From: Tubulanus polymorphus
Taxonomy: Eukaryota; Nemertea; Palaeonemertea; Tubulaniformes; Tubulanidae
DNA: 64,000 nucleotides
NCBI RefSeq assembly: GCF_964204645.1
Contig: NC_134031.1
Span: forward strand, 19,651,307-19,715,306
Direction: 5' to 3'
Below are positions 1 through 64,000 of this stretch, one piece after another (within the stretch, counting starts at the first letter, position 1; the number at the start of each line of letters is the position of its first letter). A program made the translations under genes and the position numbers. The notes below the pieces were generated by a model that did not search any database, had not been told where the DNA came from, and saw nothing but the letters and a program-made list of their open reading frames with translations.

Positions 1-418
1 AGAATTTTTCCTGCAAAGAAATTCAGGGAATTCTGACAATTCGGATTGTGTTTTGAGGAAAAGAAACTGATACCTGGAAATCAGGGAATTTTCTTTTCTT
101 TAATAAAAAAAGAAGTCTAGATCACGTGTAAATTCGACTTGTTTCTCAAATAAGTTTATTTCCTAGCAGTTTCGGGATTAACTCATAAGAATTAACCTCA
201 TCTTCAGAGGAACACAATAATACAATAATGAACATTAATATGGCCACCATGAAGATAAATTCTGAACATGATATTTTTGGCGAAATTCTGACCAGTTGAT
301 CTTTACTCCAAGTAATTAAAAAGTCCTCTATGCGCTGCAGCTGCTGCTGCTGCTGCTCATTCATCTAAACGAGAAATATCACACAAACTCAAGGACCGGA
401 CCCTTTCTCTAATTTCAG
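1..418 (+). other. DNAJC16 intron, with a repeat fragment
   Basis: The interval ends in a good acceptor (polypyrimidine plus TTTCAG at 413-418) for the exon at 419. Bases 1-110 contain the motif TCAGGGAATT twice, which recurs in the inverted-repeat elements elsewhere in the window, so this is probably a degraded mobile-element piece. I see no coding exon. Confidence 0.5.
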
Positions 419-3400
419 GATGTATAAGATGACGATTTTACCGAAAAGTTTCGAAAAGATTCACATCATTTATATATACGAGAGCATGTGTTTGATTTGT
501 ATGAGATTGGAAACGATTTGGGAACGCTTTACGAAAGATCTCGAAGTCATAGGTTCGTTTTATTCACTATTATTGGTAATGGTGACAATTTCATTACATT
601 TACTGTGGAAAGCGGGCTTCAATTTCTTCTACGTTATGATTGAATGGGGAACCGGCACACCAGCTATCCCGTCAGATGGCGCCACTGTGAAATCAGACGC
701 ACATGATCAAAATAAGTTCATTTTCAAGTAACTTTGATATCAATTTTCGGTCTTCCAATTCAAAAATTTGCAAATCACACATTGAAATAAACTCTGATTA
801 GTTCATATGTGCCACGATTTTCATATATCATACATAGAATTTGAGAAATTATCGTTAGATTTTAATTGAGTTGGAGAAGAAATCCAGCGTCGACGTATTG
901 TACACTAGCGACACCTGGTGGAATTCCGCTTGCCACAGTAGCGTTGCCGGTAACTTTTGTTGATTTGTAAATCTATAAGATATTTTCTAATTGTTCAGGT
1001 GTTGGTATAGGATCGTTTAATTTGGATCGAGAAGGTCAACTAGCGAATCAAGTGAAGGTGCACCACGCTCCTGCTATAATCGGTGTTTATAACGGTAAAA
1101 TCAGTTACTATCGCGGAGACGTCGGAATCAATGAACTTCGTAAATTTGTGCGCAGTTTATTCCCGAAGAAACTTGTAACGCAGGTACGTCGTCATCGGTC
1201 CTCGAAACAGTCGACTTTTCCAGTTACCAGTTATAATGTTCATGATTCTTACAGATCGGGGGCCATTTGCTCAAAAGTTGGTGAAAGATAACTGTATGAA
1301 TACCATAGTAACCATGAATTTTTAATTGTTACTATGTCAACTATCCACTGGTTAACTCTTGAGCAACCAGCCCTGGGAATCGGCGAAATATCAGCGAATT
1401 TTGGATTCCTTGATCTGTAAGAACCCTGTATCAATCAATGTGTGAGCACCAATATCCTAACTGCCCATACCCAATATTTCTTGGTATTCAGTCAATGTAC
1501 CACTCATCACTAACTTTCATCTCTGTGTATATCAGGTCGATGATTTGAACTACGTGAAGTTTCTAGACGGCTGGAAAGACAATCGAATGCGCGCGTTATT
1601 CTTCTCGCGACAGGAAGTCGTACCGCTGCGGTATCTGGCGGCGTCGTTCCGCTATAAAGAACGAGTCGTCACCGGTTTCGTGCGACTCGGTTGGTCGCGA
1701 ACGCGTGAAATGGAAGCGAAATTCGGCATCAATTCGCAGCGAGAGTCGTTGTTGATGTTCAACGAGGATTTTACGACTCCAGTCGCAATAGCATCGGTAA
1801 CTATTTAATGGCAGTAAAAGATCCATCGTATTATGATTTAACCCGACTACGACTGCTATTTGAGAAGAGTCATTCAGGGTAGCCATTTAAACCTAGAAAT
1901 CAGGGAATGGTCAGGGAATTTTGTGAAAAGCTAAAAGTCAGGTAAAAGTCGGAGAAATTTGTTGAGATCGCTAGATTGGGCATAAAATCAAACAATTTCC
2001 CTCTATGTCTTACATATTTGACTGCTTTAAATGATTGGATTCTTAACAGATTAAGTCAGATTAAACAACGCGCGTGTCAGAAAATAGTCAGGGAAAACGC
2101 AAGTCAAATAAAAGTGGTCACCCTGAAATATCAAAATGCTCCTAGAATCCTGGATAATTTCTAGTCTTATCAATCAAACTGCTATTTTTGATGTCAAATT
2201 ACTCTCATTATAACGGATTCTAATTATTGGTATATCTTTGATATGGTGTTTCTTTACTTACATCATCATCAGTGCATTTTCTGTTTAACCGGAATTTTAC
2301 CCAGTTTGCGTTTACCGTTCATCGTTGATCGTAACTTGACTTTCTGTTTTACAGATGAATAAAATGTCTCGTAACACGATGGATGAAGTTTTCGAAGCGA
2401 ATCAATATCTTCAATTACCGAGATTGTCGTCGCAAGAGATTTTCAATCAGTTGTGTCCGATTGAAAATCGAGTTTCGCTACGCAAGTAAGTCATTGATCG
2501 GTTAATTGGGAATAGAAAGTGAAACTATACCAGGACAGCTGTTTGTATAGTATCCCCGCGTGAAAATATGTGAACTCATTTTATCGTCCGGGCGCGCAAT
2601 TATTTAATGCATTCAACTGAAGCAAAAATTGGAAATATTATAACGATCTATTCAGCTCATTATTCAGACCTTCCCTAATTTAAAATAGTGCTGCTGTAAA
2701 CTTCACTTGCCTTGGATCATCCCTGACCAATAAATCTACTCCACGAGGCAATTGAAATCCTGGCAGACTGTAGGGACCCTAGGAAGTTGAATTTGTGGCA
2801 GTGGAGAGCTGTATATAAATAAATGTTATGATTATAATCAGGTTGATTTGATGGATTGTCTTTGTAGGTTATGCGTTGTGTTAGTATCGAGGAATGTTAT
2901 AGAACACGACGTCGCGAGGTCGACGTTCCGTGAAATGAGTAAAGATTCCGATCGCGTCAGACGAAACGCGCAGTTCGTTTATATCTACGAGGATTCGCAG
3001 ACGCCATTTATAAACGCTCTATCGAAACAACGCAAAACGGTCGCTGAATCTGAACTGGAGGTCAGTCACGAGGTTTTCTATACAACCACCCCTCCCCCCC
3101 CCCCACCGGTCCAGTCGCTGAAAAGTTGGTCAACGTCATTTTCAGTTCCGATGGATTTCGGAATCCGGAGTTTCACTGTTTATTGCACTAAATTCAAAAT
3201 TCAGGATTTCCACTAGTAAAGGCTGTTCTCGAAATAACGGCACTGGACCCATATTCGTCGTGCTTTATGGGTAATGACGATGATAAAACTAATAATAATA
3301 ATCATAATTATAGTAATGATCATTATAATTATAATGATATGATATTATTATAATGAAGAACAGTGACATCTATCAGAGGTAAGGGAAATGAGGTACAAGT

Positions 3401-4372
3401 ACGTCAAAAATCCTCGAATGATGAGGGTAATAACATGAACGCATAATTCATGCCCACCACACAGTAAGAAACGTTACGCCTAAAACCTATCCAATGGTAA
3501 AACGCAGTTTCAATTGTCACTTTATCAGTCATCCACTGATTAACTTCGAACCAGTTCTATAACCAGTTGTCGTGAAATTTGACTCATGAATTAAAATCAG
3601 CACATTTCCAATGTTCTCACTGTCTTTAGAAAGTCTGATTTGAAGTCAGTCGCTGGAGACCCTGACGAGTTTAATCATTCTAATCTATTTTAAAACGTGT
3701 CGTTGTTCAGGTGGTTATCTTATGGCGGCGAGGTTCACGACAGATGGATTACGAATGGCTGGAGGACGGCTGGAGTCTCACGTCGGAGAACACTTATAAA
3801 CACAAAACGAAACTACTGCGAACTTTAGACGATATTTTATATAATAATCTACCGATGAAAGGAACAATCGGAGGATGGCCGGAATTAATGGATGAACACG
3901 CATCGGTTAGTATCGAATCTCACTTCAAACAATGATCAGCTATTTGAGAAAATCTTGGCGAGGACACTCGATAACACCTCTGTTGTGTCAGGTTACTTGA
4001 CGACCTGTATCTGGCATTCTGTCACTCCGCAAATTAGTAGTTAGGTTTGGTCTCCACGTTTAAAGTTATTTGTTAATTTTTATTTCTTTTTAAGTCACTT
4101 CTAGTGAGAATTTTGAATAGAATATACGACTGGTTTGATGGTGTTTATATGCTGTGGCGAGGGTAAGTTCGTATTATCGGATCTGGTGAAATGTTTGCAG
4201 CTTTTCACAGTGAAAAATTATCGAATCGATTCTCATGTTTTTTTCTTCTAGAGTCGATGAACTGACGTTATTTTACGGAATGTTTACGATCATCTGTATC
4301 GTGTTTTTCGGGATATTTATGCATAAACTTGTCGTGATGGAGGATGAATCGATACACGGACCTCAGAGGAGA

Positions 4373-4414
<42 letters not shown>

Positions 4415-5722
4415 GCGGCATCCGTTAAAAAGTAAGTTGTTATTTTTAGTTGATGTATAGATTACATTTATTTGGGTGAAAAATCTTTGGTAATGATTTC
4501 ACATAGAAAATTAGATACTTGAGTTAGTAGTGTATCTAGCAGTGTTTTTAACAGTTTTTTGATGCATACAGAAATATGACATGTTACTGAGGGTCTGACT
4601 GTTGATTACTGATTAATTTGAACAGAAATATGACAGATGTTTCTGAGGGTCTGACTGTTGATTACTGATTAAATGGAACATTTTCTTTCTTATTTCAATG
4701 AAATGTTACTGAAAATAATTTGGTTTGTTACTGATAGCACTTTTCAGACAAAAATGTTAAAGATTTTCGTACTCCAGTTCCTCTAAGGACAACCCGTCAT
4801 GCCCTGGAATTCTGCTGCTACAGAGAAAATTACCAAGTCCCACAAGATCCGAGACGAGCGAAGTCTACTGTGTGTAGTTTAATGAAGACTTATTGTTTCA
4901 TATATGTTTTACGCTTATAGAAAAGAAGATAATACGTTACTGATCCGAGAACTGAGAGACGAAACATTCCCGCAATTAATCCGAGATTCACCGCCGGGTC
5001 ACATGACCATCTGTATTCTTGTCGACCAAGAACGCAAAACAAAACTTTTACAGAAATTCGCCAAAATATGCTGGACTTATTCCAAGTAAGGACTTTCAAT
5101 CGAAACCATGAATCTGACTTGTATAATGTACAAAAAAGTTGTGATTGGTGGAATCGGTCTTTCGAAGTTAAATGAAATCATAGTGAACAACCCTAACCTC
5201 TCCTGACATTGTAACCCCAGATCCTGAGGTTTTTAGCTTGTTTTTGTCCAAGATAGTCATAATTCTGAGTTGGTCGTGTTTGAGATTTTACTGTATATTA
5301 ATGTGTATTTCAGGTATAAAGCATTTACGTTCTCGTTCCTGCAATTGGATTACTATCTCAGCTGGTATCGCCGCCTATTGGAGGAAACGCTCGATTTCCG
5401 ACGCAACCTCGATCATATAAACGTTAAAAACTGCATCGGAACGGTGCTCGCGATCAACGGCCATCGCAAATACTTCTGTATGTACCACGCGAAACATCCG
5501 ACGAAAACACGTCACGTTACAAAACAGGCTGCAGGTGGCGCCGCCGGCACCGGCGGGAAATTCATGGGATTCGATGATTCGAGCAGCGAAGATGAAGATC
5601 GCGATATGGCGATATTCGAAGATGATTTATTACTCGGGCTACGAGAGTGGTTCGACTGTTTGTGCGAAGGTTCTCTACGACGTATGAGGGTTGATAAATG
5701 GCCCGATACTTGTCCTTCTTAA
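419..5722 (+). CDS. DNAJC16: DnaJ homolog subfamily C member 16 (ERdj8), 3' part of gene, 5' end off window
   Basis: Ten coding exons: 419-552, 999-1183, 1536-1796, 2355-2485, 2868-3060, 3711-3905, 4095-4162, 4252-4431, 4921-5085 and 5314-5722 (TAA). All have GT-AG borders and join in frame to about 639 residues. The first visible exon enters a thioredoxin-like domain with the redox-type motif C-L-I-C; the next carries APAIIGVYNGKISYYRG, which matches the DNAJC16 thioredoxin fold. One membrane helix lies in exon 4252-4431 (LTLFYGMFTIICIVFFGIF), followed by a cytosolic 14-residue polyglutamine run. The C-terminal part has PGHMTICILVD and LAINGHRKYFC, as in vertebrate DNAJC16. Family members are ER-membrane J-proteins linked to autophagosome size control. 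The N-terminal J domain must lie left of the window. Family assignment is strong; small exon-edge errors are possible at 4095, where a second acceptor lies nearby. Confidence 0.93.
1875..2125. repeat. Short inverted-repeat transposon (CAGGG...CCCTG family)
   Basis: A 251-base block in a DNAJC16 intron begins CAGGGTAGCCA and ends GGTCACCCTG, imperfect inverted ends. Its interior (AAATTTGTTGAGATCG, TTGATTGGATTCTTA-like) is repeated at 52071-52241 and partly at 15430-15566 and 57745-58135. No coding capacity, so it is a non-autonomous DNA transposon; the CAGGG ends resemble hAT-type elements. Confidence 0.7.
4373..4414 (+). repeat. CAG/CAA trinucleotide run coding polyglutamine
   Basis: Fourteen consecutive glutamine codons, nearly all CAG with CAA at each end, inside the DNAJC16 exon just after the membrane helix. 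The near-pure CAG composition predicts length variation between individuals. Confidence 0.95.
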
Positions 5723-7830
5723 TACAACGCATAATACGCACTATACACTACACTCACTCTATTAAACAGGGTTCATTTTACTTTCTCACCCCTTGATACC
5801 CCTTTAAATTGAAGAAATATTTTCAAGAACCTCGAATCTCCTCTCATTTTGAGAAATTACTTGAAATTCATTTTTAAAATGTATTCAAAACGCAATGTGT
5901 TTCTGTGTGCTACAATATATCCTGGCCCTAACAGCAATGTGGCTGGAGATTCGTAAAGGAGACCCATTACACATGATATCATGACAATAGCACGTGTACT
6001 CTTCAAAAAGTCTTCAAATGATCGTCGAGTAGTATGAACCCTGATTAATCATGTGTCAGTATTTTTACACGGTATGCAATGAGACTTGTTTTAATTGTTA
6101 CATATTGTACGTATATAAACTGACTTGACAATTCACGTGTTACCAGTTTAACTCTAATCTGCTCGGATTGTCTGTTTTCATATTTTTGTAACCGTCATCA
6201 GCTGGTTTAGTGAAGCTATATAACTGCGAAGTTATGTGACAATTCTTAAAGTACGTGTAATGTACACAACGCATCCCGTGGATATTTGCGGGCAAATTCA
6301 TAAAAATGTAGCCTTGCTGAATTTTTGATATTGATCAAAACGATAACAAATTCAGGAATGCTTGACATCGGGTCAATGGGGGAGGATTTATCAGAAATTG
6401 GTTCACCATCTGACATTTCAAAACCACACAGCATTGAAAACCTAAACCATAACATTTTTGAATGAACTCCTGTTTAATTTATGAATTGAATAATGTATAC
6501 TTTTATAAGTTAAGCTGAGAAAAATTGAAACCTCGTTCTTGGGAGGAACAAGGTATCAAATTTTTTGCGCTTTTTGTGAATATTATTGTGTTAATGCAAT
6601 CATTAGCTCTACAGGCTACAGGTCGAGCCTTCAGTTCAAATGATTTATTTATGATTAGCTTGTGACAGCAGTGGTAATTTATCTATCATATTTTGTGTTT
6701 ATTTATTGCCCGTGTATTCGAGAGTCATCCTTTTTTCTATGAATTTGTGTTGGAGTGCTGCGTAACCAGGGTTTTCAAAGTCAAAATAATGGAAATTTAA
6801 GGAGGCCGTTTGCCTGGGAGCGTGCGGTGTGTACGCTATTATTTAATCATCACTCATTGCTTGTCACTATATTAGATGTTTGAATGAATTTAACAAGCTC
6901 ACCTGCGTTGTGGAAAAGAGAAAAGAAATTGATCGTTTCGAATGAACCATCGGACATGTCTCATTATCAATACGTGTGTTGCTCAATGTTGTTGCCGCCA
7001 TATTTTCTATGAAATCAAAACCTTTTTTAGAATGATCGCTTTAGAATAATGATATTTGTTGGGAAAAGAATTGAAGTAGTATTAAATGTATGGTCGCTAT
7101 GAATAACGTTTAATGTTTAATGAATATGATGTTTTTTAATGGTAGGATTTCTAATATTTTATACATGTTTTGAGCCAATCAAAAATTTGCATGCAACGAT
7201 TTTCACTTGTCTTTATTTATTTTTTTGCAGCTTAAAATCTCCTCATAGATACTCATCATCGACAGCCTCTATTTATTTCTTGATCATTCCAACTGATGTT
7301 TTATGTATATGATAACTATAAAACCAGTTTTATCCAGTTTCGGTCTAACGCAAATGTTACTGGGAAAATTTTTGGGATTGGTAGAAATACAACATTTATA
7401 GGCTGCGATCACACCAAGGCCAAATTTGACTCGGGCCTGATCTGTTCTTATTTGGCTCAGGCCAAATCATCTCCATGTGATCGCGGCTATCTTTCTATTT
7501 TCATTTTGAGCATCAATTCACTTTGTTTTTTATGCTTGTTTAAACTTAAGGAGTTATTTTCTCAGACCCTTTACACTTGACTGGATAACACTGCGTTTGT
7601 ATTTCCACCTCCAAATGTTGAATCTAGTCAGATTAAAATCATGATAGGATTCGTGAAACTAGGTTTCATACATCTGATCTCACGTAGGATGTTACGCTGT
7701 CATTACGAAACCATTTCCTTTAATTTTTCATTCATTTATAACCTTTTTCACCGAGAATCCACGACTTGTTGATGTATAATGTTAGTTAGTTGGAAATAAA
7801 CATAAAAAAATTGGAAATGAAAATCATTCC
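5723..7830 (+). other. DNAJC16 3' untranslated and flanking region
   Basis: No exon is seen between the DNAJC16 stop and about 7.8 kb. An ATTAAA lies soon after the stop (5760) and a clearer AATAAA at 7795-7800. Which is used cannot be told from the sequence. A small inverted-repeat element sits at 7402-7487. Confidence 0.45.
7402..7487. repeat. Mini inverted-repeat element (GCGATCACAC ends)
   Basis: GCTGCGATCACAC at the left pairs with GTGATCGCGGC at the right, about 86 bases apart, with an inner GGCC-AAATTTG / CAGGCCAAAT arrangement. The same terminal motif, AGCCGCGATCACAC, starts repeats at 53047 and 55244. Confidence 0.65.
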
Positions 7831-10298
7831 TTGTCTTTTATTCTTAAGTAAATGGAGGAACAAGATGGCTACCGGTACATCATTTTTCATGCATGATGAT
7901 GTCTGTGCGCTTCATGACTATATAGCTGTGATCTATTACTAATCTCAAGTTTATCCAGTTGTCCATCACCTTCATGGAAATCGTAACAAGATTCCCAGCT
8001 GTCGGAATGCGGAATCCTTTGCTTAGAAACGAAGAAAACGAACTGAGAAAAAGATATGCAGTGCTGAACCACAATTTTATTTTATCTGCCATACACAGTA
8101 GAAAAGGGGAAAATAACACAAGACCTAATAAATAGTATTCAGTAATTGAACTACTTGATCTAAAATCAGGCAACAGTGCCCTCTCATTCCTGACAAATAA
8201 TAGACCTTTCTGGGTCCGAATTCAACATAACAATGAGTTTCTTAAATAGGAATGAGGTGGCACTTAAACACCTTTATAACTATTACAATTATATTTCAAG
8301 AATCGTTATCAATATTGTACTTTGTTTTTACTTTATGAAATTATAATATTGGCTATTATATAAATTAAAAAAATAAAAACAAGATCAAAATATCGCAGCG
8401 ATGAAGTTACGATTATCGTCTTCGTTTGTGACCGTTAAATTCAAGAAAATACTCGAATACATGTTCGCACAAGCACAAAATATCTAAATCACAAAACATA
8501 AATAAACACAAATATAAGAGAAACAATTTAAATAGTATCATACAAGATCTACAATTCATAAATACTTTCATAATTTAATTAATTGATGAATATAAATAAT
8601 AATAATGATAATAATAGTCATTATTAAACGAAGAAGCAGTACAGTTATCTTTTTAGAAAACTCACCAGAGTTGAAAACAATTACGCTTAAAAACATGTTA
8701 CTTCTAAGAATACTCTAATTACGATAAGTTGTTATAAATAAGATCGCTGGTTTTTTTTTTCTCTTTACGACGCGTAAAAAAAACTTTACGCAAAAAAGTA
8801 ATAAAACTCCACACTGCAATATGATGATGATAATAATAATATCAATAATAATATAAACACATTACACAATAATCTCTCTCAAATTTTATCACAGAATATA
8901 CTTATTATTTAAGACAGGAGGAAGTAGGTGAGGAAAAGAGATGAAATTGTTCGTAAAAGCCCGAGATTTAGCACGATCTGTATGTTTAATTTGTCAACGA
9001 AAAAAGAACCTTTAAAAACATTCCTCTAATAAGACGTATCTCTACAAGTAAAACCAGTGGGAACTAAAATATCTTCACTCGTTCGCCGCAGATAATGGAT
9101 TTTATGTTGTAATTTTTTTTCGCTAATAACCAATCAACAATTAACTTTTCATCGTGATTTCATCGTGATTATCAGTTACGTATTGTATGCCTACGTATTA
9201 ACTATAAATGTAATACTGTTACGAAACTTGCTGCAAGTTTACCGATAAACGCTGCTACAGTATATGATCAATATCCGCTCTACATTTCTGCTACGGTATT
9301 TCATATTTTGAAAAATGATGATGACAAAAATCTATCATGTTTGAATATATATATATATATTTTTAGTTGCTATTCACACGCGTTCAAGGATTCGCTGATT
9401 ATTTACACAGAAGAGAATTCTAAAAGATTTCGTAATAATAATAATAGTAATAACAAGAACAACAGGCTCCTGTTCCACAGTTGTTGGTCAAGTTCAACTC
9501 TCTAGAGCAGAGTTATAAATTATAAGTTCATTTCCGATGTTTTGACCGCGGAGTCAAATTTAAACCGCGAACCGTGGAACTGGATCTAGCATTTTTTCAT
9601 TCATCATCAAAACTGGATGCGATTCAAACTCGGATAAGCTACGGCTGATAGCAGAGAAACAGGTGCTCGAAGAAGATGAAAAACTAGGTGTCAATATCAG
9701 ATTTTTAAAGTTCTGGTCAAAAGCCAATCGAAGTAAAAACTATCGGAATGTACGGCATTTTTTGACAAAGATGCATAAATATAGCGAATAACTCTTTATA
9801 TGAAATATTCAGTTTTCTCTCTCTCGCTCTCTCATCAAATTAACTGACCCTTTTTAGTGAGCAATATCTATTTTAAACCATACCGATGACGATATCATTA
9901 TGAAATGCATGGCTTTTTGACTCATAGTTTTCAGATCATCGTTTTAAATATTATGATATATATTTGGCAGATATTGTGGCGATGATGTTTAGATGATGAT
10001 AAATACTGCCGGTGATGGAAGAAGAGATATTCTCCTGATGTTCTAATGCCCCCTCGTTTGATTGGTCTGATTGACTATATTGCTGAGCACCATTTTAACC
10101 GGTAGCGACCGATGTTCATTTTGCATAGAATTTTGCTTATATTGGATGGAATGTTTTAACTAACAACAGGGAGCCTTCGATTGGTCAAATATTTCTCAGG
10201 CCCCCGAATATGGATGGAATAAGATATTAAAATGCCTGTGAGTTTCAGGCAGGTTTTCTCTGCCAGTAGATGACATTAGGCAGTGATATTTTGAGGTA
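7831..10298 (-). other. Convergent intergenic interval and rootletin 3' untranslated region
   Basis: AT-rich sequence with short ATAATA- and GATGAT-type simple repeats and no convincing exon on either strand. Rootletin transcripts must end here, but no single polyadenylation signal stands out; a reverse-strand AATAAA at 8075-8080 is one candidate. Confidence 0.4.
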
Positions 10299-13200
10299 TT
10301 AGTTTCGACGACCCTTTCTCAGTGAAGCCGGTGTCGGGCTGGTCGCGGTACGACGCAGCGACGCTCGCCCGGTCGGCGTAGTCGTACGCGCCAATCGACC
10401 CGGTGATACGCCGCGAGTAGGAGAACGTTGACGCGAAGGCGCGAGTCTCGTCGGCGGCGTGTGCATGTCGATGCTTTCGTCGAGTTTTTTAGTTTCGTGG
10501 TCGAGTAAAACTGCGTCGAGATTCGCGTCGCGGGCAATGTTTGTGAGCGAACCGTCGAGGATGCTTCGAATGTCACGGATTTCGTCTCCCGTTCGAGCGC
10601 TGCGTGAGATGTATTGCTGACGTTTTCGCATCTCCTGATTCAACTGATCTTTCAATGTAGCGTTCTGAAATAGAGAAAAAAGACAAACTCGATAAAATCT
10701 AAATGTAGAGGCACATATCCTAAGTGAGACGCTTGTTATCGTCATTGAGGAAAACCCACAATATCAATTTCAACAACTGTTATTGTTTCTTTTAACATTT
10801 CAGGTGGAATCCTTCCACCTAACCTCACAGGTTATTTGAAATATCATAAGTTTTATTTTCTATTTACGAATAAACTCTGAAGATTATGTAAGCATTATAC
10901 GGAAGCGGTAAAAGTTGCTTTATAATATTCTATGTTTCGATGTCAGACATATTTTGCCAGTCCAAAGTTGTCTGACATATAGAAGTGAGAGTATGGCACT
11001 ATTAAACTACAAGAAATATCTGTTTTAAAGAATCAATAGTGAGTTGTTGTTGAAGTTATATTTACCTGTTCCTCGAGTCCTTTAACTCGTTGTCTGTGAG
11101 CGCGTTCACGTGACTCGAGAGCTCGTTCTGCTTGAATCTGACCAGTTCTCAGACGCTCGGTTTCCATTTCGGTTTCAGAGCGGTGTCGAGTTGTGAGATC
11201 GATCAGCCTGAAAATATCGACGCAAATTCAATTCATTAAATCACTGCTTTACTATAGTTTGATATCTTGAGACGGACATCATTTGATAACATCAAACCAG
11301 CTTGAAATACGAAGTTTAAAATCCGGACATTTCAAAAACTGGATACATTTTATCGGTCAGAATAAAGTGGGGTCTACTGGAGAAACAAGGAATGAAAGAT
11401 AATTTGAAACTTGTCTTACCTTTGTGCGTGTTGCTGTTCAGTTTCGGCGAGAGTCTGTTGAAGATTCTGAAGTTGTCTTTGTAATTCCATATTCTCCTCT
11501 TCCAATCGACCGAGCGAATGATCGAGAGTTGATTTCTCCGTCAACGACTTGCACGCTACCTCCTCGGTTTTCAACTTTTCGCGTTCGACCTTGTCGAGAG
11601 TTTTCCTCAACGCGTTCTTGTCTTTCTCCAGTCGAATTTGACTGCGTTCGATTTCGCGTTTTTCGTTTTCGATGTTCGCGAGCGTTCGTTGTAACGACGC
11701 GACGCGTTCCGTCAGAGCTTGTTTCTCCGCCTGAGCTTTCTGCAGACGTTGGTTCAACTCTTGTTCGCTCTCTTGACGCTGGACGATCACCTAAAAGGAG
11801 GAAATGTTTCAAAATGAGATTCAAATAATACTTAATTTCCTCCCAATCTGTGTAAAGCAATATTGAGGTATAACAACCAAATATCCATTACACTGACAAT
11901 CTTCAGGGCCCAGTTTTACAGACTGGTATTATCTTTAACCTGGGAACTCCCCTGGGTTTAAGACCAGTCTACCTATAAAACTGGCCATTACACTGACATT
12001 TCAGAAAAAATGCCTCCACCAATCTTCAGGGGCCAGTTTATCAGACTTATATTATCTTAAACCCAGGGGTTTGGATTCTTATTTTCAATATTCTTGGTCT
12101 TTTATATTAAACATCATACACTAAAAAGACTAGTGACTAGTCCTAATTAAGATGAAGTATGGCTGAATATCTATTTAACTTACAGTATGAGATTGTCTGA
12201 CTTGTCCTTCGATTTCAGCGCGACGTACTTCACTTTCCGACATTTCGTTTTGCAACATTTGCGTGCGTTCCATCAGATTGTGGTTCTGTTTCTTCGCTTC
12301 GTTCAAAGCCAATCTGCAAAAATACCGAAAATTAATGAAATTCAAGATTTTGCAAGCTTCGTAATATCGAGAATAAGAACAAAAATCTAAATGAAAGAGG
12401 ACGAACCTGGTTGTATCGAGTCTCTCTTGCAGGACTCGACGATCATGTTCGCTGCTTGTTAACGCTTTCTGTAACTGTTGGCAACGATCCTGCAGTTCCT
12501 GGATGGTGTTGGTACTGTCGGACAGCGTCATGTTTAGCGCCTGTACCTTGTCCTTCGATGAACTGCCTTCCTCTTCGGTTTTCGCGAGTGAAACGCTCAA
12601 ACGATCGATCGTCAGTTGTAACGACTGAGCTTTGCCTTCGAGATCCTGGATTTGTTTCGTCATTGCTTCGACGCGATCGCCCAAAACCTTTTAAACAAAG
12701 AATTCAAATGTATTAGCGACTAATTGAATAAAATCCTTATAAGATCAGTCCGTAAGAATCGTATGAATTCAGTAAACTCAGTCGGTAGAATTGGGACTGA
12801 TGTAATCACTGATTGAGAATCTGGGAAATTGAAATAAATTCCAAATAATTCTTCATCAAATTCACTCCACACTTGACCGGTTTAATAATTATGTGGTAGA
12901 TTCACAGAATCTGCCACATTTGACTAGAATATCCGAACAGTATTCTGACTGCGAGGTGTCATATGAATAACATGTAAACCTTATAAGACTTGATAGTTTC
13001 ACGATCGACACTTTCTAATATGAAACAATATTCCGGTCCTTTTTTGACGAACATATTTTTCGCTTCAGACTTCGACGATGTTTCCGACTTCGATTCCATG
13101 TTTGAAACTGCTGATTTCATCGATTCCGACTACACAATCCCAGACGTGTCACCGGCTTTACAAGTTTATACCTCCGTAATAATCCGCGCACCTATTACCA

Positions 13201-16200
13201 GTGAAATAGACTCTACCCCTCGTCGCATAGATACTATCAACCATCTATACAGCGCTTAAAACTACTAGTAAATATTTCACCAGGTAATTAATGACTCACT
13301 GCAATCCCGCAGGACTTGAATTGCGTGCAACGTTTGAATCTGTCATTGCGCAATCATGATAACTTTCAAAATGATCCATGTTTAACTAGTCGGACCATTT
13401 GACATAAAATCGCGGATTATTCTATGATAGGTGAAATCTTTTATTTCTTCACATGCGAAAAAATAATTGGCTTCAGTTCAGATAAAGGCGAATATGTTCT
13501 GACCATATGGAATTGATTCATAATTGATGAAGTATATTCTAGTCATCGGAGCTGCACGCGTTATCACTTCTCAAGACTGCACCTCATTAATCATTCATTC
13601 AGACTGCCTTTAATTGCCGGTACAATTGTAAGGAAGAGTGCAGTCTAATTCAATTTACCGACATACTTTTCCTCACACGTGCAAGGTTTAAAACAATAAC
13701 AGGGTGGCCACTGTCCGCTCATTTACGAATCACTGAGTTTTACAGGATTTTGGTAAAATTTGTCAGATTCCCCGAGTTTTCCCTGATTTTTTTGGAATCC
13801 CCGAGTTTCCGAGGTCAGTGGCCACCCTGACTTTGAGCTGGTGTAGAATAGGAAGTAATTCTCACCTGGTTTTCGGTGTCTTTGTCGGTAAGAACGACTT
13901 TCAAACGTTGCAGATCTCCTTCCATCGAGCGTCGAGTCAATTCTAGTTTAGTGCATCGGTTCTCGGCGTCGTCCAACGCAATTCGCAGGTTCTTCTTATC
14001 GTCTTCAAGTTTCTCTTCGTTCTGTTTCATCTTAGCGATACGTTCCTAAAGTAGAAATATTACAGAAACAATGTCATTCACCAGACTCAATCTTCATCTC
14101 AAATTATATCAGGTTTGTATATTCACTCCGATTTTGCATCCTATCAGGAAGGAACCAAACAATCAAACTCCAGTAACTCAAAGTTTCCTTTTTCTATATT
14201 TTTGTTGAATTCTTGTAACCATTTGTAAATTGTCATTAGAATGTTATTTCTTTCATGAAATGCTTTTTATGGATTTAACTATATTTTGTTAGAACTTAGT
14301 TTTATCTAAATAGAGTATACGGTTAAAAAGAAAGAATCCACTTCAGGTGAGGTATCTATAATCAGAGAATGTTTACGTACCTGAGATTGACGTTTTTCAG
14401 CTTCCATAGCCGATAAATTACGTTCCAATGTAGCGACTTTATCGCACAGCGTTTTACGTTCGCGTTCATTGCGACGGATTGTCTCTTCCTGTAACATCAG
14501 CGCGGTCTGAGCTCCGGCCAAACGAGTATCGATACCACGTTTATCTGAAATCCATACAAAACAACATTCTCATTTCAGTTGCAGAAATTACATAGATTTT
14601 CAGCTAGAAGTTGAGAAAGCAATCGCATAAACTTCTCAAGTTGCGAGAATATTCAATTTTTCTAGCTAAAGAAAATTACCAATGATCAAAGTTTGTTAGT
14701 TTTAGTTTAAATCTAGTAAGTATAAAATCATGCCTTACCAAGAAGAACATATACGACAGTATGTGAAAATTTGTACTTTATATTTGCTCATGTCTTATGT
14801 CGTACAATAAACTTATTTTCAATACCCTGCGTATTATTCAAGCAGATCCTAATGTATGTATAAACACATGGACAGGTGCCAATTTGAAACCCTGGCGTGG
14901 GTAACCAGGGAACTGTACATTCGGGCAAATACTGAGAAACATGTTCAGACAAGATTCACATTTTGAGGGTCGGACGCTCTGTTAGATTTCATGATTCAAA
15001 GGTTCAAATGCAAAGTATATCACAAAAAAAGTTTTTTTTATAACCAACATATGACCTATTAGGTTCATAGGTAGAAAAGTTTGAAGTCAAACTTATTGAA
15101 TTATGAGTGTATTGAAAGCCTTTCCCTTTCTATTGAAAACTGGTTTTTATTCACGCAATGAGGTTCGCATAAATAATCCATTTATTTTTTGAATGAAAAT
15201 GAACTTTTTATGTCGTGGTTTTTTGTATGATTTTACAGTTAGAATACTGTAGCTAGTAAAATACAATCATCGCATTGATGTCGGTAAATATAGACACATT
15301 GAGAAAATGAGGAAATATAGGAAAGCTGATATCAGGAAACCCTATGATTCTACTTTCAAATTCAGTGCAGCAACTTCTATTTGACTTGGTTTTTACCCTG
15401 ACATGCATGTTGTTTACCTTGAGTTGATTTGTTAAGAATCCAATCAAATAATGCAGTCAAATATGCAGGATATAGATGGAAACTGTTTGATTTTGATTTT
15501 TGATCTAGCAATCTCAAAATCATTCCCTGACTTTCCCCTGATTCCTAGGTAAGCAGCCGTCCTGTCTTCAGACTCTCTTTGATTAATGAAGGCCTGATTT
15601 TATACTATAGTCCTTAGGTTTATACCGATTTGCCGATGGTTGTTTACTGAAAATTTAAATGAAAATTCTTACCTTCTTCGCATTCGAGCATCGTTCTCTG
15701 CAGGTGTTCGAGACGAGCTTCAGTTCGGTCTCGATCTTCTTCCATTTCCTTCAGTTGAACCTGCAGACTACGAGCGGCGCAGACGGCATCGTCGCGTTCG
15801 CGCTCCGAGCCGGCTAACTGCTGTACGAAATCTCTCAACGCCATACGCACGGCTTCTGGGTCGATATCGGCGACATTGACGTCACCACCGCCGCGAGACG
15901 GAGATAGCGATCTCATCGGGCTACGGGCGCGATCTGGACTGCCAGTTCGCGGAATCGGGCTGCCTCGGCCCTCGGTTGTTGTGGCGAAAGTGTTATCAAA
16001 ACCTACGAGGACAAATATGAGATCGAGTTTATTAGCAATTCATAGAAAGCAAAATTGGGATTGGAAGAATTTTGTCGCAATGAGTTTAAGTCAGATTTCG
16101 CCATGTCCAGGATTTACTGTACGTACCTTTAGTAGGAGATGATGGGCGGGATCTACGAGGACTCGGAGATCGAGTACGAACCGGACTCGCCGATCGCGGC

Positions 16201-19200
16201 ATCTCCTGACGGAAACCGATCGTACGACGCAGAGTTGAGTGAATGCTGCTCAATTTAAACTCGACGTCTCTCTTTGCGCCTTCGACGCGGGCAAGTTGAG
16301 ATTCAAGGGCATTTACGCGACCTTCAGCTCCGCTCAGGTGTAATTTCAACTCGGCGATCTGTAAAATTAAATTCAACGTATTATTTTTCAGAAATATTGA
16401 TGGAATCAGTTGTAACTGAGCCGTTCTATGAACTGCTACATACATCAGCATTAGTTGATTCGAGTTGTAATTCCAGATTGTGTCGATTATCTTCCGATTT
16501 CTTCTCGGCGCGACGCGTTTCTTCCAACGCCATCTGGTAGTCTTTCTCTTTCAGACGATTTTCGTCCTCGGTTTCGGCCATCTTGCGTTGAAGATTAGCC
16601 AACTCTTTACGCAGCGCTTCGCGGCAAGCCTCGGTCTCGACGACTTTCTGTTTGAGTCCAAAGTTCTCGCGACGTGATTCTTCCTCTTTTTCCTCGTCTC
16701 GAGCGACGCGAACCTGCAAGTCACCGACTTCCTTCGAAAGTTTTCCACGTTCTCCGTCCAACAGTTTCACCTGTCGTCTGAGCTCTTGAAGTTCGCGTCG
16801 AGCGTCTAAACGAGATTTCTCGACCTCGCGTAGATTGGCGCGCAGGTCTCCGGCCTCTTTGGTTACGTTAGCTTTAGCTTCATCCAGAACGCCGATTTTC
16901 TGTTTGGCCTCCGACAGATTACGATTGAGTTCGACTTTGTCAGCTTCTGATTTTTTGACGTGGTTTCGGAGATCGTTAGCAGTTTGAGTGATGGCTTCTT
17001 TCTCACGAACTTCATCATTGATACAACGCTTCAAGTCAGTGATGTCTTTACGCATCAATTCTTTCTGTTCTTCAGCTGTTTATCGATAGAAATCATTAGT
17101 TAAACATATTTCAATTCAACCATTGATGAAACACTCATTTTTTATTGTTAGTGTAGGATTCCTCAACTACACAAACATGGAATAATTTTCAAAACATATT
17201 TCAGAACATGACAAGCTTTACCTTCTCTGATGTTACGGTTGGCTTCGATCAGGTCGTGTCTGATATTATCACGAGCTTCTTCAACCATCTTCAGTTGTAC
17301 CTTCAGTTCAGCGACCTCACGGTGAGCGAGCTCGCGTTGACGTACCATCTCCTTCAGCTGATTGTTCAAATCTTTCAACTCTTTCTCGTGACCGAGTCTG
17401 AAATGGGAATTAGATCGATTACAACATTTTATCTTTATGCGTGGACAAGAGAAAGACCATTCGCTATACAACTATGTCCCGTTAATTCGGGATATGATTT
17501 TGTGAGTAATACTTACACAGTCTCTTCGAAGTGAGCGCGGAATCGTTTCAGCTCTTGTTGTCCGTTTTGAATGGTAGCCTTGTCCTGATCGGATCGTGCG
17601 AGGGCCTCTCGTTTCAAACGTTCAAAGTCGGTGTTGGCGGCTTCGAGATCGCGTTGAGTATTGTTCAGTTTCTCAGTCAATGAACTCTTCTCTTGTTCAG
17701 CGATTGACAAAGCCTGGAAAAATAGATTGAATTGTGGAAATTAGTCAAAACAATGAGCCTGTTACTGATGAAAGTAATAATAATAATCGCCATGACTCAA
17801 CATGAAATATGCTATACATATCATAAAGATCTAGGATACAAAAGCATCTAAGGATGGACTCAAATCTTAACGGTTAGGTAACTTTAGGTAACTAATTAGG
17901 TAACTAATTCCAAAGATATTGCGCACAACAGTGAAAGGTTCTATGACCAGCAAATGGTCCATGGTTGAACTAAAATTGATGATGTTTTTACCTGTTGCTT
18001 GTCATTTTCAGCCATCAATAATGAATCATCTCGTTCGCGTTGAATTCCGATGATTTCGTTGTTTAATTCCTCTTTTTCCCGTTCGTATCGATTGACGAGA
18101 TCTTCTTTCTCCATGTTCTGTTGATGGATCAGATCATCGCGTTGAGCTTCCAGATCAGCTCGCTGGTATTCCTGCGATAAACAACGTCAAATAGACATAT
18201 TAGAGAAATATGAATGAAAATGTTATGAGAAAAATTTGTAAATTATCCCGATCGAAGGAGAGAAAATAAGTCCAATTAACTACTCAAGAATGGAAGCAAC
18301 TTTAATATGGAACTGAACTGGTCCCAACCTGTCGACAGTGAAAAATAGAGTCATAGACAGACTAACAGACAGACGCAACCTAAACCTGTCTGTTTTGTAA
18401 ACCCAAGTCCACGTCTCAGAGCTCAACACACCCGTAGCTCGAAATTCCGACCTGTCACAATTTCGTAGAATTCATCGATTTTTTCTACTGAACAAACTAT
18501 TTAAATGTTTACATTCTGTGAAATAGGTAAACATTTCTGAATTCATACCTCGACCGAGCAACCAGTAATAATCACTTTGCACCAAGCCATACTCTTAAAT
18601 CACAGACAACTCAATTGCGTTGATCGCAGAGAGAGCGAAATCATAAAATCAATTGGCACAAGGAAAACATAATTAAACATTCATCATCGCGACTTAGCCT
18701 TAGTCGTTGATGATCAACTACACGAGAATACTATTTCAATTCCCTAGTACTATGTAGAGTCCATAAGAAAATATGGCAAACTGAATAAATCCTACTTTGA
18801 CATCATCAAATGTCATAAAGGCTACAACAGTATTGTAGATAAACTTACAGCTGACCAGCAAACTGTTGTAATCTCCTGCCAGAACATCGATATAGTACTG
18901 AGAGCTTCACAGACGTCATTCACGCGTTTACCACTGATACAAGAATTCGGATTATCCGTATTTATAAAAGGCAACAGCAGCGGATTCCGGCTGAAATTAT
19001 CACCGATAGTTCGACGCGAATTTCGCGACTCGGTTTTCAGTTCAGTTTCCGATTCGTCACAAGTGATAAAGTCCGTATCGTATTCAACGCGATGCTCGTC
19101 ACGTTCGCAGTCGTCGGACAGCGGGAAGTCGCTATCCTCGGCCGGCGGATCGCACCGGATCTCGGGAATCGTCGGCAATGAAGCGCGATAATAATCCTTC

Positions 19201-22200
19201 TCATTATTATCCTCACTTTCCTCATCGGTCTCCCAGTTATTTTCATAAGAAGGAATATATTTGGAATTATCGATATATTCGTCGTGGAACTGAACGTGTT
19301 TCTCTTCAGTCGTGCAGTCCTCGGTCGGGATATACGACATATCCATACACCCTGAATCCGGCTCAACAAACTCATTCCGGCCGTTTTGTAACAATCCCTC
19401 TTCATTGCAGCGACCATCATCGTCACGCCAACCCGGATTATCATCGTCAATGTCTGTGACGTCGGTAACATCTGTATCCCGATAATCGAGAACTAACCAC
19501 TGCTCGCGTTGTGGTGGTTTCAGATTTTGATTTGGGTAGTCCAAAATCGGAAAAGTTTGGGTCGTCCAACGAAAAGGCATATTGACCCGAGACGAGATAC
19601 TGTTCACAACAGAGTCAGTGCTTCATTCAATCGAATACTAAACCTTCAACCACGACCAGAGGCTAACACTGATAACATTCCGTATGAGATCTCGACGGAA
19701 CTGAACTATACCGAAAATCAGATGAGCTATTGAGAAGTAAATTTACTTAATGCTAACAGTAACCATGGTTTTGTTTGAACGAACGGAGGGCTTAAAGTGT
19801 GTACATTCGCTGTAATACTAGCCAAACCCTCACTGTCCCTCGTCCGTCTGATAGTTTGGTAAACATCAATGAATACAAACTCATTAACACATTAGCAACT
19901 ACAAAACCATGAATGACCGCAATATCGATCAGTGGTCAGTCCTTTGTTATTCACAAATTCCACAATTCGATGTTTATTTATTTTCCGAGATAAAGGTGTC
20001 TAAACAAAGCAAGAAGCTCTTGACTGAAGGTTCAAATGATGTCCTACGCTGTGTCAATCAGAATATTCAATACTCGATAAGTCATGTTCTTCAAACTTTC
20101 GCCGAGTGAACTTTATCAGTAGACGGATAAAGAAATATTGAGACAATCACATTCAGCAAATATTCATCAGCATTAAAGCATGAAATTGAAACAAACATCT
20201 AAATGCTTTTTTAAATATGATCATTGCATAACGTGACCTGTGAACATAGGTTGCAAAACCGCCACATAGGAAAATAAACCACGAGGAAAGCTGAGCTGCC
20301 TGTCATACACAGAATAGGGTCTTCGATCCAAGCTATGAACCTTTTGTAGATTTGCATTGAACATTGTGAAACTAAATCCTTAAAAACCGTAAAATCTTAT
20401 AAAAGCGAAATATATTTGTACCTTTTCTCTAGTCATGCGTTCGATATCCTCTTCGTGAGATTGTTGTTCTTGTTTCAAAGCCAGACGTAAATCTTTCTCG
20501 GTCTGCTCGAGTTTTTGGTTGAGGTGATCTTTCTGGTGGGTGAGTTTCTCAACTTCGATCTCCATCTCTTTCCTCAGACGAGCGATATCGGCTACAAATA
20601 TATGAATTTAGAATGTATTCGCAGTGAGGTTAAGAACCAATATACAAAACAAGTCCCAAGGATTGAGATCATTCCTTGTCTTAGGCCTCTATCTACAGAA
20701 CATCATAGCGCGGATTACGTCTTACAAGAGTTGCGGCTAAACGTCGTCATTCTATAAGCCATAATTCTCTTCACCGTTTGCAGTTTAAGTTCTGAATGAC
20801 ATCTGAAAACCCGGGACTCGTAAAGAGTTGAAACAGGTCTCGTCTTGTAACGAGGAAGCCTTACTTTCTCTGACTAAATACACAGATACTACGGGAAGCC
20901 GCACGGGTATATAAACATTACGGGAAGCCACGTGTGGCGTATTTGAGTATTTACTCGAGTTTCCTATAAGATGAATGGGGTATCAATGGATTTCAATAAG
21001 GAAGGTGTTCTGTTTGTATAGTTAACGGTCACACATCATAGGTAATTTGAAAAATAAACCCAGGGCGACACATTGTAAATGCCCTAAAACATGGACTGGG
21101 TCACCTGAAAGCCGGTTGTGCAGTCATGGCTTAAATTTGAAACCAGTCTAAAACCATATCAGTTCTATAGACAATCTGACTTGCAGACTTAGGTCTTTAC
21201 TGCCCAACTGGACCTAGGTGGTTTTTCAATGCAAGATCACAATTTCTGACACAAATTAGATATAATTTATGGTCATATTCTTTACCTTGCAAGTTCTCCT
21301 TTTTCAGTAGGAGTTCTTGATTTTCACCCTCTAGTTGCTCTTTGCGTGTTTCCAGAACGGCGTTGATCTGTTGAGCTTCGTACAGATGAGTCTCTAACGC
21401 TTCTTTATCGCTCTTGAAACTAGCGATCACTTCGCTCTGCTGACGGTTCTCTCGTTCTCCGGCCGTCAACTGCACGATCAACTCGGCTTTCTCCTTCGTC
21501 AGATCTTCTTTCTCGCGGGCGACTCGTACGACGGTATCGCTGGATCGTTCGATCTCGTGACGCGCGTTCACGAGCTCCTCGGCCAGCGCCGTCTTCTGGC
21601 GAGTCAACGCGCTGTTATTTTCGATCAGTTCGCCCTTGTCTTTGTTCAAGTTGGCGATTTCGTTTTCGAGACGCATCAGATTTTGTTCGCTGAGTTCGAT
21701 CGTATGGTTCAAGCCTGAAACAAAAGAAATTTCGAATTAAACATCAGGAACTAGAAAAAAAAAACGCTGCAATTCATGACATTCAAAGTTTAGCAATCTG
21801 ACAGTTTCCAGATCTATCTAAATCCCATTTTCAGGAAAACGATTTCCAAATACATCAGATGTAACTATAGCGGAACCTTGTTACAACAACAAAATATAAT
21901 GAGTTATCGGTTGTTACAGACCTACAATTTCGTCCCAGATTATTTTAATAATTTGGTACTGGATATAACAAACTATTGGTCATAGTGATCATATTTTCTG
22001 ATCCCCTGATGTTGTAAAGAGTTTCCACTATTATCCAACATATCATAAATCTATTCGATAGTTTCAGTTAATTGAAGAAAATTCAATGTGAAAATATTCA
22101 CAGAATATAAAAAATCAGCCACACAGAAGCATAACACGATACAGAAAGTTTTAACTTATTTTCAAACGCGGAAATGAAAACTGATCTGAGTTTGCATCGA

Positions 22201-25200
22201 CAGGGAACCAGTATAAAGCGTTGCACTTGACTTAATTTCACTATCGACATCTAAAGCATTTTCACCGGTTTTCTAGAACTCTAGAAACCGGCGCGCGCTG
22301 GTCGTCTGTTTGAATATTGATGAACGTTTTCCGAATTGAGTTAGAATTTACGGATAATTTGTGTTTCGACCACGCGACGTAAAAACCGATATAATTCGAT
22401 TTTGAAGGGTCTCGACGCGAGTAATTCTAACTGCATACGGCTACTTGTTGCGATGCACTTTATCAAAACAGAATATACTACAAAAACTTAATGAATCGTT
22501 TGAAAAATACAATATTTATAGCTTCTGCTATTTCTTTTTAAGCGGAAACAAGAATAGATTTCATCTTGCATATTGTAATTCATCATCTTCCCCGAAGCTT
22601 CTTTCATATATCATCGGCAACTTGAAGCTCAAGGGCGATATTCTCATAATCCAAATGTCGTTATGGTTACAAAACAAAGCCACTCAAAAGAATTTGTAGC
22701 CATCGATTGATGACAATATTCATTTTAGAGAGTCAGATATTACTCTTTTAGAGAAGAAATAGGGACTAATAATTACTAATTTGAATCAAAGTCATCTTTT
22801 TCATTTTTTTTTGATGGCGAAAATCATATTTTCTGTCATTTGATAACTAACAACCTAATGGTTTTAATAGAAATGGTTTTTTACAGTCAAAACGTTGAAT
22901 TAACTATTAGTTCAAGGAAACATTTATGACTCATTTTATTCTTAACGTGAGATTTTATGATCAAACCGCGATCAAATTTCACCTCTCTACGGACGCAGAA
23001 TGATTTTTTGCTTACCCATTTTCTGCGTATCGAGTTCCATTTTCTCCTGCTCGACTCGTACGAGTTCCTCGCGGATTCCGTATTTCTCTTGTTCGATCAT
23101 CTGTTTCTCGCCGCACAGAGCCGAACGTTCGGCCTCCATCTGCATGATGATCTTATTCAATTCGATCTTGTCCTGTCCGAGGCCTTCGTTCAGAGCTTGC
23201 ATCTTCAGCAGAGCATCTCGAAGACTGGCTTCTTCGGTTTTGCCCTTGTTGATATCGAGTTCCAGCTCGGCTTTAATGAGTTCAGCCTTCGATAGTGTTT
23301 CACCTGAAACGATCACATCAAATTTTTACTTAAATCGTATAAAAAATCCCTGAACCCAGTTCCACAGTTCTGTTAAGCTTTCACTCAGGAGTTGGAAACT
23401 ATGAAAACGAGCTTATTTCACTGTTAACCATGAACTGTGGAACTGGATCCTGGTTTGTCTTGGATCTAGTTTTCTATAAGGAATCAAACATAAGGAACTA
23501 CAGTGAACCAGGTCTTCACGCGAACTAACTAAAAACCACAAAAATATTATCTGATCAAAAAACACTCGAAAAATGGTGGCAAACTGACAGCTGTCTCGTT
23601 CAAAAACGAACTGTTTGTCTTAGATAACACTGTTAAAGGTTTGATAAGATTCAGACGTAACCGCAAAATTAATGTCGCTTTGAGAATTCAAACTCTCGAG
23701 AAAATTTATCTATTTTCCGTCACGTATAAAAAGTCAATAATGTAGTAAAATAACGTGTGGTTTTTCTTCGTTTGTTTGCGTTTAATTTGTTTGGTTAATC
23801 TCAATTCAGTCGAGAATATAGTGGCCAAATATAACTACGGGCTAGAACACGGAGACGCCTCAGCCGCGCATAAATTTGCATTGAAAACGACTTCAAAAAA
23901 TAACCAGAATCGCTAAAACTTACTGATTTCAGCCTTCTCCTGTTCGAGGCAGTCTTTCTCGAGTAGGACTCGATTGAGGGTTTCTTTCACTTGGCATAGT
24001 TCTTCTCTTTGACTAGAAAGTTTGTTGTCTTGTTGTTCGATGTGTCGTAGGCTGAAAATGGACAAAACAATTCGATAAAACATGAAACATGGACAAATTT
24101 AGGTTTTGATGAAAGCTTAATTTTCTAAGGACCGGCCATTTAACAGTTGCTATTTCGGTTAGCAACAATCTGATGAAACCAAAGTCCGAATCGAAAACAT
24201 CATTAGGAAAAAAAATTGAAAAAGATTTTTCTAAAAATTTTCAAAAATGTTTGAGAATAGCTAATGCATCCAGCGTTATTAAAAATGGCGACTACAAAGC
24301 GAATAAAGTCCTTACAAGTAACACGTGGCCAAAATATAAAAATCCTTCGAGTTTTTTGAATCGGGCGTATTCAGAGTACTACAAACATCTTCCCAATACT
24401 CCATAGTTCAGATAAACACACAGACACATACACATAGCGGGACTATTACTACTATTACTACTAATACCGGGGTGGCAGGCGGCCGTGCGTAAAAACATAT
24501 AGGTCAACGTAGAAAACACGATTAAACACGATTTTAGACAAGATTTTTATAATCCGCGCTTCTCTCGTATTGTATTCAGCTCAATAGAAAAATCGCCAGA
24601 CCGTGAATGAAAGAAATGAATATAAAACTTGGACCGGTTTACGACAGTAACCACCACCAGGGCAGTACAGCAACAAAAAAAATATCAGGACCCAGTTCAT
24701 CAGTTCTCCGTTGGACTGGTTATCTGTATACCCTAGACGCTATGTACATACTTGGACATTTTGACTCTAAATGGTGACCAGCCGTTCTCGCAAGACTAGA
24801 AGCTCCAACTGAAGTTCGTCGAAGACTAATTGAAATTTGGGGAGAGTAATATTTCATTCGGGCCAACTTGTCACCGGTGTAATTCATAAGAACATTTGTC
24901 AACAAATCATGAATTCAATTGTTCAAATTGGAGAAGGGTTAATTTGACCAGTCTCATATTACGGGCATTATTACACATTAGTAAAGATAATCACTTCTGA
25001 ACTGATTTCTGTTTTCTCAAGCAGCCTGTCTGCTAAGACAAGCACGAACTGGTTTTATGTCAAGTACTTCCTCATTTATGAATACACAATTCTCATGCAT
25101 GAGTTGAAGGAGGCCGATCATTAGCAGGCATTAACAAGTTTCCCCCACAGCTTTATTGAATAATTTATTGACCTCATATTCTATAGAGACCAGTGGACAA

Positions 25201-28200
25201 TAATTCACAAACAAGTCTTTTGTAAAGATGGCAGAATGCACACACACTTCAAGCACACTTGCTTCACGCACCCAATTCAAAGTAAAGAAACCGGACAAAG
25301 TGAAAGTTTTGTGGTTTCTAAGAGACATGAGAACTGATTTTAACCCGACATAAAGCTAAAGTAATAATTTGCGAGGATTTTTGCAACGCAAAATGATTTT
25401 CATCAAAAATGGGCACCAATGCAAACTTGCAGGTGTGAAAGAACACCAGAATAGTGGCCTCAGTAACTCAGTGGGACAAAGCATCATTAGCATTCACTAT
25501 CAGAACTAAGTGACAAGTGGGTTCGAGTCCTGTTGGCTGCTTACAGTATGCGGGCAACACTTAAGGGCTGTGGTCCCCGTAGTGTGGTTAAATGAACAAT
25601 ATATCCGAGGAAACCAAGATTCGAACAAAGTAAATGATGATAAACACACAGATAAACGTAATTTACCATCTTTCGTTTTCTTTCTGTTGTCTGTCTTTAT
25701 CTTTCAGGACGTCATCTTTCTCGTCTTCCAGTGAGTCTCGTTGTCTCTGAAGTTCTCCGTTCGCTTGTCGCAGTTTCTCGTTCTCGATATTCAACGATTC
25801 GATCTGATCGTTCAGCTGCAGACGTAACTTCTCGAGCTGTTGTTTCTCGGTACCTGTCGATGAGAGGGCGCTCTTCGCTCGGTCGCGGTCCCGGTTCGAT
25901 TCTTCCGCCGCTCGTCGTCTGCAAAACAAAATATATCACAATTATCACATGGATAGAATTCATGAATCACATTTTTCATTCATTAAATTTTAGTGCTACA
26001 TCTGTATAAAATCATACCAGGATTCTTACAGAATGGTGAATCTGAAGATCCCTGATATTTCCCTAACCCTTGACTTAAAATTCCCTGATCCAATTACAAG
26101 ATAACCTCAGTGGGGGCTGTTTCTTTTCAATTGTGCCACTCATCACCAGCAAGATTGACGAGACACCAAAAATTCAAAATCTGATTTTATACAGTAAAAC
26201 TGTTCACGATTGTTTCACTGATTACTTACACATTATCCAGATCTTCTCTCATATCCAGTAAATTCTTTTCAAGTTGACGACGTTCATTTTCACTTTCGTC
26301 GAGTTGTTTTTTCAGCGCGAATCCTTGATCCTTCGCGGAGTTCAATCTGGCTTTCATTTCTTGCACCTGAAACATAAGCACGTTTTACATTATGAAATCC
26401 ATAAAATACTATTGATACAATCCAGGATTCATACAGATATCAGAATCCAAAATTCCCTGATTTCCCTGACCCTTGACCGTAAATTCCCTGATTCAATTAA
26501 GAAATATCTTCATATTTTCAGTGGGGGCTGTTTCTTATCAAGAGGCTTCTTGTAGCATTCATTACCAGCAAGAATGAGACAGCAAAGATTTTCACTCAGA
26601 TTGTGATTAGAAGTCGGTTTAGGTGTCTTACCTGGAATTGTCTCTTTGTAAGAGCGGTGTGGACGGCTACGAAAGTCGAATCGGCGAAAGTAGGTGACCT
26701 CGCGCGTTGAGGAGATCGCGATTGACCTCTCGAGCGAGGTCGCGGAGATCGAGACCTCAGAGCCGGCGAGGGCGACCTCGCTGTGCGTAACGATAGAGGC
26801 ATATCTCCTCCGGCGACGTCGGGCGACACTGTGTTTTCACGGTCGGCGTCGTTGATCACGGCTTGAGCGATGTCGCGTAACGCGGCGTGCATCGCCTCGG
26901 TTTCGTCCTCAGGTTCGACGTTCTCGTCGAAGTCTCCGTTCCTCTGTTCGACCGCTCGTTGCAGCGTCGCGATCGTCTTCTCTTTCTCGGCGATTTGTAT
27001 CTTCAGTTTTTCGTTCGTGACGGTGAATTCGTTCAATCTGAAAACAGACGAATTTTATCAATTTTGATATTCCGTGTTTGTAGCATTCAGGACTAAGGTG
27101 AAAACAAGCACGGCCCAGTTACTCGAATAATATAGATTTCATCGAGATAAAAGCAACAATTGAAAAAACCTACAATAATCCTATAACATGCGTCGACTGA
27201 TCTATGCACCGCACACCTATCTCAGCGTAAAATTCGAAATCGAATTAAACCACTTTTACATTGTGCTTTTGTGTACGGTTTTTTAAAAGGCTGTTGTTAC
27301 TCATACATTTGAGCATTGAGAGACATATTTTCAGCTACGGTGGGTTGTGATTTTTTTTGATATATGAGCCACCAACCCTCAACGCGTCTGAGGTCCAATA
27401 CCGCACAAAAAACAGGTTCAGGTCATAAATCTAATCTGTTGACTATATCTCTTACATATGTATATTCTGTATGTATTAAAAGTATAGGTAGAAGTTGAGG
27501 TGAATACTGAAAACTAGTCTCCTAGTTAGACTTCATTTCTGCAGCAGGGGCCATTTGGATAGTCATTGCTTAGTTTGAAAAACAGTCAACAACCATCTTA
27601 GTACAATAGCTAATCTAACAAATTAAGAGCAGTCTATTCGAGAACATTTGTGGACTTCAGTCACTAAGCTCTACTACAGCAAGCCGATGAATTGAACTTA
27701 CCGTGATTGGAATTCACCGGACTGAGCCTCGATACGCGTCTGCAATTCCATACATTCTCGTACTTTCTCCCGAAGCTGTTGTTCCAGTTGATTTCTATCC
27801 CCGCGTTCCCGTTCAAGAGCGACCTGCCAACAAACGGAGAAATATTTACAAAATATTCAAAAACCAATCAGGGACTGCAGTTGCTTGAAAGTTGTTTCAA
27901 GTTAATAGTTGACATAATGACAATTCAAATTGTGTTGTGACCAGGTTATTCATCTGGCGGTAAACTTGAATCAGTGTTTCAGCAACTCGCCCCAGGAATC
28001 AATCGAGATATTAGAATCCGTCTGCTGCGACTCGCACTGACCACAGACGTCGATACAAAACGTGTCGCATTTTCTTGAATGGATATATTTCGTTCATCCA
28101 TTCCTGCCGTTAAATCCAAATCACAACACGACACCCGGTAAAACTCAGAGGCTCAAAACAACTTTTTTTTTCTCTCAAGGAGAAAAAAATCGTCTCATTT

Positions 28201-31200
28201 CCAAAGAAGAATAACACGCCTGAATTTTGAATAGTTTCCATTCACCGAGCGTAAATAATGCAAAGACTTCTTTCAATAACGAATTCTTCGATTTTAAGAA
28301 AAGTTTTTTTTTTCTTTCTGATAATCTCAACGTCAAAAACCGGGTCCGAACGTATTCACAAAGTGTAGAATGTATTTCTGAACAATTGTAACAAGACTAT
28401 AGGCAAACTATTCAATAAAAGTCAAGTTATTCATTCCCCAAAAGCAAAATTCGAGCTATTTCCCATTAATCAGAGAATGTTGAAAATAAGCCGTCTTAAA
28501 AAACTAAAACTGAAAGTGGTGTGAAAACATTGCAGATATCTATATACCAGTAATAGATGATTAATCATACAGGATTATAGTGTTGTAAAGGCCATGCCCC
28601 CTTCAAGTCATTCACAGTTACAAATAATCCATCGTGTAATATCCCACAATATGAAAGTCCCAAGAGTTTTCTTGAGCTATAGACGTTTTTCAACTGGATC
28701 AAGGTATTCCTGAAGATTACTTATTCAGTTAAAACGTTCAATGAACTACTAGCTCAAGGAGACATTTTGAACTCACTATTGTTTTGTGTTGCAGGATTTA
28801 CATGTTTCTACAAGTTTTACGATTCAATTCTGCCAAAGATAAGAATATTTTCCTTTTAAACCGTACCTGTGATTGGGCGTCGACGTTGTTCATATTCATG
28901 CTGAGATTCTGGCAGGCTCCGTGCATGTTGCGCGCCGTACGATTGATATCCGCTCGGACGTGGGCCAGGTCACGCTCGGTGGCGCTTTTCATCTCGCCGA
29001 ACTGACGACGGAATGCGACCACGGCTCTCCATAGCGATAACAGACGACTGTGTTCAGCGCTGAAATACTCGTTGAATGACTGAAACAAGATTACAGTGAA
29101 CACCTATTAGTCTTTTATCCAATATTCAGATGTTTTGAATCAAAATATTCCAAGATTCTCTGAATTTGGCTGAAATCAGACCAGACTGCTTGATACTCAT
29201 TAAAAATGAGAATAAATTGACATCAAAAATAGCAGTTTGATTGAAAATCAACTAAAAAATTATTCTGATTCAAAGAGTTTTTTGATATTTTAGAGAGTAT
29301 TTGAGCTCTTAACAAGAAGATACTCAAGTAGTCTAAGTCAGATGTGTGAACTCCAGTCATAAATTCAGATCTACATAAGTAAAGTCTACAGCACAACTTA
29401 AGATTCCAGAAAATGTCGAAATATCTGTCCAATTTTAGAGAACATCGAAGTACGGTAGATGAAATCTGTGCAGTGTCTGCAGGTTGGACGGACGTATCAA
29501 TTTATAGATAACCGAGCTCAATCAGTTTCAATCAAACCCGTGACAGAAACATCAATCGGATAATCGATCAATCAATAGAAAATAATCAGCCACAAGTGAA
29601 TGAACTGATTGTGTAGTTGAGTCCTACGTACCTGTTCCTCATCTCTCCATTCAGCCTCTTTAGCTTCGAGTTCTTCGCGAGCTCGTTGCCAGTCTTGAGT
29701 CAGTTTATGTATATCAGCAGTTAATGATTGGTTAGCAGCAGTCGCCTGGTCGAGTTGTTCCCTCAACATTGAATTCACATGGGCGAGACTTGCACTCCTG
29801 AAAACATCACAATTGAAAGTATTATCATTACGATTTTTATTTAGTCCCTTGTAAATTACTAATGTTTTATGATAAAAGATGAAAATAAAATTATCCCTAT
29901 TAAGTATTTCTAAGGTTGAAAATGATCTGATCTCTTGTCATATCTTCTTACCTTTGCTGTTCTTCTTCCAGCTTGATAAGTGCACTCTCGTAGTCCATAT
30001 TGTGCTCATCGTCCGTCGAGCGAAGTCGCGCCTCAGCTGCGTCCAAGCGCACCTGCAGCTGATCATTGGTTGTTTGCAGCTACAACGTTTAAAACACAGA
30101 TTAAAATGAACTTTCGACTTCCCTGGATGTCTTTTTTTGTTTATACCTTATCAATAATCTTTGCCCATGAAATTCAAAGTTAGATTTTTTTAACAATTTT
30201 ATTTATTTCAATACAAAAGTTTATGATTGTATAGATTTCCTTAGAAAACATTCAACAAAAATAAATACCACGCTAAACAAGGCATGCACAAACTGAAGCT
30301 CATGCAGATGTGTTATTGCATAGTAAGGGCCTCACAGCGGTAACAGGGCCATGATGAACTATTCGTAATGTCTGGAATGGCGACACAGTCCTGTGGTGGG
30401 TACTCACTCACGGGTACTCGCAGGTTACTTACTCGTTTCACTCGATCAGTATCGGATTGCTGCTCAAGAGATTTAGTTTCGAGTTCACCACATTTACGTT
30501 TATACTGTAACACCTACGTTTAGAAGAAGCGACAGAAAGCGTCTGTGAGATGAGGCAAGCATTTCATATTATACATAAAGTTAGAGTATAGGATAAAACA
30601 ATATATATATATATAATGAGTATCAAGATACTAGTACAGTCAAAGATATAACTTTCCATAAAATGCATGCAATATTCTGTTTGTTTTAACGCCAGAATCA
30701 GATTAGTCGTATTGGATTCTAGTGAATTTATGGAGAGTCATATGCAGGCTGTACTTCAAGCAGGTGTCAGAAGCATTCGCTATAAAACACAGTCAAATTT
30801 CATTCCATGAAACGGATTCATTGTGAGTTAAAAGCCGCATTCGCACTATCGCTAGTCCATTCTAATTTGGCCCGTACCTGGAACGGACTTTTCCCTAGCG
30901 TGAACGCTTGGTCTCTTCTAAATTGGGAGGGACCAAATTTAGAAAGTTGGTTCTAACATAGCGTGAATGCGGCAAAACTCTATCACGAAACTAGACCCAG
31001 GTATATATGTAACTGGGTGCTGAAACTTTAAACGAGGCGCTGATTTTCACTGCTGATAGTTAGAATAAGCCCGAACGAACGAGACCTGAAGCAATACGAT
31101 AATGCAGAATATAATATGAATCATGCTACGATGTGACGATATATTGAAGACTCACTCTTCTACCGCGATCAGTAAACGCTCTAATATCAGCATTCTCTGA

Positions 31201-34200
31201 TTCCAGTTCACCGCAACGCTTTTTATACTGTAACACCTAGAAAATTACTCCAATTCATTAATATGAAATTCATTTTTTCTAAATCATGATTCTCAACAAA
31301 CTGAAAGAGGAAATCTTTTTTATTGATAGGAAAAAAGCCCAAACTTCCACTTTTATTCATCAAGTTCGAAGACGAAATGAATATTTGTATTTTCAGCTTT
31401 GGACCTGGTTCCAGTTCTGAATCCAGATTCAACTTGAATTAATTGCTTCAAATCATTTCTACTTATTGAAAATGAATTTGCTTCATCTCAGCATTAACTC
31501 TAGCTCATAACTGAGAAACTGGATCTTGAGTTCAGAGTTAACTGTAACTCATAACTGTGAAACTGGATCCTGAGTTCAGAGTTAACTGTAACTCATAACT
31601 GTGAAACTGGATCCTGAGTTTAGAGTTAACTGTAACTCATAACTTTGAAACTGGATCTTGATAAAATGAATCGCATAAACTTCATTCATCCCGGTAGAAT
31701 GTTCAATAGTACACACAGGTTATCACTATAAACAGGATAATTAGTGTCCAGTATCAGTAGAAATGATTTGAAGCAATTAATTCACGCAATCGCATCAATT
31801 ATTTAATGACATTTTATCATTCACGCGAGTATTTCAGTTGACAAGTGAAAGACCCCCTGTCGTCACATAGTGTACAGTTTACTGTCATAGTTACTATGTA
31901 GGGATTGTTTGTAGGTAGGACGATGTAACTAGGATTCAGTGCTCCATCACTACATATTCAGACAAGATAAAGTTGCAATAGAAAATTTCAATAAAATTTT
32001 TTCTTCAAAATTTCTAAGCCTATATTAACAATCACAATGCAATTCTTTTATCGAGATTTTTGAGAGAAAAAAATTTCAGTTTTTTCAAAACATTTCTATG
32101 CCTAAATCATTTCTGCCAAAATTTCTGCTGAAAAAAAATAAAATTTCCAACCCTGAATAACCAACTATAGGATAGTGATTTTGATATTACGAGTGATGAT
32201 AAGCGTGATAAGAGTTTCCCGGTACTTACTTCCCAGCAGCGACAATACGGACAATCCAACCGGGGACAAGTGGCTAAACGATGGACCGCAGCATCATCAC
32301 CATCCATCATCAAACGAACAGCAACTCTCACTGACGAGTATTACAGCACTGATACTGAGTGTATACATGTAAAAACTGTAAGTTACTGTCCTCAGTCCTC
32401 GTCGTGTAAGTGCCACTCGAAGTGAGGTTCCCCATGGAAACAATTGATTCAAAACTTCATACCTATATTCGGTCAGTCGTTCGTTCTGATAATCAACTGG
32501 TGCTCACCGCATGAAACCCTTATCACTACACGGTTTTAATGTGTAAACAGTATATTTTCTGAAGTAGGTTTTGTTTGGTTTGAAAAATATGCGATGATAA
32601 TATTAAAAAATTGACGATAAATATGAAAAGACACCAGTTAAGAAACCGAGTGACGTGTGGCTGAAAATGGAAATATAGTCATCAGCAGCATCATTTAAAA
32701 AGAGGGAATGAACAGTTGTGGTAAAATGACTATTGATTATTTCATGAAAAAGCTTCGAAACCAACGACAGTAAAACTTGGTCCAAACCAGGCCACAGTTT
32801 CAACTGGGTGATTAGCTGTGTTCACACTTATTGCTAGTTAGTCCATTCAAATCAGGCCCCTACCTGTGGAACCATTGACTTAGTCCATGCTGGAATGAAC
32901 TAATTTAGAATGGATCAAACCAATGCTGTACCTTCATACACACTTTCATATCAGCTGTTATCACTGGTCCAAGTGAGAAATGTTTCATTTTAAAAAAGAT
33001 CCGATCAAAAATGGAAGAGACCAATTTGGAATGGACCATTTGCTAGTGTCAATGCTCGGTCCGTTGCAAAATTGGGAAGGACTTAATTTCAAATGATCTG
33101 AATAACCAAGTGTGAACACAGCCAGGTATTAAGAACCCGTGCGTTGAGCAGGGGAGACATGAAGTTTACCTTAGCCTGTAATTTCTGAACGAGTTGAGCC
33201 TGTCGTTGTTGCCCGTCCTGATAAGCCTGTAACTTGCGTTTATAGCTGGCGTGTTCTTCATCAAGTTTACGCCTCAGTTCAATATTCTGTTGTCCTAAAC
33301 TCTTTGAGGCGACATTTTCACTCTCCGTATCACCGCTGTCCAACTTCAACGACGTTTCCAACTACAAAATATCGAATGATAAAAGTTTTCTTAATTCCAG
33401 AAATTTCATAAGCGAACAACTGATTTCCAAAATTCCTAACGGACTCGAAATTTAAAACCTTTAATGCCAATATCAAGAATTTAACCAATGTGTTGATATT
33501 ACTATGAAAACAAAACAGGCACAAAGTAATTAACTATAATATCAATTCAAACCCCATATTGAGCCTCCCTCAGGCTATCTGCTGTAATTAATCATTACAC
33601 CGAATTAATTCAGTCTCCTGAAGTGAAATCATACGGTAAAATTAACCTCCCCAAAGGTAAAAATATATCAGTTGGACTGGTTGAATTGTATTCTGAACTT
33701 CGGGTTGTATTTTTTCTAGTATTGACTCTCGGTCAACATCACGTATTGACTGAGTAATGATTTTCGAATTCCGTAGATAAACTTTCGTTTACGATAAGCA
33801 AACAATTTAGATTTCCGTAGTCGGTCGGTCGTTCGAAAAATAGCGCTTAAACGCACGATCACTTCAACGAAGAAATAATATCTTTCGGTGCCTCGTAATT
33901 CCAATAACGGAATCAAGAGATCATTCGTTTTTTACAACTACCAATAAAGGTCAACGATAATAATATCAGTTTTTTTTATATCATGGACGAAAATATTCAA
34001 AGAAAAATAACTACATGAAATGTCTATTTGGTGTTGAGGTTACCGGCCTAGAAAACATATAAAAGGCCCACTCCTACTGACATTTAAGGCTTAGAATCGC
34101 GTATGAAAAGCACAATTGTTCTTGCTTTGAGATATTCACAGATCACTGATTCTTTTAAGAAGCCCCAGGGTAATTACACTCAGTACTCAGGAAGTACTGT

Positions 34201-36935
34201 CTCAATGTATTGCTGAAATAATATAATAAATGCTCCGATGATTTTTAGGAATATACGCGCTCGTCTATATATGTTAGTTAAAGGGGGTGTGACATTTACA
34301 TTCTAGTTTTCATATCACTCAAAAGGGGGCGTGTCGAAGATACTTAAGATAACTGAAACTATGTCTACAAATACTTCAGAATAATGTTAAGATTTGAGCT
34401 AGCTTTTTTCTCAAAGTTATAGGCTAAAAACTACGGAACCAATGAAACCTGATAAAAAGAAAGACCATATTTACGAAGACATCTGTGTGAAAAAAAGTTA
34501 TCAAAAGTTGAAATAGAATAACTAGTCCTTCTATAAGAGAAACTAGTTAAACCTGGTTTTCTAAGCATATAGCCTAACATTAACAAGAGCTTTATAAGCA
34601 TTCATTAGATTCTACATAATTACTGATCGAAAAAATATGTTAAGGTTAAATCTTTATCATAAATATAAAAAAAAGAGCCTAATAAAATACTTGCATCGGG
34701 AATAAGGGCATTCGACTGCCCTCGTGAGTAATAGCCTGAAGTCATCTTAAAGTCCTTCGATCTTCTCTAAACCAGGTAACGTGTAAGACGACGAGAATTT
34801 CAGTTATTCCATCGTCAACGAACGCCGAGTAAAGAACAAGTGTCTGATTTCTTGTTTAAACTTAGTAACTAGGGGAAACTAAGACGAGCCGTTCCGCTGT
34901 GTTGACTATTGGTAAATAGCCCGGACACACCGTATTGACCAGCCCAGAACGGTAGCCATGAATGCGCACACACGCATTGTCAGTGTCACTCGACGGATTA
35001 AACATATCCGTATATATATATGAAATAACATGATTTCAAAAAGACACCGAACATCTATTTCTTAAGTACATTCAAGTGGGCCTTTTACCAGACAGCATAA
35101 AAGCTTGCATTCCTCGAAGGTATTACATAAAATGTATTTCTTTATAGAAATAAAGACAAAGTTTGATGGAATATTTGACAGACGACTGACAAAAATGTCT
35201 AGTTCTATTCATTGCGCATGAAAAGCAAACTGGTTATGAAAACCTTTTTGAGATGATGGTTACATAAGTTTAGAAAAATAGACCGGTTTTCTGATAATAC
35301 ATCTGCCGTAGGTCCTATGTTGGGGGAAACTTAACCCACACCACCGAAGGCTTCCCCAGGATGATATCAACATTTGAAAGTGAAATTGACTGATTTGGTT
35401 CGTTTGGACATCATCTATTCCGCCAAATTCATCTATCATAATTTGGAATTGTAAGCCTTCAGATGTCTTGCAGGATAAATTGTCAGCCACAACTGTCGAC
35501 TGGGTGCTGCTATTAGTTGTCAGTGGTATGCCCGCTGGCACAGAGATGAGTCAACTATATACAACATAGAAACTGAGAGAGGAAGTGACTACGAACATGA
35601 ATAGCGTCCATATAATCGCTCCTTTTAATAAACGCACAACAGAAATGCAATTATCAGTGATGATGTCTCTTCAATCATATGACAATAGAAATGTTAAAAT
35701 TCTATTAGAATGTTTCACCACATCTAGATAGATACAGCCAGCTCCAGCACGCAGCCCGGCCGCCTGCCCGTGTATCACAACTCTGGGAAACTAAACACGT
35801 GTCATATGTCCAATGATGTCTATAGATTGTACAATACAATGACAGAAAATTTCCGACCAGACTGAAGACGACTCAGAAATATAGCATATCGATAATCAGG
35901 TAAATCTAACACTTCAAACTTTGTGACCAAAAAATAAACTATAGCGAATAATAAATGATCACTTGTAACTAATTATTGTGGATAAGATTATCAAATTCCT
36001 TCACTAAATCTATTAAAAATGGTTTCGCAAAATTCGCAGTAAGTTTTGTAGTTGAAAACCTCTTTTTTTTAGAAAATTCCTTAACCAAATGTCGGCATAT
36101 AATAAAAACTCTTCAGGTAGAATTGAATGAGTAATGACGTTTTGATTGAGTGATAATTTCCTTAAAAAGCTTCACGAACCAGAACAAATGGCCTACACGA
36201 ATAAAACGGTGATCTTTATAAAGGAACTAATGCGCTTTTTATCAATTTCACGCTAGTTGAAGGCATGAATTTAACCCGGGACCCGGTAAATCAATGATCT
36301 AAAAAAACACTTCACCAAGCACATCATCAATTTATAATGATAACTACGCGATTATAGCTCACCTTGGGAAGACTACCGTAGTACGAATCTCGAAACCAAG
36401 ACATTATCGAAAAATCTAGCCGCGAAAAAACTCCTTCTTAACGAAAACTGCGAAATATTGGTTAGGTATCCAATTACGAATCTAGATTCACGTCGAGTGA
36501 TGTGTCTCGGGAGCCAGAACAGTGTCGAGGTGTTATAGGCTCAGCAGGCTAGTAGCAATGAGGCCATTAGCAGCGACGGTTCAGTATTTCAACACCGTCA
36601 GAGACACCTAGTCAGCAGTACTCGAATTAATCACCCCTAGCAACGTTTGCAATCGCGCGCGGGAACAAATCTGGACAGGCCCGCGATTTCAAACGAAAAT
36701 ACACGTCTTCTCGGGCAAGCCAGAGTCGGACAATAGGACCACAAACACCGGCTATTGTTTGACAACAGCAGCGCGTTAATGCAAAGTAAATTAGCCATTT
36801 CAACGACTACTCAAGAAGTTGGATTGAGGATAAATAATTACTTTGCAATAATTATAATCTTTTCGGGGGCGAAATTTCTTCAACTTCGATTTACGGTTTA
36901 CGGACTGCAATCTGAGTATACAAACAGTCAATGAG

Positions 36936-37002
<67 letters not shown>

Positions 37003-40000
37003 ATCAGGAATCTATCTATTTGTTTGGTTAGAACAAGAGATGTCTATTTCTAGGGGGGTCAGTGTTAAATACCGCGTACAAACTCAAACTTAACTAATAA
37101 ACCGTCGATTAAAATCCCTGTCATGCGTTCGTGATCACGTTTCATAAATTTACAATCAACGGTAAATTACGATAGATCTAATAAATATAACCAATTAAAA
37201 GCCGGCACATTAGAATTTTGTTCATAACTTTTATGAGAATTTCTAGATTGTATTATAGTACTTAAACCCTTATGATAGGTATTTATGATATAGTTTACAA
37301 GCCTCTGACCAATTCCAGTATGAAAAGCCTTGTAAGACTAGAGTTTTGACTTGTAAAACTAGCAGCAGTCATTAATAAGCAAAGATCTGTTGATTTCTAA
37401 TAATAATTTTCAATTTTTTTTCAAGAATTTGGACAAGATTTACTTGTTTGGATCACTTTGTTTGTATAAACTAATTACTCATGTGCATGCCCTGTCAGGA
37501 TAACAGTTAAATAACTGTAATTAACATTCAATTAATTACGACTAATCGAGAATGAGTATCAGTGTGTCAAATCTCGATCAAGAGCTGGGTAATTGGATCC
37601 ACTGGATTCTAAGATCTAGGATTTTGAGCTATGAAATTCATCGACAATTCCGAAATTCTTGACCAAGAAAAGAGCTGAACTTTTCTTAGGAAATGATCTC
37701 ATATTTAGTGTCTTCAAATCCCACAGAGGGGCAGCACCATACAGTCGTACTAAACCGATCTCCCTTGTCTCAGACATCTATAATACATAATCGACACTGA
37801 GCCCGTCACAACAATTTCAAATCACGAAAAATAATTACCGGCAGCATTTCGATTAGCACGAACTCGTTTGATTCATAGACGATCGTTTAAAAAAATCAAT
37901 CACCGATAAATGATGAACAGTAATTGTTAGATATTGATTAATGATCTATTTTCACGTAGAGTTTTATCATTTTCATTATTAGACCGATAATCGACGGTTC
38001 ACTAGCGAATATAAACAATACAACTTCATCGCGTTAGTCGTGTGTATCGTAGCGATTTGTTATTTAACGATAAAAATCATCTAACCGTGAAAACGTGTAG
38101 GTTTAGTTAGAGACTGTTTACACATTTACACAGTGGCAACTAGACCAGGCGTTGAGGAAAGGTGCAGTTTTTATTCGAGCTGAGAGATTCATCCAAACAT
38201 TTCACATTGACCAGGGATGCTTCATAAAGCAAGGGTCACAGGGAAATTGGAAAAATCATTTCTCGGTTAAAGCAGCCAAGTCAAAAGCCTCTATCGGCGT
38301 TTCACCCTCAGTTTTAGATATTTTGAGAAAATACAACCGAAAAGGTCGCAAACTGTGAGAGGATGAATGCCAAATTTACAGGTTTTAATGATCTCTGTCT
38401 TGACAAAAAGGGCCACCTCAGGTGGAAGGCAGGGGCCCGGACCCCGGAGACCATCGCCTAAATCCACCCCTCAGTCAGAGTAATGCTGCCCCCTGTACAT
38501 ATCAAATTGAAAGAAAGCTCAACACAGAATCCTTGTAATTAAAGAACATTGAACAACGACAGTAAAGAACAAACAGAACAGCGTCAACTATAACGACAAT
38601 TCTAATACATACTCTTGATGAAGACATGAATAATCTGTGTCTAATAGTTGACTGTTGGTGCAGCAGTGAGTGCAAGAAAAACAAGTGCATTCTTTATTAT
38701 ACACATCCTGACCACAGGATACAGCATGGTGCGGTGCAAGGATAATCCTCGGCTGGTGCCGGGATGATCTAAGCCGGATACATGCACAGATGTATGAAAA
38801 TATGAAATCAACAACAAATCCATGTTTTCTATTGCCGGAAACAAGAGAAAACATCATGATGTTTCTTGTTTTCTAGTTCTGCACATTGTGTAACGAATAA
38901 ACACAAAAACACTTTTTCTGTTGGAAATGTGTTTTCGATTGCTGTGTGCATCCGACTTAGAAAATCGTCAAGTGAAGGTGAAATACTCATCACCGAAACT
39001 GGGGACGTGTAATTGAAGAAAAAACTATCCATTATGAAGAAAAACTAAGATTCAATTTCTATGAGCCATTTTCAAAACTAGAATTGAGTCTAAATGTCAT
39101 TGCTCACTTAGTTTTGAAAATGGTTCATAGAATTGAGTACAACTCTCTTTGTTTTCTTCATAAATATAGGTCTTTCTTCAATTGAATCATAGTCTATGGA
39201 AACCAACAGGGGGAAATGTTGTCTCCACAGACTGGGAAACAAGTGAAAGATGACAAGTGAAGTAGATTTAGAAACTGACCTTCTCGCTGAGAGCGTTGTA
39301 TTTGATACCGATCTCATCTCTCTCGGCTCGAGTTGTCGCTAGTAAATCTTCAACTCGACTCAACTCGTGTTGAAGCATTCGATTCTCTTCCTGAACCGAC
39401 GTTAAACCGGTAGCGGCCATATTGTCGTCTGCTGCTGCGGCGACCGGTTTCTCGTCCTCGGCGAGGTTTTTCGTGATGATATCGCGGATTCGCGCGGGCA
39501 CTTTCTCCGGGGGCGAGCTGTCCGTATCTTTCAACGTTAATTCACCGTCGGTGTCTTTATTGAGGACGGTGTCTTCGAGTTTCTGAAACAGAAATACGCA
39601 ATTCGTAAAATCCATTCTGCATCGTCGTCGCCGTGGAGCTGAACTCATTGTTATATGTACAGGTGAATAAGATCGACCTGTCTATACATTTTCTGATGTT
39701 ATAGCAACAGCTATAACCGTGAATGAGGAGTCATCATCTCATTCACTGCTGCTCTCTTAGTCATCCTTCACTCCTCTGAGAGACAAACTCGAACCTAGAT
39801 TCCGTAATAAAAATCATAATAGAGGAGGCTATTTTTACGTAACAACGCGTACAGTAGATTCTCTTTACCCCGGGAATCAACTGCCTCGGATTACTGCATG
39901 CCCAGGATCCAGCTCTTGAGTTAAGATTTGAGTTATTTAGCTCAGAGTTAACCCTAACTCATGCAACTCGATCCTGAGTTTACAGTTAACTCACAACTGT

Positions 40001-42541
40001 CCAACTGGATCCTGAGTTCAGAGTTAACTCTAACTCATGAATAGGCAACTGGATCCTGGACATATATATAACAGATTTTCTTACTCCAATTCATGGTGAT
40101 AATGAACCATCCCTGCTCCGGCAGCCCCGGAATTCACACAACTCGGCCCCACGAGATCGGAGGCAAGTAGAGTCTACTTTACTGCTGTAAATAAAAAGGT
40201 TTTCCTCCCCGCAATAAACATTTATCAATCAAACGTAAATGGAGGACAATGTCCTCAAAATTAAAAAAGAATGAAAGTCTTTATCTCGATAATAAATGTT
40301 CTCCTGCCTATAAACACTTGACTTACTTATTGAGAATGATAAAACAGTATCCAAAATAATGACAGAAAATACAACAAATATAACCGAAAAACGTACACGC
40401 CAGTAAGCAAGGGTAGTACATGACTGTGAAAGGGTTCTGAATCAGTAGAAAGCCATCGATTCATCACAATTAGACGGCTTTTTGATGTACAAAAAGTAAA
40501 AGGGCTTGGACTCCCTGCCGTTTGAAAGCGGAGAGTGAAAACTTCACGTAGCGAAAGCAATGTTGATATAATATAACGATAAAAATTGTTTTAAAAAAAA
40601 TATCTCAAAGCGCACGCAATATTTTATTTCGCGGACTGCTGAGTGGTTAATGGACATTCCGAATAGTTCATAATATTGCTAAAATACCTCATAGAGTTAC
40701 CATCAAAAAAGTTCATGCTACATATACGATATAATATTCATAAGCTGAGGGGGGTACGCGGAGAGGAGAGCTTTTCAAGTGGTCATGCAATAAAAATCCA
40801 TTTGGAACATAATGAACGTTTTTTTTTTCTACAAGGCCAACCAGATCCAATAATGAATTTACATCATTGCAGCAGAATTACATAGTAGAACGTCAGACGT
40901 CAGATAAAAAGAATGAAACTGAGTCAATAGATTAAAACAAAATTCATTGGTCAAGAACTAAAACTGAAAATTACAAGACAATGTTTGAACTGTTTGAAAC
41001 GTTGATTCTTTTAATTTTTTATTTCAATTCTTGATTTCATAAATTTGATATCTAATCTTGGGTTTCAATCTTATCATCTATCTCCGTATCCTTTGATATA
41101 GACAGCTTTTCGAATATTACATGAGCAAATTTCATTGTGTATCTTGTTTTTTTGCGAAGAGGACTAACAGGACTCGTATTGAAGTATGGTAACTTTTGCT
41201 GATCACAGCAAATAAATTTGCTGCATTTCTTTTCTAATTTTCTAGAAAAGCTTGACAGTGAAGTTGAAATAAATACCCAACACATTAACGGTACTGATAT
41301 AATGTCACCATTCTTTCTTAAGGAGGCATTGAAAAAGATATACGTCTCGTTTTTTGAATACACGCGTCGAGGGAAAACGATTGAACCGTGAACAGATTTA
41401 GACATCGTCGAAACAATAGAAACTGTATTTAAACTTTACACGAAAAACAGGGCATTCTTTACAATGATTGAAAGACTATTCATTTAGAGAGATAACCTTA
41501 GCATTGTAGAAAGATTTTTTACAGTCGGTTTACGGTGAGACGAATCCCGGGGTTTCATTATCAGATTTCTAACGTCCTGAGAAAATACAGAATATTGAAT
41601 ATTGTACACGTTATTCTTGTTTTCGCAATTATTTCTTGAATTTGAAACGTCAAAATGAAACCAGTTACAATTATCGCAGATTATTTTGACGGTATTGATT
41701 TTCAGTTAAATTTGACGGTGAATGCAAAACTACTGGAATAAGAATGCCAAAATAACGCGTTAATACCGAGGTTATTTTAATGCAAAATGTGAAAGAAGAC
41801 AACCGGCCATTCATTACGATATATGCTTAGAAAAAGTCTTCTATTTTCTATGTTTAAAACCAATACGGGTTAAAGCTGGCCATAAATTCATACACTACAT
41901 CAGGGTAAGTCACACGACCATCTTCGGAGACATATTTGATAAAACTGTATCTCAGTTCATATCAATCTCAGAAGAGGAGTTGAAGCAACATCTAATTTTC
42001 ATTATTAACGTAGTCTTCGATATTGTGGGTGCTGTGTCTCCCGGTCTCTAGCTGCTCCCTGACTTCATCAACTGTCCCCAAATGCAAATTTATGTTAAAC
42101 CAACTTTTGAATGTGTAGAGAAAAAATACTTTATAACAACGGATAATCACTGATTGACAATTGACAAGAAATGTGGTTTAAGTGAAATCATAGACGATCA
42201 TGCACGAGTGTGATTGTTTGTGTATATATGAAGGGTGGTAGGGTAGAGGGTAACAGGAAGATTATTACAATATATAGCTGCACCTGTATCACTGACTCGA
42301 GCCCGGTGTCGTCTGCCGAAGGAACTGTTACAGCGCCACCTATAGTAATCTGACTTACACTGGCTGTAGTAGTAGTAGTAGTTGCCGATACTGCGGTGGT
42401 CACGCGTTCGATGACAGTACTATCACCGGTGACGACAGTAGACTGATTGTTGTCGATCTGTTCGATCTGTTCGACCTCCGCTGTCGTCGTAGTCGTCTCC
42501 GTTTGCTGCTTCTCCGTCGTCTGTTCGAGCGTCGTCGACAT
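10299..42541 (-). CDS. CROCC: Rootletin (ciliary rootlet coiled-coil protein), complete
   Basis: Coding exons in gene order (high to low coordinate): 42284-42541, 39280-39582, 33170-33361, 31156-31236, 30433-30513, 29952-30079, 29632-29797, 28867-29079, 27702-27823, 26632-27037, 26230-26366, 25667-25918, 23924-24051, 23016-23303, 21286-21714, 20422-20591, 17992-18171, 17517-17713, 17222-17397, 16444-17075, 16127-16358, 15673-16002, 14381-14544, 13866-14045, 12407-12687, 12184-12313, 11420-11790, 11066-11207, 10299-10664. Every junction keeps frame, giving about 2217 residues with one of the two 81-base exons (2244 with both). Nearly the whole protein is predicted coiled coil. RKLQAYQDGQQRQAQLVQKL, SALIKLEEEQQR and EHSRLLSLWRAVVAFRR match vertebrate rootletin at the equivalent places. 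Ser/Arg/Pro linkers interrupt the coil in exons 26632-27037 and 15673-16358, and the C-terminus is a basic SP/TP-rich tail. Rootletin forms the striated rootlet that anchors the basal body and centrosome linker. Confidence 0.95.
11905..12075. repeat. Tandem/inverted copies of a CCAGTTTTACAGAC motif
   Basis: GGGCCCAGTTTTACAGACTGGTATTATC recurs in related form at 12028 (GGCCAGTTTATCAGACTTATATTATC) and inverted near 11960-11990 (AGACCAGTCTACCTATAAAACTGGCC). Similar pieces are at 53826 and 54182. Probably a small mobile repeat family. Confidence 0.45.
12980..13120 (-). CDS. Candidate alternative first exon F of rootletin
   Basis: ATG at 13120 opens 47 codons rich in Ser, Lys and Glu (MESKSETSSKSEAKNMFVKK inside it), ending in AAG before GTTTAC in phase 0. 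The next rootletin exon, 12407-12687, begins in phase 0. A reverse-strand TATAAAC lies at 13164-13170, about 44 bases upstream. The donor is weak and the opposite strand also has an open frame, so confidence is low. If used it would give a short product of about 476 residues covering the C-terminal rod and tail. Confidence 0.33.
13700..13829. repeat. Mini inverted-repeat transposon, CAGGGTGGCCACTG ends
   Basis: A 130-base block starts CAGGGTGGCCACTG and ends with its exact reverse complement. The interior is AT-rich with CCCTGATTTT. It lies in a rootletin intron. The perfect 14-base ends suggest a fairly recent insertion. Confidence 0.85.
15430..15566. repeat. Fragment of the CAGGG inverted-repeat family
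   Basis: Contains the family interior in reverse order (TGATTTT, GATCTAGCAATCTCAAAA, CCCTGACTTTCCCCTGATTCC) and ends AGCAGCCGTCCTG. It lies in a rootletin intron; the left end is degraded. Confidence 0.5.
18849..19580 (-). CDS. Long candidate alternative first exon E of rootletin
   Basis: ATG at 19580 opens 244 codons without a stop, ending at a perfect GTAAGT donor in phase 0. The next rootletin exon, 17992-18171, also begins in phase 0 and is normally joined from 20422-20591. The peptide starts MPFRWTTQTFPILDYPNQ, is strongly acidic (many Asp and Glu, DVTDVTDIDDDNPGW) and looks disordered; I recognise no domain. In AT-rich DNA an open frame this long is unlikely by chance. Together with exons 17992 down to 10299 it would give a protein of about 1370 residues holding the C-terminal half of rootletin. 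It could also be an exon of an unrelated nested gene. Confidence 0.62.
19759..19772. promoter_or_regulatory. Weak X-box-like site upstream of exon E
   Basis: GTAACC-AT-GG keeps one strong half site, but the other half (GGTTTT) matches poorly. It lies about 180 bases upstream of the ATG at 19580. Noted only because similar sites lie near the other rootletin start candidates. Confidence 0.2.
21874..22033. repeat. Small inverted-repeat element (GGAACCTTGTTACAA ends)
   Basis: GGAACCTTGTTACAAC near the left and GTTGTAAAGAGTTTCCAC near the right are imperfect inverted ends around an AT-rich core in a rootletin intron. The element at 56284-56557 has similar ends. Confidence 0.4.
23355..23453. repeat. 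Mini inverted-repeat element (CCCAGTTCCACAGTTC ends)
   Basis: CCAGTTCCACAGTTC at the left is matched by GAACTGTGGAACTGG at the right, about 99 bases in all. The motif AACTGGATCCTGG at its end also terminates repeats at 31515-31660, 39990-40055 and 62020-62035. Confidence 0.6.
25453..25615 (+). repeat. tRNA-derived SINE
   Basis: CAGTAACTCAGTGGG resembles a tRNA A box and GTGGGTTCGAGTCCTG, about 50 bases downstream, matches the B box. It lacks a complete cloverleaf with mature acceptor stems, so I read it as a SINE head in a rootletin intron and not a tRNA gene. Confidence 0.55.
26020..26200. repeat. First of two related repeats flanking a rootletin exon
   Basis: Shares TTCCCTGA, CCCTTGAC, AAATTCCCTGATcCAATTA and CAGTGGGGGCTGTTTCTT in the same order with 26395-26600. 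The two copies lie in the introns on either side of exon 26230-26366. Confidence 0.6.
26395..26600. repeat. Second of two related repeats flanking a rootletin exon
   Basis: Related to 26020-26200 over roughly 180 bases, including GATTC-TACAGA, CCCTTGACCGTAAATTCCCTG and the CAGTGGGGGCTG block. Either two insertions of one element or a small tandem duplication spanning the exon. Confidence 0.6.
30433..30513 (-). CDS. CROCC: Rootletin exon 4b, one of a duplicated 81-base pair
   Basis: Acceptor CGTAG, then 27 codons starting VLQYKRKCGELET and ending before GTAAGT, phase 0 on both sides. It differs from exon 4a mainly in its second half (KSLEQQSDTDRVKR against SENADIRAFTDRGRR). Probably mutually exclusive with 4a, because other rootletins have only one copy, but both in series remains possible. 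Confidence 0.85.
30834..30973. repeat. Mini inverted-repeat element (GCCGCATTC ends)
   Basis: GCCGCATTCGCACTATCGCT at the left mirrors AGCGTGAATGCGGC at the right; 140 bases, no coding content, in a rootletin intron. Confidence 0.65.
31156..31236 (-). CDS. CROCC: Rootletin exon 4a, one of a duplicated 81-base pair
   Basis: Acceptor CTAG, then 27 codons starting VLQYKKRCGELES and ending before GTGAGT, phase 0 on both sides. The first twelve residues are nearly the same as in exon 30433-30513, and vertebrate rootletin has one such segment (ILQYKKRCSELE). Equal length and equal phase mean either exon, or both, could be used without a frameshift. Confidence 0.85.
31490..31665. repeat. Tandem repeat, period about 43-44 bases
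   Basis: Between three and four copies of a unit containing GAAACTGGATCCTGAG and TTAACTGTAACTCATAACT. A diverged array of the same unit is at 39900-40060, also in a rootletin intron. Confidence 0.75.
32230..32310 (-). CDS. Candidate alternative first coding exon D of rootletin (Cys-rich)
   Basis: Two ATGs at 32310 and 32307 open 27 codons containing the cysteine cluster CPRLDCPYCRCWE and ending at a consensus GTAAGT donor in phase 0. The next rootletin exons, 31156-31236 and 30433-30513, both begin in phase 0. An RFX X-box-like palindrome lies 117-131 bases upstream. The cysteines are unlike the rest of rootletin. No acceptor precedes the ATG, so it would be a first exon. Confidence 0.42.
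32427..32441. promoter_or_regulatory. X-box-like palindrome near candidate exon D
   Basis: On the minus strand it reads GTTTCC-ATG-GGGAAC, which fits the purine/pyrimidine half-site pattern of RFX sites with a three-base spacer. Its position upstream of the candidate first exon at 32230-32310 makes it a possible internal promoter element. Confidence 0.45.
32815..33122. repeat. Inverted-repeat transposon (GCTGTGTTCACACTT ends)
   Basis: GCTGTGTTCACACTTATTGC at 32815 is mirrored by CAAGTGTGAACACAGC ending at 33122. It is 308 bases with no open frame and ends only 47 bases from rootletin exon 33170-33361. Confidence 0.75.
33362..36362 (-). other. Rootletin intron between exon B candidate and exon 33170-33361
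   Basis: AT-rich intronic DNA. An open frame on the minus strand at 35260-35541 encodes a peptide I do not recognise and I do not call it. No other structure seen. Confidence 0.4.
36363..36404 (-). CDS. Candidate alternative first coding exon B of rootletin
   Basis: ATG at 36404 opens fourteen codons (MSWFRDSYYGSLPK) ending at a GTGAGC donor in phase 0. The next rootletin exon, 33170-33361, begins in phase 0, so splicing would give an isoform lacking the 187 residues of the first two exons. An X-box-like site lies about 225 bases upstream (36630-36644). The exon is short, so chance cannot be excluded; transcript data would decide. Confidence 0.5.
36630..36644. promoter_or_regulatory. X-box-like site near candidate exon B
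   Basis: ATCACC-CCT-AGCAAC has a full right half site and five of six left half-site positions, with a three-base spacer. It lies upstream of the candidate first exon at 36363-36404. Imperfect, so moderate support only. Confidence 0.35.
36937..37000. repeat. (TA)n microsatellite
   Basis: About 32 uninterrupted TA units about 530 bases upstream of candidate exon B. Similar but much shorter TA runs are at 9348-9360 and 30602-30616. Confidence 0.97.
39900..40060. repeat. Diverged tandem copies of the GGATCCTGAG unit
   Basis: Three units with CAACTGGATCCTGAGTT and AGAGTTAACTCTAACTCATG, related to the array at 31490-31665. Confidence 0.65.
41052..41405 (-). CDS. Hypothetical 117-codon open frame in the first rootletin intron
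   Basis: ATG at 41405 to TAG gives MSKSVHGSIVFPRRVYSKNE and onward, 117 residues, uninterrupted. No recognised domain, no clear promoter or polyadenylation signal. It might be a nested small gene, an old retrocopy or a chance open frame. Confidence 0.18.
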   Translation of the reverse strand: MSKSVHGSIVFPRRVYSKNETYIFFNASLRKNGDIISVPLMCWVFISTSLSSFSRKLEKKCSKFICCDQQKLPYFNTSPVSPLRKKTRYTMKFAHVIFEKLSISKDTEIDDKIETQD

Positions 42542-44500
42542 GAAGACGATCTTTATATCGAGTTCATCATTTACGATATTCGAAATATCTCAACAACTGA
42601 ATCCACAAGCTACACGAATGAGACGTTTAATTAACTACTGTTACTCCTTGCATCGATACTTCAATTGACACGAATTCAAACCGATATCGGAATATCACAT
42701 CACCGATTCTCATTAAAAGTCCGGCGCTCACTAAAACACGTCCCCTAAAACAACACTAACATCAGTATCACAATCACCGAGACTAGACACGATATCTTAC
42801 GGCTATAAATATCGCGCGCAGAGCCCTCTACATTGACAATCGAACACTAATTCAACAGACGCCTGATCAATGAGTATTGTTGTTGCCAGGCAACGATGAA
42901 AAGCAGTACGGTGCCGCCACCCCGATGAATGAACCCTACGTAGTCGGTGGGTATTGTTTACGATACCGGTTCAGCTGACCTGAAGAGTTCTATCCAATCA
43001 GGTAAGAAACAATCATATCTTGAAATCCCTACAGTTGAATACCTTCACACACAGTGTCTGTCACACATACAGCACACGCAAATTATCAATATCAATTTAT
43101 GCTAGTTTCAGTCTATACAGGCTGACAATATTTCTCTACTGCAAAATTTGAAATTTTAAATAAATCTCTGAAGATGGATCTAGATGTCAATGAAACTGAT
43201 TTTTCAGTTGTTGTTTAATTAATATTGTGGGTATTTTAAATGATCAGTCAATTTATCGCGTTTTAGATAGAAGAGAAATTGTCAAGAAATTATGAGAAAT
43301 GATCGAATGTGGAAGATAGAGATGTTTGATGTTTAATTATTTTACTTTAGAAAAGTAGAAATATTAATCCACACTGAATGTCGTGTCACCAAATTACTGG
43401 ATACAAAAGAAAAAGCTCAAACTCAATAAATTGATCCATGTGCGAAGGGTTACTTAGAAATAAAAAAAATAAAATTAGACAAAATACTAGATAAAAAATG
43501 TTTGTCTTCGAACATATACCAATAATAATAAAAACAAACTAAAGCTTGGAAACACAAAAGCCCTACAATTAACTATACATAGATTGACTAAGTCCGATAT
43601 TCTAAGAAGAATATTGATCACCAAGATATTAGCGACATAGCCTACCTGTAACCACAGTTTACAGTCCAGTGTCACTGACTGATATTCAGAAACTCAACTA
43701 AAACGCATCGCCCGCCCGCGTCCGATCTTTATCAATGTTATCATTACATTCCCAGTTATATCTAATGGATTTTTTTCTGATATTGAAATATGTACCATTC
43801 AAAATACTTTCTATTGAATCTCATCAGGGGGTACAACCAGCGGGACGTAAAAAGCGCTAATGCGTCGTAGCAGCAGGAAATAATGAAAGTATGGTTTCAT
43901 CGGCCTACTTCAAAAAAAAAGGATCTTCCATGCAGAAAATTTTTATTCAAAAAGTATCACGTAAAAAGTATATAGTATTTCATTGATTAGTTCATATCAT
44001 CATTACTACTATCACTATTGGACAGAATAGTGTCTGGGATGCGGTTCTCATTGTATGTAGGGATAACCTAGTTTGCCTAAGAGCTAAGAGGCATTAAAAA
44101 GATGAATACAGAATTTGGTTAGTAGCTTCAAGAGGACGGCCAAGAGAAATATCTTGAAAGAAAAAGAGGTCCCAATAAATGTCCCCAAATAGAGGTTGTC
44201 CTCTGAAGGCAGAGGTAAGCTCTAATTAGTCCGCTAGAACCCTCAACTCTGAACTGTTTTTGTTTGTGTGTGTGTGTGGTGGGGGTGGAGTATGACTGTA
44301 GTAAGGGGGAGGGGCAGTGGAGCTGACACAAACTGGATGAATGAAATTTTTGTTGAAGAATTCACTCAACCATGAACTCGACACACCCGACAGCCGGACA
44401 CGGCCCGACCCTCTGTGTAGCCGTCTGCACAGTGCACATGCTGACTCTGACCGACAATGACATGACAACCAACCAGTTTCATTAGGGATTTCAGGTCACG
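42542..44500. other. Rootletin upstream region
   Basis: Contains the X-box at 42882-42894. A minus-strand splice-donor-like site near 43645 (CAG before GTAGGC) could belong to a non-coding first exon, but no in-frame ATG precedes it. A GTGTGTGTG run with GGGGGTGG follows at about 44266-44288. No coding exon seen. Confidence 0.4.
42882..42894. promoter_or_regulatory. RFX X-box upstream of the main rootletin start
   Basis: GTTGCCAGGCAAC is a perfect palindrome of two X-box half sites with a one-base spacer, 341-353 bases upstream of the ATG at 42541. RFX factors control ciliary genes through such sites, which fits rootletin. It supports 42284-42541 as the principal first coding exon. Confidence 0.75.
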
Positions 44501-46750
44501 TGATCAAAATGTGTCATAATTAGCGTTTTCCACGCTTCAAATTTTCAATCGCTCATAAAAAACGTATTCTATATCCGATTGAAGCCAAACTTGCTCAGTA
44601 TACTCAATTTACCGGTTATTTGTTGTGGTGTAAATTTCATGAGTGTATCTTGCCTAGTTACGGAGCAATAAGTCGTAGTTCGGCGCGCGTCGGCTCATTT
44701 CTAGGAAACAAGATGGCGGCCATGTTTGTTCATGCATTTTTCAAACACGTGAAAAACGCATGCAATTTTTTGGGTCAAATCCGCGAGCCGGCTGCTGATT
44801 GGCTGGATATTTGACCTCAGAATATTTTAAGAACATGTTTCAAGTAGAGCATGTCGGTGCGTGCAAGTTTTGGTAGGCCCTGTATCACTCGGAAAACGTC
44901 GTAAACACACTTCAAAGTGCTCATACGCTAAAATTAATAATTTTAACTACTTGCACTCTACTACATGATAAAATAAGATACTTTATATATTGTTTTCAAT
45001 TATTACTTTTAAGATTGATTGAGTAGTCTTTCGCGGATTTTGACCTAAAGTCGGCAAGGCGCTTCAAATTGTTTACATCCGGGTCACTGCCGGCTCACAC
45101 CGGCTGCCAGCTGATCAATCAAAACACTTCCTGGTTCATTTTTACCACTCTAAATGTCAATTTAGCAAGTAAAACGTCACTTTCACTCATTAAACTCATA
45201 CTTTATTACGAAATCGGCAATATATAAGACGAATAATGGTTAGGCCTACCCAATTTAAAAACTTTGAGTATTTTGCACAAGAATCCAAGTTTTGTCTAAA
45301 TTTTAGCTCATTTTTTGCTAAAAAGAAATTTTATTTTTCCTATCTGCTTCACCTTTAGGTAATCATCTCATCTTGAATACTAGGATATCCCCCTGAAAAG
45401 CAGTTGTTATTCATTTGTTCATGGTTTTTCAATTCCAATTGTCGACCCTTTCGCTAAATAACTGCCGCTGCTAGGCCTAAAATACCCACCAACCAATGGT
45501 TAATCAAATATATTCTAGAGGATTATATTATCAATTTTCTTTTTCATTCGAATGACTTGCCTAGAAGGAGACCTTTAATTAGATACCAAACATGACATAC
45601 TTTTTTAAAATTGACTTTCCGATGAAATATCGACGCAAAACAAGATGGCCGCCATTCCTCGAGCCTCAATTTGAGATATCATGATATAGATATTTCATGG
45701 GTAAATCTGTTAGGGCCTAGGGATCTCTAAAGAAAAACAAAGGCTTTTCCATTCATTTCAATTTGATTTAATTTCGGAAAACCATGTAGTACGTAGATCT
45801 CTTCAACGCTTTATCCTATTCTTCTGCGGCAACTGAGTATCTGAAATATAATGATATTATTAGTATCTTTTATTTCAGAAGGCTTTAAAACATTGAACTT
45901 ATCCACTAAGATTATTTATTTCAAATAATAATGGTCTATAAGGCCATATCGAATCAACTAAATACATTAAAGATGTAGTTAATTAGATTCAAGATGGCCG
46001 CCTTGATACTTACTTTATGGTTACCGTGGTAATCGGTATCACCCTGATGCACGATATCTTCGGTACATTATCTCAAAATTGATATTCCATGTCTTAAGTA
46101 TCATTTATCTTGAGAAATAAACTATAGTATTGCGTGTTAATGGTTATAGAAGTGAGTATTAATTAGATAATTAGTATGCAAATTAGCCTAATTTACATAT
46201 TTGTGCAATTACTTACATGAATCTAAACAAACTTTGTATAGACAACATACTGACCAAGTTTGGTTTTAAACAGATAAAAATTCTCGGAGTTATATTGGTT
46301 TTAATGTTGAATTTAATTCCTTTATGTGGCTAAAAAGCAGCAAAACCTAGACACTTCCTGTCTGATACTTTCATTGGAAATGAACTAGAGTGTATTGCGC
46401 AATCGAATGACAAAAATACCCCAAATTTCCACCCTTAGATTGCTTATAACTTTTGAACCGCTTGACCAATTTTGATTCTGTAAAGTGCTGTATGCTTATG
46501 CTATCCCCTTCTTCATTTTAAGCTATTAGAAAGACACATAGGACACATAGAAATTTTCAACCTGAAATCCCTAGTTTCATTCAGCCTCAGTTCGTACGTG
46601 TGGATCAATTTTGAACCTCCCCAAAACGAAAAATCTTACCAGCAACAAATGAGAGTCGGCCACAAAATACTGCAGCTTTCATTCATCAGCGGATTATCCG
46701 TTAATCTGCTTTAATCAATCCGTTAACGTACGGGTAAACAAACAAACATT
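44501..46750. other. Gene-free block, probably non-autonomous mobile DNA
   Basis: About 2.2 kb with no long open frame on either strand. It carries repeated motifs: CAAGATGGCGGC at 44709-44720 and CAAGATGGCCGCC near 45641 and 45990. The TGAACCGCTTGACCAATTTTGATT type of sequence at about 46455 resembles non-coding repeats. I could not find clear terminal repeats. Confidence 0.35.
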
Positions 46751-46764
46751 ACGGCGGCCCACAT

Positions 46765-46855
46765 GTACTTCCGCATTATTTCTGTGACGAACAATTTCAT
46801 TGGCTGAAAACTGAGCCGTCAACGGAAGTATTGCCGACTTCGATTGGCTGATTGA
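46765..46855 (+). promoter_or_regulatory. PEX2 proximal promoter: CCAAT boxes and ETS-type sites
   Basis: Two inverted CCAAT boxes (ATTGGCTG at 46799-46806 and GATTGGCTGA near 46842-46851) and two ETS-like motifs (ACTTCCG near 46767 and CGGAAGT near 46823) lie about 180-270 bases upstream of the PEX2 ATG. No TATA box is evident, as expected for a housekeeping promoter. Confidence 0.5.
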
Positions 46856-47031
46856 CATTAATCTCTCGCGCTACCGCAAATTAAAGTTTTCATAAAGTTT
46901 ATACATTATCTAATTTATAGAAATTTCTATAAGTCTCTGCGCTATAAGTTTAACAAATAAAGATATTTGATTATCTTATTCAGATTATTGAATTGATTTG
47001 AGGTTTATGGTGTGGAGATTAGGAGTTGTTT

Positions 47032-47043
47032 ACAAATGGCGGA
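47032..47043 (+). promoter_or_regulatory. TISU/YY1-like element over the PEX2 start codon
   Basis: ACAAATGGCGGA closely resembles the SAASATGGCGGC element, which combines a YY1 site with a start codon in genes with very short 5' leaders. It supports 47036 as the start. Confidence 0.5.
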
Positions 47044-50000
47044 CCATGGTGCTTTACGAGTTACACAGGTACTATTAAAATCCAACGTAATCTATCCACT
47101 CCCCGAGTAATGACAATCAGTATTTGCTGCTGAATAATGATAACTAAAATCTGTTCTACATTCTCGGCTGATTTTGGAAGGATGAACTTTACTTCTAAAA
47201 TATTTAAGTGAGATTTTCAAGTAATGACCGCCCAACAAGTCTTGTTGAATGATGAGAATTGACTTATAGTCTAGTGAATGAATGATTTAGATTGACACTA
47301 CAGCAGATGCAGTATAGTATACATCTTCCCTGGCAGGGATTCGAAACTGATGGCATTACAAATTCAATACTCGACCACGGCACAAAACCATGCAACACTA
47401 GTAGAAAGGGTATGCAGGTATATAGAGCAGGTTTGGCTCAGTTATCAGGAATGATCGTCCCATCTTCACCAGTTTCACTATCTATAGTTGTGGGAGACAG
47501 CTCTTCTGATCATTGACCATAGTTTATTTAAGGTTCTCTTTTTTATTTTACAGTTAGATTCCTCGGAATTGGATAATGAAGTTCTGTCATTGCTATCTTC
47601 ACAATTATCAAACATTTTCAAGTATTTTAAGGTAAATGCTAATTTCAGAAATAAGCATCTTTGAACTGTTCTCTATTGGCAGAAGATTGTCAATGGCATT
47701 ATTCTTGTTAACGCAATTTTTCCTAAAATCTCACTCGAAGCCTTTTTCTATTTCAGCCGAGGTTTCTCTCAAAGTATGAACCTGAAGTCAAAGCATTGCT
47801 ACGCCTTGTGACATGGAAGGTAAGTTGTCGACCTAAACTCAAAAGCTTTCCTCAAACGCGACCGGCGCGAATCAAACTTTGCGTGTTCGTTATGATTATT
47901 AACATGCATCATTAATTAACACAGAAGTTCGTTAGTTGAATGATGATTATGATTGCGTTGTCTCGTCCCTGCAGGGGGTGCTGTATTATCTATTGTACGT
48001 TGATGGATTGTCTATAGACAGTAACAGTAACAGTACCGTGAACTGTCTTGCATCTGTGAAACAATAGTTCCAGACAATTCTTCGCCGCATCCTGTGTACA
48101 TTATTAATATGCACCATTTCGGTTTTCTATTTATCGAATTCTATCACGCAATTATTCAATATATTAATAATATTTGGTAGGAAACTTTCTCACAATTTCA
48201 CCGGTTTCGAATTCATTGTAATAATCACGAGCGTTTAATGTTTCGTATTTACACGCTCTTTTATTTATTCGAACGAAAGTTTGAATCAAAGTTATCGAAT
48301 GTTTGATCGGCGTGAACCGTCGGGAGGCCATTTATAGAAATCGATTTGAGAGACCGGTAAATTCAGTTGCACCGCGACCGGTATGTGAACTGTCCAGTGC
48401 TTCGATGGGTGCATATTCTAGAATATTCTAGAATAACCACAATCAAATGTGGAAAATAAACAATATGATAAAAACCATTTATGTACAGAATTAAAAGTTT
48501 GAAACCAAGAATTTATTTTTATCAGAAGTTAAAAATGACACTTTCTCTAGAGACCATTGTCAGGTATAAATAAGATGACATATAGCGCCGTTTTCACTAT
48601 GATACAAAACAGCATTGTCCATTAAATTGTTAATATTTCCCCACAGCCTACTATAAACATCAGTCATCTCCCCCGGGAGAGAAGTAACACCCAAGCAGCT
48701 ATAGACACTAATGAGTCATCTATCAGACCAGGTACCCAATTACTGGGTAAAGAGAGGCAATGAGGATATGTGTCTTGCTCAGGACACTGTGGTAATATAC
48801 TGGTAGATCTGCGTTTTCTAAATAGAGTATATTTTCTGACTACGTGCAAACTTTTTTCTAAAGATTTTGTTGAATCAATTAGCTGTTACGCGTATTAGCA
48901 AATCCGAAACTTGCCAGACTTTTAAGTTAATCTTAGAAATTGAGTTAATAAAAAAGTTGAATCATATATAGACCCTACCTGTTTTACTGCCCATGTCTGA
49001 ATATGTAATACATTTATTATACTCTGGCAGTATAGTTGAGTGAATCTATGGTATGAACTATACACATGGATTAACATAAATTACAGTTAATATAATTTTG
49101 CACTTCAGATTAGTAACAGTGTGTCACCTGTTTGCACTAAAGACGAGACAATTTAAATTCCAAACTGACTGTCACTGTTGGCACCTTTCAGTGAAACAAT
49201 AATTAAAGCTGATTACAAAATGTCAAGTTACTGAAATTTCTAGATACATGATATTCTTTAATTATTTGAGTATTGTTTGAAGCGTGTCCTAGTTTAAAAA
49301 AAAACGTTTTAGTTCACAGTTCAAGTTCTATTATCCGTGTCTATAACATATCATCAACCAACAGACAAAACTCCCTCACTCTCATCGCAACAAAGGCTTT
49401 TTTATGAAAATTTCAAACTTTGAAATAGAAATGACCAACTGAGGAACTAGTTAACGCATAACGGAAACATGACAATAATCGAGATCGATCGAACACTTAC
49501 CGGTGCCCATACTACAGAACGTGTATCTGTGATACGTGCGGGTAAGCTATACCTCTCACTATCATCGCTGAGATACCCTGGCGCCGCTGCTAACTGACTG
49601 ACGACCCACGATGACATCACTACTGTCTTATATCATATCGCTTTATATATACGTACATATTTATTATTCTATATTACCGGGACTATAGTCAGAGAGTGAG
49701 CTGCAGTCTCTATAGCCACACGAGCAACAGTCAATCAATTCATATTGATCAATCGTAGTCGACAGTAACAAATCTGAGTTTATAACGCTGTCGTCATTAC
49801 AGGTCTAATCTATAACAAACACACATCTCTCTCTCTCAGTGTGGGTGACTGTGAATTGACTACACACGATTATACGTAATACAGTATTCTATTAATTACC
49901 CGGCGTTAGTTGATGTTGGCCTTGTTTTTTATTCATCAGCGGATAAAGATATGTCGGAATTCGAAAGGATCTTCCCTCACATTTGTTGGACTGCAGTATT

Positions 50001-53000
50001 ATTATATAGTATGATTTTTGCTTATAAAACGAATAAGTTACAGATTGGCAAATAGATTAATTGTACACCACTTGCCTCCAATCTTGTTGACCAGTAAACT
50101 TTCTCAGATGCAGCTAGTGAATTGCGGGTTGTCGATACATTAATTGGAGTAGCTAACTTTAAAACATTTTGTCTAGGACACTTGGTCTGTGAGGCAATCA
50201 GCTCCGCGGTAATCGCAATCTACTGCGATATATTTGATGATTGGTAACTGATTAGATATCTCATCAATAGTTCTGTTTGTAGGGGACAGCGTGGGACATT
50301 TTAAACCATTCTTGGCATTCACAATAAAACGGGTTCATGAAAAAGTTTAAGATACTGTGCGCGCTTTATATTGAAATTATCGCTGACGATTATTAATTTA
50401 TTCATATATTGTCTTCTAAATCTATCCTTCATGCAATCAATACTAATTATTGTTATTAACTAATCAATCGTAAGGTCGCGTGGACCCGTGTATTGTTTTA
50501 CTGATAATGCGCAATCGTAAATATTTCAGTAATGATTCGCGGTGTGTAATTGAATAAAATAGAATGGTTTATTATATCATATTCAGACATCTTCTATTCT
50601 CCGTATGAATACGACTGTCGAAAGTCAGGAAAGTTCGAACTGATATCGGATGATATTCAACTATTCAACAGTGACAGAAGTGAATAATGATCGTCCAGAT
50701 GATTTCAACTGAATCTCTGCATTTTCCCGGTCGCAGTACAGCCCCTGCACACTTTGATGTGGAGAATGATAAAGTCAAAACCGACTACAGCAGAGAACTC
50801 GCTTAATTCGGATTTTCATTAATTCTGATGAAGTATTTGGTCCATTTAACCTGGAACCATGTTAAGATTATTAATAATTTGGATTTTAAAAAATCTGGGC
50901 AGTCCCTAGTCATTAGAATTTATCTTGTAAAAAAGACGCAATGTTTCGAACTATCCCCATGAGACTCATCATTGTCATTTTACCAAATTTAAGGTTACAC
51001 TAAGTTGAAGACCAGAACGTAAAGTAGATAAAAAAAACTTGCATGGTTAAACAACTCTGTACATTTAGAATAGTCTCTGTGCAGTAATAAAAATATTTAG
51101 AATTGTCGAAAAATGTCTGCCTTATGATTAATGGTAGCGACTTCTCGACTTAGACCTCAAATTCAACTATATTCTGACCTTACTGGTCAATCCAGGAATA
51201 CCAACACCTAGATATCGTCTGAAAGCTATTCTAAAGCTATGAAACGAAAAGAATGATGAAAAATTGAGATATTTCGAATACTGACATTTCTTGGTTTGAC
51301 TCTGTAGACGGGATCCATTCTTTCTGTACAGTATACAATTTCACTTTTCGTCTCCTCTACGAAAAAATCATTGCGAAATCTTTTTTTCGACATTTTCGCG
51401 ATGAAATTCTCTCGAAAGATATGCACTTTATACTCGCTGGTCAAACTTCCCTCCGTGAAATGCGTAATTCCGTCGAGATCATTCCGCGAAATGATTTTCT
51501 ATCCGAATACTTTTTCACGCGACAAAAATTTTACGGCTGACATGAATCGATAAAAAGCTGATATCCGTTTCGCTATTTTTTCCAACACCGAATGATATTG
51601 AATTCGTTGTCGGTTTCGGGAATAATTGGTCGTATCTACGCTACTGGAATGTCATCGAATTCGAAAAGCAATTTGCGATATTGACAAGAGTTCATTTGTT
51701 ACGTTGAAGTGAGTCCTGGTTGATATCGCGTTATCAAACTCTGATCGAAAATATTTGAGTTAACGACGATTCTGTCGCTAGTGGAAAAAGTGTAACAAAT
51801 GAATTATTGATAAACCAGAATTATGCGTGAATGAAATTCCATATTTTCATGAACTGAAGCTACTGAACCGATGGACTGTCCTGCTATCGATAAAGCTTTA
51901 AAGGGGGCATGGCAGTAAGAAAATGGAAAATATCTCTTGAGAAAAAAATTGTAGAAATAGTTGGTACCGTGGGATGATCATACGTACATTGATGACTTCA
52001 AATCTCAAATGACTACTTAAATTGAGTGAAATAGAAATACATGAAGTCGGGCTTGAAAATAGCGATGACTGGTGCCACTTACCTAAACTTAGCTAAAAGT
52101 CAGGGAAATTTGTCGAGATTGTTAAATCATGCGTAAAATCAAACAGTTTCCGCCTATAACTTACATATTCGACTCTGTTAATTGATTGGATTCTTAGCAG
52201 ATCGAGTCAGGGAAAAGCGAGTCCAATAAAAAGTGGCCACCATATAATGGAAATTATTTGCTGAAAATAGCAGTTTTTGAGGAAAACATTTTTTGACTTA
52301 CTCGTGTAAATTTCGGGATATCGTCCATATATCCGGAGTGTGGAATATCAGCCATGTTTGCCGCGTTTTCAAACACCAAAACAACAAGTTGAAATCCGAC
52401 GAGCTCTAGTTATGTGTTTTATACGCCGGTGCAGTGTAGATTGTGTCGTTAAGCGAGCGAGCGAGCGAGCACTGTGACTGTCCTGGACACGACCGGTCAC
52501 CGCGTGGAGTGTCGGTTGGGAGACGACTATTGTATACTGGATTATTATGAATCTCGGCTTGAGACTTCTGTTCTAATCTCTGTCTGTTTTGTTCTATGGC
52601 GATACATTACAATCTTAAGCTGTGCTTTATCTTAATTTTACAAATAATTGATTAACAGCATTGTATAAGAATAAGAGGATTTTGAACTATTATTTACGGA
52701 TATAGTTTCATAATTTTGAATTTTATGACGCGCGATTCAGGTTTTCAAAATATGTTCAGTACTTGTCAAGGTTAACTCCGGCTCGAGGCATGTTCAGGAA
52801 AAATGTTTCTAGGTGGTAGCTGTTTTTCAACGTTCAAAAATTCAGGTATCTAGAGATGTTTTGAAGACACCTGTTCGATGTGGTGTTTCTGTGTGTTGTA
52901 GGAAATTTTTAGGGCAGCAAACAGTATTTTAAAAAGACGTATTTCCTGGAATAATGAAGATTAGATCTTACGTATTAGACCCCCTGCTTGTACTTCTTAA

Positions 53001-56000
53001 TGTGTCACACCTGAAAGAAGTTTAAGCTGAAACTAGTCCATACTATAGCCGCGATCACACTGAGACGACTAGACCCGGGCTTAATTGGCCCGGACCAGGC
53101 TGGAGTCAAATTTGGCCCTTGCCTAATTAGAGAGTGCATTCACACTGAAACCACTCCTTCAATACTAAACAATGCTTATGAAGCGAAATGAATCACTTCC
53201 GATGCCAGTTGCAATTCGCATGCAATAATTTGACCCATGCTAAAATTTGGTTGGGCCATAAGCACGGGCCCATTTGGCATCTGTGCGAACAGCAAAATTT
53301 GCTTGTGTGTTCACGTCTAATAGTTAAGAGTTCTCTGTTTCTAGGAGATCGTGAACATGGGAAATAATGCGGAGTGACTCGAGAACAGGTTGTTTAATTT
53401 TCGCAAGTGCAACGTTTGATTGTAACATGAATGTGTGAAACACTGTTCGTAACTCGTAATATTTGAGGAAATATCGTTTCTATTTGAATGGATTAAATTC
53501 ACGACATTCTAAACCTTCAGTTTCCTGCATTGATCACGGTCGAGATTAAACAGACACCGGGTTACATTATATCCGTTGGTATTTGTTTTGTAACGCCGCT
53601 AGCCGGAGAATAAATGAAGAAAACAAACAATACTTTCCCCTCGCGCAGGTTTCCCATTTTGCTAATGGTCTTCAAATATATACCGGGCTATGTTTGATTA
53701 GGCTTCCGGGGTCCGGTATTGCTTGTCAATTTGTGGAACGAATTGAAATCCTGTTTGACAACAGAAAATACTCACGTAATGATGGGAAATCCTTTACAAA
53801 TTATCAACGTACTAAGTGAAAGTAGGGCCAGTTTTATGAACTTATTCAAATTAAGCGGCTTAAATCGGGTTTGAAATACGTTCTGGCTCGTGTTGGAAAT
53901 GTGATGAAATAAACAATTAGCGTATGGCCCCCACACCCTCTTAAATTGACAATCAATCCTTTCAAACGCTAATCATCGAGTTGAAAGCTTCTTCTGGTTT
54001 TAATTGACCGATTCTCCGGGGAGTTCTAAGATTATTCTTTCCCAAACCGAAACGAATAAAAGACATGAAATGTTTAAGCAGTCATGGAATGTTGATTTAA
54101 GTTATTACAGTTTAATGCGTTAGCCTTCTTCGTCTCACAGTTGGTAGTCGAAATGCACTTACCATAATACATTATTGAAAAGCCAGTTTTATAGACTATT
54201 GGTATTGACGTTAACTCCAGGGTCTAATTTCATAAAATTAACGTGATTGAATTAAACACGGGGCAAAGAAAAAGAAGGGCATTTTTCAGATAAAGCAGTT
54301 ATAGCAGGCTCCCCCTCGATATTAGAAAATATTTGCAGAGAAACATCCTTGAAGATTCAATTTCTGAGAGGATGTGTTACAATTAACAAGTTGTGAATGC
54401 TTTCATGACAGAAAGGGATCTCAGAACCCCTGGAAATACCCCCTATAAATCCACCCTTGATTGACTCATCGAAATTGTTACTAGCCTGAAAAAAAACCTA
54501 CGAAAACGATTTCATTTTGAAAGTTATCAGATTTTATTCTCTGATTTTTCAGTATTCGATGTTCGTATTTGATTCGACTATTGGACAACAATTACTACGA
54601 CTCAGCTATAGAGACCCGGGACCAGCGGCGACCGGTGGTGGACCAGCGGTGACCGGTCGACGACCGGCGGTTAACCGTCTATCATCGAGTAAGAAGATTC
54701 TCTACGCTGTTTTAACGATCGGTTCTCATTGGTTGAACGATCGGTCGACGGATTTAAAATCATCGACAACTCGTTTTAAATATCATCAACTGGTAATTTC
54801 GCTTTCATTGATTCCCTACATGTAGGATATGGACTTAGAATTGGCTTCCGTATGACATTTACAAGAACAAAGTGACTCCCGATTCCTCGAAATTTGAAAT
54901 TTTCTCCTCTAACAATAATTGAAGACTCTTCCTTAAATCCAGGAATGTCCTGTGGAAACCCCATTTTAAAAATTGCATATTTTTCTCTACAAAATTTGTT
55001 TCAGATGTGGAAGATTGTTGACGTATTTGAGAAATGTCTGAAGTTGGCGTCGTTGGTGAATTTCGCCGTGTTTTTACAGCAGGGATGTTATCAGTTACTG
55101 GTCGAACGGATTGTCGGTCTGCAATCAGTTTTCCCTCGTCGGCAATACGTACGACAACTGAGCTACGAATTCATGAACCGTGAACTACTGTGGCACGGGT
55201 TTTCTGTAAGTATCCAGCGTACAGATAGCGACTCGTAGTCATAAAAGCCGCGATCACACGGAGATGATTTAACCCGGGCCAAATTGGTACGGATCAGAGC
55301 GTGGTCACATGCAAACCACTCACTTGATACTTAATAACAATGCTAGATTGGTATAGAACTAAGTTCATCTTAAGTCTAGCGCACATCGACACAGCGATTG
55401 GAGACAACTAGTTACAAGGCAGTTTTCGGCGCATGAGAGGAACTGGCTGGATACGATCAGTTGCTTGAATGTGTCGATGTGAGCGAGCTTACGATTGGTA
55501 AGCGTCGATCTATCTCCAGTTCCAGCCAGTTGCCCATGTTCTACTTTCGAGCAACTGGTTGTACTCAATCGCGGTCATATCCGTCGATGTGCGCGCTCTG
55601 GATCTCGACGATCGACACGCGCCATGCAGTTGCTGCAACTGACCGGTTGTAACTAGATTTCGATGTGCGCGGGGTAATCGTTCGGTATCAACTAGTTGTC
55701 TCCAATCGCAGTGTCGATGTGCGCTAGGCTTTAGATTGGTCTTAAATCTAAGCCATAATCAAGTGGCTCCTGCCGATATTACCATTATTCGCAATCCATT
55801 TACCATGTCCATTATTTGGATTTGGAAATTTACCAGTCATTAGCAGTAACTACAGTCAAAGCCTGTCATTAATTCTTATTCTACTGCTCACTAAACACCA
55901 ACATTACTTTTTGAGAACTAATATGCCTAATCTTGCTCAAATTCAATGAAAATACTATTCTTTATATTGCCAAATTTGTTATAACGCTATATTTAGATTG

Positions 56001-56743
56001 ATCCCGATGATAGCATTACAGTAGAAAACACTTTTCGCTGTCTGTGACTGTGTTCATTTTACTTGCAGGAATTTTTATTATTCGTTCTGCCATTTATAAA
56101 CTTTCACAAGATCAAAAATGCCGTACAACGCGTGTTTCACAGTCGTAGTACAGCAGACGGACTCGGCGATAAGAACATGGACGAGTGCGCCATCTGTGGG
56201 CAATCTCCGATCGGACCACGTGAAATCGGTTGCAATCATGTATTCTGTTACTATTGTATACAGGTACTGTATTCATACATCATACCATCATTACAGAGAA
56301 ACCTCAATACGACGAACTTCAGGGGACCAGAAAATATTTTCGCTCACCAAATTTTAATTGAAATGTAGAAGAAATGTAACGCGGAAGACCGAGTAACTAC
56401 TAGCGACACCTGGCGGATCCTCGCTTGCTAGAGGTGGAATCCTCGATTGCCACAGTATCGATGTGGGTTCTCTAGTATCCAATTTGGGACAAAATTCTAG
56501 GTTCGTAATAACCGAAAAATCATTATATCTGAGGTCATTGTAATGAGGTTCCACTGTAGTTTGCTCTTTATCTTAGAAATGTTCATCATTTGAACCAGAT
56601 TGATGTCAATTCTCTGATCCTCGTTTCAGAGTAATGTTCTCGCTGATAGCAAGTATTCGTGTCCTGTTTGTGGACATAGTTTATCAAGTACGGACGAAAT
56701 CAAACCCGTTCAAGTCTACATCGAATTAAACGACGTTACGTGA
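47036..56743 (+). CDS. PEX2: Peroxisome biogenesis factor 2 (RING-type E3 ligase), complete
   Basis: Seven coding exons: 47036-47068, 47554-47631, 47757-47819, 54553-54792, 55005-55205, 56069-56263 and 56630-56743 (TGA). All joins are in frame and give 307 residues, close to the roughly 305 of vertebrate PEX2. Diagnostic stretches are FLSKYEPEVKALLRL, YEFMNRELLWHGF and FLLFVLPFIN. The C-terminal C3HC4 RING reads C-A-I-C, C-N-H-V-F-C-Y-Y-C and C-P-V-C, all metal ligands present. PEX2 sits in the peroxisomal membrane with PEX10 and PEX12 and helps ubiquitinate and recycle the import receptor PEX5. Exon 4 carries a Gly/Pro/Ala/Thr-rich insert coded by a short tandem repeat. Most of the gene's length is the 6.7 kb third intron. 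Confidence 0.96.
51286..51393 (-). CDS. Candidate first coding exon G on the minus strand, gene uncertain
   Basis: ATG at 51393 opens 36 codons (starting MSKKRFRNDFFVEETKSEI) ending at a GTCAGT donor in phase 0. A reverse TATAAAG lies at 51426-51432, giving a very short leader. Same reasoning and limits as the candidate at 52302-52355. Confidence 0.27.
52071..52241. repeat. Copy of the CAGGG/GTGGCCACC inverted-repeat family
   Basis: Starts GGTGCCACTTACCT and ends AAGTGGCCACC. The interior, AAATTTGTCGAGATTGTTAAA to TTGATTGGATTCTTAGCAG, closely matches 1875-2125. Confidence 0.7.
52302..52355 (-). CDS. Candidate first coding exon C on the minus strand, gene uncertain
   Basis: ATG at 52355 opens 18 codons (MADIPHSGYMDDIPKFTR) ending at a perfect GTAAGT donor in phase 0. 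A reverse TATAAAA lies at 52417-52423, about 65 bases upstream. The nearest downstream minus-strand gene is rootletin, whose exons 39280-39582 and 33170-33361 accept phase 0, so it may be a distal rootletin start. That link is inference only. Confidence 0.35.
53047..53290. repeat. Repeat with AGCCGCGATCACAC end
   Basis: Begins AGCCGCGATCACACTGAGACG, followed by GGCCC and GGGCC motifs. Same family as 7402-7487 and 55244-55325; the right end is not clear. Confidence 0.5.
54619..54673 (+). repeat. In-frame 21-base tandem repeat inside PEX2
   Basis: About two and a half GC-rich copies of GGACCAGCGGTGACCGGT-type units code PGPAATGGGPAVTGRRPAV. They sit where vertebrate PEX2 has an unrelated loop before the KIxYAVxTIG segment, so probably a tolerated, variable loop. 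Confidence 0.75.
55244..55325. repeat. Partial repeat with AGCCGCGATCACAC end
   Basis: AGCCGCGATCACACGGAGATGATT and ACCCGGGCCAAATTGG match the family member at 53047. Truncated, and directly followed by the long inverted-repeat element at 55376. Confidence 0.5.
55376..55727. repeat. Inverted-repeat transposon with 38-base ends, one mismatch
   Basis: The 38 bases from 55376 (CTAGCGCACATCGACAC...) are repeated in reverse complement ending at 55727 with a single difference. Inside are further TCGATGTGCGC copies in subterminal positions. There is no transposase frame. It lies in PEX2 intron 5 and looks recently inserted. Confidence 0.9.
56284..56557. repeat. Inverted-repeat element in PEX2 intron 6
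   Basis: AGAAACCTCAATACGA at the left mirrors CATTGTAATGAGGTTCCACT at the right. The middle contains CTAGCGACACCTGGCGGATC, repeated at 905-940 in a DNAJC16 intron as CTAGCGACACCTGGTGGAAT. Confidence 0.55.
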
Positions 56744-56776
56744 CCATTCTATTCACCTTGTTAAAAATTTGTTACA

Positions 56777-56782
56777 AATAAA
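56777..56782 (+). terminator. PEX2 polyadenylation signal
   Basis: AATAAA 34 bases after the PEX2 stop codon, implying a very short 3' untranslated region. Confidence 0.6.
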
Positions 56783-56799
56783 TGTTTTAGATAATTTGA

Positions 56800-57495
56800 A
56801 AATTTGTTTTTCTACTTACATTTTGTTCCCGATTTCATATATATATAACCTTTTCTGGTGCTCGCGATAGAACTTAAGGAGTCGTCCCCACACACGGTCA
56901 GATTACATTTGGAGGCAGTATAATTTTATTGGCACCCCTATGATGCCGTCATGGCGGACTGGGCAGAAACCGATGATTAAACCACTCCGGCGAGGAAGAT
57001 AGACCGGGCAGTCTGCCTCCCACTGCAGACTCAAGGGATTGAAGGAATATCAGAGTCCAGGCGAGTTTAACATCACAATACAAGCCATTTTTAAAGACTT
57101 TCGTATGATTAAATTCTCTGTGCGAGTATCATGAAAATAAAATCAAAGCTCACTCTTTTTTAAAAACAAGAGAATAATCAGAAAGTGGATTCATTAAGAG
57201 TGACCAACATTTTATTTAACGTACATGTAAAGTGTACATAACAATAGCAAAATACAGCATTTTTCAAACACACGAAACAATGAAAAACACGGTGAAAATA
57301 CATATAATTTTGCAATCACCCACAAAAACATTCAACTATATACGTATAAAAATATACATGCAATAAAATATACGAGTCCCGGGGTTGAAAAGATAAATGC
57401 ATTGTCTTTAAACTGTCGTAAGATGTCGAGAAGATGGCCGATCTGTGTACCCCACTAAATTCTCTGTTACCGATTTTCAGTATTTTAGGAAGTTG
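56800..57495. other. Convergent interval between PEX2 and MAD2L2
   Basis: No exon seen. The right part is MAD2L2 3' untranslated sequence; a reverse-strand AATAAA lies at 57211-57216, 280 bases past the MAD2L2 stop. Confidence 0.45.
57211..57216 (-). terminator. MAD2L2 polyadenylation signal
   Basis: AATAAA on the minus strand, 280 bases beyond the MAD2L2 stop codon. Plausible by position, not proven. Confidence 0.45.
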
Positions 57496-59790
57496 TCACA
57501 AAGTTTCTTTAGTTCCGCTTTCTTCTACGTATAGCTGCATCTGAATAAACGGCGAAATTAATGAGATTTTTAACAAAATCATTGAAACTTCCTCGATTCG
57601 TAACAAAAACTTACTTTGATTAATGAAGAATTAAGCGCCTTCAGTGGAACAACGTTCGCATCTTCGATAATAGTCTGACTTTCATCGGCTTCGATCCACG
57701 GGAAATCCTGACCCAAGAAATAACAGTACAACGTCATCATTAAACAGGGCGCCCACTTCTATTTGACTCACTTATTCCCTGTCATGCACCTTGTTTTCCC
57801 TGACCTGATTTGCTAACAATCCTTTTCAATGACATAATTATATACCCGGATAAGCTTAAATATATATAGGGAGGTTGCTTTTTCCCTGACTTTTTCCTGT
57901 CGCGCACCTTGTTTTCCCTTGACTTGATTTGCTAACAATCCGATTACCCTCAGTCAAAATACGTGAGACATAGACGGAAACTCTTCGATTATATTCATGG
58001 TCCAACAATCTCAACAAATTTCCCTGAATTTTACCTTTTTTTTTTTATACAAAATTCCCGATTATTCCCTGATTTTTTAAAATACAAATGAAAATTCCCC
58101 AACTTTTCCCTGATTTCCAGGTAAGTGGCCATTTCGTTAAATTGAAGTTCTCGAGTCATATTTCTTTCCTCCATTTGAGATTTTACCTTTTCAATTTGAC
58201 GTTCTTCGATCTCGAGGAAAGTGGAATCTTTCGTATGAACTTGAACTGCCCAGGAACATTCTGAATAATCGAATATGAATTGAATTATAGAATTGCTCAC
58301 ATTTTTCATTCTCAAAACGCAGTATAATAGTTACCTTCGGGGAGACTTTCTAATGTAGCGTCGCATATATTCAATTTGAGTAGAAATGCTCGCAACGATT
58401 GCTCTAACTTTAATAAAAACTTATCTTCACTGAAATAAATAAAAGACATGGGAGTGAAGACACGGGATACACTGCTAGGAGTGAGGACACAGGATACACT
58501 GCTAGGAGTGAAGACACAGGATACACTGCTAGGAGTGAAGACACGGGATACACTGCTAGGAGTGAGGACACAGGATACACTGCTAGGAGTGAAGACACGG
58601 GATACACTGCTAGGAGTGAAGACACAGGATACACTACTAGGAGTGAGGACACAGGATACACTGCTAGGAGTGAAGACACGGGATACACTGCTAGGAGTGA
58701 GGACACAGGATACACTGCTAGGAGTGAAGACACGGGATACACTGCTAGGAGTGAAGACACAGGATACACTACTAGGAGTGAGGACACAGGATACACTGCT
58801 AGGAGTGAAGACACGGGATACACTGCTAGGAGTGAAGACACGGGATACACTGCTAGGAGTGAAGACACAGGATACACTGCGGATACAGTAGAAATCGACG
58901 TCAGTTGTTACCTCAATGACGGATTTTGTTTAGTTCCAATTTCGAATGTGAATTTTTCCAGAGGTTTGTGATCGGGAGATAAGATGATGAGGCAGATTTT
59001 CTCGAGTGATTGTCGATCTAAAATCAGTTTCAGTCCGGTGATTGTGTCTTGAATATATTTGTTTACGTCCGGATGGCAACACATCTAAAAACAAAGGTGA
59101 TGAATGTATTCTAGGGAAAGTCCCGCTTTTTAAGAGGCAGTCCTTTTTCAAGAAAAGAGGCACTTTTTCACCAGAAAAAGGGAACTTTCCTATTGTAAAA
59201 GGACATTTAAATATGAAGTCTCCGGGTACCTGAATAAATCATTTGAGAATAAGTTACTTGTCATTCAAAAAAAAAACCCCGTGAAATTAGGTACGCAAAT
59301 GGAAATATCTTGACCGAGATTTTTTTGACACCGACATTTTGAAGGGATGCAGATGAACTGATTACGAAACCACGGATGGAAACGTCGCATGGAGAACACG
59401 TGTTGTTCAGATACTAACCTGTACTGGTACGTTGTATTTCTTGCGCCGTTCGAACACACCTGAAGGGTAAACCTCCCTCACATAGAGAATACAGTGAAAT
59501 GCCACTTCTAGAAACTCGCTCAAAATATCAACAGCGACTGAAAAATAAGAAGGCCAAATAATCAGACAGATCTCAGGTCGATATACATAAAAGTTTCATC
59601 TGGTTAAGTGATCACGGAAATTTTGATGGCATGTCCCTTTTACAATTCGATTATAACCATCTTTTGCAGATTTGTCTTTTTTTTAAAAGTTGATGACTAA
59701 CTAAGATTAATGTGATAAATTCTGATACGAACCTTGTGTGACATCTTGCTGTATATCACTAGAAGAAGCTGAACCCGCTGTTGAATACAT
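57496..59790 (-). CDS. MAD2L2: MAD2L2 (REV7) HORMA-domain protein, complete
   Basis: Seven coding exons in gene order: 59733-59790, 59419-59537, 58912-59084, 58335-58429, 58187-58260, 57615-57707 and 57496-57540. All joins keep frame, giving 218 residues against about 211 in vertebrates. Markers are [20 protein letters not shown] with [57 protein letters not shown] and the C-terminal MQLYVEE safety-belt end. REV7 is the HORMA adaptor joining REV1 and REV3 in polymerase zeta and part of shieldin. It is convergent with PEX2 and divergent from the selenoprotein gene, whose ATG is 320 bases away. One intron is almost filled by a minisatellite, another by a composite mobile element. Confidence 0.96.
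57745..58135. repeat. Composite of two CAGGG-family elements in a MAD2L2 intron
   Basis: Starts CAGGGCGCCCACTT and ends GGTAAGTGGCCATTT. The motif GCACCTTGTTTTCCCT with TTGATTTGCTAACAATCC occurs twice (near 57787 and 57905), so one copy seems to be inserted in, or duplicated beside, another. Confidence 0.6.
58451..58880. repeat. 27-base minisatellite, about 16 units, with higher-order structure
   Basis: Unit GGAGTGAAGACACGGGATAC plus ACTGCTA. Three variants alternate. Units 4-8 and units 9-13 show the same five-unit order, including a variant with ACTACTAGG, so a 135-base block was copied. The array fills most of the 482-base MAD2L2 intron 58430-58911. Both strands read open through it only because 27 is a multiple of three. 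Confidence 0.95.
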
Positions 59791-60110
59791 AATGAAACCG
59801 AAATAGTATGATTTGCGAATACGAGGCTATTAAGGAATATTTTTGGAATTAATTTAGTAGAGCTGTCAAATTTATTTCTGGGTTAGTGTTACCGTTTGCC
59901 GAATATCGGTGGGGGCAGCACCATCCGGTCACAAAAGCGTAAAAGCCCTTGAGGAGTTTGTAGGATTTCGGAGCCACCCTCATGATTAAATAATATTCTT
60001 CTGGGATTCGAACCCAATAGATTTGAGTCTCCTCCATATATAACCACCCAGCTGGCTTCATTTGATTTCAAGTGCGCAAATATCTATTTCGTCGAACGAA
60101 GAGTGCTAAA
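59791..60110. promoter_or_regulatory. Shared upstream region of MAD2L2 and the first selenoprotein gene
   Basis: 320 bases between divergent start codons, so probably a bidirectional promoter. It holds a SINE-like segment. A TATATAA at about 60036-60043 lies about 70 bases upstream of the plus-strand ATG; an equivalent TATATAA precedes the second copy at 62740-62746. Confidence 0.45.
59960..60055 (-). repeat. tRNA-derived SINE, reverse orientation
   Basis: On the minus strand AGCTGGGTGGTTATA resembles an A box and TTGGGTTCGAATCCCAG is a B box, followed by GGGTGGCTCCGAAATCCTAC. A related segment is at 62540-62770, in the same place relative to the second gene copy. Confidence 0.5.
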
Positions 60111-61246
60111 ATGGGTGTTAAAGTTCACATAGAATATTGGTGAGGATTTTGTCCTGAATTCTGGAGCGACTACAGTTTAGGTGTCCCTAATCTAGTGATT
60201 ATGTACCTATTCTTACCGCGGCATATCTGGCTACTATTAAATTAAATAATTAATAATTATTATTGTTTACACCATGTCCAGTCCAGGCCTATTTAACAAT
60301 ATTCTTTAGAGCGTCACTCTCAGTGGAAAGGTGACCTAAACTGCAGTTAGTTGAATATTTGAATTTTATCCTTTAATTTCATTTTTTCCACCCCCAAATC
60401 CTAGGTTTTTGTCGGCATATCTGTGTATGAGTTTGGACGGGACGTGCAAGGTGCGATGCTATAGCTGAAAACATATGTTTGATTATTTTTCAGTGGTGGG
60501 TGAGGTTACGGACCTCGCTTCCGGGAGTTGAGCCAGCAAATTAGCGAGGCTTGCCCTGAAGCCGAGGTCTCTGGCAGTGTCGGACGATCCTGTATGTAAA
60601 GTATAAAAAACTGCGCTCATTTTCCGAAAAACATTCATAGAGAAGAAATTTAAGATATTTATTCGGATTTTTTTCAGCTTCGTTCGAAGTGACTGTGAAC
60701 GATGAGTTGGTTTTTTCCAAGCTGAAAACCAGTGGATTTCCAGTTGTGAAAGAGGTAATTATCAAAACCTAATTTTATGCGCAGTTAATTGATAGTTCTA
60801 TCTCTAATCTCGTCTATTATAACTAGACTTGCAATGCTGTAAGGCTTGAACTCTATAAACACTTTGATTTTAGTAGCCCAAAATGGGATGTTAAGCATGA
60901 AAACATATGTTGTCATGTTGATACTATGTTGACTCATCAGTCAGTCACATTGATAGTCAGTGGCTGAGGCCTACGGACAGATCATGGCTTGATTAAGAAA
61001 AGAATAGGGGCCTACTTCTAAAATCAGTAGATCGAATGAAACAACAATGAATATTTCCGCATGCGAGGGAAAGTGAAGGCAGCTGCGAATAACTCTTTAT
61101 TTACAATCTGACCTGCTTCAATCATTAATGACGGTGCTTTGTCATTTTATATTCTACAGGTAATGGAACAAATAGAAAAAGCGTCGCAAGGCGACAAACC
61201 TCAATATCTGGAAAATTCTGAATCGCCTGGGTGTATAATTCTTTAA
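60111..61246 (+). CDS. Selenoprotein W/MIEN1-like protein, copy 1, in-frame TGA read as selenocysteine
   Basis: Four exons: 60111-60139, 60494-60591, 60678-60754 and 61160-61246 (TAA), 96 residues when TGA at 60501-60503 is read as Sec. The start reads MGVKVHIEYCGGUGYGPRFR, with the family's CxxU redox motif at residues 10-13. The later parts, SFEVTVNDELVFSKL, KEVMEQIEKASQG and the C-terminal CIIL, resemble the MIEN1/Rdx12 branch, where the last cysteine is a CaaX-type prenylation site. The thioredoxin-like fold acts in thiol/selenol redox chemistry. Conventional gene callers would stop at the TGA or skip the exon. I found no convincing SECIS element by eye in the downstream sequence, which is the main gap in the case. 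Confidence 0.88.
60501..60503 (+). other. Selenocysteine codon (TGA), copy 1
   Basis: In-frame TGA within TGT GGT GGG TGA GGT TAC, coding C-G-G-U-G-Y after exon joining. The frame stays open on both sides across four exons, and the second copy keeps the same codon. Confidence 0.85.
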
Positions 61247-61248
61247 TT

Positions 61249-61288
61249 ATCACGCTGAAAATGAGGAATCTCTCGCATTTTCAGTGAT
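61249..61288 (+). other. Hairpin just after the copy 1 stop codon
   Basis: CTGAAAATG and CATTTTCAG pair perfectly around a 12-base loop, extended outward by ATCA/TGAT with a two-base bulge. It lies three bases after the stop. It lacks the unpaired ATGA/GA core and apical AA spacing of a standard SECIS, so I do not call it one. Confidence 0.5.
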
Positions 61289-61299
61289 CACGATCAACT

Positions 61300-62530
61300 T
61301 ATGCACGAATGATGAATCAGGCTATGAAACAAATGGCAAGAAACTTTTTTTTCGTTTAAATGTTGTGAGTAATCGACACTGAATTTCAAGTCTATCTCGA
61401 CAGAATTCGACGCTGAACTCCTTTTACTGCAGTGTTGCATCTAGTTAAAAGTTGTATCAATAGATGGAGCATGAGTAAGGCTAATCTTTCACTTGAAGGA
61501 CGTTTTATATCTGTGTACAACTACCCCCCCTGGCGGTCATCGTTTTCATTATTCAAGCATGCATTTGTATTGTGATCGCTCTGTTGAAATATCGCCGTTA
61601 TATTCACGTGGTCATCACGCCTGACTGGAACTTACATCATGACGGCACGAGACCGCAAACGTCCTCACTCGACGTTGGTTTCTGCTCGATTTAAACCCTC
61701 GTAAACGCCAGGCTCGTTCCCGTGATGACGCAACCTGAATTTATGACGATAAATAAAACTTCTCTCCGAGGTGCAGATCGTGATATATATTTTTTGCTAT
61801 ATTTAATTCCTGTATACGTATAGATATGATGGTTAGGCCCCACAGCATACTCGTATTTACTCTTTATTTTTGTTTGGATTTTCAGGAGGAACCCTGTCAC
61901 TAAAAACTAGTAATTAACTTCAGCCAGTTCCAAATTTCTTGGTTAGAATTAAACAAGTTAAAAAGTTAAACATTGGAAATGCATCAACTCTTTGAGTTGA
62001 ACTTAACTGAAGAAATGTGGAACTGGATCCTGGTTTATAAGACTCTGAAATACCAAATATTGTCAGTTGTGCTTATAAGAACAGATTTGTTCTTTGTAAG
62101 CTTGTTCAGTTGGCTTTAAATTCCTGGTTCCTATGTTTTTGTTGTTATATCATGTAATTGAGATTGAAACAAGACACACGGGGTATTATTATCATTATCT
62201 CCTCAGGGATAACTTATTCAATATATTACCATGAAAATCTGTGTGTAATACTGACTGTGAGTGTTTATCACATCATGTTTGTATTAAATATGTATTTCTT
62301 TAAAAGTAATAGTTTTGTTTGTTGATTACATTTGTGATTTGTTGATCATTAGCTGCTATTGTAATCATTCATGCCAGGGCAATTTTGATATCTCTCCTTG
62401 CCTGGCCGATTCGAAGAGACGCCATCTTAACCCGGAGTAATTTGTTACTTTACACGCTTGACATGCATTGAAAATGTAAAATGGAAGATGGTGTAAAGAC
62501 TGGTTCGTAGTCAAAACGGTAACCATTCCG
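61300..62530. other. Copy 1 3' flank and spacer before copy 2
   Basis: No coding exon. It should hold the SECIS of copy 1. A single unit ending AACTGGATCCTGG lies at about 62020-62035, related to the repeats in rootletin introns. Confidence 0.4.
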
Positions 62531-62539
62531 TGCTGTAGG

Positions 62540-62770
62540 ATTTCGGAGTCACCCTAGCTCCGCATTGTGATCCCGGCTCGTGACAATCAATACGTTTTAA
62601 GAGAAAAAAGTGCAATGTAATATCTTGAAATATACAGGCCTATATGGAGAATAAAATAGATAAAGAGCGTGTGTTAGAAGGGTTTTATGGACAGATGATA
62701 TTCCTCTGGGATTCGAACCCAATCTGATTTGACTGAGTCTATATAACGCTCGTTCCACCCAGCTGTATAC
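62540..62770 (-). repeat. tRNA-derived SINE, reverse orientation, upstream of copy 2
   Basis: Minus strand: CAGCTGGGTGGAACGAGCG (A-box-like), ATTGGGTTCGAATCCCAG (B box), a longer body and GGGTGACTCCGAAATCCTAC. Matches the segment at 59960-60055, which lacks part of the body. Confidence 0.55.
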
Positions 62771-62836
62771 ATTCGATTCCTAAGCTGCTAAGCGCGAGTG
62801 TTATTTCGACGAGCGTACAGTACAGACAGTGTTAAA

Positions 62837-63674
62837 ATGGGTGTTAAAGTTCATATAGAATATTGGTAAGGTTGCAATACACTTTTTGATTACCTGAGAA
62901 AGGCCTAGCTAGGTTATTACAGCGGGGGAAATTAGGAATTTGGCGCTAAACGTTACCTCATTAAATAATGCTGATGATAGTGTGTGTGTCAGTGTGTTCC
63001 TTTATTTCTTTCTAATTCTTGGCTCTTACTCCTAAGACCTAGACAAGTGGCGATATTTTGCCAATGTGCCATTTGATTTACACTGCGGTGCATGGTTTTA
63101 GACGCCGTGCGCAACTAAGAAAATTTGGAAGGAATGTGTGGAGAACTGCGAAGAGAGAAATAGAGTAGTGTTAATGTATTCCGAACACGGGCCGGGGAAT
63201 TAATTGCTATCGTAGCATCTCTCCACTAAACCACCAAAAGACATATTTGATGTCAACATTTCGATATTTGAATTGCATCCTTTAATTTCATGTTTGCCTC
63301 CCCCAAATCCTAAATTTTGTTCAGCCTAGTGGTAGGCCTAGGCGTAGTAGATACTTTGGACGGGACATGCAAGGTGCGATGTTATAGCTGAAAAAATGTG
63401 TTCGATTATTTTTCAGTGGCAAGTGAGGTTACAGACCTCGCTTCCGGGAGTTGAGCCAGCAAATTAGCGAGGCTTGCCCTGAAGCCGAGGTCTCTGGCTC
63501 TGTCGGACGATCCTGTAAGTATGGTATAAAAAACTGCCCTCATTTTCCAAAAACATTTATTGCAGGAAATTTGTAAAATTTGTTTGCATTTTTTCAGCTT
63601 CGTTCGAAGTGACTGTGAACGATGAGTTGGTTTTTTCCAAGCTGAAAAGCAATGAATTTCCAGTTGCGAAAGAG
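62837..63674 (+). CDS. Selenoprotein W/MIEN1-like protein, copy 2, 3' end off window
   Basis: Three exons are visible: 62837-62865, 63417-63514 and 63598-63674, with the same lengths (29, 98, 77) and phases as copy 1. The last exon lies beyond the window. The product begins MGVKVHIEYCGKUGYRPRFR, with TGA at 63424-63426 as Sec. Compared with copy 1 the redox motif is CGKU in place of CGGU, GYG is GYR, and KTSGFPVV is KSNEFPVA. Flanking intron sequence is also similar, so the duplication is fairly recent and in tandem. Confidence 0.85.
63424..63426 (+). other. Selenocysteine codon (TGA), copy 2
   Basis: In-frame TGA in TGT GGC AAG TGA GGT TAC, at the position equivalent to copy 1. Confidence 0.82.
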
Positions 63675-64000
63675 GTAATTATCAAAAACCTAATGTTGTG
63701 CGCATTAATTCATAACAACTATGATAATTAGGTCAGTGATAGTTCTATCTCTGATCTCGCTCAATTATAACTAGACTTGCAAGAAACGCTATAAGGCTAG
63801 AGGACTGACGGGCTTAAACACAGGATGAATAACTCTTTGCATTCAGTAGCCTAAAATGGGATGTTTAACATTTAAACATATGGTGTCATGTTATAATACT
63901 ATGTCGGCCTATAGAATGACTCATCATTCAGTCACAATAATCCGACTACCATTTATGACTTACAATTGTTCAGAGTCATTGGCCTATGTCTACAGACAGA
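63675..64000 (+). other. Intron 3 of selenoprotein copy 2, incomplete
   Basis: Begins GTAATTATCAAAAACCTAAT and shares GATAGTTCTATCTCT and ATAACTAGACTTGCAA with intron 3 of copy 1. The acceptor and last exon are outside the window. Confidence 0.7.

Follow-up and report, generated by a model that had tools for sequence, protein, structure and literature searches.

Depending on the cell, rootletin builds either long striated rootlets or thin linkers between centrosomes, and the locus described here bears on the question of how the same protein can do both. Isoforms of human rootletin are mentioned in a published excerpt that gives no account of their origin (PMC8636639), and the portion of a review dealing with CHE-10 of C. 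elegans makes no mention of alternative first exons (PMC8435291). None of the matches listed in a literature search dealt with rootletin genes using alternative promoters or carrying mutually exclusive exons, a result that does not in itself demonstrate their absence. For the locus in Tubulanus polymorphus, a sequence-only reading had proposed five nested promoters, mostly driven by RFX factors, which would yield progressively N-truncated rootletins with different heads.

One complete rootletin gene with 29 coding exons was identified on the minus strand of the window (the whole stretch of DNA analysed, 64,000 nucleotides), running from 42541 to 10299. Exon boundaries were based on an open frame, GT/AG signals and rootletin-like sequence, with the 3' ends of E12 and E25 placed by hand; dynamic programming (weak exon penalty, intronic micro-exons) was employed to locate the real rootletin exons and for nothing else. 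The model opens with E1 (42284-42541; 86 codons, donor CAG|GTGCAG), E2 (39280-39582) and E3 (33170-33361), the latter two entered in phase 0, followed by a tandem pair of exon 4 copies, E4a (31156-31236) and E4b (30433-30513). It continues with E5 (29952-30079), E6 (29632-29797), E7 (28867-29079), E8 (27702-27823), E9 (26632-27037), E10 (26230-26366), E11 (25667-25918), E12 (23924-24051), E13 (23016-23303), E14 (21286-21714) and E15 (20422-20591), which ends in phase 0. The second half consists of E16 (17992-18171; entered in phase 0), E17 (17517-17713), E18 (17222-17397), E19 (16444-17075), E20 (16127-16358), E21 (15673-16002), E22 (14381-14544), E23 (13866-14045), E24 (12407-12687; entered in phase 0), E25 (12184-12313), E26 (11420-11790), E27 (11066-11207) and the last coding exon, E28 (10299-10664). 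A single frame is open throughout, its sole stop being the terminal TAA in E28, and the full-length protein comprises 2217 aa when one exon 4 copy is counted.

The predicted full-length product is a rootletin: the Pfam gathering score of PF15035 is exceeded across the whole domain (239.3 bits with E4a, cut-off 36; profile positions 1-187 of 188), with the match beginning in E3 and ending in E7. Genome-wide, PF15035 matched four exon pieces at E <= 0.001, every one of them in this locus. No further copies of rootletin exons were found at E 0.5 in the rest of the window, plus strand included, and no solved structure resembled the E3-E7 region at E 0.1. The gene differs from rootletin/CROCC as represented by PF15035 in two respects, namely a putative internal start exon and the tandem exon 4 pair.

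The five minus-strand frames claimed as alternative first exons do exist: all start with ATG, are open, have lengths divisible by three and run up to a GT, and each lies before an exon entered in phase 0 (E2, E3, E4a, E16 and E24, respectively). This agreement of phase carries weak information, because 15 of the 28 introns of the gene are phase 0 and a fitting phase had guided the choice of frames. The 15 phase-0 introns were scanned for ATG-to-donor frames, and the counts were compared with those in 60 dinucleotide shuffles. For frames at least as good as the 14-codon frame at 36363-36404 (at least 14 codons, donor at least 8.41), two were seen against a shuffle mean of 0.50 and a maximum of 3; for those at least as good as the 27-codon frame at 32230-32310, which ends in GAA|GTAAGT (at least 27 codons, donor at least 6.73), two were seen against a mean of 0.78 and again a maximum of 3. 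A 36-codon frame at 33039-32932, absent from the sequence-only reading, has a better donor (8.41) than the latter. The 47-codon frame at 12980-13120 has a weak donor (1.39) and borderline codon statistics, both codon measures placing it near the 95th percentile of intron ORFs, and eight frames of its standard (at least 47 codons, donor at least 1.39; nested frames included) were seen where shuffles gave a mean of 2.65 and a maximum of 8. The frames at 36363 and 32230 are thus at chance level and that at 12980 is borderline, and all three are most likely products of chance.

The fourth internal frame, at 18849-19580 in the E15-E16 intron, is the only one of the four to exceed chance, and it does so clearly. 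One frame of at least 244 codons with a donor of at least 5.44 was seen, and none occurred in the 60 shuffles. With looser limits (at least 60 codons, donor at least 3) five frames were seen against a shuffle mean of 0.55 and a maximum of 3: two are the 19580 frame itself, one overlaps inside it, and the remaining two represent one frame at 41405 that is without coding support. A search for a mobile-element origin of the internal heads, omitting very common words, found that the DNA near 32200-32560, 36340-36760, 18560-20400 and 12940-13300 matched only itself in each case, so there is no sign of mobile elements at the heads.

Could the 244-codon frame be a chance or decayed open stretch, with no internal frame used at all? 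A model trained on the coiled coil gives the whole frame a negative total (-22.9 bits; -0.031 per nt, just below the 95th percentile of -0.027), its synonymous bits are slightly negative when measured against local base composition (-3.9), and the opposite (plus) strand carries a high-scoring segment of 27.7 bits over it. No relative of the head was found in Pfam (0 families), PDB (best E 0.64) or its own genome (best other E 2.31), in which the sequence is single copy. On the other side, none of 2000 shuffles matched to local composition contained a frame as long (maximum 167 codons), and the frame is the best of the six, having no stops where the other five have 5 to 28. Its CpG observed/expected ratio (1.61) resembles that of the exons (1.54) and not that of the introns (0.95). 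It also contains the top coding score found off the exons in 10299-43000 (36.5 bits at 19232-19002; the next minus-strand segment outside 18849-19580 reaches 12.9 bits), and in synonymous codon use (0.024 v. 0.001 bits per codon) it exceeds the 95th percentile among 249 intron ORFs. A chance or decayed origin is accordingly improbable, and there is good support for regarding 18849-19580 as coding. Of the earlier proposal that rootletin is made in truncated versions with other heads, one probable internal alternative first exon is supported, while the progressive series is not.

The frame ends in GCT|GTAAGT in phase 0, matching the phase 0 entry of E16. On the donor matrix this site scores 5.44, less than 27 of the gene's 28 real donors, and donors of at least this score occur at one per 491 intron positions. 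The GTAAGT motif, however, is found beyond the true donors only three times in 25032 intron positions, one of these being at the 19580 frame, eight codons before its stop. These features bear on a further explanation, that the frame is an independent intronless gene of 252 codons nested in the intron, terminating at 18822 and never joined to rootletin. Such a gene would account for the frame remaining open for eight codons beyond the donor before the stop, for an ATTAAA downstream at 18306 and for a protein composition unlike that of rootletin (pI 4.08). Nevertheless, the ATTAAA lies about 500 nt beyond the stop, no AATAAA was found in 18848-18172, and a phase-0 GTAAGT within the last eight codons is unlikely to have arisen by chance. 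We regard the nested gene as unlikely.

Use of the 19580 frame as a cassette exon was also considered and rejected. There is no usable acceptor: in the interval from the upstream stop to the ATG, the best AG reaches a score of 2.8, where 27 of the 28 real acceptors score 5.5 or more, and both AGs in this interval would give exon lengths not divisible by three.

Whether RFX factors could drive these starts was addressed through their X-boxes. Genome-wide counts of X-box classes, each compared with a control, were 283 v. 56 for spacer 1 (control: the reversed pattern), 703 v. 65 for spacer 2 and 165 v. 131 for spacer 3; the first two classes are enriched and the third is hardly above control, which gives a practical filter when ciliary promoters are to be predicted in this genome. 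The X-box before E1 (GTTGCCAGGCAAC, 42882-42894, spacer 1), which precedes the E1 ATG by 341 nt, was confirmed as an exact match to the consensus of an enriched class. With its position upstream of the first coding exon it has the sequence features of an RFX target, and it probably serves the ordinary promoter as its RFX site. A promoter-proximal X-box with RFX control, as would be expected for 42882, is described for Drosophila rootletin CG6129, for which the portion of the source concerned does not describe internal RFX promoters (PMC2375033).

The internal sites fared less well. The spacer-3 palindrome GTTCCCCATGGAAAC (32427-32441) is present as claimed, matching GTTNCC-N3-GGNAAC perfectly, and such a site arose in only one of 100 shuffles, but its class is not enriched genome-wide, making RFX binding there doubtful. 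The site at 36630-36644 (ATCACCCCTAGCAAC) is a poor match with a single good half and mismatches at three of the ten fixed positions, and the one at 19759, described from the start as weak, has four and is also a poor match. For 64% of points between 10.3 and 43 kb, the 350 nt upstream contain a site like that at 36630 (at most one mismatch to the degenerate consensus). Within the same distance upstream of the 19580 head no X-box with up to two mismatches was found, and spacer-1 or spacer-2 sites with up to one mismatch are lacking at all four internal heads; a perfect spacer-3 site is present only at the 32310 head. The sequence CCTAGCAAC has a single occurrence in the window, at 36636, within a 400-nt stretch (36401-36800) that is GC-rich and CpG-rich, ranking 11th of 246 non-exonic stretches of that size by CpG count. 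It may contain a promoter, but the CpG profile is a poor promoter test here because the o/e ratio is 1.54 in the CpG-rich exons and still about 0.95 in introns, which provide no depleted background.

The solid head thus lacks an X-box while the heads with better boxes (36363 and 32230) are at chance level, and the wider claim of nested RFX promoters is therefore unsupported. The five-promoter arrangement can draw on the existence of all five frames, the rarity of the 32427 palindrome, the position of two of the three intronic GTAAGT motifs at the 32310 and 19580 frames, the lone CCTAGCAAC in its CpG-rich surroundings and the codon measures of the 13120 frame. Set against these are three frames inside the shuffle range, a spacer class close to control, the abundance of sites like 36630 and a best internal head without a box; moreover, according to the part of a Drosophila study concerned, finding an X-box ahead of an ATG did not predict RFX control in that species (PMC2375033). 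Taken as a whole, the arrangement is very improbable. If the 32427 box is bound, it could instead act on the ordinary promoter as an enhancer within an intron and be no promoter itself. In Drosophila rootletin, a 406-bp fragment from the first intron is reported, in an extract of PMC4489026, to drive a reporter in chordotonal neurons, and the frame next to the 32427 box does not exceed chance; with the spacer-3 class not enriched, we give this explanation little credence.

The gene probably holds one extra internal start exon, as judged from its sequence, and use of this exon would yield a rootletin of half length that begins with a new acidic head. The reading we favour, and consider reasonably probable, is that of one rootletin gene with two transcription starts, at E1 and in the E15-E16 intron, the short form being spliced to E16. 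The ordinary start, behind the spacer-1 X-box, would give the 2217-aa protein. The second, without an X-box, would probably lie in the 2250-nt E15-E16 intron, with 19580-18849 as first coding exon, so that a 244-residue acidic head (pI 4.08) would be joined in phase 0 to E16, the first exon common to both forms. The putative short form would have 1370 residues, lacking the PF15035 domain and the N-terminal half and retaining the C-terminal coiled coil (E16-E28, 1126 aa). In human CROCC, the nesprin1 site is placed in the N-terminal domain and PCM1 is bound by each end, according to an excerpt of PMC10901237; by analogy, the short form would no longer be anchored to the nuclear envelope but would retain the C-terminal contact with PCM1, and could for this reason end, cap or retarget rootletin fibres. 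Such a form might serve cells in which a rootletin fibre or a centrosome linker is needed but nuclear anchoring is not. A precedent is SPAG16L/SPAG16S, a mammalian ciliary gene whose alternative promoters are described, in the part of the source concerned, as giving proteins of 71 and 35 kDa with partly different locations (PMC5282894). There, as is proposed here, one ciliary gene gives a long and a short protein, although the protein is another one and the putative short rootletin would carry a large new acidic head.

A separate feature, absent from the sequence-only reading, is the tandem exon 4 pair, whose members are of equal length and fit the same Pfam slot about equally. Like mutually exclusive tandem exons in general, E4a and E4b are adjacent and homologous (50/81 nt and 14/27 aa identical), both 81 bp and both phase 0-0, and they occupy one family slot; from this structure we infer that they are probably mutually exclusive. 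Together with the internal start, at least three kinds of protein might arise, namely long forms from the RFX promoter with either exon 4 and an RFX-independent, acidic-headed C-terminal form of 1370 residues, with the choice of start and exon setting rootlet architecture; this extension is offered tentatively. If it is true, the question of rootlets and linkers would gain two concrete genetic handles, one being a start exon that removes the N-terminal half and the other an interchangeable exon inside the conserved N-terminal domain. The PF15035 score is 239.3 with E4a, 238.5 with E4b and 197.3 with neither; with both included the match splits into two stretches, yet the summed score is the highest (248.3).

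The rootletin gene was modelled on the minus strand of the window (positions 19651307-19715306 of contig C7) as 29 coding exons, from E1 (42541-42284) to E28 (10664-10299), two exon ends being set by hand. These exons form a single open frame, 2244 aa long if exon 4 is counted in both its copies (E4a and E4b) and 2217 aa long if only one is used, and 15 of the 28 introns are in phase 0. In a search of the genome (267.8 Mb, 77 contigs), the Pfam Rootletin domain (PF15035) matched four exon pieces at E <= 0.001, all inside this locus.

The two copies of exon 4, E4a (31236-31156) and E4b (30513-30433), both 81 bp on the minus strand and phase 0-0, are identical at 50/81 nt and 14/27 aa (dS 0.96, dN 0.45, from few sites). 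The introns flanking them are unalike (10/40 and 13/40), and codon bias is weak in both. Pfam Rootletin matches as one stretch over positions 1-187 with 239.3 bits when E4a is used and 238.5 bits when E4b is used, compared with 197.3 bits without either copy; E4a and E4b are probably mutually exclusive versions of one slot. They may instead be included together, a combination for which the match breaks into two stretches with a summed score (248.3) that is the highest of all variants. Short imperfect repeats on 'aactcaggatccagtt...ttatgagtt' were also seen by eye in two introns (31500-31660 and 39900-40060).

The sequence-only reading had proposed nested RFX promoters with alternative first exons, or heads, giving progressively N-truncated rootletins. 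All five of its ATG-to-donor frames (42541-42284, which is E1, 36404-36363, 32310-32230, 19580-18849 and 13120-12980) exist as described, and in the gene model the exon after each enters in phase 0. Such frames were counted in the 15 phase-0 introns, using a donor matrix trained on the 28 real donors of the gene, and compared with 60 dinucleotide shuffles and the opposite strand. Two frames match the quality of 36404-36363 (shuffle mean 0.50; opposite strand 0), two that of 32310-32230 (0.78; 0) and eight, nested frames included, that of 13120-12980 (2.65, maximum 8; opposite strand 1). These three are therefore inside the shuffle range, though somewhat above its mean and the opposite strand. 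Of the four internal frames only 19580-18849 goes beyond chance, frames of its quality numbering one in these introns and none in the 60 shuffles. A frame absent from that reading (33039-32932, 36 codons) has a better donor than that of 32310-32230, and a 95-codon frame with weak donors and without coding support is present on the minus strand of the E1-E2 intron (41405-41121).

Coding statistics were compared with a null of 249 intron ORFs from both strands of every intron except E15-E16. The 36404 and 32310 frames score amid the body of this null. The 13120 frame reaches approximately the 95th percentile on both codon measures and is therefore kept in play as borderline; its donor (1.39) is lower than all 28 real donors. 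The 19580 frame is above the 95th percentile in synonymous codon use (0.024 vs 0.001 bits per codon) and just under it in periodic score (-0.031 vs -0.027 per nt), and its total score is negative under the coding model, which was trained on Lys/Glu-rich coiled coil. In an unbiased scan off the rootletin exons, the top coding segment (19232-19002, 36.5 bits) is within this frame; the runner-up on the minus strand, once 18849-19580 is set aside, reaches 12.9 bits, and a plus-strand segment across the same site 27.7 bits. The frame contains no stops, against 5 to 28 in the other five frames of 18849-19580, and has the top synonymous score of the six, yet one slightly negative (-3.9) relative to local composition. 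Its 244 codons compare with a longest ATG frame of 167 codons across 2000 local-sequence shuffles, and CpG o/e is 1.61 in the frame, 1.54 in rootletin exons and 0.95 in introns.

An in-frame stop is located 45 nt upstream of the 19580 ATG. The best AG between the two scores 2.8 (real acceptors at least 5.5 in 27/28), and both AGs there give exon lengths not divisible by three. A cassette exon was ruled out on these two grounds, so that the frame probably starts a protein. It ends in phase 0 with GCT followed by GTAAGT. Beyond the true donors, GTAAGT occurs three times in 25032 intron positions (40326, 32229, 18848), and thus two of the three (32229 and 18848) belong to frames of the sequence-only reading. 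On the matrix, the 18849 donor has only a modest score (5.44, under 27/28 real donors), with donors as good occurring once per 491 positions. The stop of the frame is 8 codons beyond the donor; between the frame and E16 no AATAAA was found, with a single ATTAAA at 18306. A nested intronless gene appears considerably less likely than splicing of the frame to E16. Searches with the 244-codon head brought up no related Pfam family, solved structure (best E 0.64) or second genomic locus (best E apart from itself 2.31), and the DNA around each of the four internal heads matched only itself.

The X-box pattern GTTNCC-Nx-GGNAAC was counted genome-wide with the reversed pattern as control, giving 283 vs 56 for spacer 1, 703 vs 65 for spacer 2 and 165 vs 131 for spacer 3; this marks spacers 1 and 2 as strongly enriched in the genome and spacer 3 as hardly so. 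Among the X-boxes said to precede the heads, that at 42882 (x=1) is in an enriched class and is a credible candidate RFX site of the ordinary promoter. The others fared less well: the 32427 box (x=3) is scarce in shuffles (1/100), but its class is unenriched genome-wide, and sites of the grade of 36630 are commonplace. A site as poor is present within 350 nt upstream of 64% of points (degenerate consensus, <=1 mismatch) or 87% (strict, <=3 mismatches), and a strict X-box with <=1 mismatch at 3%. Perfect sites of the three spacer classes together number 1151 in 267.8 Mb, with ~0.14 expected in the 32.7-kb gene, and therefore a ~13% chance of one besides the promoter's own. The sole CCTAGCAAC of the window, at 36636, presumably resembles half of an MHC class II X-box. 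It is contained in an intronic patch rich in GC and CpG (36401-36800), which adjoins an (AT)n run (~36938-37000) and may be a promoter or other element. For Drosophila, Laurencon et al. (2007, PMC2375033) describe 50,000 hits to the degenerate X-box, no predictive value of an X-box upstream of the ATG, and RFX control of rootletin (CG6129). By analogy, any intronic RFX site could, as an alternative to a promoter role, be an intronic element like the reporter-active one described for Drosophila rootletin (PMC4489026).

In the proposed mechanism, an RFX-driven start at E1 (P1) would give long rootletin, and a second in the E15-E16 intron (P2) would give the head joined to E16-E28, a protein of 1370 aa without PF15035. 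Human CROCC is described as binding PCM1 at both ends and nesprin1 via its N-terminal domain (PMC10901237); by analogy with these sites, the short form is expected to retain one PCM1 site and no longer to bind nesprin1. This putative pair would resemble the long and short forms of the ciliary protein SPAG16, for which alternative promoters are described (PMC5282894).

A PEX2-like neighbour gene was identified on the plus strand at 54876-56365, with Pfam matches in two exons (Pex2_Pex12, E 6.5e-9; RING finger, E 4.6e-5). Coding-like exons on the plus strand at 971-5722, two of which gave no Pfam family, are reminiscent of DNAJC16. The ORF list also contains a tandem repeat array at 58410-58970, with several of the reading frames open on each strand.
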